64,000 bases of DNA from Sphaerolaimus hirsutus (taxonomy: Eukaryota > Nematoda > Chromadorea > Monhysterida > Sphaerolaimidae), in contig OZ038452.1 in NCBI GenBank assembly GCA_964036195.1, positions 19,727,785 to 19,791,784 of the forward strand. Reading direction: 5' to 3'. The notes below the pieces were generated by a model. The model saw nothing but the letters and a program-made list of their open reading frames with translations, made no database searches and was not told where the DNA came from. Shown in pieces: positions 1 through 64,000 of the stretch (positions are counted from its first letter, which is position 1; the number at the start of each line of letters is the position of its first letter). A program made the position numbers and the translations under genes.

Positions 1-427
1 ACCAAAATCTGGTGGTAAACTAGCGTATGCACGCGCAATACATATTTACGTCTACTCCAAAAAATAAACGGTGTTCGCATCAAATTCAGCAGTCAGTTTA
101 CAAATGTAGAACTGACGCCGATATCCCGCTACAGGGGCATATAGAGCTGTAATTTAGGGGGAATATCTGCGACATTCCCCCCAAACAATACACCAACAGG
201 GGGGCGCAATCGAAACCCTTAAGTGTGGATCGCTGAAGATGTAGAAAAAATTTTTTTGACATTTTCAGTGTCTGCGACTTTGTGATCATTTAAAAAAGTG
301 AAATGAACAAAATGTTTGAATGTTCTAGGCGACGCCCAAAATAATAGAAAAATTAGTTTGGGTTAGGGATGTCAATCCATCGGTTAGGGCCTTCGATGTT
401 GTTGTTAGCCCAGACATGAAACCACAT
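1..427. other. AT-rich stretch with no recognised feature
   Basis: I see no convincing coding exon, RNA gene or repeat boundary here. The open frame at 98-289 on the minus strand has no recognisable motif. Confidence 0.5.
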
Positions 428-811
428 TACCGTATTTCTTCTAACAGAAGGGCGGGTCTCCAATAGAAGGGCGGTCTCCAATAGAAGGTACAGATAGTGC
501 TGGAATTGTGCCAAATACATGAAAAATTAAAAAATATCAGTCGACGCCGCAATTTAGTGGCTTTGGTCCACTGATCCGGTGCTATTTTAACATAAGATGT
601 TGAATGAACTCTACGAATTGTAGTTCTTATCAAATGTCTGTGACGAAACACCTTGAAAAACCTTGGGAGAAAGTGGAAAAGTATACTGAAAAGATGATGA
701 AAGAAATAGAAGGGCGGTCTCCAATAGTAGGGCGTGTCCAATAGAAGTCGGGTAAAAAAGTTGACAAAAAATAGAAGGGCGCCCTTCTATTAGATTAGAA
801 GAAATACGGTA
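428..811. mobile_element. TA-type MITE with AGAAGGGCG word
   Basis: Inverted ends read TACCGTATTTCTTCTAA at 428 and the complement ending ...AAATACGGTA at 811. The subterminal DNA repeats AATAGAAGGGCG with spacer CGGTCTCC at both ends in inverted orientation. The outer TA on each side fits a TA target duplication. No transposase is present. The two open frames inside (427-741 and 611-838, minus) are low-complexity read-through. Diverged relatives lie at 20157-20518 and 44424-44515. Confidence 0.75.
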
Positions 812-853
812 TTCTAAATACCAACAAATTTCCAGCAAGGTATCAAATCTAAA

Positions 854-2530
854 TACCGTATTTCCTCGAAAAATCCCTTATTGAATTAACCCCCCCCCTC
901 GAAATACACCCAGGTGTTTTTGAGCTCGGGAAAAAATAACCCCCCCCCCTCGAAATACGCCCGTCTGTAATGATGTACATCATGTATGCAATCTACATGA
1001 TGTACTTTATGCGGCCAATTTGCATCATAACTACACATAGACTAGTAGGTGTAGCAATGTACGTCTCTGTGTCCTAATATAGGTATGCCGTTTAGTCACG
1101 TTTATTGATAGTTATGGGTACGTAAAAACCCATTCTCTACTAGGGTGTCAAATTTCCGTTTTCAGTTTTCCGTTTCCGTTTTCCGCGGGCAATTTTTTTT
1201 CCGTTTTCCGTTCCGTTTTCCGGCTGCTGAAATTTTTTCCATTTTCCATTCCGTTTTCCAGCAACTTTTTTTTCCGTTTCCGTTTTTCCGGCTCATTTTC
1301 CGTTTTCCTAATTTTCGTTCTCAGACTAATAGTAGTACGTAGATGGTATAAACACTGTTCAAACGTGATTACGACATTGTTTTAACGTGTGTTCTGCACT
1401 ACGCAGAACACAAACTGCAGTATTTGTCATGTACGTTCTCTTTACACTCAATCTGGGGGGTGTTTCGAGTGGGGGTGATTCTTCGTTGTGGTCTCGCGAG
1501 GGGAGGGGGGTCAAACGAGAGGGGAGGGGGGTATTTCGAGGGGGGGTATTTCGAGCAAATACAGTATATATAATAACGTATAATATATCCTATTTCGTCC
1601 CATTTATTACAGGTTGAGGGCATTTTCAAAGCAATTTTTACTACTAAATTGACGAAAATTTCTGGCGAAATAAAAAACCCAACCCCTCGAATAAGCCCCC
1701 CTCGAAATACCCCCCTCAACATTTCCACTCTGAAAAAACAAAACCCCCTGGGGGTATTTCAAGGAAATACGGTAACTTTGTCCAGTATACATTGTGTGTC
1801 AAATTTCTGTTTTCCATTTCCGTTTTCCACAGGCAAATTTTTTCCGTTTTCTGTTCTGTTTTCCAGCTGCTGAAATTTTTTTCTCCATTTTCTGTCCCGT
1901 TTTCCAGAAACTTTTTTTCCGTTTCTGTTTTTCTGGCTCATTTTCTGTTTTCCAGCTAAATTTTCAGTTTTTCTGCCTATTTTCCATTTTCCGCCTCAAT
2001 TTCCAGTTTTTCCGCCTTTTTCCATTTTCCGCCTCAATTTTCCATTTTTCCGCCTCATTTTACCGTTTTCTGGCTCAACTTTCTGTTTTCTGATCAGCCA
2101 AACTGGTAAAAATTCATGCAGATTGTCAATGATGTGAAATTTTTTCTGTTTCCAGCAAAATTACTGCAAATTTTTTCCACTTCCAGCAAAATTTCAGCAA
2201 ATTTTATCCGTTTTCCGGCAAAATTTCAGCAAGTTTTTCCATTTCCAGGCAAATTTGATTTTTCCGTATCCGTTTTTCCGGCCTCTTTTTCTGTTTGCCA
2301 GCCGCTGAAAATTTTTTTCCATTTCCGTTTCCGTTTTCCGCCAAGTGCAATTTTTTTCCGTTTTCCGTTCCGTTTTCCGGCCGCTGAAAATTGTTTTTCA
2401 TTTCCGTTTCTGTTTTCCGTAAAAAAAATTTTTTGACACCCTATTCTCTACTACCATATTTTACGAAAATTTCTGGCGAATTAGTAACCCCCCCCTCGAA
2501 TAAACCCCACCTCGAAATGCCCCCCCTTAA
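854..2530. mobile_element. TA-type element split by a hAT-like insertion
   Basis: The left end, TACCGTATTTCCTCGAA, starts at 854 and is followed by CCCCCTCGAAATAC blocks to about 960. A region containing ATGATGTACATCATGTATGC follows; it recurs at 32318-32350. The word-filled element 1141-2443 interrupts it. Afterwards the CCCCTCGAATAAACC and TCGAAATGCCCC blocks resume to about 2530. I could not fix the right end precisely. It is non-coding. Confidence 0.55.
1141..2443. mobile_element. hAT-like MITE, TTTTCCG word
   Basis: The inverted ends are TAGGGTGTCAAATTT at 1141 and ...TTTTTTGACACCCTA at 2443. Flanking 8-bp direct repeats TTCTCTAC at 1133-1140 and 2444-2451 match exactly. Both flanks of the interior consist of reiterated TTTTCCG, TTTTCCATTTCCG and CCGGCTGCTGAAATT units. 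The middle (about 1330-1790) carries TA-type element sequence with G runs, so another element landed inside. The frames rich in Phe, Ser and Pro (1145-1342, 1794-2093, 2116-2436) are read-through of the word and not genes. An 8-bp duplication and a TAGGG end are hAT hallmarks. Confidence 0.85.
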
Positions 2531-2884
2531 AATGATCGAGACAACCTGCAAATCCCATTTTTGTAGTTAGTGATATCTAAATTCCGTCTGCCGATTTGAC
2601 ACGGTTTTTCAACACGAAAAACAAATTTAGTTAACAATGCTATCGTATAGGTTAGACGATGAGATTTCATTTATAACAAAAATGAGTTCAATATCTCTTT
2701 CCAATCAAAAGTTATATCCATTCTTCAAATTTTTCCCTCCCATCCACATAAATAACTGCATGAAGAATGATGCATGCAACTTTAAAACGCCAAATCTCAA
2801 CCATTTCTCAGCCGATTTACACCACTGAATGCTTAAAATGATTGGAATAATATGGCGAGATAGATTTTATCCTCAGTTTATCTC
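2531..2884. other. Unassigned interval
   Basis: AT-rich DNA without recognised coding, RNA or repeat structure. The 63-residue frame at 2637-2828 has no motif I know. Confidence 0.4.
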
Positions 2885-3085
2885 AGGGGTCTGGTAAGGG
2901 GGGGGAGGGTTGGGGGGGGGGGTTACCCCCCCCCCCCAAACGCTCCAGCTATCTATCTATCCCGGAGGCCGCTCAGCTATCTAAATATCTATCCTGAGGC
3001 GAAATTTTTGGCTACTATCCCCTGAACCCCCCCCCCAAAAAAAAAAAAAAATCGCCAGCTAAATATCTATCTATCCTGGAGCGAT
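2885..3085. repeat. AGCTATCTATCTATCC word repeat with G/C runs
   Basis: Long G and C runs flank repeated CAGCTATCTATCTATCC units and a GGCTACTATCCCCTGA segment. A related, inverted-looking set of units lies at 18150-18275 (GATAGCTAGATAGCTCGG, GATAGATAGATGGCTGG). This is probably another word-filled element. I could not find a clean target duplication. Confidence 0.5.
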
Positions 3086-3254
3086 TTTTGAGAAATTTAC
3101 TCTAATTTTCACTCTAAATCACTACTGTTCATTCCTATTTATATATTTTCACCATCAAAATCATCAATGTGTATGCCTTATCGCACATTTTCAGCTATTT
3201 TTGGCTATTTATGTGCTATTTGTACCTATTTACTCTTAACCTATTTTTAACTAA

Positions 3255-3425
3255 ACATAGGCGGTGTAAGTGCTTGGGCGCTTGTGAATGTCACAAGTGG
3301 AATTTTTGGTGTCACAAGCAGAAATTTCACTGTCACATTGTGTCATTCACAAGTGTGTGTTTTGAAAATGAGAGTGGAAGCTCAAAATTAGCTCACAATC
3401 ACTAAAATTCGCTCCATTTTGCCAA
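3255..3425. mobile_element. Truncated GTCACAAG-word element
   Basis: It starts with CATAGGCGG at 3255 and carries repeated TGTCACAAG and GTCACAAGCAG units. These match the intact element at 35585-35958, which has the same end and word. The far end is missing, and the 3437-3976 palindrome follows directly. Confidence 0.6.
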
Positions 3426-3436
3426 TTTTCTCCTTT

Positions 3437-3976
3437 AAGCCGGAATTAGAGCTCAGCGTCGATTCGACGTGAAATGACGACGTGAAATGACGTCGTGAAA
3501 TTAATTACACGAGTGTGGATCATGCTACGGGTCTACAATTTTCTAAGGATAATATATGAATCAATACCTTAATCGTGTCCAATACTGAGTGTTATCAGCC
3601 ACAACTAGAGCGAATTGAAAAATTCAATTTTTATCATTTCACGTCATCATCATTTCACGTCACAGTGTCAGGGAACAACTTGACATTTCACGTCAGACTA
3701 TTGCAAGCAGCAGTCTGACGTGAAATGTCAAGTTGTTCCCTGACACTGTGACGTGAAATTATGATGACGTGAAATGATAAAAATTGAATTTTTCAATTCG
3801 CTCTAGTTGTGACTGATAACACTCCGTATTGGACATGATTAAGGTATTGATTCATATATTATCCTTAGAAAATTGTAGACCCGTAGCATGATCCACACTC
3901 ATGTAATTAATTTCACGACGTCATTTCACGTGATCATTTCACGTCGAATCGACGCTGAGCTCTAATTCCCGCTTTA
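3437..3976. repeat. 540-bp near-perfect palindrome
   Basis: The left arm from 3437 (AAGCCGGAATTAGAGCTC) matches the complement of the right arm ending at 3976 almost base for base over roughly 260 bp. The loop is about 12 bases near 3706 (ATTGCAAGCAGC). Both arms carry ACGTGAAATGA units. A solo end (GAGCTCTAATTCCGGC) occurs near 51987. It has no coding potential. It looks like a foldback transposon or a recent inverted duplication. Confidence 0.85.
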
Positions 3977-3980
3977 TAAT

Positions 3981-4628
3981 CAGATAGCCATGGTTATATA
4001 CCTATTTTTACCAAATTTTATTTATACAGGGGTGGGCATTTTCAGTTTCCGCTGGAAAAACGCGATAGCTTGAGCTACAGTTGAGCTATCACAATGAAAT
4101 TTTTACACAATAGAGTAGACTCCATAGGACACCTATTCTGAAGTTTGCAACCCAAATGGCCACATTTTCAGTGAGTTATGACATGCAGACTTTTTAGTGT
4201 AATTTTGTGACTTGACCCCTCTTATCACAGGACTGGGGGACTATTTGAGAAAAAAAAAGAATTTTGTCATAGCCCCGACCCCAAACCCCAACCCCAACCA
4301 AACACCAGATAGCCATGGTTATATACCTATTTTTACCAAATTTTATTTATACAGGGGTGGGCATTTTCAGTTTCCGCTGGAAAAACGCGATAGCTTGAGC
4401 TACAGTTGAGCTATCACAATGAAATTTTTACACAATAGAGTAGACTCCATAGGACACCTATTCTGAAGTTTGCAACCCACATGGCCACATTTTCAGTGAG
4501 TTATGACATGCAGACTTTTTAGTGTAATTTTGTGACTTGACCCCTCTTATCTCAGGACTGGGGGACTATTTGAGAAAAAAAAAGAATTTGGTCATAGCCA
4601 GGCTGGCCGCGAGAGTTCCGCACATGTG
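3981..4628. repeat. 324-bp tandem duplication of a hAT-like end
   Basis: CAGATAGCCATGGTTATATA begins at 3981 and again at 4305. The following sequence, including the transposon end CAGGGGTGGGCATTTTC (4027 and 4352), is repeated nearly identically until an insertion interrupts the second copy at 4599. The duplicated unit includes flanking host DNA plus the 5-prime end of the element. Confidence 0.8.
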
Positions 4629-5714
4629 TTTCCGCACACAAGCACACAAAAAAACATTGGGTGGAGACATGTTCCGCGCAATGACACGAACTGAGGTAGC
4701 CTGACGCGCGCGCAGACACACAACAGACGCAGCTCTGCGCGCGCACAAAAATGGCGCGCGCATAACAGGCAACGTCTGCGTGCAAAACAAATCATTTTGA
4801 CACGCAGAAAATTATCGCAGGAGCTATAAATTAGGCATTATGTTTAAAATTTCGCAATTAATTATTGTATTATGAAAATGAAATATTATGATGAAGAAAT
4901 ATCTAAGTTTTGGTTCATTATTCAGATGTTTTTAAGTCATCACACTTATTAGAAACAATGAAAATCAAGTGTCATAATATATTATTACAATTGCATCATT
5001 TGAGATTCACCACATTATTCTGATCATTTTAAGTGCTCAAACATCAAAATCAGTCGAGAATTCATGTAAATATGCAGTTCCGAATGTGGGGCCTTTTAAA
5101 AAAAACTACCCAATAATTACTTCGGAAGCTGCAGCCCCGGTGATTTTCATTACGTGTTCGTTTTGCGAACACGTAGAATCTGTTTGTGTGCTAAAAAAAA
5201 CGTTTCCGCGCGCCTGGTCAATTTGACCTCCATAAGTTTCGCGCGTTGACACGTTGTCTTTTTGTGCCCATAGGGCCGGTCAGCACACAAGCGCGCGGTT
5301 GCATTTTCTATGCGCGCAACAAAAATCGGTTCCGCGCGTTTGTTTTAGCACGGTGTTTTTCACGCGCGGAACACTCGCGGCCAGCCTGGTCATAGCCCCG
5401 ACCCCAAACCCCAACATACTCAAAGGGCATCAAAATCGGCCAATGTACGACAGAATGAGACGACACCAAAACCGGTGACTCCCCCCCCCCTAAAATGCTA
5501 CCCTCGATTTGTCCTATGGGTGATGCCAAGTCACAAAATTACACTAAAAACTGTGTGTTCCACAACTCACCCAAAATGTGGCCGTTTGGGTCGCAAACTT
5601 CAGAATAGGTCCCCTATGGAGTCTACTCTATTGTTTTAAAATTTCGTTGTGATATCTCTACTGTAGCTGAAGCTATCGCGTTTTTCCAGCGGCAACTGAA
5701 AATGCCCACCCCTG
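4352..5714. mobile_element. hAT-like element with CAGGGGTGGGC ends
   Basis: The ends are CAGGGGTGGGCATTTTCAG at 4352 (duplicated at 4027) and the complement ending CCACCCCTG at 5714. The next subterminal sequence TTTCCGCTGGAAAAACGCGA is also inverted at the other end. Flanks TATTTATA (left) and TATTTGTA (right) agree at 7 of 8 positions. Without the nested 4599-5388 element it would be about 570 bp. CAGGGGTG is a classic hAT terminus. No transposase frame is visible. Confidence 0.75.
4599..5388. mobile_element. hAT-like MITE, CGCGC word, nested
   Basis: The ends are CAGGCTGGCCGCGAG at 4599 and the complement CTCGCGGCCAGCCTG ending at 5388. The 8-bp flanks GTCATAGC (4591-4598 and 5389-5396) are identical. 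Subterminal regions are rich in TTCCGCGCG and GCGCGCACA words. The AT-rich middle (about 4800-5100) resembles the small TA elements at 61449-61644. Short minus-strand frames at 4552-4795 are word read-through. Confidence 0.85.
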
Positions 5715-5905
5715 TATTTGTAGTGTTTTCGAAATTTATGGCTTGCTGCCAACTTCACATAATGGCTCTGATAAAAAGTGTCACAAAATAAAAAATTGGC
5801 TAATGTGAATGTCACAAGCGCAAATTGGGACTTTGCACTGCATATGCTGCAGGTTGTCCCAATCATTTTAAGTGTTCAAATCCGCCCAGAAAAAGGAGAG
5901 TATAG
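5715..5905. repeat. Diverged fragment related to GTCACAAG-word elements
   Basis: The sequence TGCTGCCAACTTCACATAA and the GTGTCACAAA/GTCACAAGCG units resemble the interior of 35585-35958. No ends are recognisable. Confidence 0.4.
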
Positions 5906-6640
5906 TGATATTTAACCTACCTGATATTTAACCCATCGGTTGAAAAGCTGAAGTACCTCGGTTGGTAAGCCAAAGTATGTCGTATAAAGAGCCTCATTGA
6001 ACTTTTGAAAGTGCGTCGATATTTAACCCAAAGTGTATTGTTAAAAAAGCCATTGTGTTGTTTCGTAAGCCGCAATACAATAATATAAATATAAATATGT
6101 ACAACCCATGTACACATGAATATGAAGAAAGAGGGAAATATAAGTGGCGGTGAGATGACAGGCATTTTTTGCATCGTAGCTATGTGCGCCCTATGTTCGT
6201 ATGGACACGCGTGGACAATTTAATTTGTTGCCTTAGGTAGATTGCAAATGACATATAGGAATCTGTGAATCCGCTATGATTATTTATGTACGTATTTAGG
6301 TGTTTTAGTGCAGTGACATTTGACCCTGTGACCTGAGATTTGGTCACCGTGAGAATACATCTGACGCTTATGTATTGCCATGCAAATACAGTATTTGCTG
6401 GCATGTATAGGAGAATTTAAGTATGAACTGAATACAAGTATGAATAAGTAGAATTGCGGCGTAAATATGGCTTAAATTTCGACACAGTAGGGTCAAAAAA
6501 CGACCCACTATGGGTGACGAAACGAATGAAAAATAAAAACACTTTGCGGCTTTACAAACGAGGTACTTTGGCTTTACAACCGACTTAGTTTGGCTTACGA
6601 ATGGATGGGTTACGAACCGCTGTGGTTAAATATCGGGTTT
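5906..6640. mobile_element. Inverted-repeat element with GGCTTAC-type words
   Basis: The left side carries GATATTTAACCCATCGG and CGGTTGGTAAGCCAAAG. The right side carries the complements CTTTGGCTTTACAACCG and GGTTAAATATCGGG near 6560-6640. The arms are therefore word arrays in inverted orientation, as in the other elements. I did not find an unambiguous target duplication. Internal minus-strand frames (5917-6174, 6180-6404) have no recognisable domain. Confidence 0.5.
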
Positions 6641-6898
6641 TCCTCCAGAAAAAGTCAAGTTACTTATGTTCAAAGTTTGCATGTTCTGGGCGACACCCAA
6701 GTTTTTTTGTAAATGGACACCTTCTTTTATTCCCGAGTTATAAACACGTGCTCGGGGGCCGACCCCCCTCCCCTAAAATGCTACCCCCAAAATCCCCTAT
6801 GCCTACCCCCCCCCCCCCCCTAAAATGCTGTCCACAATTTTCCCTATGACGTTTGAGACTCGTGTTACTCGGTTACTGGTTGGTGGGGTGGTCCATAT

Positions 6899-7685
6899 CA
6901 GAGTTGTTCAAATACTGGTATTTTTGGAAAGTGTAAGTGTAAGTGTAAATACACTTTCCAAATTTGAAGTATGGATACCAAAAGTGTAAGGTATTTTTAA
7001 AATACCCAGGAAAGTGTAAAAAAAAAGTGTAAGCCTAAAAATTTTTTTAGAAAGAGCTCTCACTGTTGAGCATTAGAAAACACCACTGTTTTCACCTTTA
7101 GATTGATTTATCTATCATTTTTATTCATTATTTCACATTTTACTGCCAATTTTGAAACATTTCAGACTGTAACAAATTTAGTGGTATGAAGTTGCCTAAT
7201 AATGGCACTTTTTCAGTGTTAATATTTTACTGATTAAGCAATGTGATACACTCTGTTTCAATGCAAGAATGTACATGCAGCAAATATCAATGCAAAAGCA
7301 GTCAACTTTGTGTCCAGCTGGTGAATTTCAATTGATCTTGTCCTTTTTACAAAAGTATGATGAAACTGTAGAAAACCATGAGTACTGTTCAAAGGTGAGA
7401 GATAGTGCTAGTTTGCACATTTGCCATATTTTCTACATTCAATGCATAACTGCATATGTGCACTCTGCAGTTATTTTTTGTACATGAACCTGTTTTATGC
7501 TTTCTCAAAAGCATAAAACAGGGCCATCTGAAAGAAAAAATACACTTTCTGTACCCAGGTATTTTGCCCAGGAAAGTGTAAAAAAAGTGTACGGGTATTT
7601 TATGAAAGTGTAAGTGTAAGTGTAAATATAAATACCCATTTACCCAGGTATTGCGGGTAAGTGTAAATACACTTTCGCAAATCTG
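6899..7685. mobile_element. hAT-like MITE, AAGTGTA word
   Basis: The ends are CAGAGTTGTTCAAATAC at 6899 and ...CACTTTCGCAAATCTG at 7685. Flanks GTCCATAT at 6891-6898 and 7686-7693 are identical. Reiterated AAGTGTAAGTGTAAATAC blocks fill both ends in inverted orientation. The interior has no long coding frame; 7269-7487 encodes 72 residues without known features. The sister elements at 21619, 24689 and 33887 share ends and layout but use AAGCGTA or AAACGTA throughout. Confidence 0.85.
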
Positions 7686-8045
7686 GTCCATATATGCACA
7701 ATATAGTGGAAGAAGTATGGAAGAAAGTGGAAGTCTGACGAAAAGTGTGTGTTTGTGTGTTATATGGCTGCATTTCTGTCTGCACTTACCGATAGTCGCG
7801 CATTTCAGATTATGCAGCTTGATCTTCTTCTTCTTTGCTCTTCTTCCATGCTGTTGTTACAAATAAAAACTCTTTTGAAAAATAGTAATCAAATAATGTA
7901 CAGTTTTAGTGGATTTACCGTAATATAAGGAATATACCGTTGGAATATTTTGAGAGGTGAGTTAATCGAGTGGGGGGGGGTTATTTGAGGGGGGACTTAT
8001 TTGAGGATTTAGGGTAAATGTTTGAGTACTATTCTGTTTGCACTC
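7686..8045. other. Interval with TA-type fragments
   Basis: TACCGTAATATAAGGAATATA near 7916 and GTGGGGGGGGGTTATTTGAG near 7970 look like decayed parts of TA-type elements. The rest is AT-rich and unassigned. Confidence 0.4.
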
Positions 8046-8632
8046 TACCGTATTACCTTGAATTGACCCAACTTGAAATACCCCCAGGTCTTTTTTGAGC
8101 TGAGGAAAACTCCATTAGAATCTATTGGAAGTGAATGCATTTTCGTCGAATGACCTAGATCCTGGGTAACGTAAATAATTAAGTGAATGTGTGCTCCACA
8201 GTTGTGGAGAAAAATCTTTAGCACACGCAGGGTAATTATTGTACGCAGTGATTTATCCTGGCGCCCTTATTTCCAAATGCCAGGCGCCATTTTGCAGCGG
8301 CGCTATTGGCGCTTCTCGTCATCCCCTTGAAAAGCGTCATGGCGCTTTTGGCGTTTGGCGCTATTTTCGCCCGGCGCCAGGAACAAAATGCGCTTGGCGC
8401 TAGCGCCAAAGGAGGAAGCGCCATGGCGCTTCTGACGCTTGGCGCCAATTTGCTCTGGCGCCAGTGGCGCTCGGCGCTAGGAGTCGGAAAAGCGCCATGG
8501 CGCCTTGGCGCCAAAGTCCTGGCGCTTGTCACATCACCAGCAGTATCACATAGCCCCCCTCGAATTTACTTCCCGTCAAAGTTTGCTGAGGAAATAGTAA
8601 CCCCCATGAGGGTAATTCGAGGTAATACGGTA
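8046..8632. mobile_element. TA-type element containing a GCGCC block
   Basis: It is bounded by TACCGTATTACCTTGAATTG at 8046 and ...GTAATTCGAGGTAATACGGTA at 8632. The segment 8236-8535 is a dense block of GGCGCC-type palindromic words with spacers such as CAAATGCC and GCGCTTGGCGC, probably an inserted piece of the GCGCC element family. The opposing frames there (8236-8532 minus, 8306-8653 plus) exist on both strands because the word is palindromic. They are not genes. Confidence 0.65.
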
Positions 8633-8930
8633 TATTTACACACTGTACTGTAATGAAACTTGGGTAAAGGAACCCATTTTTATATTCAATCACTGATAAT
8701 AAAAATTTTATTTCAAGCTACCTTTGAGTTTCTCTTCACTTTGCACTCGTTCATCGGTGACATCATATGCCCCTTTTCAAATAGGCATTGCTTTGCCACC
8801 AATGATGCCGAAAGCACACATTCAAAAGACGAAACTCATATTGAGTTTCGGTCTTATTGTTTTATTTACACGAAAACACGGAAACTCACGAATTTTGAAG
8901 AACTTGAAATTCAAATGTTTTTTGTACAAC

Positions 8931-10857
8931 ACAAACACCTTCCCGGACAAGTTCACCACCCATTTTTTTATTTTATTCTTGACGCAATATCTGCGGCTAT
9001 GGGGGGATTAACGAGCTGAAAACTTGTATATATATAGTTTCAACAATCCCCTACTCCGCATCAATGGGTGGAGGCACGGCGACGAACTACAGGGAGGGTC
9101 GCTGTATATGTAACATTTTTTTCCGGCGTTTTTAGTGTCCCAAACAAGTTCGCCACCCACTTGATTGGCTGCACTACGGGGGCCATATCTCCTGCTGTGG
9201 AGGGGTTAAAAAGCTGAAATTTGGAGGATGTCTTGACAACACCCCCCTCACTATTCACCGGCGGGATGACTGCTGGCGACCCACTACAGCATTGGTCGCT
9301 GCGTTTAAAGTTTTTTTTTTAAAACGACCCGAGTGTCCCACACAAGTTCAGCACCCGATTCGTTTTAAAAAGTGAATGGTTTAGACTTTAAATAAAAATT
9401 AAAGTTGTTTAAAGCAGTCAACCACCTTTTTTAAATGCTTTGGTTGATAAAAAAAGAAACCAGACACCATTGGGACCCACAATCCCAACCCCAGAAACTA
9501 AACACAAATCCTGATCCCAAATAATTATAAAAATTTCATCAAACATTTGAAAAAACTATTCAGACCCTGAACTAGTCCTGATCCCAATCTTGAATAATTT
9601 AAAAAGTATCCAGTATGACAAATCTGAATGAAAAACTATCCAGAATGACCCCCACCCCAATACCGCACACAGACCCCAGTCACAATCCCAATCTCAAATA
9701 AATAAAAAAATCCTGATATGAAAAAAAAGATCTCAGACAACCCTCCAGTAACTATCCCAATCCCAGAAGAAAAATTATATCCAGTTTGAACCCTAGATCT
9801 CCTGATTGAAATTTTCTCTGTAGGCACTGGCAAACTTGAATGGGACACCCACCCCCTCCCTCAATGGCAGACAAAAAAATCACTTTACACCAAATTTTTG
9901 TTTCACAATTTAAAAGTTGGTTTACAAAGTTCCATAGAGAAGTGTTTAAGGTTCAATATTGTGTAAACAACATGACCTCTAAAATGCCTCCATAAGGAAA
10001 TTTATTTGGGGTGAATGAAAAAATTAAAATTTTGGCAAATTTTGTTCCCGTGGCGATATCATTATGATGTTCCTCGAAATACCCCCCCCCCCAAATTGAG
10101 TGTAATGAGGATGTAGACGCAGTTTGTGTTCTGCATAATAAAGATATAAACAATGTGTGAAAACTAGTGTTAAGACAATAATCAAGGCATGTTAAAACAG
10201 GGTTTGTACCATCTAAATAAGTACTGATCTCATCTTGTCATAAGTCTTGTACCATCTAAATAAGCAGTCAACGACGCCTGACCGCGATCCCAATACTGAT
10301 ACCAAAAATTCGATAAAGCAATCGTTATCCCGATCCAGAAAAGTCAATCCTGTTTGAACCCTAACCTCCAATTACATTCCAAATGAATTTGTGCTCAGGT
10401 TTGCCCCCACAGACCTTTTTTTAAAATGCAATTGGGTGGTGAACTTGTGTGGGACACTCGGGTCGTTTTAAAAAAAAAAAACATTAAACGCAGCGACCAA
10501 TGCTGTAGTGGGTCGCCGGCGGTTGTCCCGCCGGTGAATAGTGAGGGGGGTGTTGTCAAGACATCCCCCAAATTTCCGCTTTTTAACCCCCCCACAGCAG
10601 GAGATATGGCCCCGTAGTGCAGCCAATCAAGTGGGTGGCGAACTTGTTTGGGACACTAAAAATGCCGGAAAAAAATGTTGCATATACGGCGACCCTCCCT
10701 GTAGTTCGTCGCCGTGTTTCCCCCCATTGATGCGGAGTAGGGGATTGTTGAAACTATATATATACAAATTTTCAGCTCGTTAATCCCACCATAGCCGCAG
10801 ATATTGCGTCAAGAATAAAATAAAAAATGGGTGGTGAACTTGTCCGGGAAGGTGTTT
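8931..10857. mobile_element. 1.9-kb foldback element with ~420-bp arms
   Basis: The left arm 8931-9357 and right arm 10433-10857 are inverted copies. Both carry TTCCCGGACAAGTTC, AACAATCCCCTACTCCGC, GCGACGAACTACAGGGAGG and CCATATCTCCTGCTG, all reversed on the other arm. The interior (about 9358-10432) has no gene. It contains relics of the GGGATC-word family ending TTTGAACCCTA near 9797 and 10366, and a C-rich TA-type fragment near 10080. Arm mismatches are few, so the element or its conversion is fairly recent. Arm frames at 10426-10783 and 10395-10595 are antiparallel shadows. Confidence 0.8.
9475..9797. mobile_element. Relic with GATCCCAATC words
   Basis: Repeated AATCCCAACCCC and TGATCCCAAT units end at TCCAGTTTGAACCCTAG near 9797. 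That terminus is shared with the intact element at 56660-57261. The left end is not recognisable. A second fragment of the same type lies at about 10283-10366. Confidence 0.5.
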
Positions 10858-11295
10858 ACTTTGTACTCATGAATAAACCCGTTTAAGTGTTTTTCATACT
10901 TTCCTGCATTTTACCTACCGTATCTCCTCCCTCTCGAAACCCCTATTAATGAACCCCTCTCGAACTATCAATGAAATTTCCAATGCTTGTCGTGGATTGT
11001 AGGGCAATTAAAGCCCTACAATTTGGGCGGATCACCTGGGCGCAATTCCTACTATGAGCCACGCTGATTTAGATGCTAGCAGGCACTCGCGCCACTGCAC
11101 ACCATCCATGTGTTTTCTCTGACTGTGAGGGGGGCATTCGGGCTTCCAAAAAATGCAAAAAACTGGATACATTAACCCCCCATAAAAATGAGTAAAGGCA
11201 AGTCTAAATTTTTTTTACAAAATACCCTTAATCTAGTGTGCAGCGCAAGTGTACCCTAAAGCGCTCCAACCGTTGACTTGGTAACAACAATTACT
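10858..11295. other. Interval with a short TA-type fragment
   Basis: TACCGTATCTCCTCCCTCTCG near 10917, with CCCCTCTCGAAC following, is a decayed end of a TA-type element. No gene is seen before the assembly gap. Confidence 0.4.
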
Positions 11296-11495
11296 NNNNN
11301 NNNNNNNNNNNNNNNNNNNNNNNNNNNNNNNNNNNNNNNNNNNNNNNNNNNNNNNNNNNNNNNNNNNNNNNNNNNNNNNNNNNNNNNNNNNNNNNNNNNN
11401 NNNNNNNNNNNNNNNNNNNNNNNNNNNNNNNNNNNNNNNNNNNNNNNNNNNNNNNNNNNNNNNNNNNNNNNNNNNNNNNNNNNNNNNNNNNNNNN
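11296..11495. other. Assembly gap (200 N)
   Basis: Exactly 200 unknown bases, which suggests a gap of unspecified length. It lies just upstream of a hAT-like relic, so the missing sequence is probably repetitive. The open frame spanning it is an artefact. Confidence 0.98.
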
Positions 11496-11790
11496 AGTGT
11501 AAAAATCTTTTAGAGGCTTTTTACTCAGTGAATTATTTCCAAATCAAGGTCTCGGAGAACATTTTTCGGATGTCCATTTAGCATAGTCTGCCCTCATATT
11601 TTGTTTGGTTAGTCATCGGCAGCAACACTAAAGTCATCCTCATCTTCTAATGTGGAGTTAGTGCTGTCAAGGGCGATAAAATCGTCGTCGGGATCCATTT
11701 TCAGCAACAAATTTTTCTCACCTGAAGCCACAATTTTGCTCGATGACACAGTACATATTTACAAGACATTCATATTGCGACACAATTTGT
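11496..11790 (-). pseudogene. hAT-like relic encoding a possible transposase C-terminal tail
   Basis: On the minus strand, 11698 to 11609 reads a 29-residue acidic C-terminus beginning MDPDDDFIALDS and ending FSVAADD before a TAA stop. It is preceded by an LLLK stretch. The surrounding DNA (GCGACACAATTTG, CAGTGAATT, TTTTTCGGATGTCCA) matches the interior of the AAGCGTA element near 21770-21910. There a similar short acidic tail (KMDSTMSEFGNED, stop) is readable. By position this could be the end of the lost transposase of the CAGAGTTG family. The hAT assignment rests on ends and TSDs, not on this peptide. The 5-prime part is lost in the gap. Confidence 0.45.
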
Positions 11791-12715
11791 ACATGGTCGG
11801 GCTGAAAAGTCCCCGGGCAGTGCTCGCCATTCGCGCTAGGGGTAAGCTACGGTTATAAAATTTTAACACGTTAATATATCAGGTGTTTTGAGTTTTCACC
11901 CAAAATTTCACCTCTCTAGCTTCACCCACTGCGGAACTGTGGGGGTTACAATTTCGGTCATTTTGTACTGATGTACAAATGGTGCTCTAGCTCAATGCTG
12001 CTTTAAGTTGTGATCATGAAACTTTGGCTAGTGTAAGCCACCAGTGTTGGCAATGTGCCAGCACTAACCAACATTAGCTATGATATCATAAGCCTAGTCC
12101 ATATTGCCATTACTGTCACTACTCTCACTACCAAATTCATCATTCTGCCTCTAAGGTTGGTCAATACAGGTTAATACAGGAGGCGTTTTTCATGCACACT
12201 GCTGTTGAACACAGGTAATGTGTCCACTACAGATTAGTAATGAAACACAAATTAAATTTAATTGACATAATAATTTACTGCACATTTCAAAACAACATTA
12301 AAATCACTGCAATACAACATGATCTCAGATGATCACCAAAAACATCCATCACAGTTCCCACGTTTCTTGCACATCATCCTGATCTGCATATTAATTTTAC
12401 CTTAATGGCAATGATGTTGATGAAAGTGTTGAATACTATCAGCACATTGCCAGCACTGGTGGCTTACACTAGCCAAAGTTTCATGATCACAACTTAAAGC
12501 AGCGTTGAGCTAGAGCACCATTTGTACATCAGTACAAAATGACCGAAATTGTAACCCCCACAGTTCCGCAGTGGGTGAAGCTAGAGAGGTGAAATTTTGG
12601 GTGAGAACTCAAAACACCTGATATATTAATGTGTTAAAATTTTATAACTGTAGCGTACCCCTAGCGCGAATGGCGAGCACTGCCCGGGGACTAATCAGCC
12701 CGACCATGTATAAGC
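11791..12715. mobile_element. Foldback element with ~285-bp arms
   Basis: The left arm (ATGGTCGGGCTGAAAAGTCC through GGCTAGTGTAAGCCACCAG, 11791-12075) is repeated in inverse orientation at 12440-12710. The right arm ends CAGCCCGACCATGTATAAG. The middle carries no gene. It sits in a hAT-like relic. Confidence 0.8.
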
Positions 12716-13844
12716 GTCTATTGACTTGTTTAAGTGTGTAACACTGTTCTAACGTAACAATTCATTGTTTGAAACGTGTGTTTTGCATTGCCCGAATCAC
12801 AAACTGAAGTTTTGTCATGTATGTTCTGTGTACACTCAATTTGGGGGGGGGGTATTTCGAGGGGATGGGTAATTATTTCATAGTGTCCATTTTGAGGGGG
12901 GGGGATTTCGAGGAAATACAGTATCTGAGTAAAATATCTATGTAAAATAATTACATACATGGCCAAAAATTCCATATTGCCATTACTGTCACTACTCTCA
13001 CTACCAAATTCATCATTCTGCCTCTAAGGTTGGTCAATACAGGTTAATACAGGAGGCGTTTTTCATGCACACTGCTGTTGAACACAGGTAATGTGTCCAC
13101 TACAGATTAGTAATGAATCACAAATTAAATTTAATTGACATAATAATTTACTGCACATTTCAAAACAACATTAAAATCACTGCAATACAACATGATCTCA
13201 GATGATCACCAAAAACATCCATCACAGTTCCCACGTTTCTTGCACATCATCCTGATCTGCATATTTATTTTACCTTAATGGCAATGATGTTGATGAAAGT
13301 GTTGAATACTATCAGCACATTGCCAGCACTGGTGGCTTACACTAGCCAAAGTTTCATGATCACAACTTAAAGCAGCGTTGAGCTAGAGCACCATTTGTAC
13401 ATCAGTACAAAATGACAGAAATTGTAACCCCCACAGTTCCGCAGTGGGTGAAGCTAGAGAGGTGAAATTTTGGGTGAGAACTCAAAACACCTGATATATT
13501 AATGTGTTAAAATTTTATAACTGTAGCGTACCCCTAGCGCGAATGGCGAGCACTGCCCGGGGACTAATCAGCCCGACCATGTATAAGCGTCTATTGACTT
13601 GTTTAAGTGTGTAACACTGTTCTAACGTAACAATTCATTGTTTGAAACGTGTGTTTTGCATTGCCCGAATCACAAACTGAAGTTTTGTCATGTATGTTCT
13701 GTGTACACTCAATTTGGGGGGGGGGGTATTTCGAGGGGATGGGTAATTATTTCATAGTGTCCATTTTGAGGGGGGGGGATTTCGAGGAAATACAGTATCT
13801 GAGTAAAATATCTATGTAAAATAATTACATACATGGCCAAAAAT
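12099..13844. repeat. 873-bp tandem duplication
   Basis: Copy one (12099-12971) and copy two (12972-13844) start with CCATATTGCCATTACTGTC and are nearly identical. Visible differences are few (for example ATTAATTTTACC versus ATTTATTTTACC). Each copy contains the right arm of the foldback and a G-run TA-type segment (GGGGGTATTTCGAGGGGATG). The duplication is very recent or could be an assembly artefact next to repeats. Confidence 0.9.
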
Positions 13845-14117
13845 TGCTGAAAATAGGCAATAAGGCAGATGAACACCGCGGCGCAATTATCATTCTCTGG
13901 CGCTTTTTTGGCGCTTTAAAAAATGGTAGCGCCAAGCGCCAATGGCGCCACTGGAAAGTAGCGCCAAGCGCCAAAAGCGCCATGGCGCTTTTCGGAAACA
14001 CTGCGCCAAGCGCCAATGGCGCCACAGCATTTTAGCGCCAAGCGCCAAAAGCGCCATGGCGCTTTTTGCTTTGGCGCTAGCGCCAGGCGCCAGCGCCATG
14101 GCGCTTTCACATCACTA
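13845..14117. mobile_element. Partial GCGCC-word hAT-like element
   Basis: A dense GGCGCC and GCGCTTTT array ends in GGCGCTTTCACATCACTA at 14117, the terminus of this family. The opposite terminus is absent and no target duplication was found. All six frames stay open through the array, giving false ORFs on both strands. Confidence 0.65.
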
Positions 14118-14122
14118 ATCTT

Positions 14123-14234
14123 AACCGTATTTCTCCGATCAAAGCCCCGTATAAACGGCACTTGAAAAGTCGTTTGAAAAGTGCTCCAGGGGTTTGTAAA
14201 GCACCAGGTGTGCTTTGATTGGAGAAGTACGGTA
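14123..14234. mobile_element. 112-bp TA-type miniature element
   Basis: ACCGTATTTCTCCGATCAAAGC at the left pairs with GCTTTGATTGGAGAAGTACGGT at the right, with AAAGTCGTTTGAAAAGTGCT between. It is a very short member of the CCGTATTT-end group with its own word (CGGCACTTGAAAAG). Confidence 0.65.
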
Positions 14235-14339
14235 GGCTGGCACGAGTGGGCGGAGTCACGTGGGGAACATGCGTCACGCTACTGCGCACTGGAATTTGTG
14301 TGTCTACTGTATCTACATGTTGGACGATAAATGTCTATC

Positions 14340-14640
14340 ATTCTATCAAGCATCAAACCCGCCCCTTCGAAATCCCCTTCCTCTAAATCCCCCCTCGAAA
14401 CCCCCCCCCCTCGAAATACCCCCCTTGAAATACCCTACCTCGAAATACCCCCACTCGAAATACCCCCTCCCTCGAAGTACCCCCAATCTAGTGTATAGTG
14501 AACGTAAATGACAAAAGCTGCGGTTTGTGATCTGGGCGATGCAGAACACACGTAAATATAACCAATGACTGTGTTTTATTAGAACAGTGTTTGTTTATAC
14601 CATCTACATACCTAGGTATATACATCTATAGAGTCTTATA
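14340..14640. mobile_element. C-rich TA-type element fragment
   Basis: Successive CCCCCTCGAAATACC units cover 14365-14485. Sequence in reverse orientation to the copies at 1387-1460 and 31907-31990 follows (AATCTAGTGTATAGTGAACG, GCAGAACACACG). The ORF at 14260-14511 is word read-through. Confidence 0.55.
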
Positions 14641-15759
14641 CAGGGTGTGCATCATTTCAAATGCTAGTCACTTCAAATGCTGCCAAAAAGCTCGCTTCAA
14701 ATGCTGTAGTGCATCATTTCAAATGCTACTGTGCTAGAAGTGGTATAGGGATGGCAAGCGCTTTTTTTCAAGCGCTTTTTTTTTTAAAAACGCCGCTTTT
14801 TTTTAAAAAAAAGCGCAAGGGTCCCAGCGCTTTTTTTTAAAAAAAAGCGCTGGCAAAAATTTTGGTACTCATGCACTAGGTATTTTGCAAAAAATTTTGC
14901 GCGCAAGCGCATAATTTCACATGCAAATTGCCATTGGTGGTTTTTTTCATTGGTTCATTTTAGTGGCATTGCTTCTATTCCTGCATGGTATCATGTAATA
15001 ATAAGTTGAGGAGATATGTCAGTGTAGTAAATAATATCCAGCCAATGTGCTTCCACTTTTCTACAATGTGAAACATCACTGTTATGTATTAGCCATCTTT
15101 TATAGCCAAATTTAAGCACTATTCCTTGCCTAACTTCACTTGCAGTCAAGAAACATTCAAAAACGGCGATATACATAATTAGTCGACATAAAATAGGATT
15201 TTTTTGGCAGAAATCAGCACTTATAATGCCATCAGATGATTACACAGCCATTCTATGGTTATATATCATCACAAGTACTGCCACTTGACCGGTATACCTG
15301 TATATATTGACTCAGGACCATATTTGGGAGCTTTTTAGGTAATGTCTTGACCATTTTTGAAAAAAAGCGAAAAAAGCGCGTTTTTTTAAAAAAAAGCGCT
15401 TTTTTTAAAAAAAAAGCGGGGCCGTTAAAAAAAAGCGCTTTTTTCCATCCCTAAAGTGGTATGAGAAGTGAATTGGGAAGTAGAAAAACAAAAAACAAAT
15501 GGCAAGTGACAAGAAAATGTCTCAAAAATTTAAAAAAAATTCTGTTCACTTCTCATCCACTACTCTATTCATTTCTAATGCTCATGAAGTCCATTTTAGC
15601 GCCGCAGATGAGCAAGCATGAGATGATTGAATGGTGGCATAATTACTAACTGTAGGTAGTTGTCGCCTTACAGCATTTGAAATAATGCACTACAGCATTT
15701 GAAGTAAGCTTTTTTGGCAGCATTTGAAGTGACTAGCATTTGAAGTGGTCTGGGCTCTC
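14641..15759. mobile_element. hAT-like element, TTCAAATGCT word, carrying a nested element
   Basis: The left end is CAGGGTGTGCATCATTTCAA at 14641. The right side carries AGCATTTGAAGTG and GCATTTGAAATAATGCAC units in inverted orientation. Flanks GTCTTATA and TTCTTATA agree at 7 of 8. The element at 14746-15453 is inserted within it. CAGGGTGTGC closely resembles known hAT termini. Confidence 0.65.
14746..15453. mobile_element. hAT-like MITE, AAGCGCTTTTTT word
   Basis: The ends are TAGGGATGGCAAGCGC at 14746 and GCGCTTTTTTCCATCCCTA at 15453. Flanks AAGTGGTA at 14738-14745 and 15454-15461 are identical. Word units AAAAAAAGCGCTTTTTTT occur in inverted orientation near both ends. The interior is AT-rich; a minus-strand 61-residue frame (14991-15176) has no known motif. 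Confidence 0.85.
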
Positions 15760-15824
15760 TTCTTATACATGGCAGTTTATGTTGATTTTGTTGACATCTG
15801 CACATGTTTCAAACAACAATTTAG

Positions 15825-16000
15825 CAGAGTTGTAAAAATACTGGTATTTTTTGAAAGTGTGAGCATAAGCATAAATACACTATTCAAAATTTTGAGTATG
15901 GATACTCAAGCGTAAGGTATTTTTAAAATACCTAGGAAAGCGTAAAAAAGCATAAGCATCAAAAAATTTTTAGAAAGTGCTCTTGCTGTTGAGCAGTCTA
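15825..16000. mobile_element. 5-prime relic of a CAGAGTTG hAT-like element
   Basis: CAGAGTTGTAAAAATACTGG at 15825 is followed by AAGTGTGAGCATAAGCATAAA, a decayed form of the AAGNGTA words, and then by the shared interior AGAAAGTGCTCTTGCTGTTGAGCA. It breaks off near 16000. Confidence 0.6.
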
Positions 16001-16053
16001 GTAGGGGAATTGGGGGTTGCCTCCTCCAAAATGCCCAAACCTAACTATCTATC

Positions 16054-17617
16054 CCAGGGGCCAGATTTTATTCTCCCTACAGATTTGTAAGGTAGGGCAT
16101 ATCCCAGATAGATTTTTTAAAGTTCAGCCGCATCGACACACATGTAGTGATGTTAAAGGCACCGGGAAAAATGGCACCGCACCGCACCGGCACCTTTGCC
16201 AACGCATGAAAAGGGCACCTGGCACCCTGGGGCACCGGCCAGAAAATGGCACCGCACCGCACCGGCACCGGTGCCTTTTGGAAAAAATGGCACCGGCACC
16301 GAAGGGCACCAGCGGGTTGCCGGTGCTGGCACCGAAAGGCACCGCACCGGGCTGGAATTTCTGAAGTAAATATCGGGCAGTTTCTCAGCTGTCTCACCTT
16401 TGGAAGTGCATATTTCCATGAATTTTCAACCGATTTTGATGGTTGAGCACTTAAAATGATCAGAATGATGTGGCAATCACTTTTATGAAGCAGTTACAAT
16501 GATTACAAATGAAAGATAAAATATTTAATTCACTACAATGTCCATAGCCACTATTGTCTACTGATCATAGTCGTTGCTGTACAGAGAATGGAACTATCTC
16601 TGTCATAAACTGACAACAAATTTTGAACAAAAAGTAAGATAAATATAAAATATAAAAATGATTTAAAATTCAACAAAATTTTAGATTCGCTCATCACGTA
16701 TCGGGTATAATGGATTTCACAGTAGGTATATTTATTTGATGGGAGGTTTACAAAATAGGCAAAAACGGTTGGGTAAATATATCGCTGTTTTTTGAAAAAT
16801 GAATAAGCACATACTAGGGACAAAATTGCACAGCACATGAAGCCTTGGCCGGTGCCTTTCCCGGTGCCTTTTACTTTGGCCCTGGTGCTAGCACCTTTGG
16901 CACCGGCAAAAAAATGGCACCGCACCGCACCGGCACCGGTGCTATTCTGAAAAAAATGGCACCGGCACCGGCATGGCACCCCTGAAGATTGCAATGGCAC
17001 CGCACCAGCACCGGTGCTGGTGCCCTTCGGTGGCCAGCACCGGGGCACCGGTGCCCCGGTGCCTTTACATCACTACACACATGCACCGAGAGCAAGGCGG
17101 TTTGTAAAATATACGAAACCATCCCTTAAGGTCACCGATATTGCAATATGACGTATATCGCTTCGATTTTGGCCCGGAAATCACTATTTCGTCATTTCTT
17201 CGTCATTTCTGTCGGGCGGGTTACTCGCAAAAGTCGCGCTTTTGTGTAGTCAGGTGGTCACTTTTTTAGTGTTCACTGTCTGCAACCGAATCCGTGAGGG
17301 CAGCGACAAGAAAGAAATGCATGCACGAGCGTACAAAAGCGCGACTTATGCGAGTAACCCGCCCGACAAAATAAAATAAAAAGCGAATTGGCCGACGGCC
17401 AAGAAATGACGAAATCATGATTGCCGTGCCAAAATTGAAGTGATATAGGTCATATTTATTGCAATATCGGCGACGTTAAGGTAATTATGGTTTCGTATAT
17501 TTTACAAACCGCCTTGCTCTCGGTGCATGTGCGTCGATGCGGCTGAACTTCAAAAAATCTAACGGGCGTACGCCCTACCCTACAATTATGACGGGAGAAT
17601 TAAATCTGGCCCCTGGG
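16054..17617. mobile_element. Long-armed hairpin element with GGGGCCAGATTTAA ends
   Basis: CCAGGGGCCAGATTTTATTCTC at the left pairs with GAGAATTAAATCTGGCCCC at the right. The arms continue through GTTCAGCCGCATCGACACACATG, GCACCGAGAGCAAGGCGG and TTTGTAAAATATACGAAACC, each found inverted at 17485-17600. An inner hairpin of GTCGGGCGGGTTACTCGC is at 17211-17370. The GCACC element 16145-17075 interrupts the left arm. Related ends appear at 37980-38100 and 43185-43485. Confidence 0.75.
16145..17075. mobile_element. hAT-like MITE, GGCACC word
   Basis: The ends are TAGTGATGTTAAAGGCACCG at 16145 and GGTGCCTTTACATCACTA at 17075. Flanks CACACATG (16137-16144 and 17076-17083) are identical. Both ends are packed with GGCACCG/CCGGTGCC words. 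The interior is AT-rich (about 16380-16850) without a gene. The terminal bases and layout equal those of the GCGCC family, but the word has A or T where that family has the central CG. ORFs at 16017-16446 and 16551-17122 are read-through. Confidence 0.9.
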
Positions 17618-17960
17618 GTATTAAGAGGAAATTCGGTATACATTTACTCTGTTGGAAGCAAGACATAAGTATTTGACTCAGCGAGTTTTTGAGTATGAAA
17701 AATTGTTGATTAGATAATAAAAAAATTTAATTAGAATAAAAAGATCGCCTATAAAATACTGAGATAAAAGTACAGAAATATCTTTACCGCAGCTGCCTAT
17801 CATGATGAGACGCGTGCAGAACTGCGAGCACAAGTGCGAAATGAACATCGGATTCTACAAAATCGCCGCCGCTCGCAGTTGGCTCGTGATTAAACGCCAC
17901 GAAGCATTTAGACTTGGCGATATATTTCCCAAACTCTTCCTTACTTAGCATGGGCCATGC
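17618..17960 (+). other. Possible exon-like repeated segment
   Basis: 17788-17893 reads in one plus frame as an Arg/Glu-rich peptide (AAYHDETRAELRAQVRNE...) ending at a stop. Its start (GCAGCTGCCT...GACGCG) resembles segments near 37817 and 48331. It could be a duplicated exon or part of a mobile element. I do not recognise a family. Confidence 0.25.
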
Positions 17961-17964
17961 TTAA

Positions 17965-18355
17965 CCAACATCTAAACCCATCCGACATCTAGACTGGGAC
18001 ACGGAACATTTTGACATGGAACACATTTAATTATACCCGGCATGCTGAGAACAGCCAATAAAACACATGACCTAATGATTTGGAAGGTGAAAATCTATAA
18101 GAAGTATGAAAATTTGCGATTTTTGGTGCAAATTATAGTAAAATTGCTCAAAAGCGTTCTAGATAGCTAGATAGCTCGGCAATGCGTGGGGGGGGTTGTT
18201 CAGGGGAAAGTAGCCAAAAAAAATTCCCACAGGGATAGATAGATGGCTGGGCGGTTTGGGGTGGGGTTACCCGCCCCCCGTTGACACGGATGATTCAAAA
18301 TCAAATGTGTGGTCAGTCTAGATGTGGGATGGGTTTAAATGTCGGATAGCATTAC
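17965..18355. mobile_element. Inverted-repeat element with CTAAACCCATCCGACAT ends
   Basis: ACATCTAAACCCATCCGACA with TCTAGACTG at 17968-17995 is inverted at 18312-18350 (CAGTCTAGATG, GGGTTTAAATGTCGGAT). The interior contains a fragment of the GATAGATAG word repeat (18150-18275). No gene is seen. Confidence 0.6.
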
Positions 18356-18917
18356 AGATAACAGTGAAAAATGAATGACTTTGAAAAAATATACCTAATA
18401 AAATAGCAGTCTCAGAAAATCTTTTAAAAATAAGATACCGTGATAATTCCAGAGTTGTTAAAAGTACCAAACTTTTTCCAAAGTATGTGTATGTGTATAG
18501 TATTTTGATTTTACACCCCCCCCCCCCAGTACAGAAAGCATAAAGTAAAAATTATTCAGTTTTACTTGTGAGTAGATGCGAGTAGATTTTGTGAAATAAA
18601 TTGATAGTAACATGCTTGTAAATAAGAATTCTCCCACATAAATCATTCCCCCTAGTTCCCCCTCAAAAAGTGGTCATTATTCGAGGACAGTCTCTGAGTA
18701 AATACAGCATAAAGATCTATCCAAGTAAAACATGCAAAAAATATATAAATATGTTAATAAGATATTTTTATATTTTCAATAGATACTACTCACTTAATTT
18801 AGATACTCAAAAATATAATAAAAAAACTCTGAGAAACTGGAAAAATCTAATAAATTTTTTTTATGTTCTGATATTTTCTAAATATAAATGTCTGAGAGTT
18901 TTTCAATTGCTGGAAAC
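18356..18917. other. AT-rich interval with a CAGAGTTG-type relic
   Basis: At about 18452, AGAGTTGTTAAAAGTACC is followed by TTTTTCCAAAGTATGTGTATG. This looks like an old end of the CAGAGTTG family with yet another word (GTATGT). The rest is AT-rich with no gene. Confidence 0.4.
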
Positions 18918-19940
18918 TAGTGATGGAAAAGCGCCAGGAAAAATGGCGCCGCGGCGCCATCTGAAAAAATGGCGCCAGGCGCCAAAGGGCGCCAGAAACA
19001 ATGGCGCCAACAATAATAGTCACCATTTTAGCATGTATATTCTAACAGAAGCATTTATTTGTTAAGGGCAATATGTTATAACAGTTACCTGATGAAAAAA
19101 ACACAACAACAGCATAATCAAGGATATTATACATTCATCAAGTCAAATGTCATTTGTGGTTATAAACAATTTACAATTGACCCTGAAGTGACATGAGACA
19201 GCATTGAATTGGTGATTTGTACAGAAAATCTATTTTACATATTGCCACATATTTATACCACCTTCAAATGAAAATTTTGTGACATGTAAAAATGAAATTA
19301 GATAGAATAGTGTTTAGAATAGGACAGAAGACAATAAGAATGCATTGAGAATGATGTTTCATATTTTGTATTTTGTATAGAAGGAAATAGACTAGTTGTT
19401 ATATCGGCTACTACCATTATCACAGATTATTACATGCTAGCAAGCATAGATGGAAGTTATCACACTAGAGTGTAACAAAACTTGTGTAAATGCACTAGGG
19501 TCATTTTTTGCCATGCCAAATGAAAACATTCTGGTGCTAATCTCAGCGTGGGGGCATAGTGTTGCTGTCTATGTGGAATAAAAACAATGAACAGCAAGCC
19601 AAACTTGTAATTCTAGCAAAAAAATTACATGGTTCAATATGCTAAATAATAAAATGATGTCACTCAGCAGATAAGGTACTTGTATATGGAATAATGTCAG
19701 CACTCATCGCGGCATTTTGGCGCCATTTCTGGCGCCATGAAAAACAATGGCGCCGGGCGCCAAATTGGCGCCAGCAAAAATGGCGCCAAGCGCCAAGGGC
19801 GCCATTGCGCCATTCGAAATGATGGCGCCAGCGCCAAGAGGGCGCCAGAGAAAATGGCGCCAAGCGCCAATGGCGCCATGGCGCTGGCGCCCTTTGGAGC
19901 CATTGAATGGCGCCAGCGCCATGGCGCCATTCCATCACTA
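18918..19940. mobile_element. hAT-like MITE, GGCGCC word (intact)
   Basis: The ends are TAGTGATGGAAAAGCGCC at 18918 and GGCGCCATTCCATCACTA at 19940. Flanks CTGGAAAC (18910-18917 and 19941-19948) are identical. GGCGCC arrays occupy about 100 bp on the left and 250 bp on the right. Between them lie about 670 bp of AT-rich DNA without coding sequence. The six overlapping frames at 19660-20018 are read-through of the palindromic word. Confidence 0.9.
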
Positions 19941-20156
19941 CTGGAAACTGCTCCTCTCTCTTGTGTGATCCATGAAGCAGTCGAAAATATCAGTTTTCTG
20001 CGTGATTTGTTTTTGTGATTTGAAAATATTTGAAAAATTTGCGAGTGTAGTGTTTAGTTGATTGAACTTACTGCAACTCCCATCAAAATGAACCAGACAA
20101 GTGACCCTCTCTCTCTTCTGTTTTCACGTCGAGCACACGCTCACCTGTCCACTTAT

Positions 20157-20518
20157 CGTATTTCTTCTAATACAACGAAATACCTCAAATAGGACGGCAC
20201 CTTCAATAGAACGGCAGGTTTGGGCACATTTTTGCACACATGATAACAATAAAACGGTTACTTCAAAGAAACGGCACCTCCAATAAAAGGGCAGGTAGAA
20301 ATTACACTGGAAGTGTTCAGGGTTGTTTCCACATTTGGTTTTGTTTGAATTGATTCTCTGATAATCAGATGTTGTTCATCTTTCATTAAACACTCTACCT
20401 ATTTCCAAGTGAACAAGAAACTCAAGAAATATAACGGTGGCATCCAATAGAACAGCAGTCAAGAAGTTGACGAAAAAGTAGAACGACGCTCATATATTAG
20501 AAGCAATGGGGTATTCGG
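20157..20518. mobile_element. TA-type element, AATAGAACGGCA word
   Basis: TCGTATTTCTTCTAATACAACG at the left and ATATTAGAAGCAATGGGGTA at the right enclose AATAGAACGGCAGG and AAACGGCACC units. It is diverged from 428-811. The last part (ACGACGCTCATATATTAGAAGC) is also present before locus B (55100-55135), so this element predates the A/B duplication. Confidence 0.55.
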
Positions 20519-20691
20519 TTAACATTGACTGGGGTCGTCTTCATGGGGTAGCTCAAAGAGCTGCACGCGCCCGTTGAGCAGGCCGACGGCGACCAGGGCG
20601 CCTGGCTGGCTGCCTTTGTTTGGGTGCGGCGCCATGGACACGCACGCGGCCGAGTCGGCCAGCGGCTCGCAAAGCAGTTGCGTCTGCGTTA
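20519..20691 (-). CDS. WD40-like C-terminal exon, locus A copy
   Basis: The minus strand encodes ...ADSAACVSMAPHPNKGSQPG, then ALVAVGLLNGRVQLFELPHE, then DDPSQC and a stop at 20519. The pattern 'VAVGLLNGRVQLFEL' is a typical WD40 blade, so this is the last exon of a beta-propeller protein. Locus B (55141-55318) keeps a nearly identical peptide. That conservation, and the GC-rich codon use unlike nearby DNA, argue it is or recently was coding. Upstream sequence is cut by a TAGTGATGG hAT-like end at 20692, so this copy is probably disrupted. The specific gene is not recognised. Confidence 0.55.
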
Positions 20692-20816
20692 GTGATGGAA
20701 AAAGCGTCAGGACTTTGGCGTCAATCGCATCAATACCCGGGTATTTCAGGTAAACGTGAATACATTTTTGCAAACCGGTCGGAGGATACAGGTGGGAAGG
20801 ACGCAAAACACAAAGA
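20692..20816. mobile_element. GCGCC-family end fragment plus flanking relic
   Basis: TAGTGATGGAAAAAGCGTCAGG at 20692 is a left terminus of the GCGCC family with a short decayed word region. It is followed by GGGTATTTCAGGTAAACGTGAATAC, an AAACGTA-type fragment. The insertion point falls in sequence that is continuous in locus B near 55316. Confidence 0.55.
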
Positions 20817-20910
20817 CCGTATTTCCTCGAATTACCCCCGGAGGGTTCATATTTCGAGTGGAAGTTTTGAGGGGGTAAACGAGGGAGGTATTTCGGAGGG
20901 AATACGGTTT
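20817..20910. mobile_element. Short TA-type element
   Basis: ACCGTATTTCCTCGAATTAC at the left and GAGGGAATACGGT at the right bound about 94 bp. G runs and a CCCCGGAGGG centre lie between. Confidence 0.6.
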
Positions 20911-21051
20911 TCGAGATTCAGTGGAACACTTCGAGAATGGAAAACTCTACTGGAAAAATTCAAAAATTTGAAAAGTATTCCAAGAAACTCTAAAGAATCT
21001 AAACATAATTTTTTGAATCGAAATTCGAAACGCGTTTTTTTGAAAAACAAC

Positions 21052-21384
21052 TACCGTATTTGCTTGAATAATCCCCCTGGGGGATTATTATTTCGTCAGA
21101 CTTTTTTGAGGGGGGATTTTTCAAGGGGGGGAATTATTCAAGGGGAGGAATTATTATTTCGTCAGAATTCTCAAGCATGTTTCCATCAAGTCATTTGACA
21201 AAACATTCTTTATTCACACAATAACATGCCATTCTTGGCCAAATTAGAAATAAAAAATCGATCGTATGCCTTGAGGGGGGGATTATTCAAGGGGGGAATT
21301 ATTTTTTCCACACTCATCTTACAGGGGGGATTATTCGAGGGGGGGAATTATTCAAGGGGGGGAATTATTCAAGCAAATACGGTA
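21052..21384. mobile_element. TA-type element, TTGAATAATCCCC word
   Basis: The ends TACCGTATTTGCTTGAATAA (21052) and TTATTCAAGCAAATACGGTA (21384) are perfect complements. The interior alternates TTATTCAAGGGGGG and TTATTATTTCGTCAG. Here the terminal base change (GCTTG for CCTCG) is matched by the word TTGAATAATT throughout. It is absent from locus B. Confidence 0.8.
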
Positions 21385-21407
21385 CGTAAAAAATTATACT
21401 ATTCTCC

Positions 21408-21610
21408 AGAGATGGTTTGCCGTCGGTTATGTGCTCTGCTCGATGCCGCCGCTAAGTGCGGCTGGTCGCAATTAGGGCCCATCGCAGCTGCGATTCACTT
21501 TACTGCCGCATTCCACGAAGCGCGCTCGGAAGACTGCGCTGCGGTCGGAAAACTCCCGCAGACTACTCTTCACCTTGCAGCAGACTGGATACTTGTTCAC
21601 GACCATGGTT
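21408..21610 (+). other. Duplicated host segment (locus A), coding uncertain
   Basis: GATGCCGCCGCTAAGTGC through CTTGCAGCAGACTGGATAC aligns with 55330-55460 of locus B (AATTAGGGCCCATCGCAGC and CCGCAGACTACTCTTCACC are identical). The long frame in A is not preserved in B, which has shifts, so it may be an upstream exon, UTR or promoter region of the Cys-rich gene. Confidence 0.45.
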
Positions 21611-21618
21611 GGTTTTAG

Positions 21619-22829
21619 CAGAGTTGTTAAAATACCGCTATTTTTGGAAAGCGTAAGCGTAAGTGTAAATAAACTTTCCAAATTTTGAGTGTGGATACTA
21701 AAAGCGTAAGGTATTTTTTAAATACCTAGGAAAGCGTAAAATAAAGCGTAAGCGTAAAAATTTTCTGTGAGTTTTTGCTCAGTGAATTCGTTAAAAATCA
21801 AGCTTTCAGCGACATTTTTCAGATGTCCACTTGGTAATCTGCCCTTAGATGTTGATGGCACTTAATCGACAGCACCAGTATATTAATCTTCATTTCCGAA
21901 CTCGGACATTGTGCTGTCCATTTTTGCGATGTATTTATGCATAATTCTCATAAATACTTACCGCATTTCTTCATATAGAGTAAACGTAAGATACACTTAT
22001 GTCATCTTCATTTTCGAACTCGTGCATTTTCGGTCACAAAATTTCTATTCTGAAGCCATTGCCATCTAAAGCCATCTACCGTATTTACTCGAATAATTCC
22101 CCCCCTCGAATAATTCCCCCCTGCTAGACGAGTGAGGAAAAAATAATTCCCCCACTTGAATAATTCCCCCACTTGAATAGTCCCCCCCCCCCAAATGAGA
22201 GGATAGATAATGCACATATATTTGGAAAAAACAACCGATGAAATGAAACCAAGCAAAAAAGCTGTGCCTGGACTGATTCATCAAATACAAATGCAGCACA
22301 TCCGGTGTGCAAAAATGCAATTTAATGTGCATTACCAATGGAAATTGGATGTACATGTGTATGTAGTGTGATGAAAATATACCTGAAAATTTTGAGGAAA
22401 AAATAATACCCCTACTTGAATAATTCCCCCCTTGAATAGTTCCCCCCTCAAAAATGTCTGAGGAAAAAATAATTCCCCGGGGGAATTATTCGAGTAAATA
22501 CGGTAAATATTTCGCCCGACGACACAGTATAAAGGAGACATTGATATTGTGACACAATTTGTCAAATACATGTGCCGTTTTTTCCAATGCATTACTGTAC
22601 ACATGCAGTCTTTTTGTATGCAGTTTCATTCATTTTTTTGTAGTTTTACACTTTTTACAAAGGCATAAAACCGGACCATGTGAAAAACTTTTTTACGCTT
22701 TTAGTACCCGGATATTTCGACCGGGAAAGCGTAAAAAAGCGTATTATGAAAACGTAAGCGTAAGCGTAAGTATAAATACCCATTTACCCGGGTATTTCGT
22801 GTAAGCGTAAATACGCTTTCGCAACTCTG
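21619..22829. mobile_element. hAT-like element, AAGCGTA word, with nested TA-type element
   Basis: The ends are CAGAGTTGTTAAAATACCG at 21619 and ...CGCTTTCGCAACTCTG at 22829. Flanks GGTTTTAG and GGTTTTTA differ by a one-base slip. Both ends carry AAGCGTAAGCGTAAG blocks. The interior contains remnants resembling a transposase tail on the minus strand (about 21850-21910 and 22000-22050). A TA-type element occupies 22077-22504. Confidence 0.8.
22077..22504. mobile_element. TA-type element, TCGAATAATTCCCC word
   Basis: The ends TACCGTATTTACTCGAATAA (22077) and TTATTCGAGTAAATACGGTA (22504) are perfect complements. CGAATAATTCCCCCC blocks sit on the left and the inverse on the right. It is nested in the AAGCGTA hAT-like element. 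Confidence 0.85.
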
Positions 22830-23108
22830 GGTTTTTAGTGAAATTCTATTTACTAAAATTGTAGTAAAATCATATAAAAATCGTATTTTTTATATTTTAT
22901 TCTTCAATTTTCCATTTTATTTTTATTTTATCCTTCAACATTCCATTTTATTGTTATTCTTTATTTTAGTTGATGACCAGGATTCGTTTTAGTAAAATTC
23001 TTTTTGCTATTGTATTTTTTATATTTTTTTCGTGTTTCATATTATTATATTTTATTTTATTCTTCAATTTTCCATTTTATTTTTTTCTCTGAGATTTTGC
23101 CAACCCTG
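22830..23108. mobile_element. Partial TTTTATTTTA-word element (CAACCCTG end)
   Basis: AT-rich units TTTTATTCTTCAATTTTCC and the right end TCTGAGATTTTGCCAACCCTG at 23108 match the intact element 59014-60070. The left end is degenerate. It abuts the coding exon of locus A. Confidence 0.6.
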
Positions 23109-23128
23109 GTCACGAAACGATTAACAAC

Positions 23129-23288
23129 ATGCTGACGAAATCACTAGTGAAACTATTCGTCATGACGCAATGTCTACCAATTAACAGTGGACTACCATGC
23201 GATGATAAGATAATCGACATTGCGCTGACGCACGACATGTTGCCCAAGGACCCCGACAGCGGACTTATATGCACGTGCCACGGTAAAG
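23129..23288 (+). CDS. Small Cys-rich secreted-like protein, exon 1 (locus A)
   Basis: Starts MLTKSLVKLFVMTQCLPINS, a plausible weak signal peptide, followed by a Cys-containing segment with LTHDMLP and CTCHGK. A GTATGT splice donor follows at 23289; the same donor is present in locus B. The paralogue at 55492-55669 keeps MLTKSLVQLFFLMQCLPI, ALTHDMLP and CTCRG, so the exon is real. The family is not recognised. Possible roles include a secreted signalling or defence peptide, but that is only a guess from the signal and cysteines. Confidence 0.6.
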
Positions 23289-23368
23289 GTATGTCCGTAC
23301 TAAAAGTTCAAAGTCTGTACTATTCATGTAAACTGCAACGTTTATCTTCGATTTGTCTTCGATTTCAG

Positions 23369-23520
23369 ATCGCTATATTAAAAAAATGAATCACACCATT
23401 TACACTGTGGGGAAAGAGTGCGCGAGCTTCTACCACGCCTTCAAGACCAGCAAAAATGCACTGCAATCACCGCGCTACAAAATTGGCCCAGTTTCGAGCA
23501 GACGAAAAATTTCAAATTGA
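23369..23520 (+). CDS. Small Cys-rich protein, exon 2 (locus A)
   Basis: A good acceptor (TCTTCGATTTCAG) precedes 23369. Joined to exon 1 in phase, the frame reads DRYIKKMNHTIYTVGKECAS then FYHAFKTSK. Locus B has ...MCTKFYDAFKPGK at the same place. The frame then runs to a stop near 23518. The true end may be a splice donor shortly after the FYHAFK motif, because exon 3 homology starts further on. Confidence 0.5.
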
Positions 23521-23583
23521 AAAATCCAAATAAAACGTTCAAGTGATTGCAGTGTAACGTGCACCTGACCTGCAGTCTTTCAG

Positions 23584-23878
23584 AGGCTGGACAAATTGGA
23601 AAAAGCGAATCTAACAATCAGCATGGCTAGATATTTGAAGCGAGCCCAGTGCCAGTCAAATGAAACGACTAAACCGAAACTGCCAAAAAGTCGCATTTGT
23701 TTGAATTATATTTTCTTCCCCAAAATTAACGATTCGCGAACGTTTTCATACCGTCGCTATACCGCTACAATGGGATGCCTGGCCAGGGGAAAACTTCGAG
23801 TGGATGAACTCCGCGACACCTGCGAAGATGCCAGCCGCGACGAGGTCAAACTGCATACACTGGGCTGCGATAGAATCG
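23584..23878 (+). CDS. Small Cys-rich protein, exon 3 (locus A)
   Basis: After the acceptor CAGTCTTTCAG the frame reads RLDKLEKANLTISMARYLKR followed by AQC and ICLNYIF. It ends LHTLGCDRIG at a GT splice donor (23879). All three copies share NLTI(S/Y)MA, LK(R/Q)AQC, ETT-P-LPK, ICLN, a C-x(13-16)-C pair and LH-L-C. The NLT is a potential N-glycosylation site, consistent with secretion. Copies B and C align without gaps over most of the exon. A final exon is expected downstream but was not found. Confidence 0.6.
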
Positions 23879-23949
23879 GTCAGATTGCCAAACAACTCGC
23901 TGGCGGTGCACACGCTAGTACATCGTTACATGTCCGTAGAGCAAACTAA

Positions 23950-24459
23950 AATCTGCTAAACACATAACTTAACTACCTAGGTAGAATGAGAGTTTGAATT
24001 TTGATATAGAGTTGACAGAAAGTAAAAATAACTCTAAAAAAGTGAAGCTAAACTAAATCAGTCTGATTTGTGAATTGGCTAAATTTTTAAAGTTGCATAA
24101 CAAAACTACGTGGTGTGTGCGGCGACAATAGTTGACTCTTGCTTGAAATTACCTACCTATACTCCAATGACTTTTCACTTTGCACACAATACACATGTTT
24201 CATGCTGGAAGCGTGATAATGATATTTAGAGCATGCGATTTTCACAAAAAGTTAAATACATTTATTGCTGTTATAACATTTTACGTCAACGAATTCACAT
24301 CATTTTTTTACAACAATGTCGACATGCAGTAATTATCATTGGCACGTTTCCAATGTGAGACAAAAGTAAGTGAGTGTACCGAGTATCAAGTCCGCTGAGT
24401 ATACATGTAATTCGGCTCCACGTTCACTATATATAACTAGATAACGTATTAAATAACAC
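23950..24459. other. Unassigned AT-rich interval
   Basis: There is no coding signal. Around 24385, AAGTCCGCTGAGTATACATG resembles the ends of the small TA elements at 61449-61644 and 60150-60708. Confidence 0.4.
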
Positions 24460-24688
24460 TACCGTATTTCCTCGAAATACCCCCCGGGTGGTGATTGTTT
24501 CATAGTGGTCCCGAGAGGGGGGGGGGTTAAACGAGGGGGGGGGGGTATTTCGAGGGGGGGGGTTATTATTTCGCCAGAAATGTTTGCAAATCCTAGTACA
24601 AAATCATCGTTTGTGATGTACACTGGGGTAGAAAAATGCATCAATAACTGACATGCATAGACTCCTGTAGACTAATAGTAGTACGTAG

Positions 24689-25614
24689 CAGAGTTGTGCA
24701 AATACTGGTATTTTTGGAAAACGTAAACGTAAACGTAAATACCTTTTCCAAATTGAAAGTATAAATACTAAAACGTAAGGTATTTTTAAAATACCGAGGA
24801 ATACGTAAAAAAAAACGTAAACGTAAAATTTTTTACACACAGTATTTGCCATTGTGCTTTGGAAAATACCATTATTTTCACCTTTAGATGGGTCAATTGC
24901 TCCATCTGGTCCACTTTCTGCTGCCAGTTTGGCCAACTACGCTGGTGATTTTGGGGGAGTTCCAGACCCTGTAAAATGCCTTGTAAAATGTCAAATGGCA
25001 TGCAAAGTGCCTAAAGTCATGAAAAATGCCCTGGGAGGTGGCAAATCTTTGCCATTTTGCTGGGCATTTTACATGAGCTTTGACATTCGCATGAAATTTT
25101 ACATTTTACAGGGCATCCTACAGAGTCTGGGATTGGCACCAGAAGATGCCCTCACCCTGCCAGTTTCAAAACGTGTGCTACTCACAGTTGTTGCAAGTGG
25201 TGTCGTCGGAATTCATCACAAAAAAATTATAAACGCAAGGCTCCACAAGCAAACAAAAAGGTTTCTGTAGTCAGCATTTGAACACATTTATGAATAAATA
25301 TGTACCCAGTATTCCATGCGTAAGTGAAAGTGTGCAGTCACTTTCTGATACACCACTTTTTTGTATGTATACATGTTACGTTTATGCAAAAACATAAGGA
25401 TATTGTTGGCTGCAGGTTGTGCAGCCCATTTGAACACGTGCACGTGTGCACGATCACAAGTTTTTTTTACGTTTTCCCCTGTACCCGGGTATTTTGGTCA
25501 GGAAAACGTAACAAAACGTAATGGTATTTTTGGAAAACGTAAACGTAAATGTAAGTATAAATACCCGAATAACCGGGTATTTCGGGTAAACGTAAATACG
25601 TTTTTCCAACTCTG
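24689..25614. mobile_element. hAT-like element, AAACGTA word
   Basis: The ends are CAGAGTTGTGCAAATACTGG at 24689 and ...CGTTTTTCCAACTCTG at 25614. Flanks GTACGTAG (24681-24688 and 25615-25622) are identical. Both ends carry AAACGTAAACGTAAA blocks. The middle holds a distinct TGTAAAATGTCA-type repeat also seen at 35345-35480 and 59395-59815. The 138-residue frame at 24854-25270 overlaps that repeat and has no recognised domain. Confidence 0.85.
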
Positions 25615-26315
25615 GTACGTAGATAGTATAAACACTGTTCTAACGTGATTACGACATTTATTTATTTATTTAACACATGTACCGCTGCTGTCTCTACAAG
25701 TCACGGGCGTAGAATAATAACATTCGAAAAAGAAAATATTGAACCGAGTCCTAGTCAAACAAGAGGCAATAGTTGAGAACAGAAAACAATACTGGTAATA
25801 TAATCAGAATCATAATATGATTTTAACAGTACACATTTACATGGGCTAAGCAGAATTATCTAGGAAAAACATAGTAAGAGAAAAAATTCCTAATTCCTAA
25901 AACCGTTCAACTATATAACACCATATATATATGTAAAAGACAAGAAAAAACAAATAGTTGCGTGAGATACAAAGTAGTACCAATTTATGATAGCAATCAT
26001 TTAGAACTACAGAGTAACCAGGGCCTTGGATTTACCTAAAGAACCACTAATACTGCATAGATCAGAACCGAGGTGACCAGCATACTATTCACATTTGAGT
26101 TGACTCACTGCATTTGGAAGTTAAGATCCCATGCCTTGTTTGACACCCATAAAAAAGTGAATATGCTGTACACTGACTCGTACTGAATATCAGAACAGGT
26201 CACAAATCTCTTTATTGCTGCAAGGATGTACATGTTTAACCAAAACATAAGCATAGAATAAAACATTGTACATTATGTTATCAAGTACTAGCTTGGCATA
26301 CTGTTTGCAGCCTAT

Positions 26316-29300
26316 TTAGAGGCCAGTAATATATGTGTCTAAAGCCTTGATATGGGTGGAAATTAGTCTCCGCAACTTTACACAGGTAACTCTAGATATC
26401 TGCATAAGTCTCAAAACCGGCTCCACATTACATATCAATTGACTACATTTTTTTTTGCAGCAGTCAGTGCGTAACTCCTGTAGGAGCTTCTCACGCCAGT
26501 AGATTATAGTTAAATCTTGACACCCATACATATAGTGCAAAAAAGGAGGCCAAAAATCATGGCCATACTTTTTGCACAATTTACACGATGTCCATTGTTT
26601 TCTCCCCATCCTACTTAATGTAAACTGTGGTGCGTTTTAAAACAGACCGTGTCGGGTAAAAACCCACGGTAAATCATCTGTATATATTTTGTAGTTATTT
26701 AGAGGAACTGGGCATGAACCCCGATAGCGCTTGGTCCGCGTACATGACTGCCTTAGCGTGCCTAAGGAGACATCTTCCCGAGCATATTGCTTAGCCAACA
26801 GTTTGATCCTCTTTAAACCTAACATTGGGTCAATATTTGCATCACTAAGTAGTGCAGAGGCCCGCCCAATAGGGCTATAGTGTCTTGATTGGTTCGACTT
26901 CGTCTTACCCCAAAGTTTAAATGCCACTTTTGTGGTTGAACTGACTTTATCGCTTTCCAAGTAGCGACAGTGACCGACGATGATGTGAGTATACCACGCT
27001 TTCATAGTCGTCACGTCACCATCTATGGCAAGGCATCTATTGGAAAGATGCAGGGGGGAATGGCATACTTTTCTGTAAACAGACATTTGTATGCCAACTA
27101 GTTTTGCCAAAGTTTGCTTCGGCAGACCAAAGATTTCTACACCGTAGAATACTTTAGTCATTGCGTAAAGTGTCCATAGTCTGTTGACTGCCCAGAACGG
27201 GTGCAACGACATTTTTCCTAGCTCTCCTACCATAATAGCAGCAGTTTGTGCTTGTTGGAGAAGCAATTGATGTTGCTTACTAAACATATCATTTGCCGAC
27301 GTTAAGGTTAGACCTAAATATTTTATCTCGTCAACTTCAGATATGTATTGAAGGCTGCCATGTGTATCCTTTCCAAGCGCCCATCGACGCATCGGATCGG
27401 ATTTTTGACGGAAGTGCAAAACCTTACTTTTATCTGGATGTATTGCTACCCCCCACCTGCAAGACCATTCTGTGAATTTATCCATTATAGTCTGGAGATC
27501 TGGGGCCATATTCGCTAACAAAGCAATATCATCAACAAAGAAGACTGTAGGTATTTTTAAAGAACCAAGCTGTGCTCCTATGTTCAGACTTTCTAGGTCT
27601 GTATGTAGATCTGCTAAATAGAGAACGTACAAACTAGGAGACAGGCAGCACCCTTGCCGTACTCCTAATGGGTATGTGAACTCCAGACTAAATGTAGAAC
27701 CGTATTGTATCACGCACCGTAAGTCATCATACGTGCTGCATATTGAGTTCACAAACTTTGTAGGATACCCGTAGTCAAGCAGTTTGAACCACAGCTTAGC
27801 ACGTGGTACCCTATCAAATGCTTTAACCGCATCTACAAAACAGGCGGAAACATTTTTGTCGAATGCTGATAACAGCCTATTGTTCAAAACTGAACAGTAC
27901 AACTTTAGCAGGTTACATTGTAAACCAATGGATCAATAATTATCGATACATTATTTAGAACCTTTCTTATGCAGAAGAGATAGCTTACATGTTTTTGCAG
28001 CATGTGGAATAGGATTTCCATCAAACCACCCATTAAACAATATTGTAAGCACTCTAACCAACTGGCTACCACTGCCACGTAACATTTCGTGATAGACCCC
28101 TGTTGTCCCTGGGGATTTTCCCAATTGCAGTCTCTTGATGGCGAGTTTTATTTCCACCGGGGTGATCCCCTCATTGAGACTACTTTTGAGACTACCAGAA
28201 ATAATACCAGAAAGGGATGTTTTACAAGAATCTGGATCTAAGCTCATAGGATTCGTCGTTTGAACTTTATTCCAGAATCCTTGTAAAACACCACATAGTC
28301 TTTCTTTTGTATCCGCCAAGCCGGTCTCCGATCTTAGCATTGGATACAATATACCAGCCTCTCTATACTGCCGAGCCAGGCTGTATAAATCCGTCTTAGT
28401 ACTACTTGACTGTAGTTCTAGATCAAGTCATTTGCGCTTGATCTCCCGCTCATGGTCTTGTTCACACAAATGTATATTGTCGCGTAGAACCAATACTCAA
28501 GCTTTGTATTCAGAATATACAATAACATTCAAGTGTAAATGCTGTCGTAGTTTTTGTATCTCAGCCTTCAGGTGACGTATGCGTAACGCAACACAAGTCG
28601 CCTGAATTGTATTTGCTTTTAGTCGATATTGTCTGGAGGCAACGCCCTGTAAATGACTCAGAATGGACTCATAGGTACATTCTGTGTCTGGTAGCGTAGA
28701 CAGAGAGTCTTTGAGCCAATTAGAAAATGGTTCGATGACATCCTCCCCCTTCACAACCCATTTATGTGTATATTTATCATCAGAAGAAGATACCTAGTAT
28801 ATGGGATATGTGACTAATTTTAGGTGTAGCGAACAGTGATCAGAATTGATTGACATATCACTGGTCGGGCTATAATGTGAGACTTCACTTACCCAGTCTG
28901 CAGTAGAATCGAATAAAGCTAGGTCCAAAAGTGAGTGTGAGACACCCGCTTCATACAACCACCATATATCAGTGACAGAGGAGCCGACATGTAAATCATT
29001 CAAACTAATGAAGAAATTCACAAGCCGCCCTGTGTCATTTACAGCAGAACTATTCTGCTCCAGTCCTGGGTGAAAATTTCCAATATGACTGTTAAAATCC
29101 CCTATGAGTAAGGTTGGATTGCCATGTGTAGTATTCTCTGATATCCAGTTGGATAGATGGGATAAGATGTCTTCATTTTGCTGAAGGTACTCTCGATTTC
29201 TAGCTACTTTACCAGCGTCGAAAAGATATACCACAGCAAGCATAATGAATGTTGATGTTTTTTGGCATTGTACAGTGAGCCATAAAACGTTTTCACAACT

Positions 29301-29585
29301 CTCCCAATACTCACCTCCCAAAACGGAACACTCTAAATTCCCTTTAGTATACACTGCTATCCCGCCATTGCCTGCAACAGGCTTCATGATGGCATTTAGC
29401 GTGTATCCCGGAAGTTCAGGCAGATGCACCTTATGTACAGCGTTAGTCTCGCATAATGCAATGCAGTCGTAACCCATAGTCCCATCATTTTGGAGCTGTG
29501 CGTGCTTGTGCCTAATTGAGTTTACATTTTGGTAGAAAACCGAGAGATCTGTGGTAGACCAGACACTCACTGTTGAGTCGGGCAT
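26316..29585 (-). pseudogene. LINE ORF2: APE endonuclease and reverse transcriptase, six stops, no frameshift
   Basis: One minus frame runs from Met at 29585 to 26316, about 1,090 codons. N-terminal APE endonuclease: FYQNVNSIRHK, LCETNA (catalytic Glu), LLIGDFNSHIG, SDHCSLHLKL. Reverse transcriptase: LGKSPGTTGVYHEML, LSLLHKKGSK, DAVKAFD, GVRQGCCLSPSLYVLY, and FVDD in place of the usual YADD box. A Cys-rich C-terminal segment follows (CKLCKKYGH...YGC). In-frame stops interrupt it: TAG 28794-28796, TGA 28497-28499, TGA 28428-28430, TAA 27951-27953, TGA 27933-27935 (in the NYRPI motif where Arg is expected) and TAA 26637-26639. Each fits C-to-T change of CGA, CAA or CAG. Confidence 0.9.
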
Positions 29586-30104
29586 AGTTTTTGAAGTTAA
29601 TCCCGTACATGGAATATTTTAATCATAAATATCGGTTTGTAGAGTATTGGCATTTAACACATTTAAGTCTTGTGACTTGCCAAAATCACCCACCATTCCA
29701 TGACACCCAGCAGAACCAGTGTACTTAGTATTTACTGGCCTCTGTATATAGCATGAAAAATTGAAGAGAGCCAGGAAATGACCAATTGTGATCATAAAAG
29801 AAATGGAAAATGTTTGGTAAAGCACTATAAAATACGCGAGATCCCGAATCGAGGTGAATGTATGGCAGAACATACGAGACCAGTGTGTTTTCATTTTAAA
29901 GTTATACATTCTACAAAACCATAAATGAGATAAGAAGTATTGGATATGTCTGAAACATAGGGCATTTTCATACATTTACAAATGCAATGAAGTTTTCCCT
30001 AGCAATAGGACACTCCTTATAGTACTACATTGCTTTCTACCAAGCCATGCGTAGAGTGCCATATATTTTGGACATAAGAACAGAACACTAAATGGGGTAT
30101 CCTA

Positions 30105-31900
30105 TCAGAGTATGGCCAATGTTAAAACCTTATCCATAATCACCATAATTCCATGGTTGGGGGATACTATATGATACATGGCCGGGATACCCTGTGAGGT
30201 CACTGCATAATTAAATTTAGCGGTAACTGAACTAATCATTACCACCGCACTGCAGCTAAAACAGAAATAATTCAACACCTCGCATCTTCTGAAACAGAGA
30301 TGCATGTGCTGAATCACCCTAAAAAGCAAATCACTTTGCAGCCAGGCTACTAGCCCTGGGTTTATTTGCAGTAAAAGTACCAGCCTTTGCCACTGCCGCC
30401 CGGCGGAACTCCTGGTGGGCCCCCACCTTGGCCGCCGTGACCATGGCCGCCGTGCGCTCCGTGATTGTGGCCAGCGTTGGCTGACGTGGAACCCTGGTCC
30501 GAGCTGCATAAATAAGCATCTATTTAATCCCACATAGACAGCTATTTGCGATATGCATATAAGCACTATCAAGTGTAGAATACACAACAGACTCCAGTTC
30601 CGACGTAACTCACCTGGACCGGTTAATCTGCTGCAGATTTCCTCTGCGCTCGGGTCCGCTTCCAACAGAGCTATTACAGCTGTCGCCGGCGCCACAAACT
30701 TGCGCCGCACCGCCATTTCCGCGCCTGTACGGGACTCCACGAGCACCGCGCCCACGCTCTTACAAACTTCCTGCACCAGTGGGAATGTATGCAGTTTTGA
30801 TCGATCTAATTGATAAAACCCTCTACGGGTTATACTAGAAACAAACCTCCTTCGCCCTGGTGAACAGGTCTGCCAGCGCCCTTTGCCCCTCTTTGCAGAG
30901 ATCGGGATTGGTTGAGCCGCACATCTGGCGCCACCTATAAGGGATATACTAGTATGAGGACATATACAATCATATATACCAGACCTGCAATGTCTACTAC
31001 TATAATTATTGAGCATGCTATCTACTTTCGCCCACCTGGCAAGCATTGGCGTGTTGTAACCTTCCAGCGCGAACACACAATCCCGTGCCAATAGGTGCCC
31101 AAAAAATGACTCCCTGTATTTGCTCAGATGGATGCCATCTGTGCCTACAATCCCTTCATATAGGCGCAACGTATCAACACCCATCAAGTGCGGAATGATC
31201 GCTGATTTTTTGTTTCGCAGAATATAATTTAGGGGTTGGGTGATGGTTACGCCAGGTATATTGGTGCAAACCCGTGACAGTGCTGATTCAATGTCTCTAG
31301 CCAACCTCCAAATTTTAGCTTCAGCGTACGCATTGTGCGCAATGCCCTCTTGTGCCGGTAAAAACGGCTGGGTTACGCAGCACACTATTGGAATGTGTGG
31401 CAAGCCTTGGTCGTAAAGAATGAAACGCAGTTGTAACAGCGCCACGTAAACATTCCTTACAAACTGGCAAATGCCATCCAACTCGCCCGATTTAACAATG
31501 CAATATGCTGTGTCAATGTAGTCTAGAACCAACTTCCAAACCACAATTTTCACTTCGCTAAAATCGAGCAGCGCACAGGCACCTTTCATTGTCGCCATTC
31601 TACATCCCGAGTAGCATACGGCAACACTGGACACAGACACTGTGTGGCTCAGGTGCGCCGCCTCAGTGTGGACTATGCTTTTTCGCAAAAAGTCCAGCAC
31701 CCTCACCAACTTTGCAGTGCTGTCCCCTAGCAACCACACTCGCAGTGGGACAAAATTGACCGGCACGCCCAACCAACCCTCATGCAGACCAGCATGGTCC
31801 TGACCGTATTTGTCATCGCGAGAGAACTTATCAGAGAAAAAGTTTAAGGGGAGAGGAGACAAAGACCATACCGGCGCCTGCCAGGTCACCGGTCTGCCAG
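30105..31900 (-). pseudogene. LINE ORF1-like SGNH/GDSL esterase domain region
   Basis: The minus frame is open over 1.8 kb. It shows VWLLGDSTAKLVRVLDF (GDS nucleophile block, codon near 31727) and, about 200 residues later, TDGIHLSKYRESFF, the DxxH block. Both are signatures of SGNH/GDSL hydrolases; the GxN block is not obvious. The upstream part of the open frame (31901-31979) belongs to the host element and is not the gene's start. No Met lies close before the domain, so the copy may be 5-prime truncated. The final third looks spliced (see the separate entry). Confidence 0.6.
30331..31035 (-). other. Exon-like blocks with splice signals inside the LINE ORF1 region
   Basis: On the minus strand, GC-rich coding-like blocks alternate with AT-rich DNA. 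One block reads RWRQMCGSTNPDLCKEGQRA and continues LADLFTRAKE. A second reads VCKSVGAVLVESRTGAEMAV and continues to CSRLTGP, followed by a perfect GTGAGT donor. After an acceptor (CTTATTTATGCAG) a third block reads RTRVPRQPTLATITERTAAM and ends SSLAAK at a stop. Introns are unexpected in a retrotransposed copy. This may be a captured host gene, a different element, or chance. I do not recognise the protein. Confidence 0.35.
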
Positions 31901-32033
31901 GACATTGTTTTAACGTGTGTTCTGCACTACGCAGAACACAAACTGCAGTATTTGTCATGTACGTTCTCTTTACACTCAATCTGGGGGGGGTATTTCGAGG
32001 GGGGGGGTATTTCGAGGAAATACGGTATATATA

Positions 32034-32903
32034 TACTGTATTACCTCGAAATACCCCCAGGGGGTTTATTATTTTGCCAGCAAAATTTGAGGGGGGATAA
32101 TTCGAGGGGGGGGGGGGTTATTCAAGGGGGGGGGTCTATTATTTCACCAGAAATTATCGGAAATTCCCCATACGCAGACGTAGGAAAATTGAACAATCAC
32201 ATACCGTATTACCTTGAATTATCCCCCCTTGAATTAACCCCCCCTCAAATTAACCCCCCTCAAAATGGGCTGGGGAAATAATAAACCTTCCCCCCTCGAA
32301 ATACCCACCCCTTCGGAATGATGTACATCATGTACATAATAAATACGTCATGTATGCAATATACATGATGTATATTACTGTTAATTTGCATTGCAGCCTC
32401 ATTTTGTGTAGCTATCTACGTTTTTATGTCCAAATATATCCTGTTTGGACACATTTATTACCTGTTTTGGGTATGTAAATGCCTACTATTTACTACGATT
32501 CTTATGAAAATTTCTGACGAAATAATAAAAACCCCCTCGAATAAACCCCCCTCGAATTAACCCCCCCCCCTCGAATAAACCCCCCTTCAAATTTTGCTGT
32601 CGAAATAATAAACCCCCATGGGGTTATTTCAAGGTAATTCGGTAGCTTTATATGTGTTTATAGGCATATATTACTGTATATACACAAAAACCCTTCCCTA
32701 ACGTCACTTAATCATCAGTTTTAACGTGTGTTCTTCATTGTACAGATCACAAACTGAGGTATTTGTCATGTACGTTCACGTCACACTCAATTTTAGGGGG
32801 GGTATTTCGAGGGGGGTCTATAATTTCCTCAGCCGAAATTAGGGGGGGGTATTTCGAGGGGGGGGGGTTAATTCAAGGGTGGGATAATTCGAGGTAATAC
32901 GGT
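32034..32903. mobile_element. TA-type element containing another TA-type element
   Basis: The outer element starts TACTGTATTACCTCGAAATA at 32034 and ends ...TTCGAGGTAATACGGTA at 32903. Its interior matches 47118-47546 and 49734-50166. The inner element 32203-32645 (TACCGTATTACCTTGAATTA to TTTCAAGGTAATTCGGTA) sits exactly on a TA. The empty site in the 47118 copy reads CATAGATG and the filled site reads CATA...TAGCTT, which demonstrates TA duplication. Confidence 0.85.
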
Positions 32904-33110
32904 AATAACGTATAATATATCCTATTTCATCCCATTTATTACCGGTTGAGCTCATTTTCAAAGCAATGTTTACTACTAAATTGACGAAAATTTCTGGTGA
33001 AATAATAAACCCGACCCCTCGAATAAGCCCACCTCGAAATACCCCCTCAAAATTTCCACTCTGAAAAAATAAACCCCGTGGGGGTATTTCAAGGAAATAC
33101 GGTAACTTTA
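32904..33110. mobile_element. TA-type element remainder
   Basis: ATAACGTATAATATATCCTATTT, GAAAATTTCTGGTGAAATAA and the right end GGTATTTCAAGGAAATACGGTA (about 33102) duplicate 1567-1772. Its left part lies before or under the preceding element. Confidence 0.6.
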
Positions 33111-33886
33111 TCCAGTATACATAAACATAATGTATACATAAATGTAAAGTATTCCTTTTTTACTCACTACCTGAGTACCGAAAACAAAGTAAATTTTTTC
33201 TTTAAGTAAATTCTTTTACTCATTAGTAAGTACGTTTTACTTTTACCACAGAAAACGTAAAAGTGAGTATTCTTGAGAAATGTTGCCCCAATTTTTGCTC
33301 AAATTCACTAATTTGCATAACTTTTTGCCTGGTTTAAGCAATTTTTGCTACTGTATATCCTCAATTAAGCCCCCCTTCTCGAATAACCCCCCCTGTAAGC
33401 TGACTGAGGAAAAATAACACCCCCTCGAATAACCCCCCCCCCTCTTCAATGAATAACAAAGACATTCTAATGTATTTATGTTTACTTAAAAAGCCATGTA
33501 ATTAAAAAGCCATGATTTCTTTGCATGTATCATGGAATTTCGACCCTATTCATACAATACATTGATCACGCATGTGACTTGATATTCTGATGAAAAAATA
33601 CCTCCCCCCCTCGAATAACTCCCCCCTCTCAAATAACTCCCCCCTCTCAAATAAGTCCCCCTCAAAAGCACTTGGCGCCATGCCTATTAAAAGCGCTTTT
33701 GGCACCTAGCGCTGTTTTTGAGCGGTGCTAGGAACAAAATCCTTCACACTGACGCTTGGCGCTAGCGCCATGGCGCTTCTGCCGCTTGGCGCCAAAGTTC
33801 TGGCGCTTTTCACATCATTATACTCGAGTATACGTATTTATTGAGTAAAAATAAAAAAGTTTCAACAACTGTGGTCTGGTCACAGG
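33111..33886. mobile_element. Mixed element relics (ACTCA word, TA-type and GCGCC pieces)
   Basis: 33160-33290 carries TTTTTACTCACTACCTGAGTA and GTAAAAGTGAGTATTC, the ACTCA/GAGTA word also found at 51479-51952 and 63820-63990. 33353-33665 is C-rich with CTCGAATAACCCCC and CTCAAATAACTCCCC. 33670-33822 is a GCGCC fragment ending GGCGCTTTTCACATCATTA. None has two clean ends. Confidence 0.55.
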
Positions 33887-34713
33887 CAGAGTTGTACAAA
33901 TACTGGTATTTTTGGAAAACGTAAACGTAAACGTAAATACATTTTCCAAATCAAAAGTATAGATACTAAAACGTAAGGTATTTTAAAAATACCGGGGAAA
34001 ACGTAAAATAAAACGTAAACGTAAAAATTATATTAAGTGCTTCCGCTATCAGAGAATACAAAAAAACACAATGTTTTTTACAACATTATGGATGTTCATA
34101 TGATCTCCATCGACATTTTCTGCTTACCTGTATTTTATATATATTTAGAATGATGGGATCGGGATATTGAATTGGGATTTAAGTTGGAATTTCGCATCGT
34201 TGTCAACTAGTGGGTGTCAACCATAAGGTGTCAATTCCATAACAGGAGAACTAAAAAAATTATGTGTGAGAAGTAATGGCAAGTTGTATGGCAAGTAAAA
34301 ATTGAAAGAAAAGTAAATTTGTAAGTGAAATGGTAACTTAAAAGACAAATGGCCAGTCATGAGAAAACACTATAAATGTCTTTAACTTTTTATTGCATTT
34401 CAGTTCTCCCTCACAAAAATACTTTCCTTCAACTTTTTACTTTTCACTTACAAATTGGTGTTAAGTTCTCCAATTGCGGAATTAGTACTCTTCAACATTA
34501 GAACATGTTGAACTCATCATATTACACTATATTTGTCAAACAATATTGTTCCGTGTAGCATATTTTTACGTTTTCTCTGGTACCCGGGTAATTGTGCCAG
34601 GAAAACGTAACAAAGCGTAACGGTATTTTTGGAAAGCGTAAACGTAAACGTAAGTATAAATACCCGAATAACCGGGTATTTCGGGTAAACGTAAATACGT
34701 TTTCGCAACTCTG
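33887..34713. mobile_element. hAT-like element, AAACGTA word
   Basis: The ends are CAGAGTTGTACAAATACTGG at 33887 and ...CGTTTTCGCAACTCTG at 34713. Flanks GTCACAGG (33879-33886 and 34714-34721) are identical. AAACGTAAACGTAAA blocks are at both ends. It is a sister of 24689-25614 with a different interior. Confidence 0.85.
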
Positions 34714-34808
34714 GTCACAGGTCGCGTGCAAAATTGACGATAGAAAAGTTAAAAAAGTTCAGCAACAGAATTTTGAAGGGTAAAAGTTGAAGAAACAAAT
34801 GAGGATGC

Positions 34809-35300
34809 ATGCAGTTTTTTTGCAAAACAAAAGAAACCAAACAGCAAACAAAACAATACACACATGCAGATGAATTGAACCGCGTGATAAAAGAACGGCA
34901 AATACACTGCAATGAAACCAAAATTTATACCACAACGCAAGCATCCGACGATTCCGTTGATGACAACCAAGAAAGCGCTGATATTTCAGTGGAATTACCA
35001 AGTGAATCCATTAGTCCAGGCAGTGGTGAAACTACTGAGGAGAGTGCAAGGGAACCTACGAGCCATAGGGTCACTGAAGCTACGAGCCAAAGGGTCACTA
35101 AAGCTACGAGCCAAGGCAGTGATCAAGCTGTAACTGTGAGCCAAAGCAGCCGTGAAGCTGTTCCAAGCGAATCGACAAACACAACAACGGAACCGGACAA
35201 TACGGGGACAATAGCGGCGGTGATTGGAGTTGCCGCTGTGCTCCTGTTCGCACCATGCATCATACTTTCCATCGTGGCCATTGGTTGGTCACTGATTTAA
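34809..35300 (+). CDS. Ser/Thr-rich single-pass membrane protein (terminal exon)
   Basis: The frame ends in a strong hydrophobic segment, TGTIAAVIGVAAVLLFAPCI then ILSIVAIGWSLI, and a stop at 35300. Before it are about 90 residues rich in Ser, Thr, Glu and Gln (ETTEESAREP, SHRVTEATSQRVTKATSQGS). This looks like a mucin-like ectodomain followed by one transmembrane helix with almost no cytoplasmic tail. The N-terminal part (Lys/Gln-rich) may not be coding. A splice acceptor near 34862-34871 (CACACATGCAG) could start the real exon. No signal peptide is visible, so earlier exons are expected. The family is unknown. Confidence 0.5.
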   Translation: MQFFCKTKETKQQTKQYTHADELNRVIKERQIHCNETKIYTTTQASDDSVDDNQESADISVELPSESISPGSGETTEESAREPTSHRVTEATSQRVTKATSQGSDQAVTVSQSSREAVPSESTNTTTEPDNTGTIAAVIGVAAVLLFAPCIILSIVAIGWSLI

Positions 35301-35335
35301 TCAACTTGGGCGGTATTTACAGGCATTATCCATGG

Positions 35336-35490
35336 GACAATCCCAGACCCTGTAAGGTAAAAGTGTCAGGTAAAAGACCATGTAAAGTGTCAAATGTCAT
35401 GCAAAGTGTAAAAGACTTTGTAAAAGACCATGTAAAATGTCATGTGTCATGTAAAAGACCCTGTAAACTGGTGGAACATTTAAATGAGAA
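35336..35490. repeat. TGTAAAATGTCATG word repeat
   Basis: Repeated ACCATGTAAAGTGTCAAATG and GTCATGTAAAAGACC units occur here, as at 24955-25115, 57990-58035 and 59395-59815. No clean ends were found at this copy. Confidence 0.55.
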
Positions 35491-35584
35491 ATCAGGTACC
35501 TAATTTTTCACAACAATCTCACAGGGAAACGTGTAGCCCAATATGGGGGTGCCCAGTAGGGTACATATAGTAAATAATTGGGGG

Positions 35585-35958
35585 CATAGGCGGCACAAGG
35601 TCCCAATTTGTGCTTGTGACATTCACATTAGCCAAAATTTCTCCTTGTGACACCTTTCTATTGGGGCCCTTATGTGAAGTTGGCAGCCAGCCAAAAATTT
35701 TGAAATGGCTATGAAAATAAACAAAATTCATATAAAATAGGCATATAACCATGTAAATAGATGAAAATAGTGATTGTAAAGGTGAAAATTGGTAAAATGG
35801 AGCAAATTTTGGTGATTTTCAGTTAATTTTGAGCTTTCACTCTTGTTTGTACAATACACGCTTGTGAATGTCACAATGTGACAGTGAAATTTCTGCTTGT
35901 GACACCAAAAATTCCACTTGTGACATTCACAAGTGTACAAGCACTTACGCCGCCTATG
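35585..35958. mobile_element. MITE with CATAGGCGG ends, GTCACAAG word
   Basis: The ends are CATAGGCGG at 35585 and CCGCCTATG at 35958. Flanks ATTGGGGG (35577-35584 and 35959-35966) are identical 8-mers. TTGTGACATTCACA and GTGACACC units are inverted at the ends. The terminus does not fit YARNG strictly, but the 8-bp duplication fits hAT. Confidence 0.8.
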
Positions 35959-36014
35959 ATTGGGGGCACCCTCACACAAGATGAAAGCCTAACAGCTTGC
36001 ATGTGGGATTTGTA

Positions 36015-36046
36015 ACATACATACATACATACATACATACATACAT
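36015..36046. repeat. (ACAT)n microsatellite
   Basis: About seven to eight ACAT units in a row. Confidence 0.9.
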
Positions 36047-36102
36047 TAAGTGATTTTCTCATTTATATTTTCCACCAGTTTATGTAAAGTGCCATGCAAA
36101 AC

Positions 36103-36790
36103 AGCTATTTACACAGGTCCCGGCTGGGGACCGGTCCCCGGCAAAAAATAAAAATGTTCAAAAGTCTATAATTGGCATGTATGGGTTGTTTGCATGTTAA
36201 TTAGGTGAATTATCATCACCAAATTAGCATGCACAAAATTTTTGCAAGACGGTTACACGCGCTGATGCATTTTCTTTGGGGGAGTGTCTATTTTTTTTTG
36301 GATTTGTCTGAATTTTGGCATGTGTGTACTCCTTTGTTTAGTGAGTACGCATGCCAAATTTACCAAAATTCTTTGTTTACTGAAAAAAAAATCTTTTCAC
36401 TGGGGACGTTTAGCCCCGGTTGGGACCATTTTGCTATTGCCGGGGACCAGTCTCTGGCAGGATTTTGATCACTATACAAAAATACAGTGATCGACAACAA
36501 TAAAAGTATCAATAAAATAAGAACCGGTAACTGTGCTGAGCTGTTATTTGGCATGCCTACAAAAGAGTACACACATGCCAAAATTCAGACAAATCCAAAA
36601 ACATTTATTCACTCCCCCAAAGAAAATGCATCAGCGCGTGTAACTGTCTTGCAAAAATTTTGTGCATGATAATTTGGTGATAATGCACCTTATTAACATG
36701 CAAACCACCCATACAAGCCTTTTATTCACTTTTGAAAAAAATTATTTTTTGCCAGGGACCGGTCCCCAGCCAGGGCCTGTGTAAATAGCC
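36103..36790. mobile_element. Foldback element with GGGGACCGGTCCCC arms
   Basis: CTATTTACACAGGTCCCGG, CTGGGGACCGGTCCCCGG and later ATTTTGGCATGTGTGTACTC recur in inverted orientation at 36540-36785. GCCATGCAAAAC occurs directly repeated on both outer sides (36091-36102 and about 36788-36799), a possible longer target duplication. The interior has no gene; ORFs at 36205-36669 lie on the arms. Confidence 0.75.
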
Positions 36791-36799
36791 ATGCAAAAC

Positions 36800-37277
36800 G
36801 ATTAAAATCGCAAGGAAAAAAAACAATATCCGAGGAGAATTGGTCCGGACTTAGATCGTATCGTATCGGATGGCGATGCGGACCGGGAGTATCAACCTAT
36901 TGGGAACAACAAAATTTTGGGGTGATGAATTGAGAAATTTAAACAACGATTCCGCCTTCATCCAGCGCACGTTTATTTGGATCAGGGCACATATGACAAA
37001 GTGGCCCACGTCCAAACTACCCAAGCGATTTGACCCACGTCAACACAATTTTTCCCCAGTTGTTTGCTCAAAATCGTTAAAATGAGCGCCATTTTGCCAC
37101 TTTCCAGTATCATTTTTGCTATTTACATGGTTATATACATATTTTTAGCCTATTTGATTTATGCAAATTTCTAAATTCTGCCTGGCTGCCAAGTTTACAA
37201 ATGTAGCTATTTTTAGGAAATAAGGTAGGCGAAAAATTGGGCTGGTGAAATATGAGTTGTTCCATGAGTTAGTAGCC
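36800..37277. other. Unassigned interval
   Basis: No repeat ends or coding motifs are recognised. The frame at 36870-37085 has no known domain. Confidence 0.35.
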
Positions 37278-37589
37278 AAAAGTTGGACACACCAGAAATT
37301 TTTTTCTTATGTTGCTCCCTGCTGTTGTGCCGTTTTCTGAAGGCAAATTTTTTTGCAGTTTCTGTTTCTGATTTCTGGTCACTAATTTCATTCTGTTTTT
37401 TTCATTTCCAGCATTCCTGCATTGCGAAATTCCTGCATTTTTACTTTTTCTGGCAAAACTTTTGCCATTTGTTTCCATTTACTTTCCGTTTCATTTTTGC
37501 ATTTCATTTTTCTGTTTTCCGACAAGTGCGAAAATTTTCTGTTTTCTGGCAACTTCAAAAAAATTTCCGTTTCCATGTTTGACAGCCTA
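37278..37589. mobile_element. Partial TTTTCCG-like element (TTTGACAGCCTA end)
   Basis: TTTCTGTTTTCTGGCAACTT and TTTCCGTTTCCATG units end at TTTGACAGCCTA (37589), similar to the 1141-2443 terminus TTTGACACCCTA. The left terminus and duplication are not found. Phe-rich frames here are read-through. Confidence 0.6.
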
Positions 37590-38530
37590 ATTACCACTAT
37601 ACTTTTTCATCAGTTTTATGCCATTCCATGGACGTAAATAGTAACCATAAATGGTTATTGTCGGAAAGACATGACAAGTGACAACATAAATATTTGGAAT
37701 CGAGCAAAATAAGCAACATTTTAGCTGAAACAAAGCTACCAGATGAAGAACCGTATCATATGGTAAAAGGAACCAAATGATTTGAAACAAAAGACGTGTC
37801 AACCAAATCTCATTGTCGCAGTTGCCTGTTTTGACGAGACGCGCGCAGAACCGACCGCAACATGAACACAGGCTTTTCACAAGAGCGGCCGCTGATCAGA
37901 CGTTAGCGTTGACTGAAGCATTGATACTTTGTGATATTTATGATTCTCTCTCTTCTTATCGTAAGTCCTCGAATAAGACCCCAGGGGCCAGATTTAATTC
38001 TCGCGTAATGCGCCCTACATGCACGTAATGCGCCCGAAATCGGGCAGCCTCCCTACAGATTGTTTACGGTTGCCCGACATGCACGCACCTCCCGACAACA
38101 CAATTCAATTGCGTGTCGGGAGACGCGTGTCAGGTGTTGGGCATAAGTGCAGTTTGTCATAAGAAAAATAATAAAAATACAAAAAAGAAAAATGAAAATG
38201 GAGAAAAAGAATAAAAACGATACAAATACTAATCTATGCTAGTTGAAAACACACTTATGAGCGACAAGAAACTGTACACTTGACCATTAAATGTACACAC
38301 CTATTTATCTCCACCTATACAATTTCGAGAGAACTGCACGCTAAGGATGCTTCAATGCAAAAGATAGGAGGCACAATCACAGGCCTCATTGTGCCTGATT
38401 CGTGTGTGTTTTTGCACACAATGCAGTCACTATTTATTAGTACAAATGCCCTTTACAAACACGATCCACAATCTTGACAAACAGGGTTAGTAGATGGCAA
38501 AGTTGCTTCCCAAGAATGCAATTGCACATG
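37590..38530. other. Duplicated segment plus hairpin-element fragment
   Basis: 37720-37960 (CAAATGATTTGAA, CAAATCTCATTGTCGCAG, GACGCGCGCAGAACCGAC) is similar to 48260-48470, so this is a dispersed host or element segment. 37985-38110 carries GGGGCCAGATTTAATTCTCG and GCCCGACATGCACG, the end type of the 16054-17617 hairpin element. No gene was identified. Confidence 0.45.
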
Positions 38531-38535
38531 TATAG

Positions 38536-41217
38536 GGGGTTGACTCGAGTTTTTAGGGGCTGAGTTTACAATTCAGGGTTGAGTTGATGGGTGTTGATAA
38601 ATTAGGGTTGAGTTGACAGAAGTTTAAAGATAAGGGGCTGTTGACACAAGTTTAAAAATTAGAGGCTGAGTTTATGGGAGTTGAGTTGATGGGTGTTTGC
38701 CAAATTAGGGGCTGAGTTTATGGGAGTTAACAATAACATTACCATAATCCTTAAGTGAGGCCCCCGGGGCTAAAAAATATAAATTGTGATATAATGCATT
38801 TGTGGGTTACTGATTACAATGATTTGAAATATGCACTCCATTCTGACAGTACATTACGATAACCCTGAAATTGAACCCAAAATGGGGCCAAAATTTTCAA
38901 ATTGTGAAATGATACATTGTGGGTTTCTAATTGCACTGATTTGATATATAATGCACTCCATTTTGACACTACATTACCATAACCCTGAAAATGAACCACT
39001 GGGGCCAAAAACTTTCAATTTGTGAAATGATGCATTTTTGGGTTTCTGGTTGCACTGATTTCAAATTTAGGTTTCTGATTGCACTGATTTGATATATGCA
39101 CTCCATTGACACTACATTACCATAACCCGAAAAATGAACCCATGGGGCCAAATACTTTCAATTTGAGAAATGATGCATTTTCAGGTTTCTGATTGCACTC
39201 ATTTGAAATATGCACTTCATTTTGACACTACATTACCATAACCCTGAAAATGAACCACTGGGGCCAAAAAATTTCAATTTGTGAAATGATGCATTTTTGG
39301 GTTTCTGATTGCACTGATTTCAAATTTGGGTTTCTGATTGCACTGATTTGATATATGCACTCCATTTTGACACTACATTACCATAACCCTCAAAATGGAC
39401 CCATGGGGTTAAATACTTTCAATTTGAGAAATGATGCATTTTCGGGTTTCTGATTGCACTCATCTGAAATATGCACTTCATTTTGACACTACATTACCAT
39501 AACCCTAAAATGAACCCCCTGGGCCAAAAACTTTCAAATCATAAAATGATGGATTTGTGAGTTTCTGAGTGTAGTGATTTCAAATATGCCCAGGGCTTAA
39601 AAAATTAGAAATTGTGAAATGATTCAATGTATGTTTCTAATTGCACGGATTTGAAATATGCACTCCGTTTTGACACTACATAACCCTGAAAACTACATAA
39701 CCATAACCCTGAAAATGAACCTCTGGAGCCAAAAACTTTCAATTTGTGAAATCATTCATTTTTGGGTTTCTGATTGCACTGATTTCAAATTTGGGTCTAT
39801 GATTGCACCAATTTGAAATATGCACTTCATTTTGACACTACATTACCATAACCCTAAAAATGAACCCCCTGGGCCAAAAACTTTCAAACCATAAAATGAT
39901 GGATTTGTGGGTTTCAGAGTGTAGCTATTTCAAATATGCCCAGGGCTTAAAAAATTAGAAATTGTGAAATGATTCGATGTGGGTTTCTAATTGCACTGAT
40001 TTGAAATATGCAATCCATTTTGACACTACATAACCCTGAAAACTACATAACCATAACCCTGAAAATGAACCTCTGGAGCCAAAAACTTTCAATTTGTGAA
40101 ATCATTCATTTTCAGGTTTCTGATTGCACTCATTTGAAATATGCACTTCATTTTGACACTACATTACCATAACCATAAAAATGAACCCCCTAAGCCAAAA
40201 ACTTTCAAATCATAAAATGATGCATTTGTGGGTTTCTGATTGTAGCGATTTCAAATATGCACTCCATTTTGACACTACATTACTAAAACTCTGAAATTGA
40301 ACCCCTAGACCCAAAAATTTCTAATTGTAAAATGATGCATTTTGCAGGTTTCTTATTGCACTGATTTGAAATGACTCAATTTCAACTCTACATTACTGTA
40401 AGCCTTAAATTGAACCCATGGGGCTAATAAATTAGAAATTGTGAAATGATGCATTTGTGGCTTTTTGATTGCCTTGATTTGAAATATGCACTTCATTTTG
40501 ACACTACATTACCATAACCCTGAAAATGAACCCCCAGGGCCAAAAATTTTCAAATCATAAAATGATGTGTTTGTGGGTTTCTGATTGTAGCGATTTCAAA
40601 TATGCACTCCATTTTGACACCACATTACTAAAACCCTGATAATGAACCCCTGGGCACAAAAACTTTCAATTTGTGAAATGATGCGTTTGTGGGTTTTTTA
40701 TTGCAGTGATTTGAGATGTGCACTCCATTTCTACTCTACATTACCATAACCTTTTAAGTCTAACCCTTGGGGCTAAAAAATTGAAAATTGTGAATTGATG
40801 CATTTGTGGATTGATGATAGTGATTTTTTGAAATATTCATACCATTTTCACACTACATTACCATAAACCTGAAAATGAGTTTACGGGAGTTTCCAAATTA
40901 GGGGCTGAGTTTATGGGAGTTTCTAAATTAGGGGCTGAGTTTATTTGAGTATCCAAATTAGGGCTGAGTTTACAGCAGTTTCCAAATTATGGGTTGAGTT
41001 TACAGGAGTTTCCAAAATTGGGGGCTGAGTTTATGGGAGTTTTCAAATTAGAGGCTGAGTTTATGGGAGCTTACAAATAAGTTGCTGAGTTTATGGGAGT
41101 TTGCAAGTTAGGGGCTGAGTTTACGAGAGTTTGCAAGTTAGGGGCTGAGTTTATAGGAGTTTCCAAATTAGGGGCTGAGTTTACAGGAGTTTCCAAACTA
41201 GGGGCTGTGTTTACAGG
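38536..41217. repeat. Satellite-like array: GGGGCTGAGTTTATGGG words around ~110-130-bp units
   Basis: Both outer parts (38536-38735 and 40875-41217) consist of TTAGGGGCTGAGTTTATGGG with GAGTTTCCAAA. The centre (38760-40870) is about 17-20 diverged units containing GTTTCTGATTGCACTGATTT, TTTGACACTACATTACCATA and AACCCTGAAAATGAACC. The words at both ends run in the same orientation, unlike the inverted layout of the hAT-like elements. There is no coding capacity. Confidence 0.85.
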
Positions 41218-41745
41218 ATTTAGAGGGGGTCCCCATGGGGTGCCATTTTTGGGGGGTCTCCAGGGGGTGCCATTTTCTGGAGGTACATATGGGGGTGCCA
41301 TTTCAAGGGGGTCCACATAGGGTGCCATTTTTTGGGTGGTCCCCAGGGGTGCCATTTTTTGGTGGTCCTCAGGGGGGTGCTATATTTTTTTTTGCAGGGG
41401 GGTCCTAAGGGGGTGCCATTTTGGGGTGGTCCCCAGGGGGTGCCATTTTTGGAGTCCCCAGGGGGAGCCAACTTTGGGTGGGTCCCCAGGGGGTGCCATT
41501 TTTGTGGGGGTTCCTAGGGGGTGCCATGTTTGGGGGGTACCCAGGGGGTGCTATTTTGGGGGGTCCCAAGGGGGTGCCATTTTTGGGGGGTCCCTAAGGG
41601 GTGCCATTTTTCGGTGGTCCTCAGGGGGTGCCATATTTGTGGGGCCCTAGGGGGTCTCATTTTTGGGCGGTTCCCAGGGGGTGCCACTTTTGGGGGGTTC
41701 CCCAGGGGGTGCCATTTGGAGGGGGGTCCCCATTGGGGTGTCAGT
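41218..41745. repeat. GGGGGTCCCCAGGGGGTGCCATTTT array
   Basis: About 18-20 tandem units of roughly 27 bp (GGTCCCCAGGGGGTGCCATT then TTTGGGG) with many point differences. Both strands stay open in several frames (Gly/Pro-rich peptides), giving false ORFs at 41071-41906. It is strongly G-rich on one strand. Confidence 0.9.
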
Positions 41746-41774
41746 TTTTGCAAGCCTCTGAGTAGTGGGTACCT

Positions 41775-42240
41775 ATAGCAGGATTCTCTCCAACCTTCAG
41801 TTGGGTTTTGTGGTTCTCTACAATTAATACCACAAGGATTTACAAACACAAAAAGAACAGCAAAGCACAAATGTATCCAATTGAAGATTACAACAAAGTT
41901 TGACACCTTGCAAAAACCACACTATCATATCACAAAACCTATACCACACAGAATGCACACTGCACACCATCATACCAAATCGCAAACTGTCCACATTTTA
42001 CTACCGAGTTTCATGCCCAACCATTTTACAGTTAACAGTTTTACATTTTACCAACCAAGTTTACAAAAATCCATTCCAAAACATTGCATCTTTGGTATTG
42101 GTCTTGTTATTGTTGGTACATTACATACTGCATTTCAAAACACATGCCTAGCATGTGGGCAAACTTAACTAAAGTATCATATTTTCTCCAATGGTATTAA
42201 TTGTAGAGAACCACAAAACCCGACCGAAGGTCAGAGAGAA
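41775..42240. mobile_element. Inverted-repeat element with GCAGGATTCTCTC ends
   Basis: TATAGCAGGATTCTCTCCAA, GGTTTTGTGGTTCTCTACAA and TTAATACCA at the left pair with the complements ending GAGAATCCTGC near 42248. TA on both sides fits a TA duplication. The frames at 41881-42168 have no known domain. Confidence 0.65.
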
Positions 42241-42597
42241 TCCTGCTAGTGTAATACAAGAGCGTACAGGGAACATCATCTACTGAATGTACCATGGTGA
42301 ATTAGCCTACCATATCCCATGTGACAAAATAATAAACATCTTCGTAATATTTTTCATCCCATTATGTTTTTTATAATTGTTTAAATTGATTAGGTAATTA
42401 TCTATCACATAACTTTATTCATCAAATTACGGTAGGATTCTCCGCGTGTGGTTGATCAGTGTTACGTTGCAAAAACAAATCAATATTTAGGTAACCAGCT
42501 GGGTGTGTGGGTTTTAAAAACAGTGTGCCTATGACCGCACGCGTTGCACACCAACTCCACTGCCTCGTTTGAATGTTCTGAAAAGACCTTTCCGATA

Positions 42598-42934
42598 CAT
42601 GGTGGCTCACATTTTCTTATGCAGAAAAATATTGTCGATTTTTTTGAATTGTGAATATTCTAAATTGTGACTTAAGTAAAACAAATTGATGTTTCAGAAT
42701 TGACCCACACACACTAGTTGACATCAAAATTTGTGTCAACTAAATTTTGGTTTATATGTGATTTTAACATGTGATAAAATCGCAACATGTAATTTTCATT
42801 GTTTCATTTGTTTTCATCATATAGTTGGCATTCAGTTCTTACTAAATTGCGAAGAACATCGATTTATTTTACAAAGAATCATAATTACAAAAGTTGACAA
42901 TATTTTTCGTCATACAAAAATGTGAGCCACCATG
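42598..42934. mobile_element. 337-bp TA-flanked MITE, CATGGTGGCTCACATTTT ends
   Basis: CATGGTGGCTCACATTTT at 42598 is perfectly inverted at the right (AAAATGTGAGCCACCATG to 42934). TA flanks both ends. CGATTTTTTTGAATTGTG and AATTGCGAAGAACATCG also pair weakly inside. This is a Tc1/mariner-type layout without a transposase. Confidence 0.8.
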
Positions 42935-43184
42935 TACCAGAATGAACATTTCAGAATATTCAAACCGCAGGCAGTGGAGTGAGTGTGAAATAAACACCAG
43001 TGTAATTTCAATGTGTTTGGGCCAACCTGTGTTTGGGGTGGCATGCTGTGTGCTCCAATGCATTGAGATTGGAGGAAAAATGCCCCCAAATAAATCGGTA
43101 CAGGTTGTGAAGTGTGTGTGTGTGTAAGTATTAACAAAAATTTCATAAAAATTCCAGATTACCTAGGTTTATTCATTGGCCCCG

Positions 43185-43485
43185 ACAGCATTTTGCTGTA
43201 GGGTGAATTTTTATTTTTATTTTTTCGGGCGTGCTCCCTACAAAGCGCGTGAATTGAATTGAAAATTTATGTGTCGGGTGCCCTACACACATAACTCGGC
43301 TATCAATTGTACACGGTTTTGTCGGGCGTGTAGGGAGACGCCTGTAGGGTGTCGGGTGCCCTACACACATAACTCGGCTATCAATTGTACACGGTTTTGT
43401 CGGGCGTGTAGGGAGACGCCTGTAGGGTGTAGTGCATAACTTAAGAATATTTGTAGGGCATATTAAATCTGGCCCCAGGGGAGTA
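43185..43485. mobile_element. GGGGCCAGATTTAA-type element with 78-bp tandem unit
   Basis: Its right end, AAATCTGGCCCCAGGGG, is shared with the hairpin element at 16054-17617. A 78-bp unit (TGTCGGGTGCCCTACACACA...) is repeated at 43272-43349 and 43350-43427 with no visible difference, pointing to a very recent duplication. Confidence 0.65.
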
Positions 43486-44249
43486 ATTTTTTCGTCAGAG
43501 TTTTTGAGGGGGGGAGTTTTTTAAGGGAAAGGAATTATTCAAGAGGGAGTCATTTTATATTTCTCTACAAGACAAACATGTTATCCCACAAAATTCGAAC
43601 ATTTCGAGTTCATAAACTTCATGGTGTATAGGTAAATTTCAAACACTTTTTGGAAAAGATAAACAAAAAATATAAACACTTTTCTCCAGAGAGTTATACC
43701 ACCGTTCCTCCGTTTGTCCAGTAAATACTACCCAGGAAACTTTTTATCACTATTGGAAATCTGGAAATATTGTAAATGAGCGACAAGTAAAAAAATTGGA
43801 GATCACCTGATTTTTATTTTCATCGATTCTATAGGAGGGGAACTTGTAAACTCTGACATCGCCAATATTAGCATGCTGATCTGAAGGTATCGATCCGTGG
43901 CACGCAGCCAGAAATGCTCCAGATTCAGTAGCACAGCATGATGTGATAGAAGTTGAACTCCATACTTTGCTCGCTGGCCAGATGCCAGCAACTTCAAGAC
44001 CACAAATACTGCGAAAGAAAATGTGTTGCCTGTACTTGATTGTATTTTTGGTCAATGTTTGCAAAAAATGTAAAATTGAAAGTTTACTCTGTCCATTTTG
44101 CCCACGTGATGTTTTGTGCTTCTGGGCTACTCCCTGAAATGACGGTGCCCTTTGCAACGCGGAAAATGACGCTTTCAAGCTGGTCAGTAGACACCTGCAT
44201 AATAAAATGTGAAAAAATCCAAGTACACAAGAGAAACGCTACATACGAT
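43486..44249. other. Unassigned interval, possibly exon-bearing
   Basis: A G-run TA-type fragment lies at 43495-43550. The minus frame 43750-44178 (142 codons) includes a Cys/Ser-containing peptide, but I recognise no motif and see no conserved copy. No call is made. Confidence 0.3.
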
Positions 44250-44967
44250 TAGTGATGGAAAAGCGCCAGAAAAAACGGCGCCAAGCGCCAATGGCGCCAT
44301 GGCGCCATTCGGAAAGTGCGCGCCAGGCGCCAAGGGCGCCACGGAAAGAGGGCGCCAAGCGCCAAGGGCGCCAGGGCGCCAATTGGAAAATAGGGCGCCA
44401 GGCACCAATGGCGCCAGAATACATACCATATTTCTTCTAATAGAAGAGCGCCCTTCTATATTTTGTCAACTTTTTTACCTGCTCTTCTATTAGAGACGCC
44501 TTTCTATTGAAAGCCACTGTTTTATATTCTTCGAAATTTTTTCAGGCAAGTTTTGCCAAAGTTTTTCAGAGTGTCAAATCGTCACATACGATTCACACAA
44601 TGACGATACATAGGTTTATATAATATTTAGTCTTGAAATAGAACAAAATCAATGGACCGAAGGCATAAATTTGATCATTCACTTTCTCCATGATGTATCC
44701 AAAAAAACGAGATAGGCAACAAACTTCTGACTTGTCAGATGTATTTATCTGATAAACTGTTGGACAGAAGATTTACGTCCACTCGCATTTTTGTGGCGTA
44801 TTCCCATTGTCAACGCATGCGCTTTTTTAATTTTAATTTTATTTTTCCATTTACGCTACATTCGCCTTGAAACTTTTGGGCAGGGCGCCACAGGAAAAGG
44901 GCGCCATGGCGCGGCGCCCTTTGGCGCCCTCAAATGGCGCCAGCGCCATGGCGCCATTCCATCACTA
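44250..44967. mobile_element. hAT-like MITE, GGCGCC word, with nested AGAAGGGCG fragment
   Basis: The ends are TAGTGATGGAAAAGCGCC at 44250 and GGCGCCATTCCATCACTA at 44967. Flanks CATACGAT (44242-44249 and 44968-44975) are identical. GGCGCC arrays are at both ends. Near 44424-44515 a TA-type AGAAGGGCG element (ACCATATTTCTTCTAATAG) was inserted and has partly decayed. No gene is present. Confidence 0.9.
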
Positions 44968-45149
44968 CATACGATAAAAAGATAGGTACTCAATCAAAAA
45001 TTTCAAAAATTTACCATCAATATCAAAATCGGCAATGTAGGGGTCTCCATGTGGTGTCTTACAAATCTTCACTGTCACTTCACTTTACAACTTACTCTCC
45101 TTTACAATTTTACGTCACTTTACAACGTGCACTTATCTTATCTTTGATC

Positions 45150-45445
45150 ACGAGCTGAAGAAACTAGAACACATGAATCTAACAATATACATGGCTGAAT
45201 TTTTAAAGCAAGCCCAGTGCCAGTCAGATGAAACGACTGAACCGTACCTGCCAAAGCATCACATCTGTTTGAATTTTATCTTATTCCCAAATATAAAAAA
45301 AATTCTCCACAGGAAATAAATAAACATTATAAATTGGAAAAAATATGCCTAGAAGAGGTGCTTCATGTGGAGGGGAACATGTGCAAAAGCGGACGCATAG
45401 ATCCCGATGTCGCCGCACTGCATCGCCTGCTCTGCCCCACTATCG
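45150..45445 (+). pseudogene. Small Cys-rich protein exon 3, copy C, with in-frame stop
   Basis: The plus frame reads ELKKLEHMNLTIYMAEFLKQ then AQCQSDETTEPYLPKHHICL, matching exon 3 of copies A and B. A TAA interrupts it after ILHRK. The frame resumes with KICLEEVLHVEGNMC and ends LHRLLCPTIG at a GTGAGT donor (45446). The signal-peptide exon was not found upstream. A CAGAGTTG-type hAT-like end (CAGTGTTGTTAAAATAC) starts at 45482. It is probably a decayed partial duplicate. Confidence 0.6.
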
Positions 45446-45481
45446 GTGAGTGCACAGAGGACAGAACAGACAGGTATACTC

Positions 45482-45720
45482 CAGTGTTGTTAAAATACTG
45501 GTATTTTTGGACAATGTAAACGTAAACATAAATACCTTTTCCAAATTAAAAGTATAATACTAATACATAAGGTATTTTTAAAATACCAAGGAATACGTAA
45601 AAAAATACGTAAACGTAAAAAAAAATTATGTGTAGTATATGTCATTCTGTTTTGGAAAATACCATTATTTTCACCTTGTGATGGGTAAATCACTGATTTC
45701 CATGCAATATCTTAATGTTT
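45482..45720. mobile_element. 5-prime end of an AAACGTA hAT-like element
   Basis: CAGTGTTGTTAAAATACTGG with AATGTAAACGTAAACATAA and TACGTAAACGTAAAA matches 24689-24900, including CATTCTGTTTTGGAAAATACC. The far end was not found. Confidence 0.6.
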
Positions 45721-46604
45721 TCAGCACTTCATGCACTTCACCACCAACAACATTAAGTGAGACAGTGATCACAAAACAAAAATGTTTATGAAAAGTGTAA
45801 CTCTTGTAAACGGGAATATAGTCTTTTTTTTGTTTTTTTCTTAGTTTTTGTTACAGCGAGAAGGAGAATGATTCATTTTTTACATTTTTTTATTTGAATT
45901 GAACATGAGCGAGCACAACATTTGCATTTCTTTTTGTCGCACTTGAATACAAATGAGTGTCCATGGAATGTTTGACTTTTATATCTGTAAAAACATGATG
46001 CAATCACGTAATAAAACTGTTGAGTATATTAAATTTTGTAAATTGAAGTAAAAAGTAACAAAAACGAATATATAAACAGTCACAATAAAAAACAAATGTT
46101 AACATATACATGAAAAATGCACATGAAAAGTAATTGTCACGTCAAAATTGTCTACATTCCGCAACAAATTTATGGAAGGGAATTCAAAAAGTCCAAAAAA
46201 GTAGTTTAATATCGATATCGAGGTTCAATATTGTATCAATATCAAATATCAAGTTTCAGAAAAAAATATTGAATATCAAATATCAATATCGAAAAGTCAT
46301 ATTGTTTGAACCCTAGGCGCCAGGATAAATTAGTGCGTACAATACCCTGGGCATGCTAAAAATGTTATCTAGCACTCATTCACTTCTTTATTCACGTTCT
46401 CCAGGATTTAATAAACAAAAACATGACTAGCAACAATTTTGTTTTGTATAAAATCATACTTTCATGTGACATTCAATTTAAATCCCATGAAAATTGTCAC
46501 TCGACAATGCATTCAAATCAGACAAAATTTTTACAAGGATGTTTCCTTGAATAGAACAAAAATGAAATTGTGTTAATTTTGATCCATTCATTTACGGGTT
46601 TGCA
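45721..46604. other. AT-rich interval with GATATC-word relic
   Basis: 46205-46315 is a relic with repeated AATATCAATATCGA words and the end TTTGAACCCTA, the terminus of the 56660 element with GATATC in place of GGGATC. Otherwise no gene or repeat end is seen. Confidence 0.45.
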
Positions 46605-46722
46605 AGTTTGGTGGTCCAGCTCTCAACTTCTGATCGGTCGGACACTTCTGATGAACCGTTGGAGAAAGATCCACTTGCACAACTTCGTCGATTTTCCAGC
46701 GTTTTCATTAATCCAAAGGATG
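46605..46722 (+). CDS. Possible coding exon of unknown gene
   Basis: The plus frame reads VVQLSTSDRSDTSDEPLEKD then PLAQLRRFSSVFINPKD, a plausible acidic/Ser-rich protein segment with normal codon composition among AT-rich DNA. It abuts a GCGCC fragment at 46732. No homologue was recognised, and there is no second copy in the window to test it. Confidence 0.3.
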
Positions 46723-47117
46723 TCACAGAAAAAGGGCGCCAAGCACCTAGGGCGCCACCCGCCACGGCGCCTTTGAGAAAGTGGGCGCCAAGGGCGCCAC
46801 TGAAAAAGGACGCTTCGATATTTCATATTCGATATTGAAAAGTGGTCGATATTCAATATTCAATATTTTGATATTTTCAATATTCGATATTGCGATTTGC
46901 CTTCGGTATAGCAAGGCATATTTCAAGTGGCATATTGTAAATAGTTTCATGTGGTTTCACACATGGTTAATCATCTCTTTACTGAAATGTGAATGGTACA
47001 AGTGATTTTAACAAGGTTTATATCACTTAAAAGTAGAAAATGAAAGAGAAACATGATGAATCAAAGTGTATCAGACAAAGAACCATTTGGTAGATATTAC
47101 AGTTCATACTTATAGCC
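46723..47117. other. GCGCC fragment and GATATC-type words
   Basis: 46732-46815 carries GGCGCCAAG-type words without termini. 46815-46895 carries TCGATATTCAATATT words. The remainder is AT-rich. Confidence 0.45.
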
Positions 47118-47546
47118 TACCGTATTACCTCGAAATACCCCCAGGGGGTTTATTATTTCGCCAGCAAAATTTGAGGGGGGGATAATTCGAGGGGGGGTTT
47201 ATTCGAGGGGGGGGTCTATTATTTCGCCAGAAATTTTCAGAAATTCCCCATACTCGGCCGTAGAAAAATCGAACAATTACATAGATGTATATGTATTTAT
47301 AGGTATATATAACTGTATATGCACATAAACCCTACCCTAAAGTCACTCAATCATCAGTTTTAACGTGTGTTCTGCATTGTACAGATAACAAACTACGGTA
47401 TTTGTCATGAACGTTATCTTTACACTCAATGTTAGGGGGGGTATTTCGAGGGGGGAGTTTATTATTTCCTCAGCCGAATTTTAGGGGGGGTATTTCGAGG
47501 GGGGGGGGGTTAATTCAAGGGGGGGATAATTCGAGGTAATACGGTA
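47118..47546. mobile_element. TA-type element, CCTCGAAATACCCC word (intact)
   Basis: The ends are TACCGTATTACCTCGAAATA (47118) and TAATTCGAGGTAATACGGTA (47546). It has CCCCCAGGGGG near the left, runs of up to ten G in the right half, and TGTTCTGCATTGTACAG in the centre. It is nearly the same as 49734-50166, showing recent activity of this family. Confidence 0.9.
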
Positions 47547-48239
47547 ATTGCTTATGGGCATGTTGCAAAAAATAGCATATCAGCATTTTCTAGCTTCAAA
47601 TTTTACACTCCAACAAAAATGACATTAAAATACTGTACTTTTACTCATCAAATACAATATTTACTATTTATAAGCAAATCAGATCAAACATAAATATCTC
47701 AAAATGAAAATGATAACTTAATTAAGGGAAACAATACAGGTTCAATATATCGAAAAAATGGTTGATATTCGATATTTTTTTCAAAATTTTCGATATCGAT
47801 ATTCAATATTCCTTATTTTTTAAACATTCGATATCGATATTCGATATGAAAAAATTGTCGATATCCGATATTCGATACGATATATCGTTTGAACCCTACT
47901 GGCGCCCGCGCCATTATTTTCAAATGGCGCCATGGCGCCCTTTTTCTGTGGCGCGCTTGGATTTGTGCTCTGTTTCCGAATGGCGCCATGACGCCATTGG
48001 CGCCTGGCGCCTTTTTTCTGGCAGTTTTCCAACACTACACCGAAGTATGCCATTCTATTCGAATAAATACGGGAATAAACTAAATACCGACAACTCGAGA
48101 AATTTTTTTGAAAACATAAAAAATAGCCTAAACTATTTGGTAAATACATATATTTATGGTCCATATCGGGATGAAAAGTGCAGAAGTATCTACATAGGAA
48201 TGGTCATCGTTGGTCATGACTCATGAGTTATTGCGACTC
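47547..48239. mobile_element. GATATC-word relic and GCGCC fragment
   Basis: 47737-47897 starts CAGGTTCAATATATCG and ends GATATATCGTTTGAACCCTA, with GATATTCGATATCGATATTC words between. It is the GATATC counterpart of the CGGGAT element, though I found no target duplication. 47900-48036 is a GCGCC-family end (GGCAGTTTTCCAACACTA). Confidence 0.55.
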
Positions 48240-48472
48240 GAGCGAACATTTTAGTTGAACCGAATATGGTACCAAAAATGTGGAATCAAATGATTTGAAT
48301 CGAAAGATGTGTCAAGCAAATCTCATTGTCGCAGCTGCCTGTTCTAGCGCGACGCGCGTAGTACCGACAAGAACACAGACTGTTACAAGAGCGACGTCAC
48401 TCACAGTTACTGCTGATCAGACACCAGCACCCAAGCATTGACACTTTGTGATAAAATTCCCTCTTACACGAC

Positions 48473-48664
48473 TAGTGCTGTAAAAAGCGTTTTTGTTCAC
48501 TTAGCATTTTGTTCCTGGCGCCGGGCAAAAAAAGCGACAAGCGCCATGGCGCTGTTCATGGGCATGGCGCCACAGCAAGATAGCGCCAAGCGCCAAAAGC
48601 GCCACGGCGCTTTTTGCTTTGGCGCTAGTGCCAGGCGCCAGCGCCGTGGCGCTTTACATCACTA
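48473..48664. mobile_element. 192-bp hAT-like MITE, GCGCC word
   Basis: The ends are TAGTGCTGTAAAAAGCG at 48473 and GGCGCTTTACATCACTA at 48664. Flanks TACACGAC and CACACGAC agree at 7 of 8. Almost the whole element is GCGCC words, so ends plus word seem enough for mobility in trans. Confidence 0.75.
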
Positions 48665-48946
48665 CACACGACTCACTTTCACCACGCATTACACCTTTCC
48701 CTTTGAAGCGGCAAAAATAATGAAGAAAATTTATGAACAGGTAATTATGTAAAAAAACAAGTAGTTTTGGAGATAAGAATGGATGAGAAGTTATGAAAGT
48801 ATAAATTTCAGTGAGAATTTAGCGGAATATTGTAGATAATTTGTTCTACATGGGTAGATCGCAGAGAAATTTTGGTGGTGGGGCGTTTAAGGGATAGGAT
48901 AGGAACCCATTTTTTCATATTGGCCTAGATAAATCACCCAACTCAC

Positions 48947-49060
48947 CGGTAATGTGCAAATGGCTTTCACCACTGCAGAATGGCCATTGGACTCTATCAT
49001 ATCGCTCCTGATTGATTCAAGCTGCTTTAAGTCAGAATCCCACATTGTGACCAGACTTTT
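48947..49060 (-). CDS. WD40 exon, EML-like (second of two, minus strand)
   Basis: The minus strand reads VTMWDSDLKQLESIRSDMIE then SNGHSAVVKAICTLP, followed by a consensus GTGAGT donor at 48946. 'xMWDSDLK' is a WD40 blade end followed by the inter-blade segment seen in EML proteins (VKLWD...). Read after the exon at 49194-49336, it would complete the blade (IFTGTK...VTMWD). The exact acceptor is not resolved. EML proteins bind microtubules. The function here is inferred only from the repeat style. Confidence 0.6.
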
Positions 49061-49193
49061 TACGCTTCTATCATGATTGGGTTAATACATTTTAATAAAA
49101 TTATTGTATGATACAAAATACATGCAGATCTGTGTGAATTTTCATCCGATCAACACGTATCTACGAATGGAGTAAACAAACACACCCCTTCAC

Positions 49194-49336
49194 TTTTGTG
49201 CCAGTGAATATTCGAGAACCAGATTCTGTAGCACGCACAGCTAGGGCAAAGATGGGGCTTCCATTGTGCGGCGATATGATGTTTTTGACATGATTGTCCT
49301 GCCAGATGCACATGCGCCCGTCAAATCCGCATGTAC
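49194..49336 (-). CDS. WD40 exon, EML-like (first of two, minus strand)
   Basis: The acceptor (ACACTAG) precedes 49336. The 47 codons read TCGFDGRMCIWQDNHVKNII then SPHNGSPIFALAVRATESGS then RIFTGTK, with a GTGAAG donor after 49194. 'GFDGRMCIWQ' is a blade-closing WD motif. 'HNGSPIFALAV...IFTG' is the start of the next blade, as in EML proteins ('AHDGSIFAL...FTGGKD'). The exon is short and in phase. Other exons of the gene must lie outside or be dispersed. Confidence 0.65.
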
Positions 49337-49426
49337 CTAGTGTAAATTCCCACAGTTCAATGTTATATCAAGACACCCAGAAAATCAGTTTTATATATAC
49401 GTTCAGTCTTTTGGCACCTATTTTTG

Positions 49427-49462
49427 GATTTAGTCGAGTCGAGTCTATTTCGAGCCCTAGTT
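49427..49462. mobile_element. Solo end of GACTCGA-word element
   Basis: TAGTCGAGTCGAGTC and TTTCGAGCCCTAG match the terminus and word of 57495-58905. Only a short piece is present. Confidence 0.5.
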
Positions 49463-49604
49463 ACAGGTGTTTGAATGCAGTTTTGTCACAGATCATCTTC
49501 GATGTGAGTCTTTCAGCCAGCGGGAAACACCTGCTGGTGTGCAGCGGAAACGTGGAAAGTGACAGCCAGTCAGCAGTGTCCGTGTGGCGCTGGAGTGACA
49601 GTTG
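49462..49604 (+). CDS. WD40-like exon on the opposite strand
   Basis: The plus frame reads QIIFDVSLSASGKHLLVCSG then NVESDSQSAVSVWRWSD. This resembles EML/CFAP-type blades (FSxDGKxLVxVGxDxxHxVxVWDW). It lies within 130 bp of a minus-strand WD40 exon. That fits either two neighbouring genes or a rearranged pseudogene cluster. Confidence 0.5.
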
Positions 49605-49733
49605 GACATTCTCACTTCACACTTTTTCATAATTAAATACATTGTTTCAAACTGCTTTTCAGGTATTACTCGCAATGCAGGTGCCCTATTAGCGGCGCTT
49701 TTGACGTTTCTTCAGCGTCCACCTCGTTATGAC

Positions 49734-50166
49734 TACCGTATTACCTCGAAATACCCCCAGGGGGTTTATTATTTCGCCAGCAAAATTTGAGGGGGGGATA
49801 ATTCGAGGGGGGGTTTATTCGAGGGGGGGTCTATTATTTCGCCAGAAATTTTCGGAAATTACCCATACGCGGACGTAGAAAAATCCAACAATTATATTGA
49901 TGTATATGTGTTTATACGCATATATAACTGTATATACACAAAAACCCTTCCCTAACGTAACTTAATCATCAGTTTTAACGTGTGTTTTGCATTGTACAGA
50001 TCACAAACTGCGGTATTTGTCATGTACGTTCACGTTACACTCAATGTTAGGGGGGGTATTTCGAGGGGGGGGGGGGGTTATTATTTCCTCAGCCGAAATT
50101 TAGGGGGGGTATTTCGAGGGGGGGGGGTTAATTCAAGGGGGGGGGTTAATTCGAGGTAATACGGTA
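49734..50166. mobile_element. TA-type element, CCTCGAAATACCCC word (intact)
   Basis: TACCGTATTACCTCGAAATA at 49734 and TTAATTCGAGGTAATACGGTA at 50166. It is nearly collinear with 47118-47546 (TATTATTTCGCCAGCAAAAT, ACTTAATCATCAGTTTTAAC). G runs reach 13. It immediately follows the WD40-like exon region. Confidence 0.9.
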
Positions 50167-50401
50167 TATAAAAGAATACATTGATCCTATTTTATCGAAC
50201 ACCAACGATTTTTCAAATAATTTTTTCTTGAACCGCAATGTGAGAATACCAGCATTCTGAAAAAAAAATTTTAATAGCTACAAGAAAACGTAAAAATTGA
50301 ATATTTTTACAGGTTCTCCCGGTTCTACCAGAGGATCTGAACCACATTGCAATTTTGAGAGATTTCCGGAGATTCTCAAAATATTCACCAGAAAAAATAT
50401 A

Positions 50402-50796
50402 TACCGTATATCCTCGATTAAGTCCCCCATCAAAAAAATTCCCCCTCGAATAACTCCCCCCTGTTAGCTAACTAAGGAAAGAATAACTCACCCCCTCGAA
50501 GAACTCCCCCTCTTTAATGGGTGACAAAGGCGTCCATGTAAATATGAAAGACATTTTTATGTATGTTTTCTCCAAAAGCCATGTTTTTTTGCAGCTAATG
50601 TTCACTAGCATTGATTTCATTGTGTGAATTATGGAATTTCAACCCTTTTCATACAACATATCGATCATGCATGTTACATTATATTCTGACGAAAAATAAA
50701 CTCCCCCCTCGAATAACTCCCATCGAATAAGTCCCCCCTGAAAAAGTTCTGATGAAAAAATAACTCCCCGTGGGACTTATTCAAAGATATACAGTA
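50402..50796. mobile_element. TA-type element, TCGAATAACTCCCC word
   Basis: TACCGTATATCCTCGATTAA at the left and TTATTCAAAGATATACAGTA at the right, with CTCGAATAACTCCCCC units. Here both the terminus (TATATCC) and the word (ATAACTC) differ from the CGAAATAC group. Copies are at 33353 and 61696. Confidence 0.75.
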
Positions 50797-51028
50797 TATA
50801 CAGTGTTTGCTTGAATTGTTCTCCCCCTTGAAAAACCCCATGTAAGCCGAGTGAGGAAATAATAAGAAATTGGTGAAATTTTTTGTGCCCAATTTTAACA
50901 AAAATGGTTGGTTATTGTGTTAATAAAGAATATTTCATGAAATGAGTTGATAGAAACATGATTAAAAATTTTGACGAAATAATAATCCCACCTCGAGATG
51001 GGAGGAATAATAATGAGAGAGATTTAAT
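50797..51028. other. Decayed TA-type sequence
   Basis: GTGTTTGCTTGAATTGTTCTC and CCCCTTGAAAAACC near 50800-50850 resemble the TTGAATAATT group. The rest is AT-rich. Confidence 0.4.
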
Positions 51029-51163
51029 TAACGTATTTCCTCGAAATACCCCCAGGGGGTTTATTTTTTCAGAGTGAGATTTTTTAGGGGGGAGGGGGTT
51101 AAACGAGGGAGGGGGGTATTTCGAGGGGTATTTTTTCGCTAGAATTTTTTGAAATCCCAGTAC

Positions 51164-52494
51164 TAGTGATGGAAAAGCGCCATGGCGATGGCGCCTGGCG
51201 CTAGCGCCAAAGCAAAAAGCGCCATGGCGCTTTTGGCGCTTGGCGCTAAAACGCTCTGGCGCCATTGGCGCTTGGCGCCGTGCTTCCAAAAAGCGCCATG
51301 GCGCTTTTGGCGCTTGGCGCTGCTATCCGGTGGCGCCATTGGCGCTTGACGCTAGCCTTTTAAAAAGCGCCAAAAAAGCGCCAGACAGTAAAAAACGCGC
51401 AGCTGACGTGCGCTAACGTGCGCGCGCGCGCACCTTTGAAGTCCAGGAGTACCATAAAGACCCAATATTCCAAAATTGTAGAGTTGTTACAATACTCATA
51501 TTTTTGGAAAACGTAGAAGTAAATACCCTATCAAAATATTAAGTATTTACTGTATTTCCTCGAAATACCCCCAGGGGGTTTATAAAGTGTGTAGACGTAT
51601 AAACACTGTTCTCACATAACAGAGTCTTCGTTTTTAACGTGTGTTCTGCATTGCCAGGATGCCAAACCGCAGCCTTTGTCCTTTACGTTCTCTATACACT
51701 AAATTTGGGGGAGGGTATTTCGAGGGGGGGGGGGTTATAAGTTCATAGTGTCCATTTTGAGGGGGGGGGGTATTTTGAGGGGGGTATTTCGAGAAAATAC
51801 GGTATATATGGAAATAACTTTTTTACTCACCCCTGAGTACAGAAAATTTCCAATACAGTTTAAACCCATACTCATGAGTATCTTCGAGTAAAATATGTTT
51901 TCCAGAAAAATGCAAAATCAACTAGTTTTGTAAATACATTTTCACAACTGTGCAAAATTACGCCACATTTACTTGCAACTTCAGCTGAGCTCTAATTCCG
52001 GCTTTACTGGTGTCATAGAGAGGGCGTTTAGTATTTAAATACCTAAAGTGTTTAGGTACATTGTGTGAAATAGGATATGTTCTGTACTGATACGTTGGAA
52101 ACTGGCACACTAATTAAATACAACAACAAATTTTTATAGGATAAATATTAGGTAAAAATGCTTTTTTTGGTTACAATTTGGATGTTGTTATTGTGTTTTG
52201 GGAAGAGATATAATGCACACAAAGTGATAATAGTGCATGTACGAGACCGTGAACTGCGCCTTCATTAAAATAGAGCGAAATCACTTTGGCGCTGGCGCCA
52301 TTGGCGCTTGGCGCCATTGCCTCCTGGCGCCATTGGCGTTTGGCGCTGTGACCCAGAAAAGCGCCATGGCGCTTTTGGCGCTTGGCGCTCAAACGCTCTG
52401 GCGCCATTGGCGCTTGGCGCCGTGCTCCAAAAAAGCGCCATGGATGGCGCTTTTGGCGCTTGGCGCCAAAAGTCTGGCGCTTTTTCCATCACTA
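51164..52494. mobile_element. hAT-like MITE, GGCGCC word
   Basis: The ends are TAGTGATGGAAAAGCGCC at 51164 and GGCGCTTTTTCCATCACTA at 52494. Flanks CCCAGTAC (51156-51163 and 52495-52502) are identical. GCGCC arrays flank an AT-rich middle with nested elements. Frames 50912-51289 and 52171-52573 are word read-through. Confidence 0.9.
51479..51952. mobile_element. hAT-like element, ACTCA/GAGTA word
   Basis: It starts TAGAGTTGTTACAATACTC at 51479 and ends TACATTTTCACAACTGTG at 51952. Flanks CAAAATTG and CAAAATTA agree at 7 of 8. Words ACTCACCCCTGAGTA and ACTCATGAGTA replace AAGNGTA. The TA-type element 51548-51804 is nested within. Confidence 0.65.
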
Positions 52495-52719
52495 CCCAGT
52501 ACTCAATTGTTGTTTGAAACGTGCGCTGAAATCGAAAAATGCAACAAAAACCGCCATGTATAAGACTCTATAGACATACCTATATAAGTATGTAGATAGA
52601 TGGTATCAACACTGTTCAAATCTACCTAACACATTTTGAGGGGGGTATTTCAAGGGGTGGGGGGTATTTCGAGGGAGGTGGAGGTATCTCGAGGGGGGGT
52701 ATTTCGAGGAAATACGGTA

Positions 52720-53144
52720 TATTTACTTTCTATTTGAGATTTTATTTAAGTATTGTTGTACTATCAATTCGTTTTTGAGCTTCCATAAATTTTAGTACAA
52801 CTTATGTACTTTTGTTGTGAAGGGAAAAGTTTGTCCCTGTGATCAGGTATAGTCGGTGGACATTTCATCCTATAAAATCGGAGAGTTAGAATTCGCTAGT
52901 GAATAGAGCGAACACAAAATTTGTGCCCCACCTGGATGCTCAGAATTGAAAATGACATACCCCCCTTGTTTAACCCCTCCTCAAAATTTCCACTCTGAAA
53001 AAATAAACCCCCAGGGGGTAATTAAAGGAAATACGGTAACTTAGAGCTTTCACTCTCATTTGTAATATACGCAACTGGTAACTGGGATAAGGGCCAAGTT
53101 CTCATACGTGACCCAATCTGTTACAATCCTTAAAATATTGCGAC
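52720..53144. other. AT-rich interval with a TA-type end
   Basis: CCCCTCCTCAAAATTTCCAC and AAAGGAAATACGGTA (52970-53038) are a partial TA-type element. No gene is seen. Confidence 0.45.
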
Positions 53145-54635
53145 TAGTGATGTTAAAGGCACCGGGGAAAATGGCACCGCACCGCACCGGCACCTTTGCC
53201 AACGCATGAAAAGGGCACCTGGCACCCTGGGGCACCGGCCAGAAAATGGCACCGCACCGCACCGGCACCGGTGCCTTTTGGAAAAAATGGCACCGGCACC
53301 GAAGGGCACCGGCGGGTTGCCGGTGCTAGCACCGAAAGGCACTGCACCGGGCTGGAATTTCTGAAGTAATATCGGGCAGTTTCTCAGTGGTCTCACCTTT
53401 GGAAGTGCATATTTCCATGAATTTTCAACCGATTTTGATGGTTGAGCACTTAAAATGATCAGAATGATGTGGCAATCACTTTTATGAAGCAATTACAATG
53501 ATTACAAATGAAAGATAAAATATTTAATTCATGACAATGTCCATAGCCACTATTGTCTACTGATCGGAGTCGTTGCTGTACAGAGAATGGAACTATCTCT
53601 GTCATAAACTGACAAAAAAATTTGAACAAAAAAGTAAGATAAATATAAAATATAAAAATAATTTAAAATTCAACAAAATTTTAGATTCGCTCATCAGATC
53701 TAGTGATGTTAAAGGCACCGGGAAAAACGGCACCGCACCGCACCGGCACCTTTGCCAACGCATGAAAAGGGCACCTGGCACCCTGGGGCACCGGTCAGAA
53801 AATGGCACCGCACCGAACCGGCACCGGTGCCTTTTGGAAAAAATGGCACCGGCACCGAAGGGCACTGGCGGGTTGCCGGTGCTAGCACCGTAAGGCACCG
53901 CACCGGGCTGGAATTTCTGAAGTAAATATCGGGCAGTTTCTCAGTGGTTTCACCTTTGGAAGTGCATATTTCCATGAATTTTCAACCGATTTTGATGGTT
54001 GAGCACTTAAAATGATCAGAATGATGTGGCAATCACTTTTATGAAGCAATTACAATGATTACAAATGAAAGATAAAATATTTTATTTACTACAATGTCCA
54101 TAGCCACTATTGTCTACTGATCGGAGTCGTTGCTGTACAGAGAATGGAACTATCTCTGCCATAAACTGACAACAAATTTTGAACAAAAAAGTAAGATAAA
54201 TATAAAATATAAAAATGATAAAAATTCAACAAAATTTTAAATTCGCTCATCAGATCATGTATCGGGTATAATGGATTTCACAGTAGGTATATTTATTTGA
54301 TGGGAGGTTTACAAAATAGGCAAAAACGGTTGGGTAAATATATCGCTGTTTTTTGAAATATGAATAAGCACATACTATGGACAAAATTGCACAGCACATA
54401 AAGCCTTGGCCGGTGCCTTTCCCGGTGCCTTTTACTTTGCCCTGGTGCTAGCACCTTTGGCACCGGCAAAAAAATGGCACCGCACCGCACCGGCACCGGT
54501 GCTATTCTGAAAAAAATGGCACCGGCACCGGCATGGCACCCCTGAAGATTGCAATGGCACCGCACCAGCACCGGTGCTGGTGCACTTTGGTGCCCAGCAC
54601 CGGGGCACTGGTGCCCCGGTGCCTTTACATCACTA
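53145..54635. mobile_element. hAT-like MITE, GGCACC word, with tandemly doubled left half
   Basis: The ends are TAGTGATGTTAAAGGCACCG at 53145 and GGTGCCTTTACATCACTA at 54635. Flanks ATTGCGAC and ATTGCGGC agree at 7 of 8. The left half (53145-53700) is repeated at 53701-54257, each copy beginning with a full terminus and ending CGCTCATCAGATC. The right portion then continues as in 16145-17075. This copy therefore has two left ends and one right end. Confidence 0.9.
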
Positions 54636-55099
54636 ATTGCGGCACAATAATGACACATCATGCACTCTCCACATCATTTGAATATATCTCAGGTCTAAAC
54701 AAAAATTGAATTCCCATTTGGCACATGCGTAGTCCTGACATAGCAGTGTGTGTGCATGCAAAATTACAACACAATTGCAGTGTGCACTCCTTAGATATTA
54801 GTGAAAAAGTTGTTTCTGAAAAGAATGATTTTGGCTAATGATAATGTAAATCAAATTAGTGTCCAAGACCAAGGGTATATGATGAAAACACATTGCCAAT
54901 GCACTAAAACCAAAAAAAAAATCTTTGCAAACATGTGTTGTGCACAACGCGTTTTTGAAACTGCGCGGCAGAAATGTGTTGTGCGTTGAATTGATTTCGA
55001 CCCCTCTATTTACAAATGAACAATATGTGATAAGATTGGTGACGAAACATAACGGCGGCATCCAATAGAACAGCAGATACCTATGTGGTTAACGAAAAA
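54636..55099. other. Unassigned interval
   Basis: No gene is recognised. The frames at 54798-55061 and 54801-54989 have no known motif. 55050-55138 is a decayed TA-type AATAGAACAGCAG element shared with the upstream flank of locus A. Confidence 0.4.
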
Positions 55100-55140
55100 A
55101 TATAACGACGCTCATATATTAGAAGCAATGCGGTATTCGG

Positions 55141-55318
55141 TTAACATTGACTGGGGTCGTCTTCATGGGGTAGCTCAAAGAGCTGCACGCGCCCGTTGAG
55201 CAGGCCGACGGCGACCAGGGCGCCTGGCTGGCTGCCTTTGTTTGGGTGCGGCGCCATGGACACGCACGCGGCCGAGTCGGCCAGCGGCGCCCCAAGCACT
55301 TGGGTCTGCGTCAGGCGT
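55141..55318 (-). CDS. WD40-like C-terminal exon, locus B copy
   Basis: The minus strand encodes LTQTQVLGAPLADSAACVSM then APHPNKGSQPGALVAVGLLN then GRVQLFELPHEDDPSQC and a stop. It is nearly identical to 20519-20691, but here the upstream exon edge (ACGCAGACCCAAGTGC in plus sense) is not broken by a transposon. It faces away from the Cys-rich gene that follows, so the two are head to head. The gene is unassigned. Confidence 0.6.
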
Positions 55319-55329
55319 GGCTCTGCTTG

Positions 55330-55460
55330 ATGCTGCAGCCGCCCGCAATTAGGGCCCATCGCAGCTGCGATTCACTTTACGGCCGCTTTCCACCAAGCGC
55401 CCATGAACACTGCGGCCGGAACACTCCCGCAGACTACTCTTCACCTTGAAGCAGACTGGA
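55330..55460 (+). other. Duplicated host segment (locus B)
   Basis: GCAATTAGGGCCCATCGCAG and ACTCCCGCAGACTACTCTTC are shared with locus A 21430-21600. Here the segment lies directly between the WD40 exon and the Cys-rich gene. It may be a shared divergent promoter/5-prime region. No open frame is conserved between copies. Confidence 0.4.
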
Positions 55461-55461
55461 T

Positions 55462-55669
55462 ATGATGATCATAGACATGATCTACAACATGCTAACGAAG
55501 TCACTCGTGCAACTTTTCTTCCTGATGCAATGTCTTCCAATTAGCAGTGGAAAAACATGTGATAGTAAAATGTATATCGACGTCGCGCTGACGCACGACA
55601 TGTTGCCTACGAACCCAAACACTGGGGATGTATGTACGTGCCGTGGCCATATTGAAAGTATGTCCATAA
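55462..55669 (+). CDS. Small Cys-rich secreted-like protein, exon 1 (locus B)
   Basis: It begins MMIIDMIYNMLTKSLVQLFF then LMQCLPISSG, a convincing signal peptide, followed by KTCDSKMYIDVALTHDML and CTCRGHIE. A GTATGT donor follows 55669, as in locus A. Codons flow into exon 2 in phase. The two copies differ at many residues but keep Cys, LTHDMLP and CTC, the pattern of a gene under selection. Confidence 0.65.
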
Positions 55670-55719
55670 TAGATATTTAAAGTTTAAAGTTCAATTGCAA
55701 TTTTGACGTTCGATTTCAG

Positions 55720-55852
55720 GCCACCACGACGAAATTATTCTCAGGCTGCCGACGATGTGCACAAAGTTCTATGACGCATTCAAACCCGGCAAAATGCACA
55801 GCAATCACCACGCTACGAAAATGGACCAGTTTCGATTACACGAAAAATTTTA
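55720..55852 (+). CDS. Small Cys-rich protein, exon 2 (locus B)
   Basis: The acceptor CGTTCGATTTCAG precedes it. In phase it reads SHHDEIILRLPTMCTKFYDA then FKPGK. The A copy has ...CASFYHAFKTSK at the same place. The frame ends at a TAA at 55850-55852. The transcript may splice out after FKPGK. Confidence 0.5.
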
Positions 55853-55914
55853 ATTGATAAATTCAAATAAAACGTAGTGATTGCAGTGCAATATCCACAT
55901 GTTCATTCACCTCT

Positions 55915-56215
55915 ATGAAACTGGAGAACGTGGAACAAACGAATCTGACAATAAGCATGGCTGAACATTTAAAGCGAGCTCAGTGCAAGTCAGAAGAAAC
56001 GACGCAACCGTACATGCCAAAAATACGTATATGTTTGAATTATCTGTTTATTCCCAAAACAAATAGTATTTCTCCAGAGCGTAATTCGGAACGATATTTG
56101 TATCAACTGCGATGCCTAAAAACGGTGCTTCAAGAGGCCGACGAACAAATGTGCGAAGCGAACCGCAGAGATCCCACGTCGTTCAAACTGCATCGCCTGC
56201 GCTGCGACACTTTGG
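55915..56215 (+). CDS. Small Cys-rich protein, exon 3 (locus B)
   Basis: It reads MKLENVEQTNLTISMAEHLK then RAQCKSEETTQPYMPKIRIC then LNYLFIPKTNSI, and later RYLYQLRCLKTVLQEADEQM then CEANRRD...LHRLRCDTLG, ending at a GTCAGT donor (56216). It is the most intact of the three copies. Two amphipathic-looking stretches and paired cysteines suggest a small helical, disulphide-bonded domain. That is inference, and I cannot place it in a known family. Confidence 0.6.
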
Positions 56216-56385
56216 GTCAGTGTGTAGCGGAGTTGTTATAAATACTCAACTTTTTCAAAGTACACTAGTGGTCAGAATAGTTGAGACTCTCCACCGTCGT
56301 CTCATACGGGAAATTTGTTCAGGTGAAGTCCGACTGTGTTCGCGTGCATGTCACTCCTCAACCGCTGCGCGAAAATTGTTGATAT

Positions 56386-56600
56386 TAGTGATGGAAAAGT
56401 GCCAGGACATTGGCGCCAAGCGCCAAAAGCGCCATGGCGCTTTTCCAAACCCCAGCGCCAAGCGCCAATGGCGCCAGAGCAAAATGGCGCCAAGCGCCAA
56501 AAGCGCCATGGCGCTTTTCTAGACCACAGCGCCAAGCGCCAATGGCGCCAGAGGATATTGGCGCCAAGCGCCAATAGCGCCAGCGCCAAAAAAGTTTTGA
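56386..56600. mobile_element. GCGCC hAT-like end (one-sided)
   Basis: TAGTGATGGAAAAGTGCCAGG at 56386 is followed by GGCGCC words to about 56592. The expected CATCACTA end was not found nearby; its interior may continue around the 56660-57261 insertion. ORFs in all frames here are word read-through. Confidence 0.6.
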
Positions 56601-56659
56601 TTCTCATATATGCACTGCTATTAATTTGTTTTTTGGCGCAAGATACAGGTCATTTGCAG

Positions 56660-57261
56660 TAGGGTTCAAACGGGATTGACTTTTCGGGATCGGGATCGGG
56701 ATCGGGATTCACTTTTTGAGATTTCGGGATCGGGATCGGGATTGGGGTTTCGGGATCGGGATCGGGATTGGGATTGGTATTTTGAGATTTCGGGATCGGG
56801 ATCGGGATTGGCCGGGATTGGGGTCACGGGATTGGGATCGGGATTGGCATTTTTTCGGGATCGGGATTGGGGTCTAGGGATAGAGATTTTCGTCACTGTT
56901 CTGGCATTCACAGTTGTTCATAAAGGTCTTAAAACACTGTTGGATGCCAGAAAAGTGACATAAAATGGACGCTGGGGGTTTGCGTTCACATTTTTGCATG
57001 CAAAAATGTCATTTTCTCACTTTTTATAATTTCCATTATTTTTTCCGGGATCGGGATACCGGACTTGGGAGATTCTCGGGATCGGGATCGGGATTTGAAA
57101 GTTTTCGGGATCGGGATCGGGATCGGGATTGGTATTTTTGGATTTCGGGATCGGGATTGGGATCGGGATTGGGGTTTCGGGATCGGGATCGGGATTGGGA
57201 CTGCTAAATCCCGGAATTTCACGGGATCCGGGATCGGGATCGGGATCCCGTTTGAACCCTA
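56660..57261. mobile_element. hAT-like MITE, CGGGAT word
   Basis: The ends are TAGGGTTCAAACGGGATTG at 56660 and ATCCCGTTTGAACCCTA at 57261. Flanks ATTTGCAG (56652-56659 and 57262-57269) are identical. TCGGGATCGGGATCGGGATT units fill both sides. Here the word array keeps the same sense on both sides up to the last few bases, unlike the inverted arrays of other families. Arg/Asp-rich frames at 56666-57262 are read-through. Confidence 0.9.
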
Positions 57262-57494
57262 ATTTGCAGTCACTTTTGTTCTTTTTGTCTTGTGGGTGTC
57301 TGGGCTAAGTATAGCACACCATCTGTAAAAGGTGCTAAGATTTTTTGGATGATGATGGATGATGTTTTGGATGAAATGTTGGATGATGTTTATTACTTAA
57401 CTTTACACTTTACACTTTACACCTGCTTAAACAAAACTGCAAGGAACGAGCTCAGTAAAGTGATTGAGGTAGAACCTATGTGAAGAGTTACCAT
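57262..57494. other. Short unassigned interval
   Basis: Simple GATGATGTTTTGGATGAAAT runs and TTTACACTTTACACTTTACA. No gene is seen. Confidence 0.4.
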
Positions 57495-58905
57495 TAGGGC
57501 TCGAACTTGACTCGACTCGTGACTCGAGGGTAAAATGGGGTGCCGACTCGACTCGACTGACTCGACCGGAAAAATATGGCCCAGACTCGAGACTCGAGGT
57601 TTTTGCCCGACTCGACTTGAAAATTCAGCCAATTTTGAGTCGGGGTTTCCCATTGAATCATATCAAAAATATAAATTTTAATATGACTTTCAAACATTTT
57701 TTGCAAAAATTTTGCACGCAAGAGCGCATTTCCGCACCGCATGCAGCATATACAATTGCTTGTCATATCTATTCAGTGATGTCTAAAGTCAAGTTTCTCA
57801 ACTCAAGTTGCTATACAAAACGTACAGAATGAAACACACACACACCACGTCAAATACATTCCACAATGTTGGCACTGACCCAAAAAGATGTAATGTAGTT
57901 GATTTAACTTCACTATTGGATTGGAATGAATGAATGAATGAATATGAATACAACAATGTCTAGGCAGTATGTGTCTTGTCACCTTCTCTCGACACTTTGC
58001 ATGACATTTTACATTTTACATGGCATTTTACAGGGTCACCAGCCTCTGTAAACAAACACTCCCATTAAAAAAGGTATAACTAAAAAATCTCTGCCACTAA
58101 AAAATCAGGTCATTTAAAGGTGTTGTTTTCCATCCCCAGGCTGGCTTCATTTTTGTTTGTGGCAACATCAAGAAAGTGAATATGTGTGACAAAATGTTAT
58201 ATTTTTGCTTGATATTAAAATCAACCGTTGGCATTAGTGTGTGTGTGAAAACATTGGTTGAAGAACCAGTATCTGCAGTGCCGTATCCAGGGGGGCGGGG
58301 GCCCCCCTTCCCGGGGTGAGACAAGAAAAGTTCAGGAAAATGTCACTTTCACTACAAATTTCCAAAGTTTTGTAAAAAAATTTTGCGTGCAAGCGCGCAA
58401 TTGCCACTCAGAAGGTCTTTTCTCTGGATACCTCCCATATAGGCAAACCTATGTCAATACCCTCAATTTTCTGCCTGTCGCTGTGTAATGTATGAGTATT
58501 TACCTACAAATACAGCAGTTTTTGGTGCTAGTGCCAACGCCAATGGCGCCATGGCGTGGCGCCTACAAATGGCGCCATGGCGTGGTGCCTACAAATGGCA
58601 CCAGCGCCTAGCGCTATTTCTTTAGTCTGTGATGGAAAATTTTAGGGGGGGGCTGAGCGTTTGCGGGGCTCCGTAAACAAACAGCCCCCCCGCTCCAAAA
58701 TCCTGGATACGTCCCTAAGTATCTGAAATTTCTGCAAGTATCATGTGAAAAAGTAACGCATCCGACTTGACTCGAGACTCGAGATTTTTGCCTGACTCGA
58801 CTCGACTTTTCACTGACTCGCCCAACTCGACTCGCCGACTCGACCGGAAAAATTTTGGTGTTGAGACTCGAACTCGAGTTTGAAAAAATCGAGTTTCGAG
58901 CCCTA
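57495..58905. mobile_element. hAT-like element, GACTCGA word
   Basis: The ends are TAGGGCTCGAACTTGACTCG at 57495 and GAGTTTCGAGCCCTA at 58905. Flanks GTTACCAT (57487-57494 and 58906-58913) are identical. CGACTCGACTCG words sit at both ends. The 1.2-kb interior holds a GAATGAAT microsatellite (57925-57945), a TGTAAAATGTCA piece (57990-58035), a CCCCCCGCTCC-type repeat (58280-58320 and 58640-58710) and a GCGCC fragment (58526-58620). Confidence 0.9.
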
Positions 58906-59013
58906 GTTACCATGTTATGTGAACCTATGTTACCAGTCCGATGAAAAGTCACATAAAGCCTTACATAATTCAGATTAGATGGGACAAATGTTGAATACCC
59001 ATGCAATCACAAG

Positions 59014-60070
59014 CAGGGTTGGTTTTTTAAAAATTCGTTTTAGTAAAATTGTATAAAAATTGTATAAAAATTTTATTTAATTTTTATTTTATTCTTGTTT
59101 CATTTTATTTTATTTTATTCCCAAAAGTCATAAATAAAATAAAATGACACATTTTACAATTTTTTTACAAAAATTGTACAAAAATTTTACAAAAAAATCA
59201 GAAACATGCATGCAAGGCCAGAAAAATGTTATGATTAGACCTATACATGAAAAACCTGTGAAAAATTTTTCCCTTACTTTTCAAAAGTTGCATGCAGTAT
59301 GTATTGTTAGCTAGCTGCAAGTGTAAAGTTACAATTATTGATAAGAATGATTTGCATTTTCAGTAGAAGGACTACTGGAGTGTGCTGGGCACATTTGTAA
59401 AATGTCATGCAAAGTGTCAATTGTCATGACAAATGTAAAGTAAAGTATCAATTGTCATGCAAAATGTCAAGTGTCATGTAAAATTTCAAGCAAAGTGGCA
59501 ATTGTCATGACAAATGTCATGCAAAGTGTATATTGTGTATCAAAATTTTGTGTTTTTGTATCCATAGTATGTTTTATATCCAAATCTTATGTTTTTGTAT
59601 CCAAATGTTCACATAAAATTTGGAGTCAACAACAACATAATTTGGATACAAAACATAAGATTTCCAAATAAAACATGAGATTTGAACACAATTTGCTTGA
59701 CAATTGATACTTTAATTTTTACATGTCATGACAATTTACACTTTACTTTACATTTTTCATGACAATTGACACTTTGCATGACATTTTACATGACATTTGA
59801 CACTTTACAATGCTTGGGACTGCCCCCAGATCCATGAATAAACAGGTAGAGACTCAAGCAATGAGACAAAATTTTACAAAAAAATATATGAATTTTTATA
59901 CAATTTTACAAAAATATGTATTTTTATACAATTTTACAAAAAAATTACAAAAATTTGAATTTTTATACAATTTTTATTTTTATTCTTAAATTTTCCATTT
60001 TGTTTAATTTTATTTTATTCTTGAATATTCCATTTTTTTAATTTTTTTCTCTGAGATTTTGCCAACCCTG
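59014..60070. mobile_element. hAT-like element, TTTTATTTTA word
   Basis: The ends are CAGGGTTGGTTTTTTAAAAA at 59014 and GAGATTTTGCCAACCCTG at 60070. Flanks ATCACAAG (59006-59013 and 60071-60078) are identical. AT-only words (AAAATTGTATAAAAATT, TTTATTTTATT) form both sides. The nested segment 59374-59822 carries TGTCATGCAAAGTGTCAATT words in inverted halves. Confidence 0.9.
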
Positions 60071-60149
60071 ATCACAAGGACATCGTTTACAAACTGATCA
60101 AGAATAGGGTATGTTGATCCAGGAATACACTGACAGTAGCACATATACT

Positions 60150-60708
60150 TAAACTCGGCGGACATGAAACGAATCAGTGATCCGGCCCGTGGTTACCAAT
60201 GACGTATGTTTTTAAATTCGTATCGTGAACCGAATGGAATGTGTCCATTCAAGTTCATTTTTTTCAATCCGACTTTTATATGACAACGATATGAATTTGA
60301 TAGGCATATCGTTATAGAGAGTCGGATTGTAAGGCCTTAAGTCGGATCTTATCGTCGCAGCCCCGACAAATTCCTCAAAAAAAGTACGTATGCATGAATT
60401 TGGCACACGTCCAAATTCCTTGCGTTGGATACCAAAAAGATTAAAGACGCACGATTTCTGTTTGCGCCACCGAAAACGGCCGCGGAATGGGATCAAGTCC
60501 ACACAAGTTTCAACTAGTACGTGGGTCGCCATTTGCGGTCGCTTAAATCAATTTGAACGCGAACGCCAACGGTGACGCGAACAGAAATCGTGTGTCTCTA
60601 AACTTGTTTGCATGAAATGCAAGCAACTTGGATGTGTGCCAAGTTTAAGTATTAACACTCGTACAAAAATCCCGTAGAACAATGACTTCCAAAAAGTCCG
60701 CCGAGTTT
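60150..60708. mobile_element. TA-flanked element with ACTCGGCGGACA ends
   Basis: AAACTCGGCGGACATG at the left and TCCGCCGAGTTT at the right, with TA on both sides. GAATTTGGCACACGTCC and GGATGTGTGCCAAGTTT pair inside. The minus frame 60212-60532 (106 codons) has no recognised domain. Confidence 0.65.
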
Positions 60709-60794
60709 ATCTAAGTTATACTTAACAGGTCCTTCTGCATAAAAAATGATGAATTTTTGTACTTTTTGGTGCTTTTTTGATGCTTTTTAAAACA

Positions 60795-61035
60795 CTAGCG
60801 CCAAGCGCCAATGGCGCCACGGCGTCATAGCGCCAAGCGCCAATGGCGCCACGGCGTCATAGCGCCAAGCGCCAATGGCGCCACGGCGTCATAGCGCCAA
60901 GCGCCAAAAGCGCCACGGCGCTTTCCCAAACCCCAGCGCCAATGGCGCCACAGCAAAAAGGCGCCAAGCGCCATGGCGCTTTTTGCTTTGGCGCTTGCGC
61001 CAAGCGTCAGCACCATGGCGCTTTTCCATCACTAC
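60795..61035. mobile_element. GCGCC hAT-like end (one-sided)
   Basis: Three near-perfect copies of GCGCCAAGCGCCAATGGCGC with CACGGCGTCATA, then more words, end at GGCGCTTTTCCATCACTA (61035). The left terminus is degenerate (ACACTAGCGCC near 60790) and no target duplication was found. Confidence 0.65.
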
Positions 61036-61448
61036 CCCCGAGTATAATTGAATATAATGTAATTTTATGTCGGGGCTAACGTGAAAATCGATGGCATCTT
61101 TCTACAACTCCTCTGACCCAAGATATGGCGGGTCTGAAGAAAAGTAAATTTTTCTAAAAAAATTTGTGTGTCGCCTAGAAATAACAAAATTTGCACATCA
61201 ATAACTCATTCATTTGTGGACCGATTTTTGTCAATTAACTTTTAAAATGATCACAAATAATTGGAGAGTTCATTTTGAGGTCAAATCGGTGATGTAGAAT
61301 TGTGCGTACCTATATCAATTTGGGCCTGCGGTTATTGATATGGATGAGACGCAGGAGTTTGAAGTGAACTTCTGATTGGCACGAGATATCGATCTGATTC
61401 TTTCGGTATGGTATTTCTGTCGTTCAAGAGTATGAATATGATAGCATG
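61036..61448. other. Unassigned interval
   Basis: No repeat ends and no coding motif are seen. Confidence 0.35.
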
Positions 61449-61644
61449 TATACTCGGCGGACAGAACACTTAGTACGGAAACCTACCATAAATTAATGAT
61501 TAAAATCTCGTGATAAATTTCATAATTAATAATTCCGTAGTAAAAACGGAATATTATGATGAAAAAAACTGTATGATTTTTGGTTCTTTTTTCAGGTAGG
61601 TTATGGTAGGTTTTCATACTAAGGGTGATGTCCGCTGCGTATAC
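61449..61644. mobile_element. Small hairpin MITE with ACTCGGCGGACA-type ends
   Basis: TATACTCGGCGGACAG at the left pairs with TGTCCGCTGCGTATA at the right, and CTTAGTACGGAAACCTACCA pairs with TGGTAGGTTTTCATACTAAG. It is almost one long hairpin. Relatives are at 60150-60708, 62420-62609 and inside 4599-5388. Confidence 0.7.
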
Positions 61645-61695
61645 CAAAAAAATTTCTCCTGAAAATTAGAAATCTGAAATTGTGCCTAATCGATA

Positions 61696-62160
61696 TACCG
61701 TATATCCTTGAATAAGACTCCCCGTCGAATAACACCTACCCTTGAAAAACTCCCCCCTCTTGGCCTGTTGAGGAAAAATAACTCCTCCCTTTGAATAACT
61801 CCCCCCTTGAATAACTCCCCCCTCTTGAATAACTCCCCTCTCTGTTATCGGAATGTGTATCCACAATGTGTATTTGAATGATTGAGATGCTGATTAGGTA
61901 ACACAAATTTTTAGCATGAATACCTTGTTTTGGTTGTTGTTTAAATGTTAAATACCTGGATTACGTGAGTTGATGCAATGCATTCATACAATGAATAAAG
62001 TAAAAGTACTGAGGGAAAAATAACTCATCCCCTTGAATAACATCCCCCTTGAATAACTCCCTCCTCCAAAACTGCTGACGAAATGATAACTCCCCGCTAA
62101 TAAAACTGCTTAATAATAACTGACGAAATAATAACAACTCAAGGGGGGCTTATTATTTCG
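61696..62160. mobile_element. TA-type element(s), TTGAATAACTCCCC word
   Basis: It starts ATACCGTATATCCTTGAATAA. CCCCCTTGAATAACTCCCCC units occur at 61735-61850 and 62020-62090. The right end is not clear. Confidence 0.6.
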
Positions 62161-62199
62161 CCAAATTTTTTTGGAAATTCCAGTAATAAATTGTTATCT

Positions 62200-62419
62200 G
62201 TACTGTGACGTACACAGAGTACAGACATAGAAAAATGCAACAATAACCGCTATATATAAGAGTCTATTCACTTATATAAGTATGTAACATTGTTCTAATG
62301 TAACAATTTATTGGTTTTAACATGTGTTTTGCATTGCCTAATCACAAACCGCAGTTATGTCATGTACGTCCTTTGTACACTCAATTTGGGGGGGGGGGGG
62401 TATTTCGAGGAAATACGGT
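62200..62419. mobile_element. Right half of a CGAAATAC TA-type element
   Basis: GAAAAATGCAACAATAACCG, ACATGTGTTTTGCATTGCC and a run of 12 G then TATTTCGAGGAAATACGGTA match the family's right half. Confidence 0.6.
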
Positions 62420-62609
62420 ATACTCGGAGGTCACTAAGTATGAAAATGAACCATAATCTACCTGAATAATGAACCAAAAATTATACAGCTTGTATATCAT
62501 AATATTCAGTTTTTACTATGAAATAATTAATTACAAAATTTATCACAAGATTTCATTCATCAAATTATGGTAGGTTTCCATACTAGGTGTGCTATCGTCT
62601 GAGTAATAC
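62420..62609. mobile_element. Small hairpin MITE, diverged relative of 61449-61644
   Basis: TATACTCGGAGGTCACTAAG at the left. TGGTAGGTTTCCATACTAGG with TCGTCTGAGTA at the right. Interior halves pair weakly. Confidence 0.6.
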
Positions 62610-64000
62610 ATTTTTACAATTGTGGTGCAGAGCGACCAAACTCTAGTGGGTGTAAAAATTGCAAAAACAGCACATTTTATACTCAGCAAAATTTTACTGT
62701 ATCACAATCGAATACTAATATCAAGACACAACAATTGATAGTAATTAAATGAAAGTAAGGTAATTAAAGTAAGCTGTAATTAAATATAAAAACAAAGCGC
62801 ACTGCCATATAATTACGGGGCAGACAATAATAAAATGGAACAACATGAATTCAAAAAAAAACACAGGGGTGCAAACATAATTAAATACTGCACTAATTAC
62901 CAAATTTAGAAGTGTCACAAATGGGCTTTTATTCTTTAGTTACGGTACCAGTTAGAACAGGTGGTGTGTCGCTATGTTATCACCCTGCGCCACTAGGCAA
63001 AAATATTTCATTGCCCGCCCAACCAAGTTTGTTGAAAATATGTTTCACGGGGGTTTGTTCAAGGTTACATCATTGCTGGGTAAAGGGTGGGAACTTTGGG
63101 CGAAAGTACATACTACATTGACACTAGCACTTTTGAGTTCACCAGATCACCCTGGATGATGGGAATTTTAATTGGCACTGCTGTGCTCTTCACTTCATGC
63201 TGTGCTCTGCGCGTGTCGCGGGTATTTACGTATGTTTTAATTAAGTAGTTCATTGCCACTTTCCTGCCCATTACCTATTCCTATGTAAAATGCACTTGGT
63301 TGGGGGACATTTTGAAGGTTATCTCTTTAGGTGCTAAAGCGTGCTAACAAAGTGCACACCTTTCTGACTTGACAAAAATTTCAATACCTTTTAAGCCCAT
63401 TTTCAGACATTACACTTTCAAAAAAATGCAGTCAGTCAAAATCAAATAAATGGCAAAACTGAATAAATGGAATAACAGGTCCAATTAACTCTACCTATTA
63501 ATGAATAGAAAACGACAATAAGAAAAAACGTGGGAAAAAGAAAAAGAAACATAAACGTATAATTAATGGAAAAATTAAAATGTTTCATGGCTGTGGCAAG
63601 TTCCATTCGGGCGTACCGTCCTGGTGCTGTGGCCTAGTTGGCCGAGTGGCAGGGCACAGCAAAGTTTGCATTCACTGTGACTTCCCTGTGCATCGCAATT
63701 CTTCATTCGGTCACACATGGTCGTTTTCGAGTCGTCAGGTTGTTTGCGCAAAGGGGACCGTTACTTTTTTCATGCATGGTTTACTAGCCATATTTCTACA
63801 CACAAATGTAAATGTAAAGTATTTATTGTTTAGTCACAGGTGAGTACAGAAAATGTGAAGTATTTATTTTTTTACATTTATTCATGAGTAAACATGAGTA
63901 AATTACTTTTGTCTCCAGAAAATGTAAAAGTGGGTATTTTTGAGAAATTTTGCCCCAATTTTCACTCAAAATCACTAATTTTCAAACTTTTTCACCATCA
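62610..64000. other. Unassigned terminal interval with an ACTCA-word relic
   Basis: 63805-63990 carries GTAAATGTAAAGTATTTATTG, GGTGAGTACAGAAAATGTGA and TGAGTAAACATGAGTAAA, as at 33130-33290. Around 63630, TGGCCTAGTTGGCCGAGTGG matches a tRNA-type A-box pattern, but I found no good B box, so no SINE is called. Frames 62912-63159 and 63580-63843 have no known domain. Confidence 0.4.

Follow-up and report, generated by a model that had tools for sequence, protein, structure and literature searches.

Coherent in-place replacement of subterminal words in non-autonomous hAT transposons of the nematode Sphaerolaimus hirsutus

According to the available sections of the cited works, the ends of maize Ac/Ds elements contain an 11-bp terminal inverted repeat (TIR) and AAACGG hexamers, to which the transposase binds cooperatively within the outermost 200 bp; certain short elements related to Ds have little beyond the TIR and hexamers in common with Ac and contain filler DNA (PMC3260210). 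One hexamer per family is described there, and these sections make no mention of a coherently replaced word in a sister family (PMC3260210). In Hermes, BED domains bind AAGT-type subterminal repeats, with cooperative binding at a quasi-palindrome of two repeats close to the left tip; the two ends are arranged differently, and the part of the source available says nothing of sister families that use a different word (PMC10368747). The same applies to the available text on the hAT element Herves and sister families with another motif. The short sequence specificities of CGGBP-type hAT BED/Hermes domains are diverse, and those of four hAT proteins correspond to subterminal sequence in the element of each protein; the accessible part of that study compares proteins across genomes, not the rewriting of arrays within one (PMC8097297). 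In the VANDAL/VANC system of Arabidopsis, subfamily motifs are one letter apart (YAGTATTAC and YAGTATTAT), and the units within a repeat of VANDAL21 motif arrays have diverged together; as far as the available text describes it, the motif is bound by an anti-silencing protein and was changed via tandem repeats (PMC5735166). The coral MITEs, in the part of their description available, are piggyBac-like elements (PMC2872659).

The window analysed here is a stretch of 64,000 nucleotides of the S. hirsutus genome (assembly GCA_964036195.1, contig OZ038452.1, positions 19,727,785 to 19,791,784). Its elements (Table 1) are non-autonomous hAT transposons, as assigned from their ends and target site duplications (TSDs). 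The original prediction of at least 14 elements with exact 8-bp TSDs and mostly YARNG ends was borne out: all 14 have an exact TSD at the predicted start together with a matching right end, and in 11 of them the short TIR is of the YARNG type at both ends, the deviating ones being E2 (CAGGC), the right end of E3 (CAGAT) and E9 (CATAG). The third hAT feature is TSD composition; the pattern nTnnnnAn, which is the TSD preference of Ac-type hATs, is matched at 71 of 124 positions in 62 distinct elements across all loci (p 2.4e-10), a set in which 27 elements are of the CAGAGTTG type. MULE elements, among them the VANDAL elements, have a MULE transposase and a TSD of about 9 bp. Membership in the VANDAL group was rejected, since the TSD here is 8 bp and the sole transposase exon examined, from the E1 family, is of the hAT type.

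A scan of the window with a fixed end pattern recovers 12 of the 14 elements (E2 and E3 are missed) and one further pair, 32123-32620, which was judged to be simple sequence and is still counted among the 63 members of the word-count set and the 62 of the TSD-composition set. Twenty first-order random sequences gave seven pairs in total, a mean of 0.35 per 64 kb. On contig C1, a slightly stricter scan of 20 segments of ten kb each, placed at intervals of 1.3 Mb, found 20 TSD/end pairs, and five random versions gave 0; a few of these pairs (with CAGGGGTC and CAGGGCCG ends) are without an evident word. A dispersed repeat is nested in the interior of E1, at about 1379-1792. A LINE protein is also encoded in the window. 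A query of E7 against a phage collection gave no match.

Table 1. Elements and element fragments in the window (positions are those of the window)
Element	Position	Strand	TSD	Ends	Word and remarks
E1 (hAT element)	1141..2443	.	TTCTCTAC	TAGGGTGTCAAA	AAACGGAAA (decayed)
E2	4599..5388	.	GTCATAGC	CAGGCTGGCC	CGCGC (weak)
E3	6899..7685	.	GTCCATAT	CAGAGTTG/CAGATTTG	AAGTGTA, 15 counts; GTG state
E4	14746..15453	.	AAGTGGTA	TAGGGATGG	AAAAGCGC
E15	15825..15995	+		CAGAGTTG family, left-end fragment	decayed GCG state (GCA 4, GCG 2, GTG 1)
E5	16145..17075	.	CACACATG	TAGTGATGT	GCACCG
E6	18918..19940	.	CTGGAAAC	TAGTGATGG	GCGCCA
E16	21619..22829	.	no exact TSD; flanks GGTTTTAG/GGTTTTTA	CAGAGTTG family	AAGCGTA
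E7	24689..25614	.	GTACGTAG	CAGAGTTG family	AAACGTA
E8	33887..34713	.	GTCACAGG	CAGAGTTG family	AAACGTA; two AAGCGTA words in right end
E9	35585..35958	.	ATTGGGGG	CATAGGCGGC	CACAAG
E10	44250..44967	.	CATACGAT	TAGTGATGG	GCGCCA
E17	45482..45690	+		CAGAGTTG family, left end, decayed	AAACGTA-type
E11	51164..52494	.	CCCAGTAC	TAGTGATGG	GCGCCA
E5-family partial copy	53145..53696	+			GCACCG; adjoins second copy
E5-family copy, nearly full	53701..54635	+			96% identity to E5
E12	56660..57261	.	ATTTGCAG	TAGGGTTCAAACGGGAT	CGGGAT
E13	57495..58905	.	GTTACCAT	TAGGGCTCGAA	ACTCGA
E14	59014..60070	.	ATCACAAG	CAGGGTTGG	AT-only words; not significant in 6-mer test

A word reiterated at both ends had been predicted for every element. 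This stands for 12 of the 14, in which the top near-end 6-mer exceeds all 200 dinucleotide shuffles; E2 (7, with a shuffle maximum of 7) and E14 (7 against 8) do not exceed them in this test, which admitted words with at least three different letters and so filtered out the two-letter words of E14. Towards the middle of the element the word is absent (8 of 14) or thinner (the remaining elements). The weaker words are those of E2 and E9.

Among elements with common end bases the words are almost mutually exclusive, in agreement with the prediction that such elements carry a word changed in nearly all its copies. In the TAGTGATG group, four elements contain 26–44 GCGCCA and 0 GCACCG, and three contain 31–33 GCACCG and 0–1 GCGCCA. 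The TAGGGTTCAAA group comprises three elements with CGGGAT (25–46 counts), one with CGGGAC (13) and one with CGATAT (33), with cross counts of 0–1. In the CAGAGTTG group, AAACGTA is counted 10–17 times and AAGTGTA 0 times in 25 distinct elements (locus L037 was left out, being the same as L029), and AAGTGTA is counted 15 times in two; loci L001–L030 are the first exact matches to one pattern on contig C1 and not a random sample. Counter to such exclusivity, E1 contains a mixture within a single element (CGGAAA 29, TGGAAA 18, CAGAAA 15), a pattern suggestive of two-way CpG decay since its insertion.

The coherent rewriting of the word arrays is real, and in the CAGAGTTG group it occurs in place. 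Here the 15 word sites, seven in the left and eight in the right end, lie at fixed places. Both ends of two AAGTGTA copies (E3 and the outer element of locus L009; GTG state) and of one AAGCGTA copy, E16 (GCG state), were aligned with the AAACGTA (ACG) consensus. E3 differs from the consensus at 13/14 and 15/16 word-core bases and at 13/122 and 20/128 of the remaining bases; for the L009 outer element the values are 14/14 and 13/14 as against 15/122 and 18/124. In the left end of both AAGTGTA copies, 13–14 of the 14 word-core bases are thus changed, compared with 11–12% of the bases elsewhere. E16 is an intermediate word state between AAACGTA and AAGTGTA. Continuous mixtures within single elements, which the original prediction had named as evidence against itself, are not seen: the word expected for each state occupies 406 of the 440 cells of the ACG copies, 26 of the 30 cells of the two GTG copies and 13 of the 15 cells of E16. 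Nine sites read inward and six outward, and the change follows the orientation of each word; strand-wise mutation bias is therefore not the cause. Comparable to the two-repeat quasi-palindrome at the left tip of Hermes, an inverted word pair is located behind the right-end TIR, both in all three CAGAGTTG word versions and in the TAGGGTTCAAAC group.

A second motif, GGTATT/AATACC, is reiterated as well: of the 20 rows listed (of 97), 18 have 3–4 copies in each end, and the count is 2 in the right end of E16 and in a fragment at 20778. The outer AAGTGTA element of locus L009 contains a nested AAACGTA element. This nesting was rejected as a guide to the order of the word states, as it indicates only that this GTG copy predates that insertion.

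The reading preferred here, with a probability of roughly two in three, is that the words are transposase sites that were replaced site by site as the specificity of the transposase shifted. Once the base preference of a transposase lineage had changed, point substitutions would alter the sites at the element ends one by one until nearly all matched; elements with the most uniform arrays would then be multiplied, so that pure end states predominate and mosaics are few. We infer selection as the driving force. Substitution of single sites under selection is consistent with the existence of mosaic arrays: GCG words remain within AAACGTA arrays, for example at right-end sites 5–6, and among 100 listed of the 2,223 genome-wide matches to G-type arrays, 44 are pure GTG, 38 pure GCG and seven mixtures of the two, both G-type states thus being abundant. 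One left-end pattern of the CAGAGTTG family has 5,743 matches in the genome. In view of the mosaics, it was too strong to deny that ordinary point mutation could alter dozens of words jointly. Two observations run counter to this model. Both AAGTGTA elements also hold two AAGCATA words further in, which may be CpG-type decay and which site-by-site replacement does not predict. Six of the 15 CAGAGTTG sites are arranged as two tandem triplets, and slippage may have contributed there.

An unlikely alternative, yet the best placed of the rivals, is that the word groups are old independent lineages with separate transposases and constrained spacers, the words of which diverged slowly and without coordination. 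This fits the several groups that differ in both words and ends, and the GGTATT motif may be constrained too; however, 84–89% of the non-word bases are common to different CAGAGTTG word states. Independent families and site-by-site replacement differ mainly in tempo and are not cleanly separated here.

Re-amplification, one of the two mechanisms originally proposed, is less probable still. A variant word would propagate along the array through slippage or unequal exchange, much as satellite repeats do, before founders carrying that array multiplied; the available text explains VANDAL arrays in this way (PMC5735166). Some families here do have tandem arrays proper (a 6-bp unit with about 25 repeats in E12; GCGCCA units of 16 and 74 bp), the TAGTGATG and TAGGGTTCAAAC groups align only partly past the first words, and the process is possible inside the two CAGAGTTG triplets. 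The 15 CAGAGTTG sites, however, make up 10 separate blocks (two triplets, one pair and seven singles), which occupy homologous places in both ends between alignable spacers and are not one amplified block. Re-amplification alone is therefore insufficient for this group and was ruled out as the sole cause; of the other proposed mechanism, element-wide conversion after a change in transposase specificity, the change of specificity is retained as presumed.

It is very improbable that a template, either an RNA or the ends of another element, rewrote all words of an element at once: in the 89 rows of the 100 listed that hold only GTG and GCG, purity is 92%, as against 25% expected under independence of three sites, which speaks for such conversion, but the spacers of 2–34 bp between blocks were not carried along, mosaics exist, and no mechanism for it is known to us. 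The weakest account, that GTG arose from GCG by mere CpG decay or an editing-like process, agrees with the change being a CpG transition and with the two-way decay of E1, but is ruled out as the origin of the GTG state, since decay within the family yields both TG and CA (10 ATG and 6 ACA among the 440 cells of AAACGTA copies; the old E15 is a mixture, mostly CA), whereas the GTG copies have neither GCA nor GCG at the 15 aligned sites, the change tracks word orientation and not strand, ACG and GCG do not differ by a CpG change, and the CpG of GCACCG lies at a position where GCGCCA lacks one.

A further step beyond site-by-site replacement, possible but doubtful, is that the word serves as a recognition channel and that lineages switch words to become independent of each other. 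If so, a one-letter shift of preference would free an autonomous lineage from the burden of non-autonomous copies with the old word, and new short elements would adapt to its changed word one site at a time. Successive channels (ACG, GCG, GTG) of one element would then coexist in the genome, a kind of parasite speciation by recognition code.

Motif arrays that turn over coherently are already known from VANDAL elements, whose array units diverged together according to the available text (PMC5735166); the phenomenon is therefore not new in kind, and the claim that it was undescribed went too far in general. As in VANDAL, motif variants are coherent within subfamilies, but change via tandem repeat turnover is not found in the CAGAGTTG group, which changes in place at spaced sites. 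Within the open-access listings consulted, no description of in-place word replacement in hAT ends was found. The case bears on an old question, the joint change of a DNA-binding protein and the dozens of sites that it binds. In a single genome, numerous copies of the same element occur in three word states, which are separated by one letter at homologous positions. With mosaics as intermediates and a second motif that has stayed almost constant, the order, tempo and selection of site turnover become measurable, and the joint evolution of enzyme and sites could be followed step by step. The word families should also provide natural combinations of a transposase domain with its word for use in binding studies.

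The words are most likely subterminal binding sites of the mobilising transposase. The predicted link to a transposase is established for one word family, E1, which holds a hAT exon and in whose arrays AAACGG, the maize Ac/Ds hexamer, is also present. Genome-wide there are 28 matches to PF05699 (hAT dimerisation domain), and the best two of the 28, from which the link is drawn, sit inside TSD-bounded elements of 1,211 and 1,228 bp (loci L051 and L052) with E1-type ends and 34–35 CGGAAA words. The exon of this family scores 6.8e-18 for PF05699 and 1.4e-8 for the Hermes transposase. The protein side of the preferred reading is presumed, as is a shift of transposase specificity between word states. 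Crude scanning of the window and of loci L001–L050 for hAT-like motifs gave 0 matches. Long open frames are present in the elements at 2114-5981 of locus L043 and 3287-5845 of locus L041.

All 14 hAT-like elements of the original prediction (E1–E14) have exact 8-bp target site duplications (TSDs) and inverted ends. TSD-bounded pairs were far more frequent than chance, as judged from a fixed end-pattern scan of the window (C3:19727785–19791784 of a 348 Mb genome in 762 contigs), from random sequence scanned as a control and from 20 sampled stretches of ten kb on contig C1. At positions 2 and 7, the TSDs of 62 elements favour T and A, respectively (71/124); this preference is an independent sign of an Ac-type hAT. 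The top end 6-mer exceeded each of 200 shuffles in 12 of the 14 elements, but not in E2 and E14; in those 12 elements, the word is scarcer in the middle than at the ends, or missing there.

The predicted near-exclusivity of word versions inside one terminal group holds among 63 listed elements (61 found by the scan, plus the manually included E2 and E3; L037 and L029 are one locus). TAGTGATG ends carry GCGCCA or GCACCG; TAGGGTTCAAA ends carry CGGGAT, CGGGAC or CGATAT; and CAGAGTTG ends carry AAACGTA or AAGTGTA. In the TAGGGTTCAAAC group, the terminal repeat is fused to the first word; behind it, right ends retain an inverted word pair with altered letters, as do CAGAGTTG right ends. Two separate TAGGGTTCAAAC ends in the window are apparently decayed relatives of the element at 6195–6919 of L041.

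The CAGAGTTG group is decisive for in-place replacement, because its 15 word sites (seven left, eight right) lie in ten blocks (two triplets, one pair and seven singles) between spacers that are alignable copy by copy. Against the AAACGTA consensus, built from 33 left ends and 28 right ends (one locus counted twice), word-core bases are changed at 14/14 and 13/14 positions in the outer, AAGTGTA element of L009 and at 13/14 and 15/16 in E3, also AAGTGTA, whereas 11–16% of non-word bases are changed (Fisher p 1.8e-11 and 4.2e-9 for L009; 2.7e-10 and 5.2e-10 for E3). A third state, AAGCGTA, one transition away from either word, occupies 13/15 sites of E16, whose spacers, judged by eye, are closer to the AAGTGTA copies than to the consensus. 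Exceptions to purity are two AAGCATA words outside the aligned sites in each AAGTGTA element and one GCC at left site 7 of E3; the apparent ATG that both have at right site 6 arises from an alignment gap. A second reiterated motif, GGTATT/AATACC, occurs 3–4 times at each end in 18 of 20 examined rows (from a total of 97) and twice in the right end of E16 and in a fragment at 20778.

CpG decay is rejected as the source of the GTG state: it yields TG and CA, both present within families, in E15 (a left-end fragment with a decayed GCG state) and in E1, and therefore does not explain aligned sites with TG only. The 440 word cells of AAACGTA copies comprise 406 ACG, 13 GCG, 10 ATG, 6 ACA and 5 other (E17, a further family member, not counted). 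GCG is found mostly at the same few positions in several copies, namely right site 5 (E8, L002, L014, L015), right site 6 (E8, L004, L014) and left site 5 (L006, L022, L024), with single cases in L013, L028 and L030; these cells appear to be relics of the GCG state or steps leading away from it. Three left-end words without A at the variable position gave 2,223 genome matches. The 100 matches at the top of the list, which all come from C1 and were counted twice by eye, comprise 44 pure GTG, 38 pure GCG, 7 mixed GTG/GCG and 11 with another change; purity among the 89 GTG/GCG rows is 92%, against 25% expected if the three sites were independent.

On the simplest reading, from few copies, GCG would have come first, with ACG and GTG as separate branches, because of the state of E16 and the CGAAA right ends common to ACG (E8, L014, L015), GCG (E16) and GTG (E3, the outer element of L009) copies. 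Ac transposase binds subterminal AAACGG (PMC3260210), the Hermes BED domains bind subterminal AAGT (PMC10368747), the Herves subterminal site is CG/AATTCAT (PMC3143072) and CGGBP-like hATs have diverse motifs recurring in their own elements' subterminal regions (PMC8097297). Since known hAT transposases bind such short repeats, the word is a putative transposase site, and its states may mark shifts in specificity. The open-access literature surveyed yielded no in-place replacement at spaced hAT-end sites in which sister word states occur side by side in a single genome.

One word family, that of E1, is tied to a hAT transposase. A search with the PF05699 profile yielded 28 genomic matches, against zero in 14 control genomes. 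L051 and L052, the best two, each fall within an element (1,211 and 1,228 bp long, respectively) that has an exact TSD, TAGGGTGTCAA ends (87–94% alignment identity to E1) and 34–35 CGGAAA words; their exon matches PF05699 (6.8e-18) and Hermes transposase (1.4e-8). AAACGG, the maize Ac hexamer, occurs 21–23 times in each of L051, L052 and E1. The matches also include two multi-copy exon sets, one covering profile positions 1–81 in mostly 111-aa frames and the other about 40–82 in 73–74-aa frames, which suggest further short families retaining a transposase exon.

Upstream of a LINE reverse transcriptase, in a separate frame, is an endonuclease-like region (Exo_endo_phos 4.5e-5, narrowly missing the Pfam cut-off). 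The window also contains many copies of a dispersed repeat with abundant CCCCCCTCGAAAT / GGGGGGTATTTCGAG minisatellite blocks, some of them nested within E1 and E11.

Coordinates of features in the window and of elements within loci L041, L051 and L052
Feature	Position	Strand	Remarks
LINE-type reverse transcriptase with upstream endonuclease-like frame	26637–29618	minus	RVT_1, 8.5e-22
Dispersed CCCCCCTCGAAAT / GGGGGGTATTTCGAG repeat	1379–1792, 14355–14484, 32718–33122, 47118–47546, 49734–50192, 51597–51818, others		
325-bp unit ×1.9 (98%)	3981–4599		ends at first base of E2
Series of satellite-like arrays	38563–41750		units of 116, 30, 27 bp among others
Two adjacent E5-family copies	53145–54635		same orientation; first shortened
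TAGGGTTCAAAC end	46315	minus	CGATAT/CAATAT words
TAGGGTTCAAAC end	47898	minus	CGATAT/CAATAT words
L041 element	6195–6919		
L051 element	979–2189		
L052 element	979–2206
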